DNA from: Liolophura sinensis
Taxonomy: Eukaryota; Mollusca; Polyplacophora; Chitonida; Chitonidae
DNA length: 64,000 bases
Direction of reading: 5' to 3'
Assembly: GCF_032854445.1 (NCBI RefSeq)
Contig: NC_088296.1
Coordinates: 9,706,706-9,770,705 of the forward strand
Each line of letters opens with the position of its first letter. The first letter of the stretch is position 1. The position numbers were made by a program, and so were the translations under genes. Positions 1 to 64,000 of the stretch are shown piece by piece. The notes beneath the pieces were generated by a model. It was not told the DNA's origin, searched no databases, and was given only the letters and a program-made list of their open reading frames with translations.

Positions 1-799
1 ATATTTATTTATACTGGTTATGTTATGAAAAGTACCTGACACCCCTTCACCTGGAGGAGTTCAAGATTAGCCTGTGATTGATTGACAGGTCAAATCCATT
101 AGGACATGTATAGAATAGGTGTGATTCTTGTGCATGACAGGCTGAATAGATGTTTAAGGCAGGAAGACTTTATTGTACTGGGAAGTTGGGACTACCCTGT
201 GAACTAAGAGAGACCAAAATAAGAGTTAGAACTGGTACATTGCCTTACACTGTAATAATGTTGGTTTTATGTACTCAACTTTAAGATAACAGAAATAAAT
301 TCTTCCTTGAAATTACTAAGTATTTTGTTTTCCACTATTTAATAAAAATTGTCTCATTTATATGTATGTTTGTGTATTATGACATTTTGTTTCTCATTTA
401 TTTTCTGCGTGACATTTGCGCAAGGTTTGTCAGTTGCAAGGGGAGTGATAAATGTTTTTAAATGACCTAAAAATATGAAAATATTATTTTTGTAATGCTA
501 AAACTCAAACTTATAAATTTTAGATAACACGCTACCTTCCAAACAAACCTTAAAGCACTTTCCTAAGATCAATTCAACTCACAGAATCAGGCAGGTTTAT
601 ATTAGGTGATGAAAGTTTACCTTAAACATTGTAGTTTACCTTAAACATTGCAGTTTACCCTTAAACATTGCAGTTTACCTTATACATTGTAGTTTACCAG
701 CCGCAAATAAATGTATGTCAAACTGCATTTTTCATGCTCTTGTCACATTTTTCTTGTTTTTTTATTTCAATGGTTCTTGTTCGTTTTTTGTTCCCACAG
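1..799 (+). other. Intron sequence upstream of the first visible exon
   Basis: AT-rich sequence with no convincing coding exon. It ends in a pyrimidine-rich tract and a CAG splice acceptor at 797-799. I infer that it is intron of the giant plus-strand gene, whose 5' exons lie left of the window. Apart from a short tandem repeat at 613-698 nothing else is seen. Confidence 0.55.
613..698. repeat. 19-bp tandem repeat
   Basis: Four to five copies of a unit of the form 'agtttaccttaaacattgt', starting at about 614, 633, 652, 672 and 691, with small differences between copies. Simple local duplication inside an intron. Confidence 0.8.
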
Positions 800-898
800 G
801 ATGTTGACATAAACGCGGAGATGGTGAGGCGGGGATACGCAGCCTGGGACCCGGAACCTCCACGAGTCAGCGCAGGGGGACTGGGGGACCTTAGCCAG
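800..898 (+). CDS. Internal exon of the giant gene, possible end of a Tudor domain
   Basis: The exon opens after a 'ttcccacag' acceptor and reads in phase 0: DVDINAEMVRRGYAAWDPEP, then a Gly/Ser-rich stretch. The pattern 'N-x-x-M-V-x-x-G-Y-A-x-W-x-P' resembles the C-terminal helix of extended Tudor (SN-like) domains; this is a weak, partial match. Two donors are possible. CAG|GTATCC at 899 gives a 99-nt exon in phase 0, which joins in frame to the acceptor at 6926. The stronger-looking GTGAGT at 927 gives phase 1, and joining it directly to 6926 meets an immediate stop. I therefore prefer 899, unless an unseen small exon lies between. Upstream exons are outside the window. Confidence 0.5.
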
Positions 899-1447
899 GT
901 ATCCATTGACAACGAGGTCACGGAACGTGAGTGCATGGCTTTGCATGGCCTATCGCTTCTCATCATCTTCATATCACCTTCATAGTCCAATCAGAATAGA
1001 GGATTTTGGCAGGCTAAGCTCTGTGGTTCAGCTTTTGTTACTAACTTTAATTTGGTTGACAAAAGTTAAGAGTTTTTTTTTGGGGGGGGGGGGGAGGGAG
1101 GGGGAAGGGAGCTGTTGTTTAGTTTACACCATCAACCTGACCACAATCTTTAAAGTGAAATATTCTTCAAAATTCTGTATAAAACCCCGAGCAGTAAATG
1201 ATTAATTTTGTAAGAACTTCCTTTTGTATGCCAATGGAAATGTATTAACCATAAGAGGGGCGTAACCACTCTAAAAGAATCCAGGTCAGATTTTATTTTT
1301 TTTTTAGGTTTTGTAATTCTTTCAATAGATAATACAGTGCATATGCTATTTTTCAACAATGACAGTTTTTAGAAAAGCAAGCAAATAATCTCTCCAAGAT
1401 ACATCCACCCAACAGTCCTATAGATTTGGATATTCTAAGTAACTTCA

Positions 1448-1668
1448 GACCCAGGAGCCACTCACCAGTGCGGTCGTTTTGAATTCAAGTCATGCTGGCT
1501 TCCTCTCCGCCGTAAGTGGGAAGGTCTGGCAGCAACCTGCGGATAGTCGTTGGTTTCCCCCTGGCTTTGCTCGGTTACCTTTCATGATAATGCTGGCCGC
1601 TGTCGTAGAAGTGAAATATTCTTGAGTACAGAGTAAAACATCAATCAAATAAATAAATAAATAATTAA
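1448..1668 (+). mobile_element. tRNA-derived SINE, family 1, 5'-truncated
   Basis: Carries 'gacccaggagcc', 'gggaaggtctggcagcaacc', the central block ending 'aagtgaaatattcttgagt' and an (aaat)n tail. It lacks most of the tRNA-like head that is present in the copies at 49293 and 53430. Confidence 0.85.
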
Positions 1669-3307
1669 ATCAAAACTTCAGTTGTAAAGCTTATCAAGAT
1701 AAATGTGACCATCTTATATTAGCCAGATTTTGATGTTGGTGTCTCGGTGGCATTTAATATTTTTCTTGATTTAAATAGAGATGTGCATAAAGATACATTT
1801 AAAAACTCCTTTCTATGTGTATTCATACATGTTATATAGGCAAAGTAGAGTCAAATTGAAGTTAGGAGTAACTCAAAAAAAAAAAATTTAAACAATGTTC
1901 ACAAAAATCGGAGAAAGCTTCACTGAGCTATTAAACATCTGGAAAATACCTTTGTATACTTATAATATGTTGTCATAAGGCTGGACAGGGAATATGTCTG
2001 AAAATGAATTCGTAATCAATTTCTTATTTATTTTTGTCCGATAAATGTGATATATATCTGTTGTACACGTAATATTTTTCTTTGTCTTTTGTCCCTGGAT
2101 GAAATTTTGCTCCTTCATTGACTTCATGTAACTTCACTTCTATGTAGGAGTATGTAAGAGAGCTATTGCTACCTTAACAAAACTTCTTTGGTTGTAAAAA
2201 AAGACAATTTAAATAAAAGACAACACCGCTACTTCATTATGATATTAAAATGAAAACACATCAATGAAATGAAGCCTGCAACTGAAGTTACTAATAGATA
2301 ATATTGTAACAATAAACCTTCAAACCTTTTTATATGTATGGTAAGATAAGGTGACCTTGACATTTTCAGAACTTTGTCTTTTGGTGCTTTCTTCAGCGAT
2401 TTTTTTTTTTCTGTCAAGATACCTAATATGAAATGAGCCAGTCTACGATCTAAAGGTATAATTATGTTCATAATAAGTAATTAGTAATTAAAAATGTTTT
2501 ACCTTTGCTATCATTCTTCAGGTATATATTGGGCACGAAAGTTGGCAAAGGTAGTGATGATTTTATCTCCTAGCAAAAAAAAAACCTAAATTTTGTTATC
2601 GCATTCATTGTTTCCATAATCATTATCATTATCATCATCTACAACATTGGCATCACTGTTTCTGTCGTAGTAGGCTCATTAATTTGGCTAGCTGTGAACC
2701 CTGGCTTTGTGCTACACGCGCTGAGATAGTCCAATCAAGATTGTGTAGAAGTACAGAATCTATTGTCCCAGGTTTACATGTTTAGAAGTAAACACTTGAC
2801 TCAGATTTTGATGTGAATAAAGTAAGAATTGTGCTTGAAACTTGCTTATGTTAAAAAAAGTCCCTGTTTAGAAAGTAAACACATGGGTCAGGTTGCCTTC
2901 TTGTGTTTATAGGACTAAGCAGTTGAGGAGTTTATTATAAAGACTAAGCAGTTGACTTAAATTTTGAGGAGTTTAAAGAAGTCTGTTTAATAAGTATATC
3001 CTACCTAAAACTCTGATGATTGTGGTGCAGTAAACACTTATCTCCAACTTACATGTTTAGAGGTAAACACTGGACACGTTTTTGAGGAGGATTTTACTAA
3101 AGTGTAACTAAATAAAGTAAGCCATGCTCTAAAGATTCTGTGACATCCATGTTGAGAAAGTTTAAAACAAAAAACATGTATATCAGAGTATGAACTGTGT
3201 GCCTGAAAATGTCCATTTGTGTGTAAATGAAATACATTTACTATTTTTAAAAAGTCTAGTTTTTTGCATATTAAAATTTAATGCACATACTACTACTTTG
3301 TGACACG

Positions 3308-3422
3308 ATTGCATGTCATGGGTTCCCCCAGGGTTCTGCCTGGTTCACACCCACTATGAAGCTGGCAGCCATCGTATAAGTGAAATATTCTTGAGTACAG
3401 TGTAAAACACCAATCAAAACAA
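3308..3422 (+). mobile_element. SINE family 1, 3' fragment
   Basis: Only the central block is left ('gggttcccccagggttctgc' through 'ataagtgaaatattcttgag' and 'taaaacaccaatcaaa'). The head is missing and the copy is diverged. Confidence 0.8.
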
Positions 3423-3756
3423 GTAAATGAATAAAGTGACTGTCTTTGTTCATAGAAAGTGGAAAAATTAAAAAATTCTTTAATGTACAGTATACAAAAT
3501 CTTAAGTAAATTTTCACAGATAAAATTGATTTGCGTTTAAACGCAGAATGTTAAAATTGCTTTGCCTAGTAGCTCTACAACCATTGCCCATCAAAGCTAA
3601 CAAAAGCAGAGCCGTATCGTTTGCACTGGAATACTAATTATAAGCTGAAAATAGGAGTTGTTTGAATAAATTGTGGGAAATTATGATTTTGGGCTTTTAA
3701 CTGCTTGCTTAGTAGCAAATAAAGTTTTAATCCATCTATTGCCCACGAAACTGTTA

Positions 3757-4345
3757 CAGTTGTACAGCAGTAGCTTTAATACAGAATGACTTGTATTGAA
3801 CCACATGTTAAATAGGTGACTAGCAGTACAGCAGTAGCTTTAATACAGAATTACTTGTTTTGAACCACATGTTAAATAGGTGACTAGCAGTACAGCAGTA
3901 GCTTTAATACAGAATCACTTGTATTGAACCACATGTTAAATAGGTGACTAGCAGTACAGCAGTAGCTTTAATACAGAATCACTTGTATTGAACCACATGT
4001 TAAATAGATGACTAGCAGTACAGCAGTAGCTTTAATACAGAATTACTTGTATTGAACCACATGTTAAATAGGTGACTAGCATTACAGCAAGTAGCTTTAA
4101 TACAGAATTACTTGTATTGAACCACATGTTAAATAGGTGACTAGCAGTACAGCAGTAGCTTTAATACAGAATCACTTGTATTGAACCACATGTTAAATAG
4201 GTGACTAGCAGTACAGCAGTAGCTTTAATACAGAATCACTTGTATTGAACCACATGTTAAATAGGTGACTAGCAGTACAGCAGTAGCTTTAATACAGAAT
4301 CACTTGTATTGAACCACATGTTAAATAGATGACTAGCAGTACGAG
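3757..4345. repeat. 64-bp minisatellite, about 9 copies
   Basis: The word 'gtacagcagtagctttaat' recurs at 3762, 3826, 3890, 3954, 4018, then near 4082, 4147, 4211 and 4275. The period is 64 bp, with a one-base insertion in one copy. Copies differ at only a few sites, so the array is young. It lies in the intron. Confidence 0.92.
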
Positions 4346-4689
4346 TTTAGTATCTATATAGCGTAAGTCATTCAGCTACAGCTTGATTTTCTGTTTTGCT
4401 ATATCTAACTGCTTATTTTTTTTCTTTTTTCTTTTTTTTTTACATAAGATTTTGTAGCTATATGTATGATGTAGAAGTTTAGTTAAGAAACCCTGACCCT
4501 ATTGATAAATTCCAATCAAAGCTGGCCATTGTCTCAAGAAGTACTTGACCAGTGGATTCATTAGCATCTGACCAATGGCATTTGTAGGACTTGACAAGTG
4601 GCTTTCTTTATGGCACCTGACTACTAGATCTTCTGTAATAAGAACCTGATTAGTGATTTCCAGAACACTTGGCCACTGTAGCTAAGAGC

Positions 4690-5125
4690 ACCTAATAAGT
4701 GGACCTATCTGCACCTGAACTTTGGGGTTATTAGCACCTGATCAGTGGGTCTATCTGCACCTGAACTTTGGGCTTATTAGAACCTCACCAGTGGGCGTAT
4801 CTGCACCTGAACTATGAGGCTCTTAGTACCTGACCAATGGGCATATCTGCACATAAACTGTGGGGCTATTAGCCCCTGACCGATGGGCCTATCTGCACCT
4901 GAACGTTGGGGCTATTAGCACCTGATCAGTGAGCCTATCTGCACCTGAACTATGAGGCTATTAGCACCTAACCAATCAGCTGAACTGTGGGGCTATTAGC
5001 ACCTGATCAGTGGGCCTATCTGCACCTGTAGTTTGGGGTTATTAGCACCTGGACTATGGGGCTGTTAGCACCTGAACTGTGGGGCTATTAGCACCAGATC
5101 AATGAGGCTGTTAACCTGTGAGCCC
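4690..5125. repeat. Degenerate 46-bp minisatellite
   Basis: 'ctatctgcacctgaacttt' and 'attagcacctgatcagtggg' alternate with a period near 46-47 bp (for example 4705, 4751, 4798). Many substitutions and partial units occur, so this array is older than its neighbour at 3757. Confidence 0.8.
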
Positions 5126-6141
5126 CGAACCAAAAATGGGGTTCTCCCCACTGTATTGATGGTCCTGTCTGCTAATTTGGATCCAACTCTGCCCAATTCA
5201 TTTATGGCTTACTTGTGAAGTTACTCAAGTCAAGTAGCGAGTGCTGTGGTGCCTTGGCATTTGCCCATTTTTTTTTTTTTTTTGTACCTACTTTGGGGAT
5301 TTAAGAGAAGCCACCAATTCTATATCAACCAAAGAAGTACACCAGGGTCCAGTTGTGAAATTAGACCTATATAAGTCTTCGTGTCCTTATCATTTTCATG
5401 CAAGCAGAACTTTAATCCAGACAAGTGAATACCAGACTAAAATGTTAATGAAGCTTCCGACAACACGTCTTTCAGATGACATTATTAGTAGTTTATATCA
5501 TTCATTTTCACTCGTTTTGTAGACTGGGCATGTGGTGTTCGGGTGTTTTTTGTATGTGGCATCCTGCTGTTCGTACAGAATTTTACTTTCTGTGATTTGT
5601 TGTATTGAGATGAAATATTCTTCTGCAGAAACCTTTCCCTTAGAGAGTAATGGTCTTTTTTATTTCATACTCTGTTATGTTTCAGCTAGAATTGCTTTTA
5701 TATCCCAACTAAAATCCCTTTCATACTCAAATAGAATTTATTCTAATGCCATTTCTTGTAATCACTGTCCTTGTAGATAATAAAATGTTTTTTCTTACAT
5801 TTCCTGGTGTACTTTTTCAAGTTTCTAGTATCACAACTTTATACATAGTCGCATGGAATTTGGAGCAAACCTAAAAAAAAGTATTTAAAATAAAATTTAT
5901 AATAAATTGGAATGGATTGAACGAAATTTAAGATCACTATAAAGAAAGTGGTAAATGTGTCTGCCTTGGTAATGGGTGTGAAGCAATTGTCCCACGGCTT
6001 CATTTTAGGCCACGGCTTCATTTTAGGCCACTGCTTCAATCAGACACACAAAGCTTAAAATATTTCCACCTTACCTTGCTTTATTCACTTCACATATAAC
6101 AAATCATGAATCATGTAACTTATACCATCTGCTTTTCTCGT

Positions 6142-6270
6142 AGTGTTAGTGTGCCAGACATTGTACTCATCTCGCAATGTTAGTGTGCCAGACATTGTAC
6201 TCATCTCGCAATGTTAGTGTGCAAGGCATTGTACTCATCTCGCAGTGTTAGTGTGGCAGGCGTTTTACTC
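6142..6270. repeat. 34-bp tandem repeat, 3-4 copies
   Basis: Units of the form 'tgttagtgtgccagacattg' followed by 'tactcatctcgcaa', with a period of 34 bp. The last copy is degraded. Confidence 0.85.
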
Positions 6271-6475
6271 CAGTAGTTCTTCTTGCAAAAGGGTTGAAGA
6301 CTTTGATTTTTGTCTTGGTCTGCCCAGGGCATGTATATATATATTGCAGAGCAAGTCAGTTATGTTTTTGTTGATAAAGTACATGTACTGTAGCAACTTT
6401 GACGAAAATGATAAGACAGTGCATTGTGATTTTTTGTATTTTGATTTTTATCAAACTTTCTTATTCAGATGTACC

Positions 6476-6628
6476 GCACGTGGGAAGGTCTGCCAACAAC
6501 CTGCGGATGGTCTTGGGGTTTCCCCTGGGCTCGGCCCCGTTTCCTCCCACCATAATGCTGGCCGCCGTCGTATAAGTGAAATATTCTTGAGTACAGCGTA
6601 AAACACCAATCAGATAAATAAATAAATA
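6476..6628 (+). mobile_element. SINE family 1, 5'-truncated
   Basis: Begins at 'cgcacgtgggaaggtctgcc', keeps the full central block and ends in an (aaat)n tail. It lies directly before a second partial copy. Confidence 0.85.
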
Positions 6629-6655
6629 TTGAGATGTAACAATGAGTTCAAGTCT

Positions 6656-6790
6656 AGTTCCTACTGGCTCCCTCTCCAATCACACAATGGAGGATCTACC
6701 AGATAGCTTGCCGGTTTTCCCCGAGCTCTGTCCAGTTTCCTCCCACCATAATGCTGGTGGCCGTGGTATAAGTGAAATATTCCTTCGCAG
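6656..6790 (+). mobile_element. SINE family 1, partial
   Basis: 'ctggctccctctcc' through 'cctcccaccataatgctggt' to 'ataagtgaaatattcctt'. Diverged and without a tail. It ends about 135 bp before the giant-exon acceptor. Confidence 0.75.
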
Positions 6791-6892
6791 TTATAAATTT
6801 GATAAAAATAGAAGCATAACAATGTGTGTGTTTTCTTGCAACTGTTAAAATACCTGTGTGAACTAATAAGAATAGGTTTATTTGTCTTTATC

Positions 6893-6925
6893 AACTTTTT
6901 TTTTTTTGTTTGCGTCTTTTGCCAG
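6893..6925 (+). other. Splice acceptor of the giant exon
   Basis: A long T-rich tract ends in 'gtcttttgccag', with AG at 6924-6925. Reading from 6926 gives ILNEGATGTSDGLIQ in the frame that then stays open for over 24 kb. The open frame extends upstream to an ATG at 6824, but that part reads through the polypyrimidine tract and is almost certainly intron. Confidence 0.8.
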
Positions 6926-9900
6926 ATACTGAATGAGGGTGCCACGGGAACCAGCGACGGGTTGATTCAGCTCCAGAGATACAGACTTGGATTGGAAGCA
7001 GACTCCAGCCTAAGAGAATCCCTCCCGATATCAAGCCGCTACATCAGCGAGCGTTCACGAACAAGCGACCTTTTTGCTCCCTGGAAAGACAGTGAAGATC
7101 GGCTTAATGCTGAACAAAGAATCTGGAGAGGCGGCTTCGATGAAAACACCTCGTCTCTGCAACATGCAGAGACCGTGAGCATCGGAGCTGAAACATTTGC
7201 ATCAAGTTCTGCCGAAGCCATGGCAACCTCGACGCTTAAAGAGACAGACTTTATGTTCAAGAGCTCAAAGAGTGCTGGGAGCTCTACATATTTCTCATCC
7301 AATCAGAATCAGAGATTTTTTTCTAATTTAGTGGAAGACAATTATGAATTGCTTAATAGTGATACAAGACATTCTAGTGACTTTTCCCAGGACGGACATT
7401 CTCATTTGAGGTCAGAACCACCAGTTGACTCAGGAGTACAGGAGTTAAATTCTGATTGGTTAACAGAACGCGGATCTCTTATGTCTTCAGAAGTCATCCT
7501 CAGTACAAGTGGAGTTCACAGTCAGAGGATTTCTGAGTTAGTGAAAACAACCAAGCTGAGAAGCGACGAGTTTCTTCATTATTCTGAATGTAATACTGTA
7601 GAAAAAGCGGCAAGTTCCCTGTCTCCAGAGAAAGAAAACTCACCAGTTAACATAGAGATTGTGAATTCTACTGACCCCAGCCTCAGAAAGTCCGAAGATA
7701 AATTTTCCGATGTGGAAATGGTCGGTAAAAAGCTTTCCGACGAAGATGACTTTGCCTTGGACAGCATGAACGATAGTTACGAAGAGACTGCCAATGACAT
7801 TGGTTACAAAACAGAGGAAGATTATTCGTCTGGGTATACATCCCCAGGAGTCCTCTCCCCAGGGGAAGAAACACGCCCCCTGGTGATTGACTCACCTGAG
7901 GAAAGGGGAACAACTCCAGAGGAGTTGGCAGTTTGGACTTCCCCTCCAGAAGTGTCTGCTGATCCCAACACTGCCCGTCCAGAGATGGACTCAGACATGG
8001 ATCTGAGTGAGTCTATGGCAGATGTGAGGCATTCGTTGGAACAGCAGAAACAAGTGCTAAAGGAACTGTTAGGTTTGGTTTCAGAGGCTGAAAAAGACTC
8101 GGCTCCAGAAAGACATTCTGAAGCAGTTGAAGGTTCTTCCGTGGACTTCCGAGATGGCGAGAATTCTGTTCACTTATCCAAGCATTCTGTCGGATACCTG
8201 TCAGTGGAAGAACAGCGAGAAGTCCGTAACGAGGTTGAAGACCACCGTGTGGACGAATCCTCCATGGTCACGGACAGTATCTATGGATCAGACCGCACAG
8301 AAACAATGCGTTCTGCTTCCTCAACAGACCTTACCACCACAGACACACTGACGTCAGGGTATGGTGAGGACAGCTACGGACTAGATCATTTAGGTCTTCC
8401 CTCAGATCAAGATGTTTCAAAGTCACATGAAGGTGACCAGGAAATGGACTTGAGCTCTTCCATGGCCAATGTGAAGCAGTCCATACAGCAACAGAAGAAT
8501 GTCCTACACGAATTATTAGGCCTGGTGGCAGAAGCAGAACGTGACGTTGAAGACACAGAACCTGTTCGAGGGAATATCACAGGTGATGAGAACCAAGAAT
8601 TTTTTGACCCCCATGAACCGGACAAGACGTTAAAAAAATTAAAGATTCCAGGTAGTAACGAGGATCGGTCACCGACTGACAGGTCGTCTGAAGATAGACT
8701 GCTTTTGTCTAAAACAGATGGAGCTTTTTCCACGTCAGACGATACAAGAGGCTCAGTAACTGATGATACTGTCCAAGGATCACTCACTTGCCACCCAGAT
8801 GTTCATGACCCAAAGAGTCGGGATACTCAGGGACAAGCAAAACGTGAACAAATTCTAAGTGAAAATGAAAGAAAAGAGATTGTAGAAACCACCCATAACG
8901 TGTGCATGTGGGAATCTAGAGAAGAATGGGGAGAAATTGAGCAGCGCAATGTGGTCTCCATCTCAGGAGAAGTGAGTGATATCGAGCGATCAGTGGACAA
9001 TGCATGTGTATCAGGCTTCGAAAGATATGCTGTGGCAGGAAAGGAATCATTTCCAGAGGTTTGTGTTGACCTGGATGATAGGGAGAAAAGTTTTGGTGCG
9101 GTAGCAATTCCAGAAAATCCTGACCAAAGAGCCCCAACTGATCGTTCATCTGAAGACAGGCATCTTGTTGCCAGTGGTGAAGGCGTACCCTCTACATCCG
9201 GTAGTGTGACTGATTTTGAACGGGATATTGAAGAGGGCGATGCATTAGTGTACAATGACAAAGTAGTAGATACACAAAGGGAAAATCTAGAGAGCTGTGT
9301 GGACAAGGCATTATATCCTGACCAAACGTGGTTTGATTCTGAGAGTAGAGACCAGAGTTTTGCGAAAGGTGTGCGTGAATCGATTGAGCAGCAGAGAAGC
9401 ACAGTTCAGGAGTTGTTAGACTTAATGGGTAGAGAGAGTAGTCCCGGATCTTCAGTGGACCAGATGGTTGAAGTGAAAGATAATGAGAAATTCTTTGATC
9501 CACATCAGCCCGACAGAACACTTGATGACCTTCGGATCCCAGGTGATGTGAAGGATAGAACGGCAATTGACTTCTTTGCAGAGGACAGACATCGTTTGGC
9601 CAGAGGAGATGGGGCATTAGCCAAAGCAGGCCGTCGAGAAAGATATACAGGCTCCGATGTGGACGGAGATCGTTCATGGCTGGTAAAGAGTGGTGACGAT
9701 GTTGACGACGTGGTTGCCAATACAGGTGCAATAGTAGATACCACAGATGTTGTGCTTGGGGATATCTGGGAAGAAAAAGAGCAAGAGATCGACAGGCGAG
9801 AAGAAATGTTGGACAACGGAGACGCGGTATTAGGAGAGAGGCCTGTTCTGTCACCAGTAAACAGCAAACACAGAGACGAGCTTAAAAACTCTGAACCGAG

Positions 9901-12900
9901 GAAATTACCTAGTGAGAATGAGCTAAACACTACACAAAGTGTGGAGGTGATGGCAAACAGAATTGCACAAGATGTGTATGCCATCTCAGAGGATGTGGGC
10001 AGTTCAGCGGCAAACATTCCAGTATTAGACTCTACGAGTGCCAAAGAACTTCCCACTTCTACAGAAATTACCTCGGATGAGACAAAAACGGACACAGTTG
10101 ACATTTCTTCTAGATCAGAGGTGTCCCAGACTTCAGAAACTGACACCATAAAAGATTCAGAGAAACAAGGATATACCCAAAGCCAAGAGGAAAGCAAGCC
10201 CGACACATCTGTGTGGAATACACTGTCTGGTTGGTTTAGATTCAGAGGCACTTCAAATCAGTCAGCAGATAATTCACAGGAAACTCAGGTTGGAAGAGGA
10301 CCAGAACCCACTGAAAGTGAGTCAACCGAATTTGATGAGGAAAAACGCATCATGGAGCTTATTGACGGCTTTGATGATTTACATCTGGTTGAAGATGTTA
10401 AGGAAGGTTCTGTTGAAACGCAGATCACAGAAGTTTCTCTTGACACCGAGGAGCCATTGGAGAAGAAAGGGGATACTGAAGATGCAAAACATTTTGACAG
10501 TGTGAAAAAGGAAAATGATGAATGCTACGAAGCTACCCAACAGGTCTTGCAACAGGAAACTGAAACAAGTGTGAGAGATGCACCTGAAGGACTCCAATCC
10601 GGTGAAAGTGTTGCGAGTAAACCGTTAAATGTGATAGATGATAAGTCTGTGATAAACGATGTGAATGAAGAAGAAGTTGACTCTGACTCTGAAAACGATA
10701 AATTTGAAGATACAAGTCGCGATGAAACGACTACTGAACCGAACCTTTTATTTGATGCTCTGCATAAACCTGAAATGGAAGTCGAGACAGAAATCACAGA
10801 TAAAGCTTTGTCATTGCCAAGTGATCAGAGTTCTGTGACTGTCCAAAAACCCGACGTAGGTATGACCATTGAGGATAAATCTGATGTTACGTGTGAGGAA
10901 CAGAAATATTTTGATGATCTATTAACAGATAATAATGCTCCAACAAAAGATACAGACATCGGGATCTCGGCCTTGGATCAAAATGATGTTGGATTAAGTC
11001 CTCCTTTCATATCAGATAGAGAACACATTGATGTTAATGAAGATAAACAAACAGGATCTGATGATGCTTCTGTTGTTACACCATCGTTAAGCAATGATGT
11101 GGAACGGCAAAACTTTGTATCTGTCGACCACTATGAACAATTCTTACCCACTACAACCAGAGAAGAATTTGTTAAAAAGCCAGAGCATACCATTGCTAAA
11201 AGTACGGCAGTAGTTGAAGAGGCGGTTGTGCTTGAGGAAGACATCAGCGATATTACAGGAAGTATAACTGAAGAAGCTAAAGAAAACCTAACTTTGAGCG
11301 CTAGTGACCCGGAGAACATACCCGATGCAGGAGGCGAAGATATACTTGATAACGAAGGACACAGAGAGATAATGACGTCTGAAGATGTTGACACTTCAGA
11401 TACTTTTGTCAGCGACAAAGACATTTCAAATGTAAACAACGTTGGGACTGGAAACGAAGATGTGCCTAACAAAGAGGTTTTGAATGATGGTGCGTTCCAA
11501 GATGTAAAGCAGTCTTCGTTAACAGAAGATATGGAACCTGGTAGCACTGAAAAAGAGACATTCCAGGATTTGAAAGATTCTCAGTCTTCGCCCACAGACC
11601 TTGTGACGCCCAAGTTCTCAGATGATACAGAGAAAGTTGGAGTTTTTCCAACGGAGGGGCCTCAAGACAAGACCGTAGGTGGCATGTCAGCTGAGGAAAC
11701 ATCAGTTCCTCAAGAAAACAATGAACAAAGAGGTGAAGTGGAAGCCACTTTACGACAACTATCTTCACAGAAACAAACCAATATTTCATTTGGCGACGAA
11801 AAGAACTTACCTCACGACACATGCATAGCTTCAGGAAATATTGAAACTGTCCATACTGAGGGCATCTCTTCTGAAGAGCAGTCTTCCAACCGTACATGTA
11901 AACCTAGCGACGGACATGGAGATGATTCATCTGGGTGGGATGCCCTTCCCAGTTGGCGTGGAGGTTCACAGCAGAAGTCCCAACTACAGGTTTGTGAGAC
12001 ATCCCAGTTAACTACCTTCGAAGGAACTAACATAACGTCAGAAGAATCAGTAGATGTCTTCCAGGAAGAAAGCTTATCTGCAGAACATGAACTTGATACT
12101 GAAATAACTAGAGACGATACGAAATCTGTACCAGAAGATTCTGTTCAGACAAATGAAGTTGAAAAAGAATCCAAAGCCAGCTGGAACTTTTTGCCCAAGT
12201 GGATGAGATCAGATCCAAAAGAAACCAAACCAGACAAAATGCATAGCACACCCACTCAAGATTCTGTGGGACAAATCGATCCCGCAAATGCAGGAGATGG
12301 TGAAGTAAGTGATAATGTAGCGGACTCATCAAGGATTGGAGAAGAAAGTCAAGATTGCAAAGAAGCTGGCCTGGAAGATGCTGTTGCGGAAGGTGCAGAT
12401 GAGGAAGTGTCTGTAGAGTCTTCACCTGCATGGAGCTTCTTCCCAAGTTGGATGAGGAGATCAAAACCTCTGGAAACCAAACAAAAGGATATGCAGAAGA
12501 CAGCCTTTCCAGATACAACAGCATTAAGTGAAACGATTTGTGTAGAAGAGGATGCAAACATTCCTGCAGGCGGTGAACCTGCTTCCAAATTGTCTTCAGA
12601 GAGTGCTGAAACCCGTGATGTACTGGAATTTCCTGATAGCCAAGAATGGTTAGATGAAACATCTGCCATGGAAGCAGAGATATTTACCGAAAATGAAACC
12701 AGAAATACTACGCCAGCTAGTACAGAAGTTTTACTTACTTCAGTAGAAATGTCCACGGCTGCAACTGGAAGCGTAATAGAGCATGAAAGCTCTATTGAGA
12801 GGGAAGCTAAAGATGTTTCTCTTCAAGCAGCGGCGCTTGAAATTCCAGCCGCAAGTCGTGCTGTTAGAGCTCAGACGCCAAGCATGTTGGAAATGTTTGA

Positions 12901-15900
12901 CGAGCTTGAGGCTGACCATGTCGATGCAGTAGGAAAATACAAGGACATTGTTCACATGACTGCAGAAGAACTAGAGTCTTATGGTGAAGTTGCTGCTATA
13001 ACTGAAAATGTGGACTTTTTGGACGAAGATTCCGAGGACCATTCAAATGTCAGTGTATCTGTGACAACTGATGTACAGCCTGAGGAAGAGGCTGCATCCA
13101 CCACGACAGTTGGTGTCTTGGAAGAAAGTGTGGAAACAGAGAATCTGTCCGAAAACCCTAATAAGGAAAATCTCGACTGGCAGCAAGCTTGGATGTCAGA
13201 TGAATCTCAACAAGATAGCTGTGCAGCACAGGCTATCGTGACTGAACAAGATGCTGTTGGTCACGAAAAACTAGTAACAGAAGATCAACAGTTCACAGCA
13301 AACGATGCCGCAAACAGCGAAAATGTTCATGATAAAACCAAACCCGAAGTGCAGTTTGAAACAAGCATGGGTATTCTTCCAGATGAAAAGCACACATCCA
13401 GCACTTTGTCTGAAGGAAAATCAGTTCAGAGTCCAGAAGAAAGATTGCGATTAGCACATAAAGAGATCTATGAACAAATATTAGGCCAGTCTGAAGTTAC
13501 ATCACAAGCTTCTTTGTCTGGAGTCGACCTAATGCAGGATAACATATTGGTGGAACAAGCAGCTTTGTTTAGACTTGAGTCGGAAGCAGGCCACTTCGCG
13601 GTTATGCTGGAAGGGATGTCTCAAGAAAGACCGACACAAACTTTTCATCCAGAAGAAACAGCTACATCGGAAATTCGGGTTGACGAAGAAGAAATATCAG
13701 AAAGTCAACAGACACCTGAAAGTAAGTCAGAAGAAGTTATTGTATCCGAAGGTCACATGGAAGATTCACTTGTATGTGAAAGAGTGACACCAGAAAAGAC
13801 GCCTGATGTGACCGTTCGGGAAAACCCGATAGAAGTATTGTCATCTGAAACAGATTTGATGCAGGACACATTAGATGAAGACAAGCAGGTTGCTTTTAAA
13901 TTGCAGATAAAGTCAGAAAGCTTTGCTGTGATTTTGGAAGATGTTTCATCAGATGATCAGCCCGAAGAATTGCTCGAATCTGACAGTCCCCAAGAAAAAC
14001 TGTCAATGAAAGTATTATCGGAAAATCAGCAAGAACAAACGCAGATAGCAGAAAATGAACGAGAAGAAACGCTGATTTCAGAAATTGAGGCAAATGATAC
14101 TGGACCAACAGAAAGTAAGATGGGAACAAGTGTTTGTGCATGGTCAGAAACACCATTACAAGAAAATCAAACAGAGATATTACCAACACCTGAAAGTCAA
14201 CAAAGTACTATGGGCCAATCTGAGGAACCAAGGATAGCAAGAGGTCAACCAGGAGAAATATTCGAATCAGAAATCCTCATGGAAGACTCTCCTGTATTGG
14301 ACAGTGCACGAGTTGAAAAATCTGTTGTGGAAAGCCATGTTGAAGACGTGTCTGCGTCTAAAATAGATTTTATGCAGGACACCTTAGGCGTAGATCCGCA
14401 AACTCTGTTAAGGTTACAGACGCCATCAGAAGGTGTTGATGTGAAACAAGTTTTCTCATCGGAAGATGTACCAGATAATTTGCCAGGATCGGTCAGGCCT
14501 CTGGAAGAAACAGAATATCCTGAAAACAAAACAGCAATATCAGAGAGTCAGTCAGTGGAGACGGGAGAATTAGAAACTGGAGAAGTGAAGGTACTAGATC
14601 ATAAATCACATGAAATATCAGAAAGTAGGGTAAATCAGATGGAAGATAAAGAAACAGAAGAAACTCCACCAGAAGTAACTCTGATATCAGATAGTAGGGT
14701 AAATCAGATGGAAGATAAAGAAACAGAAGAAACTCCACCAGAAGTAACTCTGATATCAGAAAGTAGGGTAAATCAGATGGAAGATAAAGAAACAGAAGAA
14801 ACTCCACCAGAAGTAACTCTGATATCAGAAAGTAGGGTAAATCAGATGGAAGATAAAGAAACAGAAGAAACTCCACCAGAAGTAACTCTGATATCAGAAA
14901 GTAGGGTAAATCAGATGGAAGATAAAGAAACAGAAGAAACTCCACCAGAAGTAACTCTGATATCAGAAAGTAGGGTAAATCAGATGGAAGATAAAGAAAC
15001 AGAAGAAACTCCACCAGAAGTAACTCTGATATCAGATAGTAGGGTAAATCAGATGGAGGATAAAGAAACAGAAGAAACTCCACCAGAATTAACTCTGATA
15101 TCAGAAAGTAGGGTAAATCAGATGGAAGATAAAGAAACAGAAGAAACTCCACCAGAAGTAACTCTGATATCAGAAAGTAGGGTAAATCAGATGGAAGATA
15201 AAGAAACAGAAGAAACTCCACCAGAATTAACTCTGATATCAGAAAGTAGGGTAAATCAGATGGAAGATAAAGAAACAGAAGAAACTCCACCAGAAGTAAC
15301 TCTGATATCAGAAAGTAGGGTAAATCAGATGGAAGATAAAGAAACAGAAGAAACTCCACCAGAAGTAACTCTGATATCAGATAGTAGGGTAAATCAGATG
15401 GAAGATAAAGAAACAGAAGAAACTCCACCAGAAGTAACTCTGATATCAGAAAGTAGGGTAAATCAGATGGAAGATAAAGAAACAGAAGAAACTCCACCAG
15501 AAGTAACTCTGATATCAGATAGTAGGGTAAATCAGATGGAAGATAAAGAAACAGAAGAAACTCCACCAGAAGTAACTCTGATATCAGATAGTAAGCCAGA
15601 ACAAGTCCTTGTATCAGACACCGATTCTCTTTTATTAAAAGGTGTGACAGAAGGAAAACCATCAGACACGACGGTTGTTCAAAATGAGGCCAAAGAAGTA
15701 TTACCTGAAAGGGATTTGGTTCAGGACACCTTAGGTGAAGAACAGCATGTTGTTTTTAGATTACAAACCCAAGCAGAACGTTTTGCTGTGATGTTGGAAG
15801 ATGTTGCAGTAGAAAGTCAACCAGAAGAAACTGTGGAATCAGAAAGACTATTAAACGAAACATCAATATCTGAAATTATGCTGGAGGATGTCCACGAATC

Positions 15901-18900
15901 AGAAACCTGGACATCTGAAAAGCAACCAAAAGAAGCACTACTACCAGAAAGTCAGTCAGCACATACACAGCCAACAGAACACAGAACAGAAGAAACGTTT
16001 GTGGGAAGTCAGGTAAATGATACTGGCGAAACAGAAAGAGACAAACAAGACAGTCATCCGGAAGTAGCATTGTTAGCAGATAGCAGGGCAAAAGAAGCTC
16101 TCGTATCAGAGCTTGAGCGTCAAGTAGAGAATGTGATAAAAGATATGCCATCAGACATAACAGGTACGGAAAGCCAGGCAGAAGTGTTATCTGCAACAGA
16201 TTTGGTAGAGGACACGTTCTGTGAGGACCAGCATTCTGTATTCAGATTGCAGACACAGGCAGATGGCCATGCTGTCACGCTGGAAGATTTTTCATCAGCG
16301 TATCAGCCAGAGGATTTAACGGTCTGTGATAGTCTTCAAGAAAAAACTGTGATATCAGAAAGTCAGTCTGAACCGAAAGATGTATCAGAATATGAACCAG
16401 AAGTATCATTGATATCAGAAAACCGGTTAAATGAGGCTGAAAAACCAGAAAGTCAAACAGCATTATTGCCATTAGAAGTGGAACTGGAAGGAGTCCTGAC
16501 AAATGAGCGTGGAGAAAACGAAAGGTGTGACATTCAGCAGCATGAAACACAATCTTCAGTATTCTTGTCAGAAGAAGCTCAAGTATCGAAAGAAAATATG
16601 GAAGATTCACTTGTAATTAAAAGTGAGACACCAGGAAAAACATGTAACATGGCAGGAAGCCTAGTGGACCATGTGTTATGTGAAACAGATTTGGTACAGG
16701 ACACATTAGGAGACGATCAAAAGACTGTTTTTAGATTGAAGACACAAGCAGAAGGCATTGCAGTGATGTTAGATGCTCCTTGTGCAGAAGAGGATTTGTC
16801 AGAAAATCAAACAGTTGAAATACTGGCATCTGGTTATCTTCAAGAAAATACCAAGACCTCACAAAGTCCATCTGAAGAATTATCAATTAGAGAAAGTGAG
16901 CCAGGAGAGAGCGAGGAATTCGAAAGTGAGCGAGCAGAAACAGTGATTCCAGAAACACAAACAGGTGCGAGTAACACATCAGAAATCCCAGAAGCACTGG
17001 CAACAGTCGTCCAACAAAAAGAAACCTTGATAACAGATATCCAGGAAGTGAAAACATGGGACAAGCAGCCAGAAGAAATACTTATTTCAGATGTCAGATT
17101 AGAAGACCCTTTGATAGAACATATTCTTAAAGAAGAATCTGAAAACCAACCTAAAGAAACAACATTCGTAGGCCAGTCTGAAATAGCACAAACTCCAGAA
17201 AATCAAGAAGGTACCCTAGAAAGCCTATCGGAGGAAACCTGTACATCAAAGAATCAGTCAGATGTGCTCGTATCGAGAAATCTGACGGAAGATTCACTTT
17301 TGACAGAAAGTGTACCAGATGAAAACACTTCGGAAACCAGTGATATTCAAAGCCAGTTGGAAGAAGTTTGTGGATCTGAAACCGATTTGATACTGGACAC
17401 CTTAGGTGAAGACCAGCGGGCTGTTTTTAAGTTACAGACACAGGTGGAAAGCTTTGCTGTGATGGTTGATGCTTCCCCTCTGGAACATGTTTTATTATCA
17501 GAAAAGCAAGCAGAAGAATCTCGGCCATTAGAAAATGAACAAGGGGATACAGTATTAATGTCACAGAGTCAGGCAGCAGAAATACTGATATTAGAAAGTC
17601 AGACTAGTGAGAGTGGAGCAGCGGAGTATCTGACAGAAGAAACAGCATTTGACAGGCAACTGGAAGAAGCTCTGATTAGAAAGAAACAACAAGAAGAAAT
17701 GTACATCAGTACTGAAGAAGAAACTGTCATATCATATTGTCTCCCGGAGTTGTCGGAAAGTCTACAAAAAGAGACACATTTGTCGGAAAGCCAGTCAGAT
17801 GAAATATCGGTATGTGAAACTAATTTGCTTCAAGATGAGTCATTTGAATCCCAGCATGAAATCTTCAGGCTTCAGTCACAAGCTTCAAGTATTCCAGTGA
17901 TGATAAGTCAGCCTTCACAAGCGAGAAGTTTCATACACCGTGAACAAACGGAAGAAAACTTTAAGTCAGAACCAGTCGTGATGTCAAAAAGTGAACAAAC
18001 AGTTACTGGTCAGGAGCGGAGAGACGAGAGCACCATGGAAGACATTTTTCAACCTAATGGAGATGACCAAACAAGGGTTGATACTGTCAGCAAAGTCATA
18101 GCTGTTTCTGATCTTCAAAATTTATCGGAGACTGCAGTCACACACCACGAAGATGTTTTGATTGGTAATGCAACTATTTTCTCAGCCTTTGATGAGCTTG
18201 AAGAGGATCACACCCAAATGCTGGACAACAGCAGAGCAGTGACTGCAGATAGCGAATACCCAGAAATTCCAGTTGTAGGTTCTTCGTATCTAAGACCATC
18301 ACTTAGCTCTGACAATTCAGCTTCTGCTTTGGATGGTGAATCCAACAGTTGGGAAGATCTTGTTGATAATGAATCTGACGTTGAAGTAGGAATTGATGCT
18401 GTTGCATTTGAAAATGATGAGAGTATGGATTCAACCATTCCAGGCAAAGAGGATAAAAGACCACTTGAGGAACAAATTGCAGAAGTCGACTGCGCTGTAA
18501 TCGGAGAAATCGAAGATTCAAAACCAGCTTTTGTCACATTGGAAGAAAATGCCAGAAGAAACCTTGAAGATCAAGTTGATGAGATCGATAAGCTTTTGGA
18601 TAATGAAATTTTCATCAATCAGAGTTTGCATTCTCCTTCCTTGACAGAAGACATCAGTAATGGCTTAGTTTTCCAGACTGAGTCAGATTCTTCTGTATTA
18701 GCAGCAACAAGTGCAGTGACAGAGATTGGTAACAATATTCCGTCAACCGTTTCTGAAGCTTGTATTCAGGATGATTCATGGAACCAAGACAAATCAGAAC
18801 TAAATTCGGGACAATCAGGCAGTATTACCACTCATGAATTTGAGCCACAAGCACCTGCTGAGACACAGGCTTCGTCTATCAACGGGATTTTTGATTCAGA

Positions 18901-21900
18901 ACCTGTAGATGTTGATCAGGAAGTGGAAGTGGAGTTGAAAGCCAGTGATAAACTTGAGGCAGAAGCACCTGCTGAGACACAGGCATCGTCGATCAAAGAG
19001 ACTTTGGATTCACAACCTGTAGATGTTGATCAGGAAGTGGAAATGGAGTTGAAAGCCAGTGATAAACTTGAGGCACAAGTACCTGCTGAAACAAAGGCAT
19101 CGTTGATCAAAGAGACTTTTGATTTAGAACCTGTAGATGTTGATCAGGAAGTGGAAATGGAGTTGAAAGCCAGTGATAAACTTGACGCACAAGTACCTGC
19201 TGAAACAAAGGCATCGTTGATCAAAGAGACTTTTGATTCAGAACCTGTAGACGTTCATCAGGAAGTGGAAATGGAGTTGAAAGCCAGTGATAAACTTGAG
19301 GCACAAGCACCTGCTGAAACAAAGGCACCGTTGATCAAAGAGACTTTTGATTTAGAACCTGTAGATGTTGAACAGGAAGTGGAAATGGAGTTGAAAGCCA
19401 GTGATAAACTTGAGCCACAAGTACCTGCTGAAACAAAGGCATCGTTGATCAAAGAGACTTTTGATTCAGAACCTGTAGATGTTGAACAGGAAGTGGAAAT
19501 GGAGTTGAAAGCCAGTGATAAACTTGAGGCACAAGCACCTGCTGAAACACCGGCATCGTCGATCAAAGAGACTTTGGATTCAGAACCTGTAGATGTTGAA
19601 CAGGAAGTGGAAATGGAGTTGAAAGCCAGTGATGACTGCTCTGAGCCATCTAGATCGTTAATCCCAGGAACCCCGCTGACTCAGGAGCAGTCTCAGCTAG
19701 TTGATGACCTTTGCTCTGTATACTACCAAAGAGAAATGGCTTTAAGGTCACCTGTTCTTGGTGAGCCTGTGGCAGTTTCTAGTGCAAATGTCGCTGAAAT
19801 GATGGCTGCCAATGAAAGTATTAACAAACAATATATGAACACGGATGAGTTAGCGAAGACCTCTCCAGATGAAGTGTCACAAAATGAAAAACACGTTTTA
19901 GATGAACACCTGGCTATTCTAGGGAATGAAACTGCAGGAGTAACAGAAAGTGGCGCCGATGTTGATAATTCGGTTACAACTCGTCACGAAAGCCCAACAG
20001 TAGAAGAGGCAAGTCCTGACAACTCTCCTGCTGTTTCAAGAGCTGACGTCGCAGAAATGATTGCAGTCAATGAGAAAATCACTGAGCAGTACAAGAACAG
20101 GTGTGAAATGCCCAACATACCTGGTGGTAATGGTAACGAAACATCTGAAGAAGAGTTAGAAAGCTTGGAATCTACCGAGCAAAGCTATGCGGCCACCAGG
20201 GAAGCTATGGAATCCATTGAAGGTGGAATGAGGACAGAGTATTTTACATACTCTGAAGAAAGTGCGACTAAAGAGTTAGTCACTAGTATAGGTGACCAGA
20301 CTGTGAACACATCGGAAACCAGAGACAAATATAGGCCAGATACATCACATGTTTCACCCTTTGGAACCAGCAGAAGGAAAATTGACAAAGAAAGTTTTGA
20401 TTATTCAAGTGAAGAAGACTATCAGTCTGCTGAAGAAGTAGATCAGGGACCTCAGATTCCCATCATTACACTGACATCAACAGATCAGTTCTCCCCAACA
20501 GAAGACTCCAAAGAACTTTTCTTCGTCGAAACTGAAGAAGGAATGACAGACGACGTCCAGGAGTCCAACAACTTGGATGATATCTCAAGTTTGGATGCTC
20601 TTGGAGGAGATTTAGGTGATATGTATGTTTCCGATAACTTGTCCCAATGCTCTGAACACTCTGTGAGATACTTCGAGCTAGACGAGGCTACCGCAGAGGC
20701 ACCGTTTGAACCAAGGTCACCAATCGAAGGAAACATTAGACCTGCTGGTGGGTACTACGGAAGCCACAGCGATGGGTTTGACTTTGTAGCTCCTGTCCGA
20801 GGGCGAGAAACAGAATGGAAAACTGACATCAGCGCTGACAAAGAAGTAAAGGAAAGTCTAACACTTAGTGTCACGGATGGGTATTCTTCTGATAGCATGT
20901 CCGTTGAAAGCCTGGAAGCAAGCTTTGACGAGGACGATATGCTGCCTGTTGAGATAACAAAAACAAACCACATCCCCCCGACAGCATTACCAGGACTAGA
21001 AGACAGATTCATGGGAATTGTGGAGGAAGAATCTGCTTTACATGTCACAGAAGTCAAAAGTCTTGACCACGTAGAAAACCTGCAAACTAATCAGGTTATG
21101 GCTGTTTTGGAAGCTCAGCAATCACTCCCCGTTGAACTTGTCTCTGAAGAAGTGGAGATGGTGTGTCCTGGGAGTACGGATACGAAGGATGCAACTGAAA
21201 CTTTTGTGGACGAAGACGTTGAACCAGAAGATGCACCAAAGATCAAGGAGATCACGGAGAAGAGTCTTGTGTCTGAACCTTTGGAGTATGTTGAACATGC
21301 CATTAAAAAGCAGGACTCGTGCGTGGCATCTTTAACCATGCAGGAAGTCCAACAAACGGTTTCTGGAGCACATTCTGGGTTAACAGAAGAAATGGAGATA
21401 CATGATACGAGTGAAGAGATTGGAGTATCCCAGAAACCAGTCGAGGACTTTGATGATGAACCAGCAAATGAAGAATTTAGGCCAATGGAGACAGAAGACA
21501 AAGTTGCCATTGAAGTTAGACAGGATCCGCCATTTAACACAGACACATCAAAACAAGACCTATCATTAGGCCAAATTACACTTGATGAAACAGGTCTAGT
21601 CGTAACTGAGAGCCAAGAATGTATAGATGGTATGGAGAATTCTGCACCTAAAGATGAGAGCATGTTTAGAGACAAAGAAGCTTTCATGCCTGTAGATTAC
21701 GACTCTGCAGAATCTGGAAATCAAGATGAGTATGAGTTGAGTAGTCCAATGGGCGAAAATTGCGAAATTCAACCCGACGATGAACATGTGTGTGAAAAGG
21801 AGCAAGACGAACACTTCATGATTGGGATACCAGTACCAGAGGAAGAGGACAAACCCCAGAAAACAGAGGAAGAACTTGTAACTGAAAAGTTAGTTCTGGG

Positions 21901-24900
21901 GGAAGAAGTTGCAACTGATGCAACACCAGAAGAAAGAACTAAATACCTAGAGCAAGAACAAGTAAACACAACTGATAAATCAGAACAGGAAAAAGTCAAA
22001 ACGGAGGAGCTAGTAGCCATGGATGAAGTGATGTCCAAAAACACACTTGAACCTGAAGAAGAGAAAGGTGAGACCACAAAGAAGTTGGGCCAAGGTGTGA
22101 CACGAGAGGAGTCAAAGCAAGACACAGATTTCACAATTGAGAAACTAAATCATGATATCACAGTAGAGACAACAAAACAAGACTTTGATGACACCACTCA
22201 AAATTATCACCTAGACGTGACTGTTGAGGAATCACTAAAACATGAAGAATATACGATTGAGACACCAGAACAACCTGGAGATGTGAGAACTGGAGAACAA
22301 CAAACAGGGGAAGCTGATAAAACTGAGACTTTAGGAGATGTTGACGTTGTAAGAACTGAAGAACTTGAATATGTGTCAACCGATAAAGCAGGAGATAACG
22401 TTCTAACTGCTGAAGAACAAGCAGTCGCTACTAAGAAACCAGAACAAGATGTAGAAACTGCAATCAGAACGGAAAAGCCAGAAAAAGATGTAGCAGTTGA
22501 AAGAGCAGGACAAGAAGTCGCATGGTTAGAACCAGATGCTTATGTCATAACTGAGATCCCAGTCCAAGAAAGAGATATATATATCACAGCAGAGAAACCA
22601 GTAAGTGATGAAATATCATTAGAAAAACCTGTGCTCGACGAAGACATCAGAGCAGAGAAACCAGTGCAGGATAAGATCGCAGCAGAAAAACCTGTTCTCG
22701 ACGAAGACATCACAGCAGAGACACCTGTACAAGAACAGATCACAGCAGAGGAAGCAGTACTGGGTGAAGAGTTGACAACAGACAAACCAGTTCAATCTGA
22801 AGAGATCTTAGCAGAGAAACCTGAACTAGACGAAACCATCTCAGCAGAAAAACCAGTACAAGTGGAAGATATCACAGCAGAGAAACAAGTACAAGATGAA
22901 GAGATCACAGCAGAGGAAGCAGTACTGGATGAAGAGATCACAGCAGAGAAACCAGTACTGGATGAAGATGTCCAAGCAGAGAAACTAGTACTAGATGAAG
23001 AGATCACAGCAGAGGAAGCAATACTGGATGAAGAGATGACAACAGAGAAACCAGTTCAATATGAAGAGATCTTAGCAGAGAAACCTGAACTAGACGAAAC
23101 CATTTCAGCAGAAAAACCAGTACAAGAGGAAGAGATCACAGCAGAGGAAGCAGTACAAGATGAAGATATCACAGCAGAGAAACCAGTACAAGATGAAGAT
23201 ATCACAGCAGAGAAACCAGTACTGGATGAAGAGATCACAGCAGAGAAACCAGTTCAATATGAAGAAATCTTAGCAGAGAAACCTGAACTAGACGAAACCA
23301 TTTCAGCAGAAAAACCAGTACAAGTGGAAGATATCACAGCAGAGAAACAAGTACAAGATGAAGAGATCACAGCAGAGGAAGCAGTACTGGATGAAGAGAT
23401 CACAGCAGAGAAACCAGTACTGGATGAAGATGTCCAAGCAGAGAAACTAGTACTAGATGAAGAGATCACAGCAGAGAAACCAGTACTGGATGAAGAGATC
23501 ACAGCAGAGGAAGCTGTACAAGATGAAGATATCACAGCAGAGGAAGCAGTACTAGATGAAGATATCACAGCAGAGAAACCAGTACTGGATGAAGAGATCA
23601 CAACAGAGAAACCAGTACTGGATGAAGATGTCCAAGCAGAGAAACTAGTACTAGATGAAGAGATCACAGCAGAGAAACAAGTACAAGATGAAGAGATCAC
23701 AGCAGAGAAACAAGTACAAGATGAAGAGATCACAGCAGAGGAAGCAGTACTGGATGAAGAGATCACAGCAGAGAAACCAGTACTGGATGAAGATGTCCAA
23801 GCAGAGAAACTAGTACTAGATGAAGAGATCACAGCAGAGAAACCAGTACTGGATGAAGAGATCACAGCAGAGGAAGCTGTACAAGATGAAGATATCACAG
23901 CAGAGGAAGCAGTACTAGATGAAGATATCACAGCAGAGAAACCAGTACTGGATGAAGAGATCACAACAGACAAACCAGTTCAATATGAAGAGATCACAGC
24001 AGAGGAAGCAGTACAAGATGAAGATATCACAGCAGAGGAAGCAGTACTAGATGAAGATATCACAGCAGAGAAACCAGTTCAATATGAAGAGATCACAGCA
24101 GAGGAAGCAGGACAAGATGAAGATATCACAGCAAAGGAAGCAGTACTAGATGAAGATATCACAGCAGAGAAACCAATACTGGATGAAGAGATCACAGCAG
24201 AGGAAGCAATACTGGATGAAGAGATTACAGCAGAGAAACCAGTTCAATATGAAGAGATCTTAGCAGAGAAACCTGAACTAGACGAAACCATTTCAGCAGA
24301 AAAACCAGTACAAGATGAAGATATCACAGCAGAGAAACCAGTACTGGATGAAGATATCACAGCAGAGAAACCAGTTCAATATGAAGAGATCACAGCAGAG
24401 GAAGCAGTACGAGATGAAGATATCACAGCAGAGGAAGCAGTACTAGATGAAGATATCACAGCAGAGAAACCAGTACTGGATGAAGAGATCACAACAGACA
24501 AACCAGTTCAATATGAAGAGATCACAGCAGAGGAAGCAGTACAAGATGAAGATATCACAGCAGAGAAACCAGTACAAGAGGAAGATATCACAGCAGAGAA
24601 ACCAGTACTGGATGAAGATATCACAGCAGAGAAACCAGTTCAAGATGAAGAGATCACAGCAGAGGAAGCAGTACTGGTTGAAGATATCACAGCAGAGAAA
24701 CCAGTACTGGATGAAGAGATCACAGCAGAGAAACCAGTTCAATATGAAGAGATCTTAGCAGAGAAACCTGAACGAGACGAAACCATTTCAGCAGAAAAAC
24801 CAGTACAAGAGGAAGAGATCACAGCAGAGGAAGCAGTACAAGATGAAGATATCACAGCAGAGAAACCAGTACAAGATGAAGATATCACAGCAGAGAAACC

Positions 24901-27900
24901 AGTACTGGATGAAGAGATCACAGCAGAGAAACCAGTTCAATATGAAGAGATCTTAGCAGAGAAACCTGAACTAGACGAAACCATTTCAGCAGAAAAACCA
25001 GTACAAGAGGAAGATATCACAGCAGAGAAACCAGTACAAGAGGAAGATATCACAGCAGAGAAACCAGTACTGGATGAAGATATCACAGCAGAGAAACCAG
25101 TTCAATATGAAGAGATCACAGCAGAGGAAGCAGTACTGGTTGAAGATATCACAGCAGAGAAACCAGTACTGGATGAAGAGATCACAGCAGAGGAAGCAGT
25201 ACAAGATGAAGATATCACAGCAGAGGAAGCAGTACTAGATGAAGATATCACAGCAGAGAAACCAGTACTGGATGAAGAGATCACAACAGACAAACCAGTT
25301 CAATATGAAGAGATCACAGCAGAGGAAGCAGTACAAGATGAAGATATCACAGCAGAGGAAGCAGTACTAGATGAAGATATCACAGCAGAGAAACCAATAC
25401 TGGATGAAGAGATCACAGCAGAGGAAGGAATACTGGATGAAGAGATCACAGCAGAGAAACCAGTTCAATATGAAGAGATCTTAGCAGAGAAACCTGAACT
25501 AGACGAAACCATTTCAGCAGAAAAACCAGTACAAGATGAAGATATCACAGCAGAGAAACCAGTACAAGAGGAAGATATCACAGCAGAGAAACCAGTACTG
25601 GATGAAGATATCACAGCAGAGAAACCAGTTCAATATGAAGAGATCACAGCAGAGGAAGCAGTACTGGATGAAGATATCACAGCAGAGAAACCAGTACTGG
25701 ATGAAGAGATCACAGCAGAGGAAGCAGAACGAGATGAAGATATCACAGCAGAGGAAGCAGTACTAGATGAAGATATCACAGCAGAGAAACCAGTACTGGA
25801 TGAAGAGATCACAGCAGAGAAACCAGTTCAATATGAAGAGATCTTAGCAGAGAAACCTGAACTAGACGAAACCATTTCAGCAGAAAAACCAGTACAAGAG
25901 GAAGATATCACAGCAGAGAAACCAGTACAAGAGGAAGATATCACAGCAGAGAAACCAGTACTGGATGAAGATATCACAGCAGAGAAACCAGTTCAATATG
26001 AAGAGATCACAGCAGAGGAAGCAGTACTGGTTGAAGATATCACAGCAGAGAAACCAGTACTGGATGAAGAGATCACAGCAGAGGAAGCAGTACAAGATGA
26101 AGATATCACAGCAGAGGAAGCAGTACTAGATGAAGATATCACAGCAGAGAAACCAGTACTGGATGAAGAGATCACAACAGACAAACCAGTTCAATATGAA
26201 GAGATCACAGCAGAGGAAGCAGTACAAGATGAAGATATCACAGCAGAGGAAGCAGTACTAGATGAAGATATCACAGCAGAGAAACCAATACTGGATGAAG
26301 AGATCACAGCAGAGGAAGGAATACTGGATGAAGAGATCACAGCAGAGAAACCAGTTCAATATGAAGAGATCTTAGCAGAGAAACCTGAACTAGACGAAAC
26401 CATTTCAGCAGAAAAACCAGTACAAGATGAAGATATCACAGCAGAGAAACCAGTACAAGAGGAAGATATCACAGCAGAGAAACCAGTACTGGATGAAGAT
26501 ATCACAGCAGAGAAACCAGTTCAATATGAAGAGATCACAGCAGAGGAAGCAGTACTGGATGAAGATATCACAGCAGAGAAACCAGTACTGGATGAAGAGA
26601 TCACAGCAGAGGAAGCAGAACGAGATGAAGATATCACAGCAGAGGAAGCAGTACTAGATGAAGATATCACAGCAGAGAAACCAGTACTGGATGAAGAGAT
26701 CACAACAGACAAACCAGTTCAATATGAAGAGATTTTAGCAGAGAAACGTGAACTAGACGAAACCATCTCAGCAGAAAAACCAGTACAAGAGGAAGATATC
26801 ACAGCAGAGAAACCAGTACAAGATGAAGATATCACAGCAGAGGAAGCAGTACTAGATGAAGATATCACAGTAGAGGAAGCAGTACTAGATGAAGAGATCA
26901 CAGCAGAGAGACCAGAGATCACAGCAGAGGAAGCAGTACTGGTTGAAGAGATGACAACTGAGAAAGCAGTACTGGATGGAGAGATCACAGCAGAGAAACC
27001 AGTACAGGATGAAGATGTCCAAACAGAGAAACCAGTGCTAGATGAAGAGATCACAGCAGAGGAAGCAATACTGGATGAAGAGATGACAACAGAGAAACCA
27101 GTTCAATATGAAGAGATCTTAGCAGAGAAACCTGAACTAGACGAAACCATTTCAGCAGAAAAACCACTACAAGAGGAAGAGATCACAGCAGAGGAAGCAG
27201 TACTAGATGAAGATATCACAGCAGAGAAACCAGTACTGGATGAAGAGATCACAGCAGAGAAACCAGTTCAATATGAAGAGATCATAGCAGGGGAAGCAGT
27301 ACAAGATGAAGATATCACAGCAGAGGAAGCAGTACTAGATGAAGATATCACAGCAGAGAAACCAATACTGGATGAAGAGATCACAGCAGAGAAACCAGTT
27401 CAATATGAAGAGATCACAGCAGAGGAAGCAGTACAAGATGAAGATATCACAGCAGAGGAAGCAGTACTAGATGAAGAGATCACAGCAGAGAGACCAGAGA
27501 TCACAGCAGAGGAAGCAGTACTGGATGAAGAGATCACAGCAGAGAAACCAGTACTGGATGAAGAGATCACAGCAGAGAAACTAGTTCAATATGAAGAGAT
27601 CACAGCAGAGGAAGCAGTACTAGATGAAGAGATCTCAGCAGACAAAGCAGTACAAGATGAAGATATCACAGCACAGAAACCAGTACTGGATGAAGATGTC
27701 AAAGCAGAGAAACCAGTACAATATGAAGACATTTCAGCACAGAAACCAGTACAAGATGAAGAAATTACAGAAGAGGAAACAGTACTAGATGAAAAGATCT
27801 CAGCAGAGAAACCAGTACTGCATGAAGAGATCACAGCAGAGGAAGCAATACTGGATGAAGAGATCACAACAGAGAAAGCAGTACTGGATGTAGATGTTCA

Positions 27901-30900
27901 GAAAGAGAAACCAGTGCAAGAGGAAGATTTTTCAGCAGAGAAACAGGTACAAGATGAAGAGATAAAAACAGAGGAAGCAATACTGGATGAAGAGATCTCA
28001 GCAGAGAAGCCAGAACAAGACGAAGACATCACAGCAGAGGAAGCAGTACTGGATGAAGAGATCACAACAGAGGAACGAGTCCAAGAAGACGATATCACAG
28101 CAGAGACACCAGTACAGGATAAGGATGTCCCAGGTGAGAAGCCAGAACAAGACGAAGACATCACAGCAGAAAAACCAGTACAGGATGAAGAAATCACAGC
28201 AGAGAAACCAGTCTTACATGAAGAAGTCACAGCAGAGAAACCAGAACAAGAAGACATCACAGCAGAGAAATCAGAACAAGACGAGATCACAATAGAGAAA
28301 CCAGTACCAGATGAAGATATCGATGTAGAAAAACCAGAAAGAGACGGAGATGTAACAACTGATGAGCAACAAGATGAAAATGTAAGAAGTGGAACACCTG
28401 AAAAAGACGTAACAACAGATGAGCAGACAGAAAAAGATGTTGCTGAAGATGTCAAAACTGAGGAATTAAAAGATTTCATACAAGCACAAGGAACATTTGA
28501 AGAAGTTACAAGCATGGAAATGGTTTTAGAGAAAAAGCCTGAGGCACAAGAAACAGACAATGCATATGTCGCCCGTGCAGCTGATGTATGCACCAGAGAA
28601 CAAGTAGAAACACGTATCAGTCAGGCATCAACCGAAGAAGAAAGAGTGGAAATGCCAGTGATGTCAACAGATACAGACGGAAGAGGAATATTGGAGGAGG
28701 AGGAACCTTTCATGCCGATGGACTATGATACAGCTGAGTCATGGAGTGAGGACGAGTTGGAAGTCACAGACGGAACTGAGTCATCAAACTTTATAGATAT
28801 TGCAACATCATTTGATATGGGTACAGTTAAAGATGACACAGGCGTTGAGCACATAGATGCAACAAAAATTGCAGGTGAGACTGATGACACTGAAACTTCA
28901 CCAAATGCTGATACATTGGAATCAGCTTTGCCTAAAGTGACTGATGGAAAAGTACATATAGAAACAACTGCGGATACACACGATGATGACACTGCCGAAG
29001 GTGTGGTTGCTGAAACACACGATGACACTGCCGCAGGTGAGGTTGCTGAAACACACGATGACTCTGCCGCAGGTGAGGTTGCTGAAACACACGATGACAC
29101 TGCCGCAGGTGAGGTTGCTGAAACACACGATGACACTGCCGCAGGTGAGGTTGCTGAAACACACGATGACACTGCCGCAGGTGAGGTTGCTGAAACACAC
29201 GATGACACTGCCGCAGGTGAGGTTGCTGAAACACACGATGACACTGCCGCAGGTGAGGTTGCTGAAACACACGATGACACTGCCGCAGGTGAGGTTGCTA
29301 AAACACACGATGATACTGCCGCAGGTGAGGTTGCTGAAACACACGATGACACTGCCGCAGGTGAGGTTGCTGGAACACACGATGACACTGCCGCAGGTGA
29401 GGTTGCTAAAACACACGATGATACTGCTGCAGGTGAGGTTGCTGAAACACACGATGACACTGCCGCAGGTGAGGTTGCTGGAACACACAATGACACTGCC
29501 GCAGGTGAGGTTGCACAAGCCTCTGAGGATGTTGAAGAAGCCTTACCATCTGAATACAGACCAAGAGCAGGATCGCTCATTGAAGAAGTATCTGCTGATA
29601 CAGCCTTTGCAGTTAGGGACAAACTCGATGTGTATCAGTCAACATCAGAAGAAATTGTGCCATCCCAAGAGGTAATACAGGGGACAGCTTTGGAATCAGA
29701 AATCAGTTTCATCTCGAAATCTGCTGAAGCTTGTGAACAGTTGGAACTGACAGAAGGAACGTATACAGAATTTACCACACAACCTATTCAGCAGGACATG
29801 AGCTGTAAGCCCTTTGATTATGACGCAGGAGGTTCTACAAGGCAGTGTGAATATGAGATACCAAAGAAGATTAAAGATATAGCTGAATCTCCGCTGATTG
29901 AGGTTACCAGTGCTACTAGATCCGCTGAAATTGAAGAGCCTTTTATGCCAGTTGACTATGACACAGCCCAGTCAGGAAGTGAAGATGAGTATAACTTCAC
30001 CGAGGACAAAGATTCAGCAGAAGGTGCTTGCGGAGGTAGAGATGTTATTTTTATGCCACGAGACTACGACACGGCAAACTCAGCAAACGAGGATGAAGTG
30101 GATCTGTGGGAAGGTATTGACTACACTGTTGCTGAAATGAAACGCACAGTGGAAGAGCTGAGCACTTCTGGAAGTGAAGATGAATATGATTTGGTGAGTG
30201 CCGCAGAGAGATTCAAACAGGAAACTGCACCTCCAGAAAAGTACACAGTCTATGTTTATGGTATGACGACTGATCAGTCAGATGCATTTGAAAGCCAGTT
30301 TGAAGAAGACTTAGGTGACACTGCCAGGCAGAATGTAGAAGAAGTGACAAACAGATTCCCAATAGAAGAAGACTCAAGCTCCACGTATGACAATGTTATT
30401 GAAGATGTCCCAGAAGAAAATCTGTTTGAGGAAACTTGTCAAAGAACAGCAGAGACTACTGAATCGGATTGGATTGATGCAGTAACAATTCCTGTGCCCC
30501 AGCTCCCACCCAGAGAACAAGAAGAAAAATCTTTAGTTGTAGAGGATGAGAGAGAAATTCTGCACCTCCTGGAAAGTGTTGTCAGTGCTGTGGTCGGTGC
30601 TAAGGCTGCAGTCACTGGAATGCTTGGTTCAGAAACTGATGAGACCCATGATGCTGATACGGAAGAGGAATTGAGGCTTACTTTGGCTGAAGCCGAGAGC
30701 ACACAGAAACATGTTGAAAAGCTTATCAGCGATGTAAAAACCAGCCTCATGCAATCTCAAGAGCAGGCTAGTAAATTTGACCTGGGGAAGGGAAAAGAAA
30801 GCAGCATGGAGGTTCTCTCTGGATGCGACTCGCACACCACATCAAGTGTAAGCGTGACAGAAGAACAAAATGTTACATTCGTCGAAGGCAACGTTCATTT

Positions 30901-31102
30901 GGATACTGAAACGCTTACTGGGGCAACATCTAGCGACTTCGGAGCAATTACAACAGGGGATGACACTACATCCACAAGTAAGAAGTTTGACGAGAGATGG
31001 CGTGGTGGAATTGAACATATTGATGTTGACGTTGTTGACTCGGAAACAAGAGATAATTCCAAACTGACAGAAGAACCCAGTTGTAAAGCTGGTGACTACT
31101 GA
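6926..31102 (+). CDS. Giant acidic repeat protein, main part of the giant exon
   Basis: An unbroken reading frame of about 8,050 codons, dominated by Glu, Asp, Ser, Thr and Val, with few Cys and no membrane segment or recognisable catalytic fold. I infer a mostly disordered scaffold-type protein. Order of modules: N-terminal MDLSxSMA and TDRSSEDR modules (7.99-9.64 kb), four short W-x2-L/F-P-x-W motifs (10.2-12.5 kb), about eight QDTLGED/FRLQTQAE modules (13.5-17.9 kb) enclosing a 14 x 69-bp array, a 7 x 114-bp array (18.8-19.6 kb), an 11-residue repeat array (22.6-28.3 kb), a 12-residue array (29.0-29.5 kb), and DYD/SEDEY motifs before and after the last two. The frame stops at 31100-31102, but coding continues one frame over, so this stop is probably not the natural end. 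I do not recognise the protein. Its length and acidic repeats recall insect Futsch/MAP1B-type proteins only in style. Confidence 0.85.
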   Translation: MLNEGATGTSDGLIQLQRYRLGLEADSSLRESLPISSRYISERSRTSDLFAPWKDSEDRLNAEQRIWRGGFDENTSSLQHAETVSIGAETFASSSAEAMATSTLKETDFMFKSSKSAGSSTYFSSNQNQRFFSNLVEDNYELLNSDTRHSSDFSQDGHSHLRSEPPVDSGVQELNSDWLTERGSLMSSEVILSTSGVHSQRISELVKTTKLRSDEFLHYSECNTVEKAASSLSPEKENSPVNIEIVNSTDPSLRKSEDKFSDVEMVGKKLSDEDDFALDSMNDSYEETANDIGYKTEEDYSSGYTSPGVLSPGEETRPLVIDSPEERGTTPEELAVWTSPPEVSADPNTARPEMDSDMDLSESMADVRHSLEQQKQVLKELLGLVSEAEKDSAPERHSEAVEGSSVDFRDGENSVHLSKHSVGYLSVEEQREVRNEVEDHRVDESSMVTDSIYGSDRTETMRSASSTDLTTTDTLTSGYGEDSYGLDHLGLPSDQDVSKSHEGDQEMDLSSSMANVKQSIQQQKNVLHELLGLVAEAERDVEDTEPVRGNITGDENQEFFDPHEPDKTLKKLKIPGSNEDRSPTDRSSEDRLLLSKTDGAFSTSDDTRGSVTDDTVQGSLTCHPDVHDPKSRDTQGQAKREQILSENERKEIVETTHNVCMWESREEWGEIEQRNVVSISGEVSDIERSVDNACVSGFERYAVAGKESFPEVCVDLDDREKSFGAVAIPENPDQRAPTDRSSEDRHLVASGEGVPSTSGSVTDFERDIEEGDALVYNDKVVDTQRENLESCVDKALYPDQTWFDSESRDQSFAKGVRESIEQQRSTVQELLDLMGRESSPGSSVDQMVEVKDNEKFFDPHQPDRTLDDLRIPGDVKDRTAIDFFAEDRHRLARGDGALAKAGRRERYTGSDVDGDRSWLVKSGDDVDDVVANTGAIVDTTDVVLGDIWEEKEQEIDRREEMLDNGDAVLGERPVLSPVNSKHRDELKNSEPRKLPSENELNTTQSVEVMANRIAQDVYAISEDVGSSAANIPVLDSTSAKELPTSTEITSDETKTDTVDISSRSEVSQTSETDTIKDSEKQGYTQSQEESKPDTSVWNTLSGWFRFRGTSNQSADNSQETQVGRGPEPTESESTEFDEEKRIMELIDGFDDLHLVEDVKEGSVETQITEVSLDTEEPLEKKGDTEDAKHFDSVKKENDECYEATQQVLQQETETSVRDAPEGLQSGESVASKPLNVIDDKSVINDVNEEEVDSDSENDKFEDTSRDETTTEPNLLFDALHKPEMEVETEITDKALSLPSDQSSVTVQKPDVGMTIEDKSDVTCEEQKYFDDLLTDNNAPTKDTDIGISALDQNDVGLSPPFISDREHIDVNEDKQTGSDDASVVTPSLSNDVERQNFVSVDHYEQFLPTTTREEFVKKPEHTIAKSTAVVEEAVVLEEDISDITGSITEEAKENLTLSASDPENIPDAGGEDILDNEGHREIMTSEDVDTSDTFVSDKDISNVNNVGTGNEDVPNKEVLNDGAFQDVKQSSLTEDMEPGSTEKETFQDLKDSQSSPTDLVTPKFSDDTEKVGVFPTEGPQDKTVGGMSAEETSVPQENNEQRGEVEATLRQLSSQKQTNISFGDEKNLPHDTCIASGNIETVHTEGISSEEQSSNRTCKPSDGHGDDSSGWDALPSWRGGSQQKSQLQVCETSQLTTFEGTNITSEESVDVFQEESLSAEHELDTEITRDDTKSVPEDSVQTNEVEKESKASWNFLPKWMRSDPKETKPDKMHSTPTQDSVGQIDPANAGDGEVSDNVADSSRIGEESQDCKEAGLEDAVAEGADEEVSVESSPAWSFFPSWMRRSKPLETKQKDMQKTAFPDTTALSETICVEEDANIPAGGEPASKLSSESAETRDVLEFPDSQEWLDETSAMEAEIFTENETRNTTPASTEVLLTSVEMSTAATGSVIEHESSIEREAKDVSLQAAALEIPAASRAVRAQTPSMLEMFDELEADHVDAVGKYKDIVHMTAEELESYGEVAAITENVDFLDEDSEDHSNVSVSVTTDVQPEEEAASTTTVGVLEESVETENLSENPNKENLDWQQAWMSDESQQDSCAAQAIVTEQDAVGHEKLVTEDQQFTANDAANSENVHDKTKPEVQFETSMGILPDEKHTSSTLSEGKSVQSPEERLRLAHKEIYEQILGQSEVTSQASLSGVDLMQDNILVEQAALFRLESEAGHFAVMLEGMSQERPTQTFHPEETATSEIRVDEEEISESQQTPESKSEEVIVSEGHMEDSLVCERVTPEKTPDVTVRENPIEVLSSETDLMQDTLDEDKQVAFKLQIKSESFAVILEDVSSDDQPEELLESDSPQEKLSMKVLSENQQEQTQIAENEREETLISEIEANDTGPTESKMGTSVCAWSETPLQENQTEILPTPESQQSTMGQSEEPRIARGQPGEIFESEILMEDSPVLDSARVEKSVVESHVEDVSASKIDFMQDTLGVDPQTLLRLQTPSEGVDVKQVFSSEDVPDNLPGSVRPLEETEYPENKTAISESQSVETGELETGEVKVLDHKSHEISESRVNQMEDKETEETPPEVTLISDSRVNQMEDKETEETPPEVTLISESRVNQMEDKETEETPPEVTLISESRVNQMEDKETEETPPEVTLISESRVNQMEDKETEETPPEVTLISESRVNQMEDKETEETPPEVTLISDSRVNQMEDKETEETPPELTLISESRVNQMEDKETEETPPEVTLISESRVNQMEDKETEETPPELTLISESRVNQMEDKETEETPPEVTLISESRVNQMEDKETEETPPEVTLISDSRVNQMEDKETEETPPEVTLISESRVNQMEDKETEETPPEVTLISDSRVNQMEDKETEETPPEVTLISDSKPEQVLVSDTDSLLLKGVTEGKPSDTTVVQNEAKEVLPERDLVQDTLGEEQHVVFRLQTQAERFAVMLEDVAVESQPEETVESERLLNETSISEIMLEDVHESETWTSEKQPKEALLPESQSAHTQPTEHRTEETFVGSQVNDTGETERDKQDSHPEVALLADSRAKEALVSELERQVENVIKDMPSDITGTESQAEVLSATDLVEDTFCEDQHSVFRLQTQADGHAVTLEDFSSAYQPEDLTVCDSLQEKTVISESQSEPKDVSEYEPEVSLISENRLNEAEKPESQTALLPLEVELEGVLTNERGENERCDIQQHETQSSVFLSEEAQVSKENMEDSLVIKSETPGKTCNMAGSLVDHVLCETDLVQDTLGDDQKTVFRLKTQAEGIAVMLDAPCAEEDLSENQTVEILASGYLQENTKTSQSPSEELSIRESEPGESEEFESERAETVIPETQTGASNTSEIPEALATVVQQKETLITDIQEVKTWDKQPEEILISDVRLEDPLIEHILKEESENQPKETTFVGQSEIAQTPENQEGTLESLSEETCTSKNQSDVLVSRNLTEDSLLTESVPDENTSETSDIQSQLEEVCGSETDLILDTLGEDQRAVFKLQTQVESFAVMVDASPLEHVLLSEKQAEESRPLENEQGDTVLMSQSQAAEILILESQTSESGAAEYLTEETAFDRQLEEALIRKKQQEEMYISTEEETVISYCLPELSESLQKETHLSESQSDEISVCETNLLQDESFESQHEIFRLQSQASSIPVMISQPSQARSFIHREQTEENFKSEPVVMSKSEQTVTGQERRDESTMEDIFQPNGDDQTRVDTVSKVIAVSDLQNLSETAVTHHEDVLIGNATIFSAFDELEEDHTQMLDNSRAVTADSEYPEIPVVGSSYLRPSLSSDNSASALDGESNSWEDLVDNESDVEVGIDAVAFENDESMDSTIPGKEDKRPLEEQIAEVDCAVIGEIEDSKPAFVTLEENARRNLEDQVDEIDKLLDNEIFINQSLHSPSLTEDISNGLVFQTESDSSVLAATSAVTEIGNNIPSTVSEACIQDDSWNQDKSELNSGQSGSITTHEFEPQAPAETQASSINGIFDSEPVDVDQEVEVELKASDKLEAEAPAETQASSIKETLDSQPVDVDQEVEMELKASDKLEAQVPAETKASLIKETFDLEPVDVDQEVEMELKASDKLDAQVPAETKASLIKETFDSEPVDVHQEVEMELKASDKLEAQAPAETKAPLIKETFDLEPVDVEQEVEMELKASDKLEPQVPAETKASLIKETFDSEPVDVEQEVEMELKASDKLEAQAPAETPASSIKETLDSEPVDVEQEVEMELKASDDCSEPSRSLIPGTPLTQEQSQLVDDLCSVYYQREMALRSPVLGEPVAVSSANVAEMMAANESINKQYMNTDELAKTSPDEVSQNEKHVLDEHLAILGNETAGVTESGADVDNSVTTRHESPTVEEASPDNSPAVSRADVAEMIAVNEKITEQYKNRCEMPNIPGGNGNETSEEELESLESTEQSYAATREAMESIEGGMRTEYFTYSEESATKELVTSIGDQTVNTSETRDKYRPDTSHVSPFGTSRRKIDKESFDYSSEEDYQSAEEVDQGPQIPIITLTSTDQFSPTEDSKELFFVETEEGMTDDVQESNNLDDISSLDALGGDLGDMYVSDNLSQCSEHSVRYFELDEATAEAPFEPRSPIEGNIRPAGGYYGSHSDGFDFVAPVRGRETEWKTDISADKEVKESLTLSVTDGYSSDSMSVESLEASFDEDDMLPVEITKTNHIPPTALPGLEDRFMGIVEEESALHVTEVKSLDHVENLQTNQVMAVLEAQQSLPVELVSEEVEMVCPGSTDTKDATETFVDEDVEPEDAPKIKEITEKSLVSEPLEYVEHAIKKQDSCVASLTMQEVQQTVSGAHSGLTEEMEIHDTSEEIGVSQKPVEDFDDEPANEEFRPMETEDKVAIEVRQDPPFNTDTSKQDLSLGQITLDETGLVVTESQECIDGMENSAPKDESMFRDKEAFMPVDYDSAESGNQDEYELSSPMGENCEIQPDDEHVCEKEQDEHFMIGIPVPEEEDKPQKTEEELVTEKLVLGEEVATDATPEERTKYLEQEQVNTTDKSEQEKVKTEELVAMDEVMSKNTLEPEEEKGETTKKLGQGVTREESKQDTDFTIEKLNHDITVETTKQDFDDTTQNYHLDVTVEESLKHEEYTIETPEQPGDVRTGEQQTGEADKTETLGDVDVVRTEELEYVSTDKAGDNVLTAEEQAVATKKPEQDVETAIRTEKPEKDVAVERAGQEVAWLEPDAYVITEIPVQERDIYITAEKPVSDEISLEKPVLDEDIRAEKPVQDKIAAEKPVLDEDITAETPVQEQITAEEAVLGEELTTDKPVQSEEILAEKPELDETISAEKPVQVEDITAEKQVQDEEITAEEAVLDEEITAEKPVLDEDVQAEKLVLDEEITAEEAILDEEMTTEKPVQYEEILAEKPELDETISAEKPVQEEEITAEEAVQDEDITAEKPVQDEDITAEKPVLDEEITAEKPVQYEEILAEKPELDETISAEKPVQVEDITAEKQVQDEEITAEEAVLDEEITAEKPVLDEDVQAEKLVLDEEITAEKPVLDEEITAEEAVQDEDITAEEAVLDEDITAEKPVLDEEITTEKPVLDEDVQAEKLVLDEEITAEKQVQDEEITAEKQVQDEEITAEEAVLDEEITAEKPVLDEDVQAEKLVLDEEITAEKPVLDEEITAEEAVQDEDITAEEAVLDEDITAEKPVLDEEITTDKPVQYEEITAEEAVQDEDITAEEAVLDEDITAEKPVQYEEITAEEAGQDEDITAKEAVLDEDITAEKPILDEEITAEEAILDEEITAEKPVQYEEILAEKPELDETISAEKPVQDEDITAEKPVLDEDITAEKPVQYEEITAEEAVRDEDITAEEAVLDEDITAEKPVLDEEITTDKPVQYEEITAEEAVQDEDITAEKPVQEEDITAEKPVLDEDITAEKPVQDEEITAEEAVLVEDITAEKPVLDEEITAEKPVQYEEILAEKPERDETISAEKPVQEEEITAEEAVQDEDITAEKPVQDEDITAEKPVLDEEITAEKPVQYEEILAEKPELDETISAEKPVQEEDITAEKPVQEEDITAEKPVLDEDITAEKPVQYEEITAEEAVLVEDITAEKPVLDEEITAEEAVQDEDITAEEAVLDEDITAEKPVLDEEITTDKPVQYEEITAEEAVQDEDITAEEAVLDEDITAEKPILDEEITAEEGILDEEITAEKPVQYEEILAEKPELDETISAEKPVQDEDITAEKPVQEEDITAEKPVLDEDITAEKPVQYEEITAEEAVLDEDITAEKPVLDEEITAEEAERDEDITAEEAVLDEDITAEKPVLDEEITAEKPVQYEEILAEKPELDETISAEKPVQEEDITAEKPVQEEDITAEKPVLDEDITAEKPVQYEEITAEEAVLVEDITAEKPVLDEEITAEEAVQDEDITAEEAVLDEDITAEKPVLDEEITTDKPVQYEEITAEEAVQDEDITAEEAVLDEDITAEKPILDEEITAEEGILDEEITAEKPVQYEEILAEKPELDETISAEKPVQDEDITAEKPVQEEDITAEKPVLDEDITAEKPVQYEEITAEEAVLDEDITAEKPVLDEEITAEEAERDEDITAEEAVLDEDITAEKPVLDEEITTDKPVQYEEILAEKRELDETISAEKPVQEEDITAEKPVQDEDITAEEAVLDEDITVEEAVLDEEITAERPEITAEEAVLVEEMTTEKAVLDGEITAEKPVQDEDVQTEKPVLDEEITAEEAILDEEMTTEKPVQYEEILAEKPELDETISAEKPLQEEEITAEEAVLDEDITAEKPVLDEEITAEKPVQYEEIIAGEAVQDEDITAEEAVLDEDITAEKPILDEEITAEKPVQYEEITAEEAVQDEDITAEEAVLDEEITAERPEITAEEAVLDEEITAEKPVLDEEITAEKLVQYEEITAEEAVLDEEISADKAVQDEDITAQKPVLDEDVKAEKPVQYEDISAQKPVQDEEITEEETVLDEKISAEKPVLHEEITAEEAILDEEITTEKAVLDVDVQKEKPVQEEDFSAEKQVQDEEIKTEEAILDEEISAEKPEQDEDITAEEAVLDEEITTEERVQEDDITAETPVQDKDVPGEKPEQDEDITAEKPVQDEEITAEKPVLHEEVTAEKPEQEDITAEKSEQDEITIEKPVPDEDIDVEKPERDGDVTTDEQQDENVRSGTPEKDVTTDEQTEKDVAEDVKTEELKDFIQAQGTFEEVTSMEMVLEKKPEAQETDNAYVARAADVCTREQVETRISQASTEEERVEMPVMSTDTDGRGILEEEEPFMPMDYDTAESWSEDELEVTDGTESSNFIDIATSFDMGTVKDDTGVEHIDATKIAGETDDTETSPNADTLESALPKVTDGKVHIETTADTHDDDTAEGVVAETHDDTAAGEVAETHDDSAAGEVAETHDDTAAGEVAETHDDTAAGEVAETHDDTAAGEVAETHDDTAAGEVAETHDDTAAGEVAETHDDTAAGEVAKTHDDTAAGEVAETHDDTAAGEVAGTHDDTAAGEVAKTHDDTAAGEVAETHDDTAAGEVAGTHNDTAAGEVAQASEDVEEALPSEYRPRAGSLIEEVSADTAFAVRDKLDVYQSTSEEIVPSQEVIQGTALESEISFISKSAEACEQLELTEGTYTEFTTQPIQQDMSCKPFDYDAGGSTRQCEYEIPKKIKDIAESPLIEVTSATRSAEIEEPFMPVDYDTAQSGSEDEYNFTEDKDSAEGACGGRDVIFMPRDYDTANSANEDEVDLWEGIDYTVAEMKRTVEELSTSGSEDEYDLVSAAERFKQETAPPEKYTVYVYGMTTDQSDAFESQFEEDLGDTARQNVEEVTNRFPIEEDSSSTYDNVIEDVPEENLFEETCQRTAETTESDWIDAVTIPVPQLPPREQEEKSLVVEDEREILHLLESVVSAVVGAKAAVTGMLGSETDETHDADTEEELRLTLAEAESTQKHVEKLISDVKTSLMQSQEQASKFDLGKGKESSMEVLSGCDSHTTSSVSVTEEQNVTFVEGNVHLDTETLTGATSSDFGAITTGDDTTSTSKKFDERWRGGIEHIDVDVVDSETRDNSKLTEEPSCKAGDY
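7991..9640 (+). repeat. N-terminal degenerate protein modules (SMA/QQK and DRSSEDR types)
   Basis: Two module types alternate. Type 1 reads MDLSxSMAxVxxSxxQQKxVL followed by ELLGLVxEAE, at about 7994-8098 and 8443-8545, with a weaker third copy (SIEQQRSTVQELLDLM) near 9380. Type 2 reads FDPHxPDxTLxxLxIPG then DRxxTDRSSEDR, at about 8590-8735 and 9482-9635; a copy with only its second half lies near 9105-9200. Divergence is high, so these are old duplications. The type 1 segments have a heptad-like pattern and could form short helices. Confidence 0.75.
10211..12460 (+). repeat. Four copies of a tryptophan motif W-x2-L/F-P-x-W
   Basis: Translated motifs: VWNTLSGWFRFRG (10211-10249), GWDALPSWRGG (11933-11965), SWNFLPKWMRS (12179-12211) and AWSFFPSWMRRS (12428-12463). 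Tryptophan is otherwise rare in this acidic protein. Each copy is an aromatic patch followed by Arg, flanked by Ser/Glu-rich linker. Such spaced linear motifs usually bind a partner or a membrane surface; that role is inference. Confidence 0.8.
13517..17920 (+). repeat. About eight QDTLGED/FRLQTQAE protein modules
   Basis: The core is 'DLxQDTLGEDQ-xxxFRLQTQA' followed by 'ExFAVMLEDxS'. Copies lie near 13520, 13848, 14360, 15710, 16194, 16682, 17380 and 17816. Spacing is 330-530 bp except where the 69-bp array is inserted between the third and fourth copies. The Phe-Arg-Leu-Gln and Phe-Ala-Val-Met-Leu positions are the best kept. Linkers are rich in SESQ-type repeats. This is an older, larger repeat unit (about 110-180 residues) into which the 69-bp array later expanded. 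Confidence 0.8.
14624..15589 (+). repeat. In-frame 69-bp tandem array, exactly 14 copies
   Basis: Unit of 23 codons: SRVNQMEDKETEETPPE then VTLISE. The array is 14 x 69 = 966 bp and ends where the sequence changes to SKPEQ. Variation is limited to Glu/Asp at the last position, Val/Leu in VTL, and one silent change (gaagat to gaggat near 15057). Such near-identity at DNA level points to recent unequal exchange or slippage. Confidence 0.95.
18844..19641 (+). repeat. In-frame 114-bp tandem array, 7 copies
   Basis: Unit of 38 codons containing APAETxASxIKET, then FDxEPVDVxQEVEMELKASD. The period of 114 bp is exact (for example 'gcacctgctgagac' at 18851 and 18965). Copies differ by several amino acids, so it is older than the 69-bp array. 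It ends at DDCSEPSRS. Confidence 0.93.
19675..20105 (+). repeat. Two copies of a VAEMxAxNExI protein motif
   Basis: SSANVAEMMAANESINKQY (near 19780) and SRADVAEMIAVNEKITEQY (near 20038) are clearly related. The first is preceded by LTQEQSQLVDDLCSVYYQRE, one of the few segments here with hydrophobic and aromatic residues, so it could fold as a short helix. Confidence 0.65.
22590..28345 (+). repeat. In-frame 33-bp (11-residue) array, about 170 copies
   Basis: Consensus EKPVLDEEITA, with variants EEAVLDEDITA, EKPVQYEEILA and EKPELDETISA. It fills about 5.7 kb without a stop. Subtypes recur in a fixed order, so the array has higher-order structure as well as an 11-residue period. Units decay at both edges (before 22700 and after 27650), the usual picture for arrays that homogenise in the middle. 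The protein product is extremely acidic and regular, with Pro or Ala at the start of each unit. Confidence 0.95.
24880..26705 (+). repeat. 891-bp higher-order duplication inside the 33-bp array
   Basis: Sequence from about 24880 recurs 891 bp (27 x 33) downstream with almost no change until about 26705; for example the words starting at 24931 and 25822 match. This is a tandem duplication of a 27-unit block, which keeps the frame. Confidence 0.85.
29012..29515 (+). repeat. In-frame 36-bp tandem array, 14 copies
   Basis: Unit of 12 codons ETHDDTAAGEVA, 14 x 36 = 504 bp, preceded by one degenerate copy (THDDDTAEGVVA). The first residue varies between Glu, Lys and Gly, one copy has Ser for Thr and one has Asn for Asp. 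Very recent expansion. Confidence 0.95.
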
Positions 31103-31403
31103 GGATCGTCAAATGCAAGAGGATGGCAGAATTTCAGAAACAGATAATGAAGAATTCTTCATGGGATCGTCTTTGGAATACATAGGTATCAACCCAACTA
31201 TTACGCAGACAACTAGTATAACTGTGGAAGTTCTAGAAGCAGCACAGGTCAAGGAAATTTTTCAGCCTGCAGACGTTGAAGAGTTCTCAGATAGCCATCG
31301 TGAGAGGGTTGAGGTAAACGCAGAGCTATGTGCCCAACCAACAGACTTTCTCGGCTCGACATCTTACTTAGAAATAATGCAGGCAGAACAACAGAGTGCG
31401 TAG
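31086..31403 (+). CDS. Giant protein continued, +1 frame segment
   Basis: Coding continues one frame over from the previous segment. Reading 'aag ctg gtg act act gag gat' from 31086 gives KLVTTEDRQMQ followed by EEFFMGSSLEYIG. This matches the later repeat NLVSSEDRRMQ with EEYFTGSSIEFIG near 31600, so the frame is right. The switch can be explained by one extra A in the run at 31085-31087. Alternatively, a 103-nt intron at 30978-31080 (CACAA|GTAAGA to aacccag|TTG) would also restore the frame, but the removed sequence looks coding and lacks a pyrimidine tract. The segment ends in a stop at 31401-31403. Confidence 0.7.
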   Translation, partial: KLVTTEDRQMQEDGRISETDNEEFFMGSSLEYIGINPTITQTTSITVEVLEAAQVKEIFQPADVEEFSDSHRERVEVNAELCAQPTDFLGSTSYLEIMQAEQQSA

Positions 31404-32990
31404 ATGAATCTCTGGACAAATGCTATGTTCCAGACTGGCTTGATAACCATGTAATTGAACCCACTGAGGAGCAGATATCTTCTAATCAGGCAGTTGTATC
31501 AGAAGCAAATGCAGACACCACAGGAGGTTCACCATTTGTGGCAAGTGTGCCACAAATCCCAGACAGTGGAGCCATCGAGAGTAAGAACAAAAATCTGGTA
31601 TCAAGTGAAGACAGACGAATGCAAGAAGACCATAAGGACTTGAAAGAAAATGCAGAGGAGTATTTTACTGGGTCGTCCATAGAATTCATTGGTAATACCA
31701 CAGAAAGACAAGCAATCCTTTCTACAAGTGTCAAAGATGAGACGCCAGATTTTGCATATCAGACAGTTCCAGATTGGCTAGAGGCACCAGCAAAGCAGTT
31801 TTCAGAGGAAGGACAAACACTATCAAGTGCAAATGACAATTTGTCTCTTGAAGATAGAAGAATGCAAGCGTTACATAATGACGTTAATCGTATGAGAGAT
31901 GATGGTCCGCTTATGACACCTGAAACTGTGAAGACTGTTGTCTCCTCGGCTTTCGGTCAAGATGTTCCTGGTGAGCAGAAAGATTATGACAAAGCTGGAG
32001 ATCATCTGTTGTCAGCTGAAGAAAGAAGAATGCAAGCTAGAGCACTGAGACCCAATGTCTTTGATGCAGATGCACAAGAATTCACTGGCCTAGAACTTGC
32101 CATTGCTGGCTGTACAAGACCAGCAGATCACGAAAGACCAGTGGGTGACAGAGATGATGAAGATTCTGCTGACCCAATTACGGAAGAAAGCAGACGTATA
32201 CAAACCAACACATTGAAGGAGGGTAACGAACAGATATCTTTGAAACCTGATAATGCCATAGACGCAGAAATCCAAAGGTTAGCTGAAGAATCCGTGATAG
32301 AAGATGCTGGAAATATCAGACCCATGGACCAGTCGTGTGAAGACCACGATTTGCTGTCCACAGAAGAAAGAAGAATGCTAGCGAAAGCACTGGCCGAGAA
32401 TGCCATTGGTGCTGCTGAGCAAAGTCTAGCTGAAGAATCCTTGCTAGAAGTTGCGGGAATTAAAACATCAGCGAATGAAACATGTGAAGATGATGATTTG
32501 CTGTCAACAGAAGAAAGAAGAATGCAAGCAAAGGCACTGGCCCAGACTGCCATTGATGGAGCGAGACAGAGTCTAGCTGATGAAACTTTGTTGGAAGGTG
32601 CTGGAATTACACAGTCCGTTGATCAAACAGTTGAAGACCTTGGTGACATTTTCGCAAAAGATTTACAGTCAACAGAAGAAAGAAGACTGCAAGTGGAAAG
32701 ATTAGGACAGTATGCCCTGGATGCAGAACGAAGAAGACTGGCTGAACAGACTGTGTCATGTGATGAACAAACACTACATTCTCCTAAGGTCAGTGAAGCT
32801 GACTTTAAGGAAACTGAAAGCAAAGAAACAACCGCTGAGACAACGTCAGAACAAAGTAGAGAAGAACAAAAACGAATTTTGGCTGCAAGTGAAGAAAGGC
32901 GAATGGAAGGAAACAATCACGATGCCCATGAAGATGATGAAGAGTATTTCATGGGGTCTACTCTTCAGTACATTGGAATGTCACCAGAGC
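31095..32990 (+). repeat. EERRMQ modules (about 9) with three YFxGSSxEYIG motifs
   Basis: Module core SxEERRMQAKAL, then in the best copies ExAIxxAxQSLAxExLLE with a period near 165-170 bp (32350-32740). YFxGSSxEYIG occurs near 31160, 31665 and 32945, each just after an ERRMQ core. Arg is unusually frequent here compared with the rest of the protein. Confidence 0.75.
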
Positions 32991-33979
32991 TCTATCAGAC
33001 GTTAACTCTTAGAGCTAATGATGACAAACCAGTTCCTGAACCACAGATTAATTCTGTTGTTGAAATGGAGGCAGGTGTTGGCGAATCTTTTGAGGTTGTG
33101 GATCCGAATCTTCAGCAGGACGATATGCAAGATGCTTCCAAACACCAGCAGAGTATAGTAGAAGCTTATCTAACAACGGAACACACAAAACCAGTTTCTT
33201 TGATAACAGGACAAGAAAGTGATGAACAAAAAGCGGCAGTGACGTCACAAATAAAGGCCTTTGTGGAAGCTGTGCCAGAACACAAGTTACTTTACAAAGT
33301 CATGACTGACTACATCGTCGATGAAAGAAGAAGGGGCAGTGGATCTTTACCAGGAAGTCTAACACAGTCTATTTGTGAAGATAGTAGCCACCCTGATGTC
33401 GTTTCTGCTACATTCTGTCAAATGGAAGTGCCAGAAATAAACTACGTGAGCACATATGACCTGCCTGCTGATGGCCTCCCAGATTTTGAAAGCATATGCA
33501 CTGAGAACGACAGTGTGTTTACAACTCCAGATTCTGATATGGATAGACGAACCTACACCAACATGATGTTATTGTCATTCAAAGAGCAGGAAGGACGTAC
33601 TGTTGTTACAACACAAACCCATCTCTCAGACAATGCAAAAGACAAGGAAGAGCTGCATGAAGAGTCCGAGGAAAAACAGATGTTTGAAGGATCAGGAGAA
33701 AGGGAGCCATCAGTTGAAAGGACAGAGGAGTTTATATCTTCATCAGAAAGACAGGTATACTCAACAAGTATGCTTGTGTTCAAGTTAAACAGATGGAAGA
33801 CCACAGAAGATGTAGAAATTACAGCCCGAGAGAAATCTGTTGACAAGGAAGATATTGGAGCCTCCGGTGAAAATGAGCTGTATTCAAGACAGTGCACAGG
33901 GAACAGAGATGACACCGATGAAGAGACTCACACTGAAACAATTCAATACTTCGTAGGCGTTAGACCAGGAAACCAGTAG
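31328..33979 (+). CDS. Giant protein continued, segment with EERRMQ repeats
   Basis: The frame returns to that of the first segment. The join lies near 31389-31400, where a missing base would link QAEQ to ECVDESLDKCYVPDWLD. The segment carries about seven of the nine SxEERRMQ modules, a YFMGSTLQYIG motif, and PDWL motifs (YVPDWLD near 31428, TVPDWLEAP near 31765). Both frames are open from 31328 to 31403, so the true coding start of this part is near 31397. It ends in a stop at 33977-33979, although the adjacent frame continues with similar composition. Still acidic and without known domains. Confidence 0.72.
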   Translation: MCPTNRLSRLDILLRNNAGRTTECVDESLDKCYVPDWLDNHVIEPTEEQISSNQAVVSEANADTTGGSPFVASVPQIPDSGAIESKNKNLVSSEDRRMQEDHKDLKENAEEYFTGSSIEFIGNTTERQAILSTSVKDETPDFAYQTVPDWLEAPAKQFSEEGQTLSSANDNLSLEDRRMQALHNDVNRMRDDGPLMTPETVKTVVSSAFGQDVPGEQKDYDKAGDHLLSAEERRMQARALRPNVFDADAQEFTGLELAIAGCTRPADHERPVGDRDDEDSADPITEESRRIQTNTLKEGNEQISLKPDNAIDAEIQRLAEESVIEDAGNIRPMDQSCEDHDLLSTEERRMLAKALAENAIGAAEQSLAEESLLEVAGIKTSANETCEDDDLLSTEERRMQAKALAQTAIDGARQSLADETLLEGAGITQSVDQTVEDLGDIFAKDLQSTEERRLQVERLGQYALDAERRRLAEQTVSCDEQTLHSPKVSEADFKETESKETTAETTSEQSREEQKRILAASEERRMEGNNHDAHEDDEEYFMGSTLQYIGMSPELYQTLTLRANDDKPVPEPQINSVVEMEAGVGESFEVVDPNLQQDDMQDASKHQQSIVEAYLTTEHTKPVSLITGQESDEQKAAVTSQIKAFVEAVPEHKLLYKVMTDYIVDERRRGSGSLPGSLTQSICEDSSHPDVVSATFCQMEVPEINYVSTYDLPADGLPDFESICTENDSVFTTPDSDMDRRTYTNMMLLSFKEQEGRTVVTTQTHLSDNAKDKEELHEESEEKQMFEGSGEREPSVERTEEFISSSERQVYSTSMLVFKLNRWKTTEDVEITAREKSVDKEDIGASGENELYSRQCTGNRDDTDEETHTETIQYFVGVRPGNQ

Positions 33980-36900
33980 CACATTCCAAGCGGGGTTTGA
34001 AAATCCTGAAAGTATGGAAGTAACCTGGAATATTGATGGCGTTGAGCGAAGACAGCAGGAAATAACAGAACATCTACCACAAATGAGTACACTTATTGAC
34101 ACAGATGTGAAACGTGAATCTACCTCGGCCCAAGAGGCACAGATCGATGTAACTGATGTGCCTATTTCGGACAAAGACACGCGAGATGAGGCCATAGACG
34201 AACAGTCGTTAAGTGTGAAACAACCGCTCAGTGAAAGTGAAAATTTGAGGGTGACAGAAATAGACACGTTAAGTGGTGATGAACCATTTGATGAGAGTAG
34301 TGATGCATTAGAGCCTCTGCCCAGCATTGATCATGTGGAATGCCACCTACCTGGCATTGGTGTGTTTGGCAGTAGGGAAGCTATGACGAGAAGACATCAA
34401 GGAGAAGAGCCAGCTTGTCCAGATACTGCTGTACAAGAATCCGTGCATGTTACTGATGAAGTTGTCATTCGTTCTGAAAGTAAAGGTGATTCGACCTTAG
34501 GAGAGGCATCGTGGGAAGAAGACAGTACCAAGAGTACCGAACTAAATATGAGCCGAGCAGAAGGTTCAGAATCTCATACACATTTTCTCCATGAAGAGGT
34601 GACCACAGGAAATGAAAGTTTTGAAGTGAAAGCTGTACAAGAAAATATCACCTCAGTGGAAAAGCCAGCTGTAGACCAAAGCTCACTTCATGGACTTTTT
34701 CAGGAAACTTTTGATTATCCATCAGCTGCTGAGAGTGTTGAGCAAGAACAAATGTTTTCAGAAGAACCAGATAGTGTTGAGTGTGTTCAGGATGTTGTTG
34801 AACAAAACACTTTAGCAACAGTGGATGAACAACTCACAGCTGGACAAACTGAAGAGTTTGCAGTAGTAGATTCGCCCTCTGACCAGATGCTACCCACTGA
34901 ACAACACCAGGAACCTCAAGGGCTCTCAAGTATCGATCATGTGGAGACACATCTTCCAGGATTATTTTTCTCTAGCTGTGAAGTTCGTCAAAAGCAGTCT
35001 AAATCCTCAGTGGAAACGTCTTCTTCAACAGACAAATCAGAAATCTTGAACCCACCAGATGTTGACCTTACAGAAATACAAATCACATCTGATCGGGGTA
35101 CAACTGACCATGAAATAATGCACTCTACAGCTGCTGAAATTGTTGTTGAGTGTGATCAGTCAAAAACTGCTACTAAAAAAGAGGATGAACTTCTCAATGA
35201 GCCTTTTGTGGAAATGGGCGAGTTTGCAGAAGCGCAGATAACAGCTACACGTGAGAACACCGTGCAAAGAGATAAAAATACGGATGAAATTGTACCATTG
35301 GATAACACAACTTCATGTGCTACTGGTGAAGATACTTCAGAGGATCTCAGAGAAGTGTTGGGTTCCCAGTCTGAAATTGTTACTGAAACGCACCGAGATG
35401 AAGATAGATGTTTAGGGACAAGTGAGGCACAGCATCTTATGGGCACAAACCTTGACCACAATTTACCGTCCATTGACCACATTGAGACACATCTTGACAA
35501 AGACATAAAACTAGCTGTAACAGGAAAGGCTGGTGGCATCCAAATAACTGCCCAAGATGATCTAAGCCCGACTCGGGGAACTGTGGTACAGAACACCTGC
35601 CTCATGTTGGCCTCTGAACAGGGTCCTAGCATTGCACCCTTGTCTGACAGTATTGGTATTAAGGTGTCTCAGGGAACAGTGGAGCATGCCATTGATGGAG
35701 ATCAAGCCGACAAGCTTGGAGCAACTGCCATGCCAGAGTCTGCGACATTTGACATTCAGGAATTAGAAAGGCAGCTGTTACTGGCGACGCAGTGGAGGAC
35801 TCTTGGAAGAATTGACGAGGAGGCGGTACATTCAACATCAACTTCAACATCAGGAGAGCCCGAAACACCCGATGTGGAATCTAAAGATGACTCATCACTC
35901 TACCATGAAGTGGAAAAGGCTTTAGCTGAACTCTGCAGTGAAGAACAGGCTTTGGCCTACTCGATTTCACCATATGCCGAAGGTCTGGAAATAGCAGAGA
36001 ATTTGTCCTCGTTGGATTCATCCTCTACTCCAGCACAAGAGACTGAAATAGTTTTTGTGGATGAAAATCCATGTGTACAGAGTAACATACGTGTAGAAAG
36101 CAAACCAATTGCTCCTTACTCTGATAGTAGTGAAGATGAATCTACTGACATGGCCTCTGTTGTTAGTGTGACTGGACTAAATGACGATGAAGAGGACTTC
36201 CGAGAGGAGTCTGTGACTCAGCTTGACGAACAAGGTATTGAAGTGGAGAAATCTTACTCTGACCACACCAGCGAAATTAGCCTGTCAGATTCAGATGATA
36301 GTAATGCTTATAATGGAAGTGAGGTGAAGCAAGATGCTGTTGCAAGTGCATCAGAAGGCGAGGCTGAAATAACACCAATTACTGAAGTCCTAGAAACGCC
36401 TGTGATTCCAGAAGAAAGAGAGGAAGAAGAGGTGAACGATGTCCCTAGTCACAGTGAGCAGTCAATGATGTCATCTGATGACACGTCAGAAAAATCAGCT
36501 CCATATTTTATTGAGGAACTACATACTTCTGAAGAATCCTTACCAAGCATTGAATTCGACTGTTTTGATGGTGATGAGGATCGCTTCCAGGATGTGGCTG
36601 CTGAAGAATTGGCTGAGGTTAGAAATACTGGTGTGGATAACAGGAGACATGAAGGTCCTGATGCTGAAATTTCTGATGATACTGAAAAATTGGAAGGAAG
36701 AGGATCAGGATCTCCAGAAAGTGAGCAGATTGGTGTTACCAGTATTGAGACGGAATCACTCCCCACAGAAGCACAACCAAGTACTGATAATGTTAAAGAC
36801 ACGGCAGATTTGTCAGCTTCGGCTGCACAGCCAATGTTAATACCCGACTCATATGTGACAGAGGGGCAACCTGGTCTGGACAAAAATGAGATGTTGAATG

Positions 36901-39900
36901 TAGACCCAGATGGATCGGTCAAAGAACCGAAACATTCAACAGAGATGGCGGGATCTTTGACAATGGAACTAACAAACACTGATATGACTGGTCAAGAGAC
37001 AGTATCAGACATCCAGACTAAGGTGTTGCTGTCAAATGCTTCAGAGGCATACTCAGCACAATTGCCACAGATCATAGATGCTGAACGTACATCAGAAGTG
37101 CCCGCAAGTACTGAAATAGAAGCACAACCATCGGATGCTCTACGCCGCACAGGAGAAGGAGAGAAAGAACAGTCAGGAGTGAACGTCAGTGTTCTAGAAA
37201 CTGAACGAAGTTTTGAAGGGGATATTCCTAAGACTGAATCAACACCAACATGGGAAACCTCTGAAGAACTGGGCAAACAGTCAGAACCTGTCACTGACCA
37301 AATTGAAGACACTGGAACATCTGTTGGGTCGAAAGTAGTGGGTCAGCAAGTAGGGGAATCGCCCCAGTGCGATGCAGCAGCGTTATCAGGAAATTCAGAC
37401 ACTGATGCGTCTCTCAGTGATACAGACTCCTCTGTAGACTTCTCTTACGAAAGCGGTGCAGATGATGAATTGGAAGTTACTCCAGAAGTCTCCATGATTA
37501 AATTTCAGTCAGAACAAGAACATGGGGGAGTGGAAAATGTAGGTGTATTCTCAGAAGAGTCAAATAGACTTCATTTGAGCACAGATTTACCAGAAGACAG
37601 TTTACAGCTTCAGGCAGAAGAGGCACTGGACGAGCGAAAAGACTCCATCAAAGATGCAAGACCAGTGTTGAGTGTGTCGACAGATGATACAGCTCCAGAC
37701 TGGTTTGAAGTTACACCAGAAGAACGGACTAAAACCGAAACCAACGTTATTGATTCTGGGATAGATGTATTGGTGTCCCAACAGCAAACTTGGAAAGAAA
37801 AGCCAAAAAACCAGGCGAGTAAACAGAAACAGGAAACTCAAGAAGTGGTAGATGAGCCAGAGGAGGATACTGCACCACAAATGTTTGATGTAGAGTCTGA
37901 GAGAGCGAGTAGTCTAGAAAGAGATTCAATGTCTCAAGTCGATATGGAAATAACTGAAGCTAGTTTGAACTCGATACAAAATGCAGTGGCAAACCAAGGA
38001 CTAAACAAGGGCACAAATTTCCAATCCGAACAAAACCTTGGAAATGAAATATGTGCTGAAAAATCATTGAGCCAAGGAATACAAAAAACTCTACACACAA
38101 ACCAGGATGTTTTAATCTGTGAAGAACATGAGCCTAATGCAAAGGCTGGAATTGGATTAGAGATAATTGAAGACACAAGACATGAAGCTGCAGAGACGCC
38201 AGAGCCGGCATATTCAAGTGAAACTGATGACGGTTTCGTTCACATGCCTCCAGAGAGTCCTCAGCAGTTTGCTTCTGAATTGAGAAGTGTGACGAGAACT
38301 GTCAGTAATTCTCCTCTAGACTCATCCACTGCAGATTTAAGCTATGGATACATCTTTGGTGATATGAGTGGAGTTTTATCATCTCAGACCACTGAATGTG
38401 TAGATGAGGACATGTCAACACCTCATATTTCCACACCTATCAAGGCTGGAGACTTGGATGCTACATTTGGGTCATCAGAGTATGAAAGGATTTCTGTTTC
38501 TCAGGATATGACAGTCAGCATGGAAGGTATCACAGAAACTGTTGAAGGCCTGAGTACTGAATTGAAACACCAAATCTCCAAAGATTTTGAAAAACCAGAA
38601 GAACTAAAGATAGTTTCTGAAGCCATTAACGAAGCTGACAAAAAACCTGAACTGTACTCAAGAACTCTGGCTGCCCCACTTCCTGGCATTGATGAAGCCG
38701 TGGTGGAATCCACACCTGTAAGAAAGCTAGCTAATGAAAAAAGAGAAAATTCCGAAGATGTTCAGGAACAGTTCCATTATGAATATGAGTATACAGGGGT
38801 TGAACAGACAGATCTCTCAATCCAAGAAGGAAATGAAGATACACAGCGAGTGCCAGGAGTTTACACAACGACACAGTCAGCTACATTGTCTGGCATACAA
38901 GACACAGCTGTGCCACCTATTTCAGTTAGAAATCTTGCAGACAGCTTTGAAATTTTGAAAGAGGAGTCGTTTTCTGTGACATCTGAAACAGAATGGAGCG
39001 AAAAGGAGAAAAATCGTGTTTCAAGTATTCCTGGAGTTTACACAAGGTCACTATCAGCCGCCTTGTCAAGCTCCACAGAATGTGTTGAACCTTCAACTCC
39101 TGTGCGAAAGTTAGCTGCAAGCCCCGATACGATGGAATGGGAGAGACCAACTGGAGAAATAACCGACACAAAAAGTGATGAACTTCAAGCACGTCGTTCT
39201 GTTCTGTATACAGAGGTTGGTGAATCTTCAACCACAGTGTGTAAGTTGGCAGACAGCTCTGAAAATAGCCAAAACTCAGGTGCCTCAAAGGAAGTTTCTA
39301 CGAAGGAACAAGAAGCACATGTTCCTCATATTCCAGAACTGTATACAAGATCACTATCGGCTGCACTGTCCAGCTCAAGTGAAGTTGTGGAACCATCAAC
39401 ACCTGTGAGAAAGTTGGCTGAAAGTTCTGACCCCACACTTGATGCTGCAGAAATGGAGACGAGTGAGTTAAGATCTGGTCAAGATGCGACAACAAAGGGA
39501 ACATTTATCCCTGAGCTCTACACAAGATCTTTATCAGCTGCTCTGTCAAGTTCTACTGAAGTTGTTGAGCCTTCAACACCAGTACGGCAACTGGCGGCTG
39601 ATACATCTATGGCATGGGGAGGAGAGACTTTTGCAGAGATTATGGGTGACTCTGCTGCCATTGAAGAGAGAGAGACACATGCCACATTACCAGACCACGA
39701 TTCCATGTTGCCATCTCCCCTGTCCGTTGCAGACGGTGTTTACCTCTCATCTTCAATGGAAGAACGGAAATCAAATGATACAGAGACTGAATTTACTTCT
39801 GATGGTCAAGAAGTGGAAGTAACTGATGTCTCAGGTGGACCAGAAGTTGAAGTCAAACCAATACCAGATGACCAGTCTAATTTAACACCATCAGGAGTAT

Positions 39901-42524
39901 CAGAAGTACGCCAGGGGATATTATCGCCTGCGCTGTCTGACACTCAGGAAATCCTGCAACAGACGACATCCGTTAAAGAAGTTGCTGTCGAAAGTGGTCT
40001 ACATGATCAGTGGACTCTACTGGATGTTGAAAGATCACCAGAGAGACCAACTGGAGAAATAACCGACACAAAAAGTGATGAACTTCAAGCACGTCGTTCT
40101 GTTCTGTATACAGAGGTTGGTGAATCTTCAACCACAGTGTGTAAGTTGGCAGACAGCTCTGAAAATAGCCAAAACTCAGGTGCCTCAAAGGAAGTTTCTA
40201 CGAAGGAACAAGAAGCACATGTTCCTCATATTCCAGAACTGTATACAAGATCACTATCGGCTGCACTGTCCAGCTCAAGTGAAGTTGTGGAACCATCAAC
40301 ACCTGTGAGAAAGTTGGCTGAAAGTTCTGACCCCACACTTGATGCTGCAGAAATGGAGACGAGTGAGTTAAGATCTGGTCAAGATGCGACAACAAAGGGA
40401 ACATTTATCCCTGAGCTCTACACAAGATCTTTATCAGCTGCTCTGTCAAGTTCTACTGAAGTTGTTGAGCCTTCAACACCAGTACGGCAACTGGCGGCTG
40501 ATACATCTATGGCATGGGGAGGAGAGACTTTTGCAGAGATTATGGGTGACTCTGCTGCCATTGAAGAGAGAGAGACACATGCCACATTACCAGACCACGA
40601 TTCCATGTTGCCATCTCCCCTGTCCGTTGCAGACGGTGTTTACCTCTCATCTTCAATGGAAGAACGGAAATCAAATGATACAGAGACTGAATTTACTTCT
40701 GATGGTCAAGAAGTGGAAGTAACTGATGTCTCAGGTGGACCAGAAGTTGAAGTCAAACCAATACCAGATGACCAGTCTAATTTAACACCATCAGGAGTAT
40801 CAGAAGTACGCCAGGGGATATTATCGCCTGCGCTGTCTGACACTCAGGAAATCCTGCAACAGACGACATCCGTTAAAGAAGTTGCTGTCGAAAGTGGTCT
40901 ACATGATCAGTGGACTCTACTGGATGTTGAAAGATCACCAGAGAGAGGCATGCAGAACTCTTTAAAAACACACGAAGCTACATCAGACGATTTGGCGTCT
41001 TCTGATGCTAACGCCAGCCTTAGAGAATGGACCGTAATTGAAAAAGAAGACACTGTAGAGCACCATATAATCACAAGTGCTAGGGCAGGAGCAAGAAAAC
41101 CTGACTCTTTTAATGTTTCATCTGAAGCAGTCCAGCGGCCCAATCTTGATCATAGGAATATTCAAGCTGAGGGAATATGTGCTCACAAATCAGAAGTTTC
41201 TTATAAGAAGAGTTCTCAGACTGAACCAGTTTTGTCTGAGAAAGCATCACATTTGTCATGTGAGATGAAAGACACCTCGTCTTTCAAGGTATCTCAAGCA
41301 GAAAACGTCGAAAGATCTTTCAAGCGGAAGGCCAAGGTGAGAACAAAAGTAAAGACTTTTCAAACAGCTTCTAGTGATGTGACCTTTGAACCGTTTAAAA
41401 ATGACATTCCATTCCCACAAGGTGATGATAGTGGTGATGAGTTTAGTTTATTCAAGCTTGTTGGAACCGGTGATTCTGTTGTGAACAAACCTGTTCCACG
41501 AGAGGAAACTGGGTCAACACAGAAACGAAAGAAAAAGACAAAGAAGAAGAAAAAGCCCGATGAAGACGATGCCAGGGAGCCACAACTGCCCGTCGTGGGG
41601 GTGGAAGTATGTTCAGAGCGATCGGCCCCGACATCAGCGTCTGACAGCAGCCCTGGTGAAGTTGAACCAACGTTTGGGAGGTTTTCACCACTGATTGACA
41701 ATGAAGACACAATGCAAACTCCAAAAGATTCAGATGTTGAAAGTGTTACACGTACCAAAGGTAGCATTGTCAGTGAAAGTCAGAGTGAAGCAGAATCAAC
41801 ATATATTGATACTAGCTACACCAAGGTTATCAGCTTTCCGAAAAAGAAGAAACACAAGGACGTGCCCGGTACACCGCCTGTAATTGTTCAAACCCCAGTT
41901 GGTCTAGAACCCTCAACCTCACCTGCCTACTTTGATTTGCCAGCTTTTGGATCAGCTGGGTTGGAATGGGGATATGCAGACATCATGGAGACGTCACCAG
42001 GAGCCATTGCAGATCTGTCGTCTGAAAAGCCTTCAGAGTTGGAAAAGAAAGAACGCAAGTCACGCTTGACTGAGCTTAGCACCAAAAAGAAAGAAAAGTC
42101 AAAGTCTAGTGAGTCGACAAGCAAATCGTCAACTGATTTTCTTACTCTTCCTGGTGAAGAGCATCTTGTCCCTGGTCAGTCTAGGTCCCGTAGTTCAGAC
42201 TCATCCCGCACAGAACGCAGACGAGTTCAAGACTCTGTCTCGCCCTCCAGGCTTAGAACGGCTGAGATTCCCGAGAGAATTCTACAGGAAATTGAAAATG
42301 AACAAAGAGAACGAGAAGAGCGCCTGAGCCAAACGAGAGAAATTTACAGATCGTCAAGTTTTGATCCAACACCGGGATCAAGAAAACAAGTCTCGCCTGG
42401 TCCAGAAGGAGAAGTTTGGACAAGCGGGCAAAGTTCAAAGAAGAGGCGCCAAAGAAAGAGTCGAAGTTCTTCTGTTCCTTCTGCTGCCAGGAAGCGCAAG
42501 CCAAGGAACAAGAACAAGAAGTAA
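33960..42524 (+). CDS. Giant protein continued, C-terminal part with basic tail
   Basis: After a frame switch between 33953 and 33976 the reading LDQETSSTFQAGFENPES leads into an open frame of about 2,850 codons ending in TAA at 42522-42524. It contains SIDHVETHLPG motifs (34.3-35.5 kb), a Ser/Glu/Asp-rich middle, the SLSAALSSS/STPVRKLA modules including a perfect 900-bp duplication (38.6-40.9 kb), and a C-terminal region (41.3-42.5 kb) that changes to Lys/Arg/Ser-rich sequence. The tail holds KRKKKTKKKKKPDEDD, FPKKKKHKD and RKRKPRNKNKK, which look like nuclear-localisation or nucleic-acid/tubulin-binding patches. No known fold is recognised. The stop is followed by non-coding sequence, so this is the true C-terminus. 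Confidence 0.83.
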   Translation, partial: LDQETSSTFQAGFENPESMEVTWNIDGVERRQQEITEHLPQMSTLIDTDVKRESTSAQEAQIDVTDVPISDKDTRDEAIDEQSLSVKQPLSESENLRVTEIDTLSGDEPFDESSDALEPLPSIDHVECHLPGIGVFGSREAMTRRHQGEEPACPDTAVQESVHVTDEVVIRSESKGDSTLGEASWEEDSTKSTELNMSRAEGSESHTHFLHEEVTTGNESFEVKAVQENITSVEKPAVDQSSLHGLFQETFDYPSAAESVEQEQMFSEEPDSVECVQDVVEQNTLATVDEQLTAGQTEEFAVVDSPSDQMLPTEQHQEPQGLSSIDHVETHLPGLFFSSCEVRQKQSKSSVETSSSTDKSEILNPPDVDLTEIQITSDRGTTDHEIMHSTAAEIVVECDQSKTATKKEDELLNEPFVEMGEFAEAQITATRENTVQRDKNTDEIVPLDNTTSCATGEDTSEDLREVLGSQSEIVTETHRDEDRCLGTSEAQHLMGTNLDHNLPSIDHIETHLDKDIKLAVTGKAGGIQITAQDDLSPTRGTVVQNTCLMLASEQGPSIAPLSDSIGIKVSQGTVEHAIDGDQADKLGATAMPESATFDIQELERQLLLATQWRTLGRIDEEAVHSTSTSTSGEPETPDVESKDDSSLYHEVEKALAELCSEEQALAYSISPYAEGLEIAENLSSLDSSSTPAQETEIVFVDENPCVQSNIRVESKPIAPYSDSSEDESTDMASVVSVTGLNDDEEDFREESVTQLDEQGIEVEKSYSDHTSEISLSDSDDSNAYNGSEVKQDAVASASEGEAEITPITEVLETPVIPEEREEEEVNDVPSHSEQSMMSSDDTSEKSAPYFIEELHTSEESLPSIEFDCFDGDEDRFQDVAAEELAEVRNTGVDNRRHEGPDAEISDDTEKLEGRGSGSPESEQIGVTSIETESLPTEAQPSTDNVKDTADLSASAAQPMLIPDSYVTEGQPGLDKNEMLNVDPDGSVKEPKHSTEMAGSLTMELTNTDMTGQETVSDIQTKVLLSNASEAYSAQLPQIIDAERTSEVPASTEIEAQPSDALRRTGEGEKEQSGVNVSVLETERSFEGDIPKTESTPTWETSEELGKQSEPVTDQIEDTGTSVGSKVVGQQVGESPQCDAAALSGNSDTDASLSDTDSSVDFSYESGADDELEVTPEVSMIKFQSEQEHGGVENVGVFSEESNRLHLSTDLPEDSLQLQAEEALDERKDSIKDARPVLSVSTDDTAPDWFEVTPEERTKTETNVIDSGIDVLVSQQQTWKEKPKNQASKQKQETQEVVDEPEEDTAPQMFDVESERASSLERDSMSQVDMEITEASLNSIQNAVANQGLNKGTNFQSEQNLGNEICAEKSLSQGIQKTLHTNQDVLICEEHEPNAKAGIGLEIIEDTRHEAAETPEPAYSSETDDGFVHMPPESPQQFASELRSVTRTVSNSPLDSSTADLSYGYIFGDMSGVLSSQTTECVDEDMSTPHISTPIKAGDLDATFGSSEYERISVSQDMTVSMEGITETVEGLSTELKHQISKDFEKPEELKIVSEAINEADKKPELYSRTLAAPLPGIDEAVVESTPVRKLANEKRENSEDVQEQFHYEYEYTGVEQTDLSIQEGNEDTQRVPGVYTTTQSATLSGIQDTAVPPISVRNLADSFEILKEESFSVTSETEWSEKEKNRVSSIPGVYTRSLSAALSSSTECVEPSTPVRKLAASPDTMEWERPTGEITDTKSDELQARRSVLYTEVGESSTTVCKLADSSENSQNSGASKEVSTKEQEAHVPHIPELYTRSLSAALSSSSEVVEPSTPVRKLAESSDPTLDAAEMETSELRSGQDATTKGTFIPELYTRSLSAALSSSTEVVEPSTPVRQLAADTSMAWGGETFAEIMGDSAAIEERETHATLPDHDSMLPSPLSVADGVYLSSSMEERKSNDTETEFTSDGQEVEVTDVSGGPEVEVKPIPDDQSNLTPSGVSEVRQGILSPALSDTQEILQQTTSVKEVAVESGLHDQWTLLDVERSPERPTGEITDTKSDELQARRSVLYTEVGESSTTVCKLADSSENSQNSGASKEVSTKEQEAHVPHIPELYTRSLSAALSSSSEVVEPSTPVRKLAESSDPTLDAAEMETSELRSGQDATTKGTFIPELYTRSLSAALSSSTEVVEPSTPVRQLAADTSMAWGGETFAEIMGDSAAIEERETHATLPDHDSMLPSPLSVADGVYLSSSMEERKSNDTETEFTSDGQEVEVTDVSGGPEVEVKPIPDDQSNLTPSGVSEVRQGILSPALSDTQEILQQTTSVKEVAVESGLHDQWTLLDVERSPERGMQNSLKTHEATSDDLASSDANASLREWTVIEKEDTVEHHIITSARAGARKPDSFNVSSEAVQRPNLDHRNIQAEGICAHKSEVSYKKSSQTEPVLSEKASHLSCEMKDTSSFKVSQAENVERSFKRKAKVRTKVKTFQTASSDVTFEPFKNDIPFPQGDDSGDEFSLFKLVGTGDSVVNKPVPREETGSTQKRKKKTKKKKKPDEDDAREPQLPVVGVEVCSERSAPTSASDSSPGEVEPTFGRFSPLIDNEDTMQTPKDSDVESVTRTKGSIVSESQSEAESTYIDTSYTKVISFPKKKKHKDVPGTPPVIVQTPVGLEPSTSPAYFDLPAFGSAGLEWGYADIMETSPGAIADLSSEKPSELEKKERKSRLTELSTKKKEKSKSSESTSKSSTDFLTLPGEEHLVPGQSRSRSSDSSRTERRRVQDSVSPSRLRTAEIPERILQEIENEQREREERLSQTREIYRSSSFDPTPGSRKQVSPGPEGEVWTSGQSSKKRRQRKSRSSSVPSAARKRKPRNKNKK
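34322..35510 (+). repeat. Three SIDHVExHLPG motifs
   Basis: PSIDHVECHLPGIGVFGS (near 34322), SSIDHVETHLPGLFFSS (near 34928) and PSIDHIETHLDKDI (near 35470), spaced about 550-600 bp. Hydrophobic and His residues stand out from the acidic background, which suggests a short binding motif. Confidence 0.75.
38650..40505 (+). repeat. SLSAALSSS / STPVRKLA protein modules
   Basis: Module: PELYTRSLSAALSSS followed by xEVVEPSTPVRKLAxS. Clear copies lie near 38652 (diverged), 38856 (diverged), 39031, 39334 and 39511, then again near 40234 and 40411 in the 900-bp duplicate. A shortened copy (VLYTEVGESSTTVCKLADS) starts near 39205 and again near 40105. The STPVRKL core resembles an S/T-P phosphosite next to basic residues; that role is inference. 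Confidence 0.82.
39141..40946 (+). repeat. Perfect 900-bp in-frame tandem duplication
   Basis: The sequence starting 'gagagaccaactggagaaat' at 39141 recurs at 40041 and runs without any difference I can find to about 40946 (including the shared 'gagaga'). 900 bp is exactly 300 codons. Perfect identity means a very recent event, a polymorphism, or an assembly duplication. Confidence 0.93.
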
Positions 42525-43138
42525 TCAGACTTCAATCAAATGCTCTCAAGTATCTTTGAAGACTGACTTGGTTTAGTATTTGGGACTGTGCAATGAATCA
42601 TGGATTGTATTACACATTCGCTTATGGAATTTCTAAGTGTTTCATTTTTGTTTTGACAAAGGCTGCTTTATATAGCATGTACACTTAACTGACTTTCTGA
42701 TATTGGAAGAGAAGCTTTAAGCAAGGCCGGATATTTTATCGTGTTTGCATATTTCATACGTTCTTTGGACTTGATCTGTAATGCAGATGTCATGACAGTT
42801 ACTTTGATCTTCGCCGATAATTCTGTGTGCTGTGAAAATGGACAAAGGTTTACCACTCACACATGATTGAAGTCAACAGCCTGTCTAACTGGATTTTCAT
42901 GCTTAGTGTCACTATGTTAAAAAAAAAAGCTGTATTAAAACCTACTCATTCATCACAAAGTGCATTCCACATGGATACAAAGAGTATACACTGCAAAGAA
43001 TCATTGGAAGTGATGGGAAATCTAGAAACTGTGGAGACAGCCTGGCTGCCACAAACAAACTGACAAAGGAAAAGTTATCAGCATCGCATGATTTTAACCA
43101 TAAAAGTAGTCTTGTGTCTGAAAGTTGTTACAAGCGTT

Positions 43139-44010
43139 CTCAATCTAGTGTCTCACGAAACTGCTGTGGACACTGAACTTGTGTGTTTCACAAAATTGGT
43201 ATGGACATTTCTCAACTTGTGTGTCTCACAAAACTGGTATGGACATTTCTCATACTGTGTGTCCCACAAAACTAGTATGAACATTTTCAACTTGTGTCTC
43301 ACAAAACTGGTATGGACATGTTCAACTTGTGTGTCTCACAGAACTGGTGTGGACATTCTCAACTTGTGTGTCTGACAGAACTGCTATGGACATTCTCAAC
43401 ATGTGTATCACAGAACTGCTGTGGATATTCTCAACTTGTGTCTCACAGAACTGCTATGGTCTACATCACGATTGTGTCACAGAACTGCTGGGACATTCTC
43501 AACTTGTGTGTCTGACAGAACTGCTATGGACATTCTCAACTTGTGTGACTCAAAGAACTGATATAGACATTCTCAGATTGTGTGTCTCACAAAATTGTTG
43601 TGGACATTCTCAGGTTGTGTGTCTCACAGAACTGCTATGGACATTTGCAACGTGTGTATCACAGAACTGCTATGGACATTCTCAGATTGTGTGTCGCACA
43701 GAACTGCTATGGACATTCTCAATTTGTGTCTCTCAGAACTGATACGGACATTCTCAATTTGTGTCTCACAAAGCTGCTATGGACATAATAATCTTGTGTG
43801 TCTCAGAACTTCCATGGACATTCTCGAATTGTGTCTCACAAAACTGGTATGGACATTCTGAAATTGTGTCTCACAAAACTGGTATGGACATTGTCAAATT
43901 GTGTCTCACAAAACTGGTATGGACATTCTCAACGTGTGTGTCTCACAAAACTGCTAGAGACATTATCAACTTGTGTGTCTCGCAGAATTGCTATGGACTT
44001 TCTCAAATTG
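43139..44010. repeat. About 39-bp minisatellite, about 22 degenerate copies
   Basis: Unit: 'tgtgtctcacagaactgc' then 'tatggacattctcaactt', period about 38-40 bp, with aaactggt/gaactgct variants. It starts about 600 bp after the stop codon of the giant gene and may be transcribed as 3' UTR. Open frames through it are a by-product of the repeat. Confidence 0.9.
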
Positions 44011-45700
44011 TATCGGCAAAGACACCTTTATATTCAACTGTTGTACTTTTTTTTTTACTTTATTGACTCTATGAAACAGGTTACATTTGAAGAGATATTC
44101 AGACAATCAAAATGTCATCCCTTCTTGATAAATTGAACATTGTGATTACATGATCTGGGGATAAGTATGTCTGCTGTAATGGCTTTCGACATGATTTTCC
44201 CATTGAACATTTTTGTGTTTTAGATAAGAACAAGTTTCTAAATGCCTCAGCACATTGAAGAGCCATGGGAATTGCCAGTAAAGGGACATATTGCTAAAAT
44301 GAAATATTCATATGCATGTAAATGTATTACCCAAAGTACATGTATGCATCCTCTCGTTAATTGAATAAGTAGAGAGCTGCACCAGAAAACAGGACATTAA
44401 CAACTTTGAAGCGAAATTTGGACACACTTATATTATCCAGAGATTAATGTGACCAGATTTTTTAAATAATGAATTACGCCAGTAAATGTAACCAGGCTTA
44501 ATCTATGTTCCTGTCCTTTCAATTTTTTTTTTTTTTTTTGTGGTTTTAAATAGTAAGCGTGCTACATTTCCACACAAAATTGGTCTCCGTCATTCTTTAC
44601 TCTGCATATTCTATCCATTACTGGAAAATATAACTACGTCCAAATCTTTTACAAATCCATGAGCACACACTTTTTAAATGTTTGCTTTGAAAGGTTTTTT
44701 GTTTTATTATTCAAGGTGCTCTGAACACGATTAACACTTATTTTATTCACATTCTTTCAATGTTTGCTTTCTAATGGTAAAGTGAAAACAAAACTATGAA
44801 AAGGATCTTCCCAATTTGTCTTTCACGTCACTTTTTTCTGCCTTCTTGCATTGTATATTTGTCAATAGATAATAAAAAAAATAGACCTTTAAAAAGGAGA
44901 AAAGAAATATGGACCAATCAGATACCATGCTTGCCTTAACTTCTTTGCTGGCTCTACGTTTTGCAACACCACTGAATCAGCTGAGATATTGCTGAATGCA
45001 AATTGCTATGCCACTTATGTTTTTTATGCAACTTGAAAATTTAAGCAGTGCCAAAACATGGAATTTTGCCATGTAGCAGGAAAGGACTAGAAAAAAACTT
45101 TCTTGAAGTGCTTCGAGCTAATTAAGTTTTTGGGATTGTGATCCGAATACTAGTATATGAAACCCATGGTCTGAATGTGATATTTTGAATACTAAGTAAA
45201 GTAAACCAAGATGACATTTTTTTCTTTTTCATCACCCTGGAGAATTAATTTGTCTCCACTAGTATAGCTTTCAAGTTGCAAGATAGCAAACACAAATTCG
45301 TCGAGATTGCCATGGCTACACATCTCTCTCGATGCTGAATTTTTGCCAGGTGCTTATATAGTGTTTATTTTAGAGCCTTTCACCCCTGTTTCTGGTAATC
45401 AACCAGTCCATGTCCTAAGAGAAAATGGAATCGTCATTACCTGAAGCAGGAGTGAACAGGTTTAGTTTACAATGATGATGTTGAAGTTATATATTCGATT
45501 ATATATATATATATTTTTTAATTAGATTCTATCGATCATTTTATAATATTTCTTTTCCTTTAAGAGTGAGATTTATGTGTTATGACTGCACCTGGCTTTA
45601 CTAGCTGAATTCTTCAGTTGTGTAGATGTCGAAATGTTATTGGCTTAAAATACTAAAATATAATACGTCTGAATTACACAAGAAGTTCATGTTGTCTTTC

Positions 45701-46235
45701 CACTTCAAAGGCAAATAAAACACTAAAATGAAGTATATGTCAGGTGAAAGACCATTTAACAATGTCTAGATAAATAGCTTGTTCCAAGGGACTAAAATGG
45801 TCCTAGAATGGCGGCTGTTACGGTGGCCTGTAGTGACCCGTATCAGTGACGTCACATTCAGATTCCACGGTGGCCTGTAGTGACCCAGAGCGTATCAGTG
45901 ACGTCACATCCAGATTCCACGGTGGCCTGTAGTGACCCAGATCGTGTCAGTGACGTCACATTCATATTTTTGCTTGAAATGGTTCATTCAAGGTGCATAC
46001 AGGGAGTACATCCATATATCTATTTGTACCTACGTTTTTGACTGGTGAATTCTTGCAATCTGTGAGCGATAAGTTGCCAAAACCTGACGTGACGTCGCTG
46101 GACCCAGTATGGTCAGAAAAGGCCATTGTAGAATCCAAAGTTTCAAATGCAACAGTGGTTAATGGAGAGTGCATGGTCAATTGCCTTGTAACTGACGTAT
46201 ACTTAACGCTATTGTTTTCTTTGCCTTTAGTACTG
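45701..46235. mobile_element. MITE-like element with terminal inverted repeats
   Basis: Left end 'ttcaaaggcaaataaaacac' then 'gaagtatatgtcaggtg' (45704-45745). The right end, read in reverse complement from about 46235, is 'actaaaggcaaagaaaac' then 'taagtatacgtcag'. About 40 bp match imperfectly, giving an element near 530 bp with no coding capacity. A related partial copy lies at 54610-55020. Target-site duplications were not resolved. Confidence 0.7.
45822..45965. repeat. Three 47-52-bp units each with a TGACGTCA palindrome
   Basis: 'ggtggcctgtagtgaccc' occurs at 45822, 45869 and 45921. Each unit ends in 'tcagtgacgtcacatt' or a close variant. The palindrome TGACGTCA, the consensus cAMP-response element bound by CREB/ATF factors, is at 45847-45854, 45899-45906 and 45951-45958. 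Whether these sites are used is not known. Confidence 0.85.
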
Positions 46236-46517
46236 GTTCATACCAATCATCTGATGAGTGTTCACAAAAGAAAACAAATCTTGCAACTCCTGCTGATACT
46301 AAATTGCCCCCTACCAACAAGAATGCCAGTGATTTCATTACCTATATCAGTTTCTTGCGAATGTTACATACTAGCATCACTTGGACAACACTTTCGGTTA
46401 AAATTTACAGATTAATTTTTGGAGTATAGTAGAAGCACTGCTGTTGCATCGGCTACACGAGCTGCTTTGGGGTTGCTCTCCGGCCCTTCACCAGTGATTT
46501 TCATGGTACGGAAATGC

Positions 46518-46553
46518 GGCTCTCCGTTTTAAAACGCTGATAGGCGGAGAGCC
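46518..46553. repeat. Short hairpin (9-bp stem)
   Basis: 'ggctctccg' at 46518-46526 is the exact reverse complement of 'cggagagcc' at 46545-46553, with an 18-base loop. Confidence 0.7.
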
Positions 46554-46558
46554 ATCGA

Positions 46559-46723
46559 TGGTTTGCAATGGCAGCCATCTTCGAGGTAAGTTCAAGGTAA
46601 GTATTCTGCCTATTGTATGCCCTTACCAGAAAAGGGCCACTGTCCAGGTTATGACACCTTGAACAATAGACACCCAGTGGGCAATACTCAATCTTTCATC
46701 AAAGATGGCTGTCGTTGCAAACC
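46559..46723. repeat. Imperfect inverted repeat
   Basis: 'ggtttgcaatggcagccatc' (from 46559) pairs with the reverse complement of 'gatggctgtcgttgcaaacc' (ending at 46723), with only three mismatches over 20 bases. The inner parts are also partly complementary. Possibly a small palindromic element. Confidence 0.7.
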
Positions 46724-47929
46724 TCCTGTACAGTGAGAAAGCTACAGCCATAAGGCAACTCTAGCCCAGTCTAAATCTAAATATTATAGCAATGTGATGG
46801 GTTTTACCTGGAGAGCATGGTTTCTCACTTGGAGGAGAAATATGAGAAGTGTATGGAAGGGCTGGTGAGGAAACTATACTCTGAAATGCGACGCAAGAGA
46901 TGGCTAAATTGAAACACATTTTATCGAACGCAAGGCTCTGACCTTCTTGTGTTTTTCTCCATTTGTCCATGTCTAAACAACGAAGTTACTCGCCAAGTTT
47001 CTGCAGCTTTCTAGCTGTAACTCTTCGTGTATCACTGTATTGAAAAGGAGAGCCGCCACTCTGTCTAACTATACATCTTTTAAGTCTGAAGATGTGTCAG
47101 ATATTTGTCGCAGAGAGGTGCTTTTCTTATAGACTTTTTCAGTTTTCCTCCACCTTAACTTGAAAATCAATCCATAATATGGAATTAAACTCAACAAAAA
47201 TATGAACGCACGAACAAAAAAAATGCTATGTTAACATGTTCCCAAAACTTATTTATTTGTAGCTGATTGATTTTTCCTCAAATCAAGTGAACCCATTTCA
47301 AATGATTACTACCAGTGAGTTTACTGAGAGAAAACAGTACAAAATTTGCTTGGTGCGTTTATGCTTTTGTTCAGTGCCGGGTATGCATGTTTATGGGATG
47401 TTTAACCCATCTGAATCTAACTGTCAAAGCAGCCTTCATTACTGGGATTCTGGCACTGGGTCCTCGAAATGGACATACCTTTGAGCGAGGGAAAAATAGC
47501 TTTTGGCCAAGCGTTTTGTCTTGTTTTATCTCTTGTTCACATGTAATTTTGGCTCGTGAAATCAAACTTCATTTTAGCTCGCCTGCGCAAAGTAGCTACA
47601 GGCGTAGCTTATGTCATACCTCGAACGGCAACGTCCAACAACAAGGAAAGCAAAAAGAAAATGTTAGGTGTGTTATATTAAAAAGTACTAGATGTATTGA
47701 GTTCAGGTTTAACACACATGTAGAGCTTAATAACACAAGGACTATGTTTCATAACTCATGATCTGTGTGTATAATAATTACCCGTACCGTAAATTATCAA
47801 ATTCACCACTTCAGTATCTTATGCATTGAGCCGACATTTTGCAATCATGCTCCTCCTACAGCCGAGCATTCTGATTACCATGCGAACAAATTTAAGATAC
47901 ATCGCCCATATATATAGCTACGTTTACTG

Positions 47930-48565
47930 TAAATTACAGTGTACCTGACAACATATAATGAAGAGGCGTGAAATCCAGGACCTGAGCCTATTCATAACAA
48001 AGACTTCATTCTACAACGAGGCGATGCCCGGGCGATTACTTGACATACTTGTGACGCTAAAGGCCGTTCAAGTTAACGGCTACAGTCTGCAGAATTTACA
48101 TTGTCCTTTCCAGCATAAGGCCTTGAAACACAGCATAAGAGGTATTGCTGATAACTTAAATTGTTAAACTCGAAAAGAGCATATAAATTTCTGGCCTTGA
48201 CAGTTTCGATTTACAGGTAATCGGAAAACCTTAACATTAGTTTTTTGACTAGATTTTTTTATCACCAAAGGCAATCTTATCAAAATTCAAAACTTTTCAT
48301 GACGTCATATATTCGACCAACGGCGAGCTTCAGTTTTCAACGGATTTTTATGTCTTCTTCAAACTTAATTTAAATAGTATCGCGCTTTATGCATATTAAA
48401 TTTCGATTCAAAAAATTCGTTTCGAACTGCGCTTTAGGCCGTTTTTTTCTGTAAATTACGGTGTACCTGACTACATATAATGAGGAAACGCGAAACCAGA
48501 CAGGGGCCTAAGCCTGGTCATATCCAAGTCTTAATTCTACAACACCGCGGTTCCCGGCACTTTTT
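47930..48565. repeat. Two diverged copies of an about 115-bp segment
   Basis: 'gtaaattacagtgtacctga' near 47930 and 'gtaaattacggtgtacctga' near 48452 both continue with 'catataatga', an alternating match through 'acttcattctacaacgaggc' / 'tcttaattctacaacaccgc', and end near 'gcccgggcgattactt' / 'ttcccggcactttt'. Dispersed repeat of unknown type. A further inverted match ('aacttttcatgacgtcat' near 48289 against the complement of the sequence near 48830) hints at a larger element. Confidence 0.6.
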
Positions 48566-49292
48566 AGAATACTGCAAATCGCAGGTGTTTGAAATTTGCC
48601 ATCAAAATTCTTGCGGATGTTATCTTTTACGGTTTTAAAAATTGTTCTCCATACGTCATTTAGATTTGCGGCCATATTGGATTTCGAGCAAAATCTTTGA
48701 ACAAGAAGAATCTTGTTAGGCGGATCCTTTTAAAATTTGATTATGCAAGTGGAGCGATACTAGTTAGATAACGGTTGACAAAAAGCTATTAAAAAAGTTT
48801 AAAGCTCAGTATTGAGTGAAGATCTGACGTCATAAAAAGTTTGGAATCCTGATATCATTTTGATACAGTGTATTTCTTGACCCTTAATTTGTATACTTTC
48901 TATGTATTTAGAACCCACGATAACTCAATGGTTCATGTACATAGTTAATATTATTCCTTTGTAGAAATAATGATCAACACGGTTTGTTGAACAAATAGAC
49001 CAGAATATACTGAAACAAGCAAGCCAAAAGAGGCTTTCTTTGTACTACGTTGTACTGTTACGTGAATATAAATATATTCAACTAACAAAGTTTTGCCCGT
49101 AAGCTGAATATAAGATATCGAATATGTATTTACAAAGTAGACATGAGTACATATACATTTATAACAAATAAAAATCAACTTCAGTGAATTTGGACATGTC
49201 ATATATCAGTATGCATTTAAATGATTTACGCTTTCAAACTAACTCTGAAAGAATAATCTGAGATATGGGGTTTACAAAATGTTCAAGCTTCA

Positions 49293-49560
49293 ATTACTGG
49301 GGCCTGCGTGGCTCAGTTGGTTAGCCCGCTAGCGCAGTGTATAATGACCCAGGAGCCTCTCGCTGTGAGTTTAAGTCAAGCTCATGCTGGCTTCCTCTCC
49401 GGCCGTACGTGGGAAGGTCTTCCAGCAACCTGCGGATGATCGTGAGTTTCCCCCTGGGCTCTGCCCAGTTTCCTCCCACCATAATGCTGGCCGCCGTCGT
49501 ATAAGTGAAATTTTCTTGACTATGGCGTAAAACACCAATCAATTAAATAAATCAACAAAT
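49293..49560 (+). mobile_element. Full-length tRNA-derived SINE, family 1
   Basis: Begins with a tRNA-like head 'ggggcctgcgtggctcagtt' (pol III A box) and has a B-box-like 'gtgagtttaagtcaag'. It continues through the conserved central block 'ccgccgtcgtataagtgaaa' and an (aaat)-type tail. The head confirms the tRNA origin of the family. Confidence 0.9.
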
Positions 49561-49736
49561 ACTAATTTCTTTATCTGCCCTTTAATTGATGTTTCTAAAA
49601 GACTTTCAACTGCATCATTCGTTGTTTGAATCTTGAAGCAGAACAGTCATAAGTACATGCAATTGAGATTTCCACAACTAACAACCGTGCATGACTTTGG
49701 ACGGTCGACATGGATCTATCCACTCAAATCGCCTGG

Positions 49737-49885
49737 AAATATTTATTAATTTATTTGATTGGTGTTTTACGCCGTACTCAAGAATATTTCACTTATACGA
49801 CGGCGGTCAGCCTTAGGGTGGGAGGAAACCGGGTAGAGCTCGGGGGAAACCCACGACCACCCGCAGGTTGCTGGCTGGCCGCGTC
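49737..49885 (-). mobile_element. SINE family 1, 3' part, minus strand
   Basis: The complement reads the central block and tail; on the plus strand 'tttatttgattggtgtttta' is followed by 'cacttatacgacggcggtca' and 'aggaaaccgggtagagctcg'. The head is missing. Confidence 0.85.
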
Positions 49886-50046
49886 TGGATGTACGCGCCA
49901 ACGACAATACTAGGCCTGGCGTGGCCGCTCGGCTGGCACGTAGTTCATTAATGCTCTGTTCATATAGTGTCCGATAGCGACCCGTGATGTTCGCGACACT
50001 GCGGAAGGCTCGGTTTTAACAAAAATGGACGCTGCCCACCACAGGT

Positions 50047-51547
50047 TCAGCTGTCTGATAGACTGATCTCAAAACTGATACTGGCCGGATCAGCTTTTCG
50101 TAGTCGCTGTCTGACCCGGTTGGCTGTCCTGGCCAAATTGGATGGTTTCAAGTTTGGCATGGCTGCACGATCGTCTGTCTCAGTCATTGCTCTTGACATA
50201 ACTTCACCCACTATCACCGGAGCTGATCGAAATACATCTTCTCTAGCCTTTCGTTTCACCTCCTTTACAGCCAGTGAAGACTTGAAAAGGCCCGGAAGAG
50301 CCTGGTGCACGTGGTCTCTAGCTCCCTTTCGGTATGTTTCATCCTTTTGAATGACAGTGGCCGGACATGTGACTTTATTATTTCTAACTCCACATCGCCA
50401 ATATACCGTGGCTCCTTTCCGTTCCTGAATAAAAGCATGTTAACAAATAAATATTAAATGTAAATTTAATATTCTGCGTATTTCACACTTTCTAAAAACG
50501 ACGAAGGTTTACTGATTTATATTTTCAATGGCCTACCTTCAAAACATACGAAAATCCACTACTGTCAACAAGCCGTTCCTTCCCCTTCTGTGACCCCTCG
50601 TCCACATGGTGATAAGTAACTGACTGACTTTGACGTTCTGCTTCCAAGGGTGTAGGGATGGGATCAAGGATTGTGCTGAAAATAGAACAGATGAATGAAT
50701 GCTTGGGGTTTAACGTCGTACTTTTTTCAGTCATATAACTACGAGGAGTCAGGTGTATATACATATAATGCGTCTCTTTGAGGCAGGGCGAGTCCATGCC
50801 GCCAAAGTTCTGCCGCCATTGAAGTATCATGCCGAAGACACCAGACATGACACCCCGCCCAGCAGTATTATAGTGAAACCAGTCCTGTTTACTTGCTCTA
50901 ACCTCTCAGCAGTGTTGAGCGCAAAGCAAGCAAAGAATCCAAACATCTTTGGTGTTAGCGTGCATGCAAATCTTTAGTTCTTGTTTGTTTGTTTGATTGG
51001 TGTTTTCACTTATATGACAGCAGTCAGTATTGTAGTGGGAAGAAACAGGGCAGAGCCCGGCGGAAACCCACGACCATCCGCAGGTTGTTGCCAGGCCTTT
51101 CCACCTACGATCGGAGAGAGAGCCAGCATGAGCTAGATCCCATTGGTAAACGGCTCCGGGTCTGCGCTGCGCTAGCACACTATAACCACCAGGTCACGGA
51201 GGCCACCCAGTTCTTATGGACAAATTTGCGAGTGTGTGATAATTGTATACTTATGTCACTTACACTTCCGATTCTTGCACTGGCTCGTCAAGACACACTC
51301 GTTCAAAGTCGTGGATTGTGGCAAGATTCGAACATTGAAGCGCAGAGATTACGTCTGATAGCGGGCAATCTCCACATCGCCAGTCTAAGAGTTCCTTTTC
51401 CTCACAACGTGTCTGCTGGTAGAACTGGCTCGTTATACCGTCAGTACATGCTAAATGCTGCCATCTGCCGCAACTATGACAATGCAATGCTTCGTCGACG
51501 CTCAGGACATTTGCGTTGCAAACAATACATAGAAATTCTTCCATCAT
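50047..51547 (-). CDS. PHD finger and FLYWCH finger protein, three exons, MULE domain absent
   Basis: Three minus-strand exons join in phase: 51264-51547 (ATG start, ends phase 2 at GTAAGT), 50537-50675 (acceptor 'ctattttcag', ends phase 0 at GTAGGC) and 50047-50424 (acceptor 'tttattcag', stop TGA at 50047-50049). The product is 266 residues. Exon 1 encodes a PHD-type C4HC3 finger: CIVC, then CHSC, H-x2-C, and W-x-C-x2-C. Exons 2-3 encode a FLYWCH finger: LVDSSGFSYVLK, then W-x-C, a Cys, and H-x-H. After it comes NLARTANRVRQRLRKADP, a stretch I associate with the N-terminal side of MULE-transposase-derived proteins. The protein then stops, so the MULE domain itself is missing. PHD fingers usually read histone tails and FLYWCH fingers bind DNA. 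The intact splicing suggests a functional or recently functional gene of transposon ancestry. Two SINEs lie in intron 1. Confidence 0.75.
50688..50890 (-). mobile_element. SINE family 2, partial, in intron 1 of the FLYWCH gene
   Basis: The plus strand reads 'gaatgcttggggtttaacgt' then 'cgtacttttttcagtcatat'. The complement is the 3' part of a tRNA-SINE ('atgactgaaaaa', 'gtacgacgttaaacccc', 'aagcattc') related to the copy at 63215. It starts about 13 bp from the exon-2 acceptor. Confidence 0.7.
50985..51215 (-). mobile_element. SINE family 1, nearly complete, minus strand
   Basis: The complement runs from a tRNA-like head ('tgggtggcctccgtgacc', 'gtgtgctagcgcagcgcag') through the central block to the tail at 'tttgtttgattggtg'. 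It lies in intron 1 of the PHD-FLYWCH gene, in the same orientation. Confidence 0.82.
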
Positions 51548-52639
51548 TCACGTCTTTACATAGAACGCTCTCTTGTTAAGTGTCAAACTTAGTCTGCTTA
51601 CCACGTTTGATGCCCAGCCTTATATACACGTAGCATCCATCAGGCGTCATTGTTCCTCTAGTTTTATTGTATACAATGTGATCGAAATCCCTGTAGGTTT
51701 GTGTATACGGAAACTAAGCCTGTGTGTAAAAACCCTTGTGTACATGGCTACTCATAAAGATCATGGTTTCTAGTAGTGAGCACGTGATCGTGCGCCCCAT
51801 GACACTGCTTCCCGTTGGGAGCCAATATCAACCCATTGTGTGGATATTGTCAGTTGGGTTTGTTCATTTTCGTTTCGCCCTCTTTCACACCTTCCCGCAT
51901 ATACAACACCCCGCGAGCAGCTTTGGATTATCAGTGAACACATCTCTGCTTCGTCTTAAATTGTATTGTGAAATTTGCTCAGCGTCAAAAAACAACATCG
52001 TTCACATGTAACACCTATCCTTAAAACAGGATATCGTTCATTTGTAACGCATGTAGAGCAAGAGTTTGAAGCACGACAGTGTTAGTTACATGGTTACTAT
52101 TATGCGGATTCCCGACACCATATATTTTCATATCCTGTCACAATGTATCCATGTAAAGAATTTATCCTGTAAAACACCCATTAGTTCAGCGCAGAAGACC
52201 GATGATTCGATTCAGTGATGTGACCATTTTTTAACAACCGAATAAAGGGATAAAACATAGACAGTAGACATTATTGAACCAGCTGCAGGATACGGAAGTA
52301 TACAGGTTCCTACACGTAGCCTCAGCTGTCCAATGAAAAGCGGTGTATTTTGTCTGATTCGGCATAAGGGAATATACACGTCCCCCAAGTGATCGTTGCC
52401 CTCCTGTGAAAATGGGAGAACTTTGTTTGATTAATCAGTATTACGGCGTTTCGGATGTACAGAAGACACTGAGTAGGTATACAAGTGGTGCCACAAAAGA
52501 AAGCTGACCATAAATACGAATTTTACAGATTTTCTGCATGCAAGACCACTATACATGTATATCTCCCTTTTGAAGAATATGGGTCATCATTTTTATACCC
52601 ATACCGCACCAAAAAATAGTCGGGCTTAAACGTAAAGAC
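51548..52639. other. Intergenic, nothing recognised
   Basis: Upstream side of the PHD-FLYWCH gene; its promoter should lie just right of 51547. Several short open frames, none with a recognisable domain or good composition. Confidence 0.5.
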
Positions 52640-52875
52640 CTGAAGTGATTAGTGTACCAGCGCGGGGCATTGAGCCCAGGAGCGTCTCATGGACACTCGT
52701 AGTGGGTTCAATTCCATCTCATACTGGCTTCCTCATACGTCGAAAGATCAGCCAGCAACTTGCGAATGGTCGTGGGTTTCCCCAGGGATTACCTCGGTTT
52801 CCTCCTACCACAATTCTGGCCACAGGTGAAATGCGGAGTACGGCGAAAAACACCAATGAAGTATATAAACACACC
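52640..52875 (+). mobile_element. SINE family 1, old diverged copy
   Basis: 'gagcccaggagcgtctcatg', 'agccagcaacttgcgaatgg', 'gtttcctcctaccacaattc' and 'gagtacggcgaaaaacacca' are all recognisable but mutated, and part of the central block is deleted. Confidence 0.75.
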
Positions 52876-53429
52876 AAGTATAGGAAATACGACAAAGAGT
52901 TCGAGAGGGATTCTGCACACAACAATCGATCGATCGAGTTGTCGGGATTTCTTGAATTTCAGCACCAAAGAAGCCGGTAACTCCCCATCCATCTACTCTC
53001 TCAAGTCGGATTTCCAAATATGGACAAATCAAGAAATGAAAGAACAGCTTTTTATCGGCAGCTGTTAGTTTTAGAGCTTGCAGACAAAACATGACATTTT
53101 TAACATCTGTAACTATGTTTTTGTACTATTTCCCTGGTATCTATGACTGTTTCCTATCAGTAAAGATGAAGTCCAGTGCCCACTTATAAAACGTACGTGC
53201 TGCATAACTGAAATACTAAGCTCAACAGACCAACTAACGTGACTCCTCACTCTATCACAGTGCAGCACTGAATCTACTTGTGGTATCCCCCTTTGGTGAA
53301 CAACCAAGTGAGAAATGGCCTAGTGTAAAAGTCTCAGGCCAGGTTTGGAAAATGAATCTCTCATCCCATTTATAAAGTAGATAAAGCGGATATAACTGGA
53401 AACAAACCACTACACTTCACCAGGTATAG

Positions 53430-53700
53430 GGGGCCTCCGTGGCTCAGTTGGATAGCGCGCTAGCGCAGCGTAATGACCCAGGAGCGTCTCACCAATGCAG
53501 TCGCTGTGAGTTCAAGTCCAGCTCATGCTGGCCTCCTCTCCGCCCGTACGTGGGAAGGTCTTCTAGCAACCTGTGGATGGTCGTGGGATTCCCCTGCGAT
53601 CTGCCCGGTTTCCACCCACCACGATGCTGATCTCCGTCGTATAAGTGAAATATTCTTGAGTACGGCGTAGAACATCAATCAAATAAATCAAATAAATAAA
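53430..53700 (+). mobile_element. Full-length tRNA-derived SINE, family 1
   Basis: The best copy in the window: head 'gcctccgtggctcagttgga', B-box-like 'gtgagttcaagtccag', central block with 'gtataagtgaaatattcttg' and a tail of (aaat)n. It also serves as reference for the truncated copies. Confidence 0.92.
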
Positions 53701-54138
53701 TCACCAGGTATATTTGTGTAAAAATTTCTGACATCAAGCCGCAGTGCGGAAGACATGAGCTGAATTCAAACCTCGAGTGTACAGGCATATTTTACTCAAA
53801 ACTAAATTACTAAGTAACAGCACATAAATTACTAAGTAACATTTGCTTTTGCTGTACACACACCCACGATGCCGGTCCCAAAGCAAAGGATTGAAGTTTT
53901 CGTTGAAAACGAATGAATAAAGGAAAGAAAGAAAAAATCATTTGCTCGGTTAGCGTATTTTCTATATAACATATCGAGTATAGCATACGATTTCACATGT
54001 CAAACAAAACAGGCAAAAGCCTTTGCATAAAATAGCCAGCGGTTTAAAACACTTATGTAATTGGTAACATGAAGATGGTATTTTATCTAACAAATTTATA
54101 CCGATACATAAAATTGTAATCACACCGGCCGGAGAGGA

Positions 54139-54140
<2 letters not shown>

Positions 54141-54189
<49 letters not shown>
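54141..54189. repeat. (TA)n microsatellite
   Basis: About 24 uninterrupted TA dinucleotides. Likely length-variable. Confidence 0.97.
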
Positions 54190-54192
<3 letters not shown>

Positions 54193-54609
54193 CATACATT
54201 CACGACTGAAATAAGGACAGATAATTACACAAGTCATCATGTTTTGATCGCTGCCTTTGTATCGATGCATATCTTCATTTTAGCCTTCTACGAATCCAGA
54301 TTCTTTGTAATTCACAAGGAATAGTTATTTAAATTAACATAAGCCAGCATTTTATCTTGATTTTCCAGGCTTACAACTAGACATGTTTTTCCCGCGTAGT
54401 TCTTTAATCTGGTTCTTTTTGTCATAAAGCGATATTATACATCATTATTATTAATAATTAATTAATTAATCTATATATATATGCAAAGTTGTCTTGTTTA
54501 TTGGAAATTATGTATATGTGTATATATTCCACTTGACGTGGGGATTGCAACCCTTTCTCAACTAGATACACATTGTTCATGAAAACAGCTGGATTTAATT
54601 TTTTTTGAA

Positions 54610-55020
54610 TTTTTCCAACCGAGTAAAATGGTTTTAAAACATCAGATTCTACTGTGATCCGTGGTGAACCACGTAGAGATTATCAGTGACGTCACATCCA
54701 TATTTTTTGCTCGAAATAACTTGTTCGAAGGTCCATTCGGTGAGTACATTCATAAATCGACATATAGAAATTTTAATGTTGATTTTATTGAAGAAATGTG
54801 GCAGTCTGTGTTTGTCAAGTTGCAAAAAGCTAGCTGATGTGAGGTCACAGTAGGCATATTAACAGGGAAAGCCATCGTAGAATTCCAACTTTTCAAATGC
54901 ATTTTACTAGGCTGAAAGAAAATTTTTTAAATCAAACTATTTTCATGGACAGTGTGTAATGGTCTTTCACCTGACATATAGGCCTACGTCATGTTAGTGT
55001 TTTCTTTGCCTTTCAAGCCA
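54610..55020. mobile_element. Partial copy of the MITE-like element
   Basis: Shares 'gtaaaatggt', 'tatcagtgacgtcacatcc', 'tttgctcgaaat' and 'ccatcgtagaattccaac' with the element at 45701. It ends in 'gttttctttgcctttcaag', the same right terminus. It has a single TGACGTCA at 54687-54694. The left terminal repeat was not found, so the copy is truncated or diverged. Confidence 0.65.
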
Positions 55021-55190
55021 TTGCGGTTTCAAACTCCATGATAGTTTATCTGAAATATTCTTTATATACATACTCTTTTGTAGTTGTCGGATGTATCCAA
55101 CCATAGGTTAGAAGCGCACCGGCCTCTCAATAAACAGTTTGCCTTTGACCTAAAATAGTGACCTCGCCCACCTTATTGAATATAAAACGG

Positions 55191-55197
55191 CAGCGAG
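55191..55197 (+). promoter_or_regulatory. Possible TATA box of LMAN1
   Basis: TATAAAA, 274 bp before the LMAN1 start codon. Plausible by position only; no transcription-start evidence exists in the sequence. Confidence 0.25.
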
Positions 55198-55470
55198 TGA
55201 CAGACTGATCAGGTGACTAAAGAAGGACGTTTTGACATACTGAAATATATGACATTTAATTTAGTAAAAGAAAGCAGCTGATGTTTGTGCGGATTCACGC
55301 TGCCTCCGTGGTCATTAATGTCATTTCAGAGCGAAATTAGTATGCCTTGTATCGCAACTTTAGTGGATAGATTATAGATACGATCAGAATTACTTCCCTT
55401 TGCCGTGCTGTTTATGGCGCGTTTATTTGCTAGTGGCGCTTTATGTTGACTTCCGCTCTAGAAGTTAAAA

Positions 55471-55630
55471 ATGGAAGCGATGTCGTGTGCATCTGTCGGC
55501 TTGTTGGTTTTGCTGTTTTCTTTTTGTCTGGGCAATTTGCCACACAAGAGATTCGAATACAAGCTCAGTTTCAAAGGTCCGCACCTGGTGCAAAAAGATG
55601 GAAGTGTTCCTTTTTGGGATTACGGCGGTG
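55471..55630 (+). CDS. LMAN1: LMAN1/ERGIC-53, first coding exon
   Basis: ATG at 55471 in good context (aaaaATGG) opens 53 codons plus one base, ending at a GTAAGT donor at 55631. The protein begins with a hydrophobic signal peptide (about residues 5-21, SCASVGLLVLLFSFCLG). Then comes the start of the L-type lectin domain: HKRFEYKLSFKGPHLVQKDG and SVPFWDYGG. This closely matches the conserved N-terminus of ERGIC-53 (RFEYKxSFKGPHL, GTVPFW). LMAN1 is a type I membrane lectin that binds mannose-rich glycans and cycles between ER and Golgi to export glycoproteins. The frame is short but the family match is strong. No further exon was found in the 8.4 kb to the right, which starts with an assembly gap 74 bp after the donor. 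LMAN1L is an alternative name but less likely. Confidence 0.85.
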
Positions 55631-55704
55631 GTAAGTTTTAAAAGTTGGCTAGTCGCCGGTGTCGACTCGGCGTGATTTGATTGGCAGCTACATACACGTG
55701 TATC

Positions 55705-55904
55705 NNNNNNNNNNNNNNNNNNNNNNNNNNNNNNNNNNNNNNNNNNNNNNNNNNNNNNNNNNNNNNNNNNNNNNNNNNNNNNNNNNNNNNNNNNNNNNNN
55801 NNNNNNNNNNNNNNNNNNNNNNNNNNNNNNNNNNNNNNNNNNNNNNNNNNNNNNNNNNNNNNNNNNNNNNNNNNNNNNNNNNNNNNNNNNNNNNNNNNNN
55901 NNNN
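55705..55904. other. Assembly gap of 200 N
   Basis: Exactly 200 N, a typical fixed-size placeholder, so the real distance is unknown. It lies inside the presumed first intron of LMAN1 and borders a satellite array, a usual cause of such gaps. Confidence 0.97.
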
Positions 55905-55919
55905 TCTGGGAACATCCTC

Positions 55920-56215
55920 TCATATACATGTACCTCACATTAGTGTGCGTCTTCCGTGCACACCCTACTGTATGCCTCACATTAGTTTATATCCTATGTG
56001 CACATCGTACTGTATGCCTCAAATTAATTTTATCTGTTTTGCTCACCCTATTGCATGCCTCACATTAGTTTGTATCTGTTTTGCCCACCCTATTGCATGC
56101 CTCACATTAGTTTGTATCTGTTTTGCCCACCCTATTGCATGCCTCACATTAGTTTGTATCTGTTTTGCCCACCCTGTTGAATGCCTCACATTAGTTTGTA
56201 TCTTTTTTGCCCTGC
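55920..56215. repeat. 42-bp satellite, block 1 (about 7 copies)
   Basis: Unit: 'tgcctcacattagtttgtat' then 'ctgttttgcccaccctattgca', period 42 bp. Related to the blocks at 57575 and 59460. Confidence 0.9.
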
Positions 56216-56239
56216 ACTCAGGGGAATAAAATGTTATCC

Positions 56240-57570
56240 GTATTAACAGTACACTTGCTGATTTTGCAAACTTGCAGTACCCTGTCATGTGTCCTGTTCT
56301 AACAGTGCACTTGCTGATTTGTACGCATGAGGTAAATATCACCCAGACAGTGAGAGGTACACTGCCATGTGTCCTGTTGTAACAGTGCACTTGCTGATTT
56401 GTACACATGATGTATATATCACCCAGACAGTGAGAGGTACCCTGCCATGTGTCCTGTTCTAACAGTGCACTTGCTGATTTGTACACATGACGTATATATC
56501 ACCCAGACAGTGAGAGGTACCCCTGCCATGTGTCCTGTTCTAACAGTGCACTTGCTGATTTGTACACATGATGTATATATCACCCAGACAGTGATAGGTA
56601 CCCTACCATGTTGTCCTGTTCTAACAGTGCGCTTGCTGATTTGTACACATGATGTATATATCGCCCAGACAGTCGAGAGGTACCCTGCCATGTGCCCTGT
56701 TCTAACAGTGCACTTGCTGACTTGTACATGAGGTAAATATCACCCAGACAGTGATAGGTACCCTGCCATGTGTTCTGTTCTAACAGTGCACTTGCTGATT
56801 TGTACACATGATGTATATATCAACCAGACAGTGAGAGGTACCCTGCCATGTGTCCTGTTCTAACAGTGAAACTTGCTGATTTGTACACATGATGTATATA
56901 TCGCCCAGACAGTGAGAGGTACCCTGCCATGTGTCTCTACCGTGAACTTGCTGATTTGTACATGAGGTAAATATCACCCAGACAGTGAGAGGTACCCTGC
57001 CATGTGTCCTCTTCTTACAGTGCACTTGCTGATTTGTACGCATGAGGTAAATATCACCCAGACAGTGAGAGGTACCCTGCCATGTGTCCTGTTCTAACAG
57101 TGCACTTGCTGATTTGTACACGAGGTAAATATCACCCAGATAGTGAGAGGCACCCTGCCATGTGTCCTTTTCTAACAGTGCACTTGCTGATTTGTACGCA
57201 TGAGGTAATATCACCCAGACAGTGAGAGGTACCCTGCCATGTGTCCTGTTCTAACAGTGCACTTGCTGATTTGTACACGAGGTAGATATCACCCAGACAG
57301 TGAGAGGTACCCTGCCATGTGTCCTGTTCTAACAGTGCACTTGCTGATTTGTACACGAGGTAAATATCACCCATACAGTGAGAGGTACCCTGCCATGTGT
57401 CCTGTTCTAACAGTGCACTTGCTGATTGGTACACATGATATATATATATATCACCCAGACAGTGAGGGGTACCCTGCCATGTGTCCTGTTCTAACAGCAC
57501 ACTTGCTGATTTGTAAGCATGAGGTAAACATCACCCAGACACCGAGGGGTACAGTACCTACTGCCCTGTT
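56240..57570. repeat. About 82-bp satellite (about 16 copies)
   Basis: Unit: 'taacagtgcacttgctgatt', 'tgtacacatgatgtatatat', 'cacccagacagtgagaggta', 'ccctgccatgtgtcctgttc'. The period is about 76-90 bp, varying with the length of the central TA part. It is sandwiched between 42-bp satellite blocks. Confidence 0.92.
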
Positions 57571-57574
57571 CTAA

Positions 57575-57950
57575 CTGTACACATCCTGCTATATACCTCA
57601 CATTAGTTTGTGTTTTCTGTGCACACCCTATTGTATACCTCACCTTAGTTCCTGTTTTCTGTGCACACCCTATTGTATACCTCACATCAGTTTGTGTTTT
57701 CTGTGCACACCCTATTGTATACCTCACATTAGTTTGCGTCTTTTGGGCACACCCAACTGTATGCCTCACAATAGTTTGTGCTCTCTGTACACACCCTATT
57801 GTATACCTCACATTAGTTTGTGTTTTCTGTGCCCACCCCCTTTGTATGCCTCACATCAGTTTGTATCTTTTGGGCACACCCTACTGTATGTCCCACAATA
57901 GTTTGTGCTCTCTGTACACACCCTAGTATATACCCCACATTAATTTGTGT
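57575..57950. repeat. 42-bp satellite, block 2 (about 9 copies)
   Basis: Same family as block 1 but a different subtype, for example 'tatacctcacattagtttgt' then 'gttttctgtgcacaccctattg'. It ends where the LINE 3' end begins. Confidence 0.88.
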
Positions 57951-57954
57951 CTTT

Positions 57955-59457
57955 GCAATGTAATGCCACTCGGGGGTCTCCTCAACAACATATACATAAA
58001 TATAGGACACGACAAGGAATTGGTTACAAACATAAATAAAAGTAAACGATATAGACAGATAATAGACCGAATAGGACTATACACATATGTGTGTAATATA
58101 TGTAACAACACAAGTATGTACACTACAAAAGAATGAATCATACCATATGTAATAAAATGAGGCTATAATGCAAGGACATAATGACTACTTACTGAAATAA
58201 TATTTATCATTATCATTTAATATAAGAAACAAATTTCCATGTTACCCATCGATTTCAAATCTCTTTGATTCTGCAATAAATTTATGCATAGTTTTTAAGA
58301 CAATTTTGTTTTTGTCAGGTTTTAGATCATCGGATCCAAATAATACTATATTACCGACATATTTTAAACACGAAAGAATCAATATTGAGTAGTTTACGCT
58401 TGGAGATATTGTTGATGTAATTTGTTCGAGCATACGCAGTCTTTGAGTGGCACATTAGGGGCATTCAAAGAAATAATGAACTAAATTTTCACATAAATGA
58501 TTACAATTTGGGCACATGCAAACATTGCTTAAATTGTACTTAAAAAGATCAGCATTCAGAGCGCTAAGTCCCATTCTCATTCGGCATTGAATAACAGAGT
58601 GGTACTAATCGAACATGTTGTACAGTTGAGCGAGTTCTTTATTTTTCTTGAAAAACAGAAATTGCTTTATTCTTCCAACTGAGGCATTGCGGATATGAGA
58701 CAGTAAAAATGTCCCAATCTTTGAGAGTTTTGGGGAAGAAAGAGGAGGAAAATAATTGAATGCAAATTTTAAAAAGTCGAACATTGTCCCTGTTTCACAG
58801 GTTGTATGTGTTTGTATCAGTGATATTTCTGCCATCTAATATCCTTTTTAGATAGGGGAGAGTCCATTTACAATTTTATGGAAGGATTCTATGGCATCGA
58901 CATCGATTATGTAAAGATTCCCATTAGAGTTCATTTAATAAACTATTGTATGATGTCTGACATTATCCTCCAGTACAGAGAAATGCCAGGCATCTTTGGA
59001 TAGCTTCAAGAGAGTTTGCCGATTTAAGGCTAGAGTTGTCGTACAGAACATTGCCATATTTGATTGACGACCTTAATAAGCTTTGGGAGAGAGTGACGAG
59101 ACATTTTCTGGAGAGAGTTTTCTTTACTCTGTAGAAAATGCTTAATGTCCTGTTTGATTTCTTTACTACAGCTCGAATGTGTTTGTTTTACTTACCATTA
59201 TATTGCAGAATGATGCCGGGGTGTTTGTGGGACCGAACGCTCTTTACATTAAATTAGGATTGCAAGGGTTACATTTTAAAGATATAAACAAGTAAACAGA
59301 TTTAAGAGCTTTAAAGTTAATAACCCATTGACTTGCCCATTTTGACAAACGATCAAGATCTCGATTTAGTTTAGCCTGTGAGTCACTTAAATTATTGATC
59401 TCTTCCAATAGTGACGTGTCGTCAGCAAAAATGTTAATATCACGTTTTGGGCGTAAC
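57955..59457 (-). mobile_element. 5'-truncated non-LTR retrotransposon (LINE), broken reverse transcriptase
   Basis: On the minus strand, from 59457 downwards, translation gives the reverse-transcriptase palm motif FADDTSLLEE (about 59400-59430), then LNRDLDRLSKWASQWVINF, typical of the sequence following motif C in LINEs. Further on come LSKIGTFLLSHIRNASVGRI (58.7 kb), RMRMGLSALNADLFKYNL and the Cys-His cluster CMCPNCNH...C...HYFFECP (58.45-58.6 kb), typical of the C-terminus of Jockey/CR1-like proteins. In-frame stops occur (between NMFD and YHSV, and after FFECP) and the middle part is damaged. The catalytic motifs upstream of FADD and the endonuclease are missing. The element lies inside the 42-bp satellite and is a dead 5'-truncated insertion. 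Confidence 0.85.
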
Positions 59458-59459
59458 TT

Positions 59460-60310
59460 ACTGTATACCTCATATTAGTTTTTGTCTGTTGTAGACACCT
59501 TAATTAATGCTGGACATAAATTTATATTTGTGCGCACCCTAATGCATGCTTCACATGAGTTTGTATCCTTTTTGCACACCCTAATGCATGCCTCGCATGA
59601 GTTTATACCTTTTTTGCACACACTAATGCATGCTTCAGTTCAGTTTGTATCTTTTTTGCACACCCTAATGCATGCCTCACATGAGTTTGTATCTTTTTTG
59701 CACACCCTAATGCATGCTTCACATGAGGTTGTATCTTTTTTAAACACCCTAATGCATGCTTCACATGAGTTATCCATTTTGCACACCCTAATACATGCTT
59801 CACATTAGTTTGTATCTTTTTTGCACACCCTAATGCATGCCTCACATGAGTTTGTATCTTTTTTGCACACAATAATGCATGCCTCACATTAGTTTGTATC
59901 TTTTTTGCACACCCTAATGCATGCTTCACTTCAGTTTGTATCTTTTTTGCACACCCTAATGCATGCCTCACATGAGTTTGTATCTTTTTTGCACACCCTA
60001 ATGCATGCTTCACATGAGTTTGTATCTTTTTTGCACACACTAATGCATGCTTCACATGAGTTTGTATCCTTTTTGCACAACCTAATGCATGCCTCACATA
60101 AGTTTGTATCTTTTTTGCACACCCTAATGCATGCCTCACATGAGTTTGTATCCTTTTTGCACACAATAATGCATGCTTCACATGAGTTTGTATCTTTTTT
60201 GCACACCCTAATGCATGCCTGACATTAGTTTGTGTTGTCTGTGTACACCTTATTCTACACTGCATTAGTTGTGTCTTTTGCCTACACCCTATCGTAAGTC
60301 CGACATCAGT
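59460..60310. repeat. 42-bp satellite, block 3 (about 20 copies)
   Basis: Unit: 'tgcttcacatgagtttgtat' then 'cttttttgcacaccctaatgca', period 42 bp. 42 bp equals 14 codons, so several frames stay open on both strands; these are not genes. More degenerate units trail to about 60580. Confidence 0.93.
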
Positions 60311-60588
60311 TTGTGTTTTGTTCACACACTAATGTAGACCTCAAACTATCTATGCTTTTCGTAAACTCTTCTCACCTTTGTTACTCTTAGTATACTGTTC
60401 ATTTTTTGGGTGCCCCCTGCTGTATTACAGCTCATTTTGGTTTGTTTTCTTCTTAACACAGTCTGCCATTTGTTTTGCACACGCACAACTGTGCCCCTTC
60501 TCCACTTTATGTTTGTGTCTTTGATGCACATCCTAGTGTAAACCCTAAAGTCGTTTATGTCCTCTGAGCACACCCTGTTGTACACCTT

Positions 60589-63500
60589 TTATACATATAA
60601 GAACCTACTTTTAACACATAGGGGTGACATTGGTCCACCGACTGCTGCTTCTAAGTCCTGACGTTCTTGCACTGTTTCTTTTACAGTCACCTGTCTAGGA
60701 ACAACTTGGTCATGTTGTAGAGAATCTAGAAGCTTTTGTCTGCTGACCTCATGTTTCTCCAGATCGGCTCTTATCTCATTCAGTTGGTCATCAATTCTGT
60801 GAACAGAGGACAGAAAACAAAGAAACACAGTTGTGTGGTAATCCTGTGTATCACACAGTTATGAAAATGTCATGATGTACCTAGCAGGTTAGGTCTGATT
60901 TGTCTGAAGAAATGTATGTTTGAACACTAGATATATTTTACACTTGGGTCATGTTTTGGACAACTACAGTGCTGTTACTCGGTGTTACAGAAACACATCT
61001 GCTGACAACTGTCATGTGCACATGTATAACAAACCTAGAGAGGTATAACACATTTATACATACGTTTTGGTGAAGTCTGTGGAACCCTGTCAACAAACAG
61101 AATTGAGCATCGTATAAAATCATGCAATCATAAAAACTGAAACAAAGATTCTTTACCTACTCTATTCGTTCTAAACTCTGGGTCACCTGGTTTGCTCATT
61201 TTAGCCAATATATTTGTAATCCTGGCAGAAATATTGAGTTTCTTTTCTCTCACATGGTTAGACCATCTAATGGACAACATACTTGTATCTTTACTTTTCC
61301 AAATGGCTGGTAAAGCAATAAAATATTCTACTTTCAACACTACTAATATCTGTCCCAGGTTTAAAAAGAATTCAGGTATACTTTCACCAGGGGCCATTGG
61401 CTCTTCCCTTTCACAATTAGACCACTTCCTAGTCAATCACACAGTCAAAATCAGCTCTAAATTCCAGTGTAATAAATTCTATGGAGCTTTTTACAGTACA
61501 ATTTTGACCCAAAGATTTCCCGATCACCCAATCTTTGTTGAAAATGAAACCATTTGTTTCACCGCGTACAAGTAAAAGAGTAAACAACTTGAAGTTAGTG
61601 ATTGTATAAATCCTACCTTGTGATAAGGATTTAATTCTATGCTACTGTCAGAGAAGCAATCACTTATCAATTTCACAATTGTTTTGGCAGAAAGTTTTAT
61701 AATAGTGAAAGACACTAGAGTTATCTCCCCTTCGCGTAACAGCTGTGCAAAGCCTATAAATCAGAAGATCAGGGTAGAAGTGTTCTAAAGAGAGATATAA
61801 ACCAATGATATCAGCATAATGAAAAAATGGTTTAATTCTGGACTTCCTGTTAGTTGTAATTTGTTACGGCTGTTTTATGGTTATTTTACGGCATGTTTAT
61901 GAAAACAATAGCCTATAGCAAAATTTAGGTTTAAATGAAATATACTTGTTCATAAAGTAAAGATGATGTTCAAAACTGCACAAAAACAAATACCTCAAAC
62001 ATAGTAAACGCTATCATATTTTGTGTGTTACAAGCTTGTGAAAGTAGCCGTGTGTTAATGGCTTATCGCCTGTGGGTCTGAACTTTCTGATCAGGAAGCA
62101 GTCGATATCATCCAGATGACTGAAAATTTGGACAACATAATGAGCCACAACATGATGGTTTGTTTGATTGGTGTTTTACGTCGTGCTCAACATATTTCTC
62201 TTATATGACGGCATTCAGCATTGTGGTTGAAGGAAACTGGGCAGAGCCTGGGGGACATCAACTGAGATATGGTTGTCTATATATGGTTTGTACATTGGTT
62301 AATTTATTGGTTCAAACACTGATAAGGGTTTTATTACTGTTCGTATTCACACGTCATTTCGAAAAACATCAAACAACGTGCTCTTTTTTAATATTACATA
62401 GATAGGATCGTGGAGTTGTTTATTAGTCTAATCGCAGAGCGGTTACGTTTATGGATAGAACAATAGAAGGCGACCGGAGAGAACCACTGAACTAAGTGAA
62501 GCAGTTAAACCCTGGAGCTAAAACTAGATCTGGCAACATGAGATGGATTTGAACACCTCATCACTGTTCATTAGTGTCACTGTATGAGGCTGGTCACAGG
62601 TTCAATAATGTGACAAAGGTAAATGAGTATTTAACTGGAGTTGAGGTAGCTGAACCAATGTTAGAGATTGTGCATGACTAACTTACCTGTAAAAACTTGA
62701 CGTCCATTGACGCTACTAAATCCTTGGAAGCCTGTACCATCCTCTCCATTTCCTGGGCCTGTAGCTGGAAATGTTTGAGTATAGCACTACACTCCACACT
62801 CCACTGTGAATAGCGGGTTTTTATGCCATCTAAGGACTGTTGTTTCCAGGCTTGTAAGGCTTCCAAGGCTGCACAATAAGCCCTTTCAACCTCTTGAGTG
62901 TGAAGTTCCTGAGTTTCCTGACAAACAGAAAGAATGTTTATTATCTCATCCTCACCATTACAGGTGTGTTCAAGAGATTATACACAACTGTATCTACAAT
63001 GTACTTCCTGGCTGGAGGGGATTTCACTTCAGTCTTTTGGGGTTCATATTTCGACTCAGAAACGTTGTTGGTTCAATATCACAACTGGTGGTCCGTGCAG
63101 GGTGAGATGGTGCCGCCCTTATGCTGTGATCACCAGTGGTTTGGTTCAAACACCAAGAGTGTCACCCTTGGATTAAGAGACGTCTATTAATCCCAGGTGT
63201 CGCACCATCACATATGGGTGAGCGAGTGCTTGGGATTTAAGGTCGTACTAAACAATTTTTCAGTCATATGACGATGAAGATATCCTTAGAGTGCATGTAA
63301 TGTGCCTCCTTATTGCAAGACAGATTTCCACAGCTCTTTTATCTAGTTGCTTCAGTGAGACGCCTTACCGAAGGCAGGTAAGCCGGCCCGCCTGAACCAT
63401 TATACTGATACGGGTCAACCAGTCGTTGCATTATCCCCTTCAAGCCGAACACCAAGGGAGTAAGTTACAACTTCCTCTTCCTCTAAAGTCTTAGGCGTTA

Positions 63501-63865
63501 CTTCACCCAGGTTTGACCCTGGATCTAAGCGGACACTCCACCAACTGTGCTATCGGGGCCAGTCCCCATCACATATGTGGAGTACGTATATACAATATAG
63601 ATATTATGACAGTGTATGATCAGCAATGATGTATCTATTGGAGTTGTTGGTACATAATTAACAGCTGTATGTTTCCTGAATTTGTAAATGATGGCAATAA
63701 ATTACATATGCAAAATGAGTCAACGAGTGCAATAAATCACATGTTGACCACGTCATCAAAAATACCAACCTGTATCTTATTGTGCAGCCTCAAAACTCCT
63801 GACAGTGATTCTTTAGTTTCTTGTAGCACTTTCTCCAGTTTGCAAGTCTTGTTCAACACAGCTGG
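60589..63865 (-). CDS. TRIM protein, coiled-coil exons (96, 231, 23 and 188 nt)
   Basis: Four minus-strand exons with consistent phases: 63770-63865 (96 nt, PAVLNKTCKLEKVLQETK...), 62687-62917 (231 nt, ETQELHTQEVERAY...MDVKFLQ), 61064-61086 (23 nt, GSTDFTKT) and 60609-60796 (188 nt, IDDQLNEIRADLEKHEV...). All have AG acceptors and GT donors (GTTGGT, GTAAGT, GTATGT, GTAGGT). The helical, Gln/Glu/Leu-rich sequence and the ASKDLVASMDVKFLQ motif fit the B-box C-terminal coiled coil of TRIM E3 ligases. The lengths 96-231-23 are those of the coiled-coil exons of vertebrate TRIM genes such as TRIM21 and TRIM39. The RING and B-box exons would lie right of the window. The last exon either splices at 60608 or reads on to a TAA at 60589. 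No B30.2 or other C-terminal domain was found, so which TRIM it is stays open. Confidence 0.75.
61087..62686 (-). other. Intron of the TRIM gene
   Basis: No coding exon seen except a SINE fragment at 62159-62257. Open frames near 61128-61575 show no domain. Confidence 0.6.
62159..62257 (-). mobile_element. SINE family 1 fragment
   Basis: 'tttgtttgattggtgtttta', 'cttatatgacggcattcagc' and 'ggaaactgggcagagcctgg' are the tail and central block in reverse. The head is absent. Confidence 0.8.
63215..63562 (-). mobile_element. tRNA-derived SINE, family 2, nearly full length
   Basis: Read on the minus strand it starts with 'ggccccgatagcacagttgg', continues 'agggtcaaacctgggtg' (A and B boxes of a tRNA head), has a body of about 230 bp, and ends 'tgactgaaaaattgtttagt' and 'cccaagcactcgctcac'. 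It is a different family from the nine or so family 1 copies. It lies in the intron between the 96-nt and 231-nt TRIM exons. Confidence 0.85.
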
Positions 63866-64000
63866 CTGTAATGGAAAAGATGCTACATTACAAAATCTAC
63901 TTTTCAAGTGACTCACTACAGTACAAGACAAAAAAGCCCCTTTCTTCACTACAAACTATGGGTCAATATATAGTTCCAAATCATGACATATTTACATTGA

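Follow-up and report, generated by a model that had tools for sequence, protein, structure and literature searches.

The window analysed here is a 64,000-nucleotide stretch of the 609-Mb Liolophura sinensis assembly (C2:9706706-9770705). The same genome carries, on C8, a molluscan haemocyanin gene of eight units (8 matches, each above the cut-off), in keeping with a mollusc. It contains the last of ten exons that encode a TDRKH/Papi protein and, downstream on the same strand, a giant coding block that runs from an acceptor at 6926 (ttttttttttttgtttgcgtcttttgccag/ATACTG) to a stop codon at 42524. We interpret the block (6926-42524, +) as a giant terminal coding exon that comprises ~11,850 codons and is interrupted by three frame breaks. 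It is made up of three stop-to-stop frames, all on the forward strand: 6812-31102 (8,096 codons), 31313-33979 (888 codons) and 33957-42524 (2,855 codons). The gap between the first two, 31102-31313, is bridged by a third frame that is open from about 31068 to about 31394 and carries on the coding text.

Coding potential was assessed with a two-fold cross-trained codon score in 300-nt blocks. In 118 of the 119 blocks the expected frame had a positive score that exceeded those of the other five frames, and the sole failing block (30926) spans the first frame switch. None of the 90 non-coding blocks was positive in any forward frame, these being the same blocks that supplied the background model. 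At the given base composition, the chance that the 8,096-codon frame would remain open is ~10^-231. The coding signal sets in at the acceptor: the segment 6926-7219, which lay outside the training data, scored +19.1 bits against a maximum of 0.6 in a null of 2,000 random non-coding pieces, and 6812-6925, directly 5' of the acceptor, scored -26.7. Tandem-repeat periods were divisible by 3 in 12/12 rows inside the block versus 9/20 outside, several of the rows overlapping and describing the same array. Beyond the stop codon, the sole match to A(A/T)TAAA in 42525-44200 is ATTAAA at 42934-42939 (+), a poly(A)-signal-like hexamer by consensus. The first-pass annotation had described 6926-42524 as plus-strand coding sequence with three frame switches, which the open frames and the codon score bear out, and had treated it as a single exon-like unit of 35.6 kb, a view that our data support; it put the product at ~11,900 residues and we compute ~11,850. 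The largest known human exons are ~22 kb (MUC16) and ~17 kb (titin), and the block is plausibly one of the largest exons of any animal.

The predicted tail encoded by this block (11,852 residues counted) has a mass of 1.31 MDa and a pI of 4.1, with 25.1% D+E, 8.0% K+R and 0.6% Cys. It is thus acidic and low in cysteine, as initially proposed, and the layered repeats that had been noticed in it are indeed present, as young tandem arrays and older diverged families. All of them read on the forward strand. A helix-like unit MDLSESMADVRHSLEQQKQVLKELLGLV and a linker unit DRSPTDRSSEDR, with three copies each, occupy 7985-9616; four matches to the tryptophan motif W(N/D/S)x(L/F)(S/P)xW follow at 10214-12451, and a unit built around DLVQDTLGEDQHVVFRLQTQAERFAVMLED recurs in eight diverged copies over 13466-17956. 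The tandem arrays have periods of 69 bp (14615-15593; 14.2 copies of 23 aa), 114 bp (18840-19633; 7.0 copies of 38 aa), 33 bp (22581-28321; ~174 units of 11 aa, ITAEKPVLDEE-like) and 36 bp (28985-29514; 14.7 copies of 12 aa, DDTAAGEVAETH). The three frame breaks fall in a region with diverged EDRRMQ, EEYFMGSSLEYIG and VPDWL repeats (31065-33979). Nearer the C-terminus, an exact 906-bp direct repeat lies in frame at 39141-40946 with an offset of 900 (copies 39141-40046 and 40041-40946); it may have arisen through a recent duplication that kept the frame, or through misassembly.

Comparison among repeat copies demonstrates constraint on the predicted tail at the protein level. In all eight diverged repeat families pS (0.44-0.91) exceeded pN (0.24-0.46), with codon position 3 changing most, and pN/pS was 0.32-0.36 for three of the families and 0.42-0.62 for the remaining five, values to be read with the fact that the families were chosen by protein similarity, which somewhat favours low pN, and that some comprise three copies only. 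Seven of the eight copies of the DLVQDTLGEDQHVVFRLQTQAERFAVMLED unit entered this test. The young arrays appear less constrained, with pN/pS of 1.10 for the 38-aa array, 0.68 for the 11-aa array, and 0.51 and 0.48 for the other two. On a charge-hydropathy plot, 228 of 236 windows of the tail were predicted to be disordered, compared with 2 of 8 in the TDRKH body, and AlphaFold2 returned no confident fold for the eight DLVQDTLGEDQ-unit copies (pLDDT 62.5, pTM 0.17). Longer internal exons have been described as encoding disorder more often (PMC9825244, in excerpt).

Searches with the tail turned up no known family. Pfam scans of eight tail pieces, covering the exon outside ~14.4-15.6, 18.8-19.6, 22.5-28.4 and 31.1-31.3 kb, gave zero families over the cut-off, and no Ig/FN3 or mucin/VWD-type domains were present in these pieces; the best matches below the cut-off were RDM3_C, which fell on the 36-bp array (1.9e-5), and Fan1_SAP (0.0013). 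Three tail pieces searched against the PDB yielded 0/3 matches at E values up to 0.1. Against the genome, the C-terminal 1,655 aa matched only themselves, while the first 2,500 aa matched themselves and three stretches of the same 8,096-codon frame (window 15.5-16.8 kb), so that neither query found a tail paralogue outside the exon.

The frame switches are confined to ~31068-31100, 31310-31397 and 33957-33977. Short introns at breaks 1 and 3 are ruled out by length (33 and 21 bases). No more than 330 bases separate breaks 1 and 2, which cancel, and by eye none of the three sits at a long homopolymer. The region 31065-33979 matched only itself, with no haplotig or second copy bearing an intact frame in the assembly; in the single copy present there, the breaks may be either base-call errors or real mutations. 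We infer that translation would run across all three breaks. Should the first break, at ~31.1 kb, prove to be a genuine and fixed mutation, the tail would end after ~8,060 residues.

The identity of the gene became apparent upstream of the window. A TUDOR search detected two half-domains ~11 kb upstream, on the same strand as the giant exon, and the 50 kb upstream together with the window exon gave ten exons with agreeing junction phases (C2:9668547-9707603, all +), a run that begins at window position -38158. Exon 1 (C2:9668547-9668643), taken from its start codon, encodes MIEISATGKIILAVAVPTTVFFIYWLLKRNEE and ends in a strong, in-phase phase-1 donor. Its peptide is a predicted membrane anchor (17-residue hydropathy mean 2.22) followed by basic residues, and presumably resembles the N-terminus of vertebrate TDRKH. 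This exon was the best of 3 forward candidates in 30.6 kb, with 0 on the reverse strand, and the best of 6 at looser settings; a single match in the nearer 10.6 kb was unconvincing and was set aside. Exons 2 to 9 are connected by in-phase junctions and lie at C2:9687300-9687424, 9693070-9693277, 9694438-9694580, 9694847-9694994, 9695217-9695419, 9695799-9695971, 9697804-9697868 and 9698825-9698976. Exon 10 (C2:9707505-9707603, window 800-898) encodes the last part of the extended Tudor domain of TDRKH (DVDINAEMVRRGYAAWDPEPPRVSAGGLGDLSQ). It opens with a phase-0 acceptor (tcccacag/GAT), joins exon 9 in frame, and has a codon score of +7.0, which 0.15% of null pieces reach.

The 438 residues obtained by joining these exons without exon 1 contain KH_1 in two stretches (3.6e-33) and TUDOR in one (5.7e-28), all over the cut-off and in the order of TDRKH/Papi, two KH domains and then one Tudor. 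The top three PDB chains were all Tudor and KH domain-containing protein (5.4e-57, 8.6e-57 and 2.6e-55), and the best 8 rows were TDRKH, its homolog 5vqg, or GH18329p, which we take to be fly Papi. The first Tudor protein other than TDRKH was TDRD1, at 2.6e-14, which places the extended Tudor closest to TDRKH; for the KH part, the FUSE-binding protein 1j4w (6.4e-16) ranked above the TDRKH KH domain 1we8 (3.7e-14). The exon 10 part of the joined protein aligns to TDRKH chain 6b57, and the segments SWYRA and VDFGDNG are conserved in the alignment to TDRKH structures, while the 42-residue exon peptide on its own gave weak and unrelated PDB matches. When the TDRKH body was searched against the genome, 9 of 25 matches were the C2 exons themselves at 80-99% identity and the other 16 were Tudor matches elsewhere at 23-48%, with no second TDRKH locus among them. 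The ten predicted exons together specify a full TDRKH/Papi protein, with anchor, two KH domains and extended Tudor domain. The first-pass annotation had recognised no family in the product; that holds for the tail but not for the gene, whose 471 residues before the giant exon (exons 1-10) are TDRKH/Papi. The family was missed from the window alone because its recognisable part lies mostly outside. TDRKH/Papi is a small, conserved mitochondrial protein of the piRNA pathway, known for binding methylated PIWI, for holding PNLDC1 and for its part in the final trimming of RNAs directed against transposons.

Between exon 10 and the giant exon lies the last intron (899-6925, +), with repeats, SINE-like pieces and tandem arrays and no convincing further exon. 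We proposed that it begins at 899-904 (CAG/GTATCC, +), a phase-0 donor. The open frame of exon 10 holds five phase-0 GT sites, at 803, 824, 866, 899 and 917, and on the rough matrix used for all donor scores 899 scores 1.0 and 917 scores -0.4; for comparison, the exon 2 donor of the same gene scores 0.7. The available donors count against a joined gene in one way or another: 899 is weak, 824 (ATG/GTGAGG) scores higher (5.4) but would cut VRRGYA off the Tudor/SN domain, and the alternative at 927-932 (AAC/GTGAGT, +; score 3.3) is in the wrong phase, phase 1, so that splicing it to 6926 would hit a stop at the fourth codon. Donor 824 would likewise join TDRKH to the giant exon, so the choice between it and 899 leaves the odds of a joined gene unchanged. 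Donor 927 is a candidate route to a short isoform; the 27 bases of 899-925 resemble coding sequence (score 5.0, reached by 0.3% of null pieces), and an unspliced reading of exon 10 stops at 983-985.

No stop codon precedes the donors of exon 10, and both the donor (898/899) and the giant exon's acceptor (6925/6926) are in phase 0, a match that alone occurs 1 in 3 times by chance. Lacking such a stop, exon 10 needs a downstream end unless it is read through to 983-985. The giant frame needs an upstream start, since it scores as coding from 6926 and has no ATG before 7220. The two exons thus seem to need each other. Enumeration of possible intermediate exons in 935-6880 gave six candidates (3 phase-1-to-0 and 3 phase-0-to-0), each of which scored below zero for coding, and stricter thresholds left zero before 6926; a control stretch of intron gave 2 phase-1-to-0 candidates of a similar kind. 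As for an end of TDRKH soon after the Tudor domain, the giant exon fits in phase and a short end at 983-985 could also serve. Altogether, these sequence features argue strongly for a gene composed of TDRKH plus a giant terminal exon, and we infer that exon 10 would be spliced to 6926. The exon at 0.8 kb, which had already been assigned to the giant gene from the window, probably does belong to it, given its phase-0 fit.

The reading that we favour, with modest confidence, is that the locus is a TDRKH/Papi gene whose terminal exon would add a giant disordered acidic tail acting as a multivalent tether, with inclusion of the tail set by donor choice. Its main rival is a separate giant gene, in which case TDRKH would end in a short terminal exon or at 983-985 and its neighbour would have a promoter and a first exon of its own, both unseen. 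Two genes would fit the coding-like sequence past 899, which continues up to a GTGAGT donor at 927 that cannot be joined to 6926, and the scanned tail pieces, which are without a KH or TUDOR family match. Against this, the search of 935-6880 brought up no coding-like exon, the giant frame clearly codes through 6926-7219 ahead of its first ATG, and a direct phase-0 fit to TDRKH exists; we consider two neighbouring genes unlikely. Even with the tail in a gene of its own, a coding exon of exceptional length would remain at this locus. We give still less weight to a giant exon in decay, once translated, whose breaks would be true mutations and whose protein would now stop near 31,100 or be absent. 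Decay might leave behind what is seen here, three breaks over 35.6 kb that by eye avoid long homopolymers and lie in a region with one assembly copy, but the 11.4 kb past break 1 retain high-scoring frames with two further breaks only, and breaks 1 and 2 compensate for each other over a short distance.

That same compensation, together with the exact 906-bp repeat and the 5.7-kb array of 33-bp units, points instead to sequencing or assembly error, with indels producing the breaks and wrong copy numbers part of the length. We rate such errors at about even chances. They are compatible with the TDRKH-plus-tail gene and cannot explain the exon itself, since a coding score is obtained for 90 of the 91 blocks that lie outside the arrays, and constraint is seen in the diverged repeats. 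The giant exon, its acidic repeats and its E/K/P/V-rich 11-mers also recall giant ankyrin-type, mucin or titin-like genes. However, zero families exceeded the cut-off in the eight tail pieces, the adjoining upstream exons are those of TDRKH, and all 8 ZU5 matches of the genome lie away from the window, those on this contig being at C2:3.06 Mb, ~6.6 Mb off. A giant ankyrin was rejected on the last two of these grounds, and we regard membership of any of these classes as very improbable.

If TDRKH does carry the tail, its 35.6-kb last exon would add ~11,850 residues to make a protein of ~12,300. A phase-0 donor, most likely 899, would produce this giant form, and a short TDRKH of ~500 residues would come from donor 927 or from read-through. 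Alternative donors are proposed because they most simply explain both the coding-like 899-925 and the phase-0 fit at 899, and tail inclusion may be under splice regulation. To our knowledge, no tail motif has a known binding partner. In mouse, TDRKH is anchored to mitochondria and serves as a scaffold, recruiting MIWI and tethering PNLDC1 (PMC6411938, in excerpt), and by analogy we conjecture a scaffold role at germ-cell mitochondria. The tail could surround them as an extremely long tether or brush, multivalent and negatively charged, in which repeated short motifs (the W-motif, FMPxDYD, DHxExHL, RSLSAALSSS and EDRRMQ) would be docking sites and the bulk acidic repeats, grown by in-frame duplication, would be spacers. 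A tether of this kind might reach far from the mitochondrial surface and be suited to keeping germ granules in place or mitochondria apart. A bolder version, which we offer tentatively and think doubtful, is a splice switch at exon 10 between ordinary TDRKH and a 1.3-MDa acidic mitochondrial polymer that organises the nuage lying between germ-cell mitochondria and would be among the largest animal proteins, having grown in this mollusc lineage from a core anchor of piRNA trimming. A roughly twentyfold larger TDRKH would represent an unexpected route for evolving germ-granule architecture, and the locus would be an extreme natural test of the splicing of a 35-kb purine-rich exon and of the way in which duplication in frame lengthens terminal exons.

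The composition of the giant exon resembles that of other very long coding exons. Its A content is 36.1% (34.5% without the 33-bp array), compared with 30.3% in five TDRKH body exons, and GAAGAA occurs 3.40 times per kb (3.92 without the array) versus 0.00 in the last intron, 0.34 downstream and 0.00 in the five body exons. Acceptor-like sites number 0.28 per 10 kb inside the exon and 1.72 and 3.35 outside, whereas consensus donors (threshold 7) number 4.5 per 10 kb inside and 1.72 and 0 outside; scarce acceptors and dense donors are both explained in part by the purine-rich sequence, and the scarcity of acceptors would help the exon to stay whole. According to a study available in excerpt, giant cassette exons other than that of MAPT contain >33% A and purine-rich enhancers, include those of testis-preferred NASP and spermiogenic CLIP1, and are held back by SAFB proteins (PMC10901741). 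The exon described here has both the A content and the purine-rich enhancer-like sequence of this SAFB type. ANK2/ANK3, MAP2, NASP and CLIP1 are alike in having a very long coding exon, >33% A and GAAGAA-rich, among ordinary ones, but the ANK3 exon is 7.8 kb long (PMC10901741) versus 35.6 kb here. The predicted terminal exon also differs from SAFB-type giant exons in containing the stop codon.

The first part of the gene closely follows TDRKH/Papi, with a hydrophobic N-terminal anchor, two KH domains, an extended Tudor domain (PDB E 5e-57) and one locus found. Known members are ~500-580 residues long, and the terminal exon here would add ~11,850 residues, for a protein about twenty times the usual size. 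Both TDRKH and giant coding exons are established, whereas TDRKH with a 35.6-kb terminal exon appears new to the open-access literature surveyed, in which (mostly as titles, abstract openings and passages) no report of a giant TDRKH was found. A further comparison is with disordered nuage proteins such as Ddx4, which share with the predicted protein a place in the germ-granule pathway and a disordered tail. The disordered tail of Ddx4 reportedly condenses through RG/FG contacts; the tail predicted here differs in being far longer and strongly acidic, and RG dipeptides number only 20 in its 11,852 residues.

Within the giant exon, the window contains an exact, in-frame direct repeat of 906 bp at an offset of 900 (39141-40946); either the segment was duplicated very recently, or the assembly is wrong here. 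On the 3' side of the gene lie large tandem arrays with units of 35, 42 and 80 bp (43148-44011, 55957-57950 and 59527-60233) and a gap of 200 Ns (55705-55904). The minus strand at 50050-51547 carries FLYWCH-like and PHD-like pieces, each scoring under its Pfam cut-off, which are perhaps remnants of a mobile element.

The TDRKH intron that ends before window position 800 holds a long antisense open frame, at about 7.7-8.7 kb on the minus strand of L001, a stretch upstream of the window. This frame includes a 344-residue stretch starting MATPRKSQ, for which a Pfam search at E up to 0.01 returned no family.

Elsewhere in the assembly (G000), eight TUDOR matches without stops fall within a single open frame of 1,883 codons (C7:25641026-25645534, minus strand), so that one exon of this multi-Tudor protein is densely packed with domains; a ninth match nearby is interrupted by internal stops. 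On contig C8, eight molluscan haemocyanin matches stand in tandem (37880506-37891931, plus strand), every one within an open frame of 429-529 codons.
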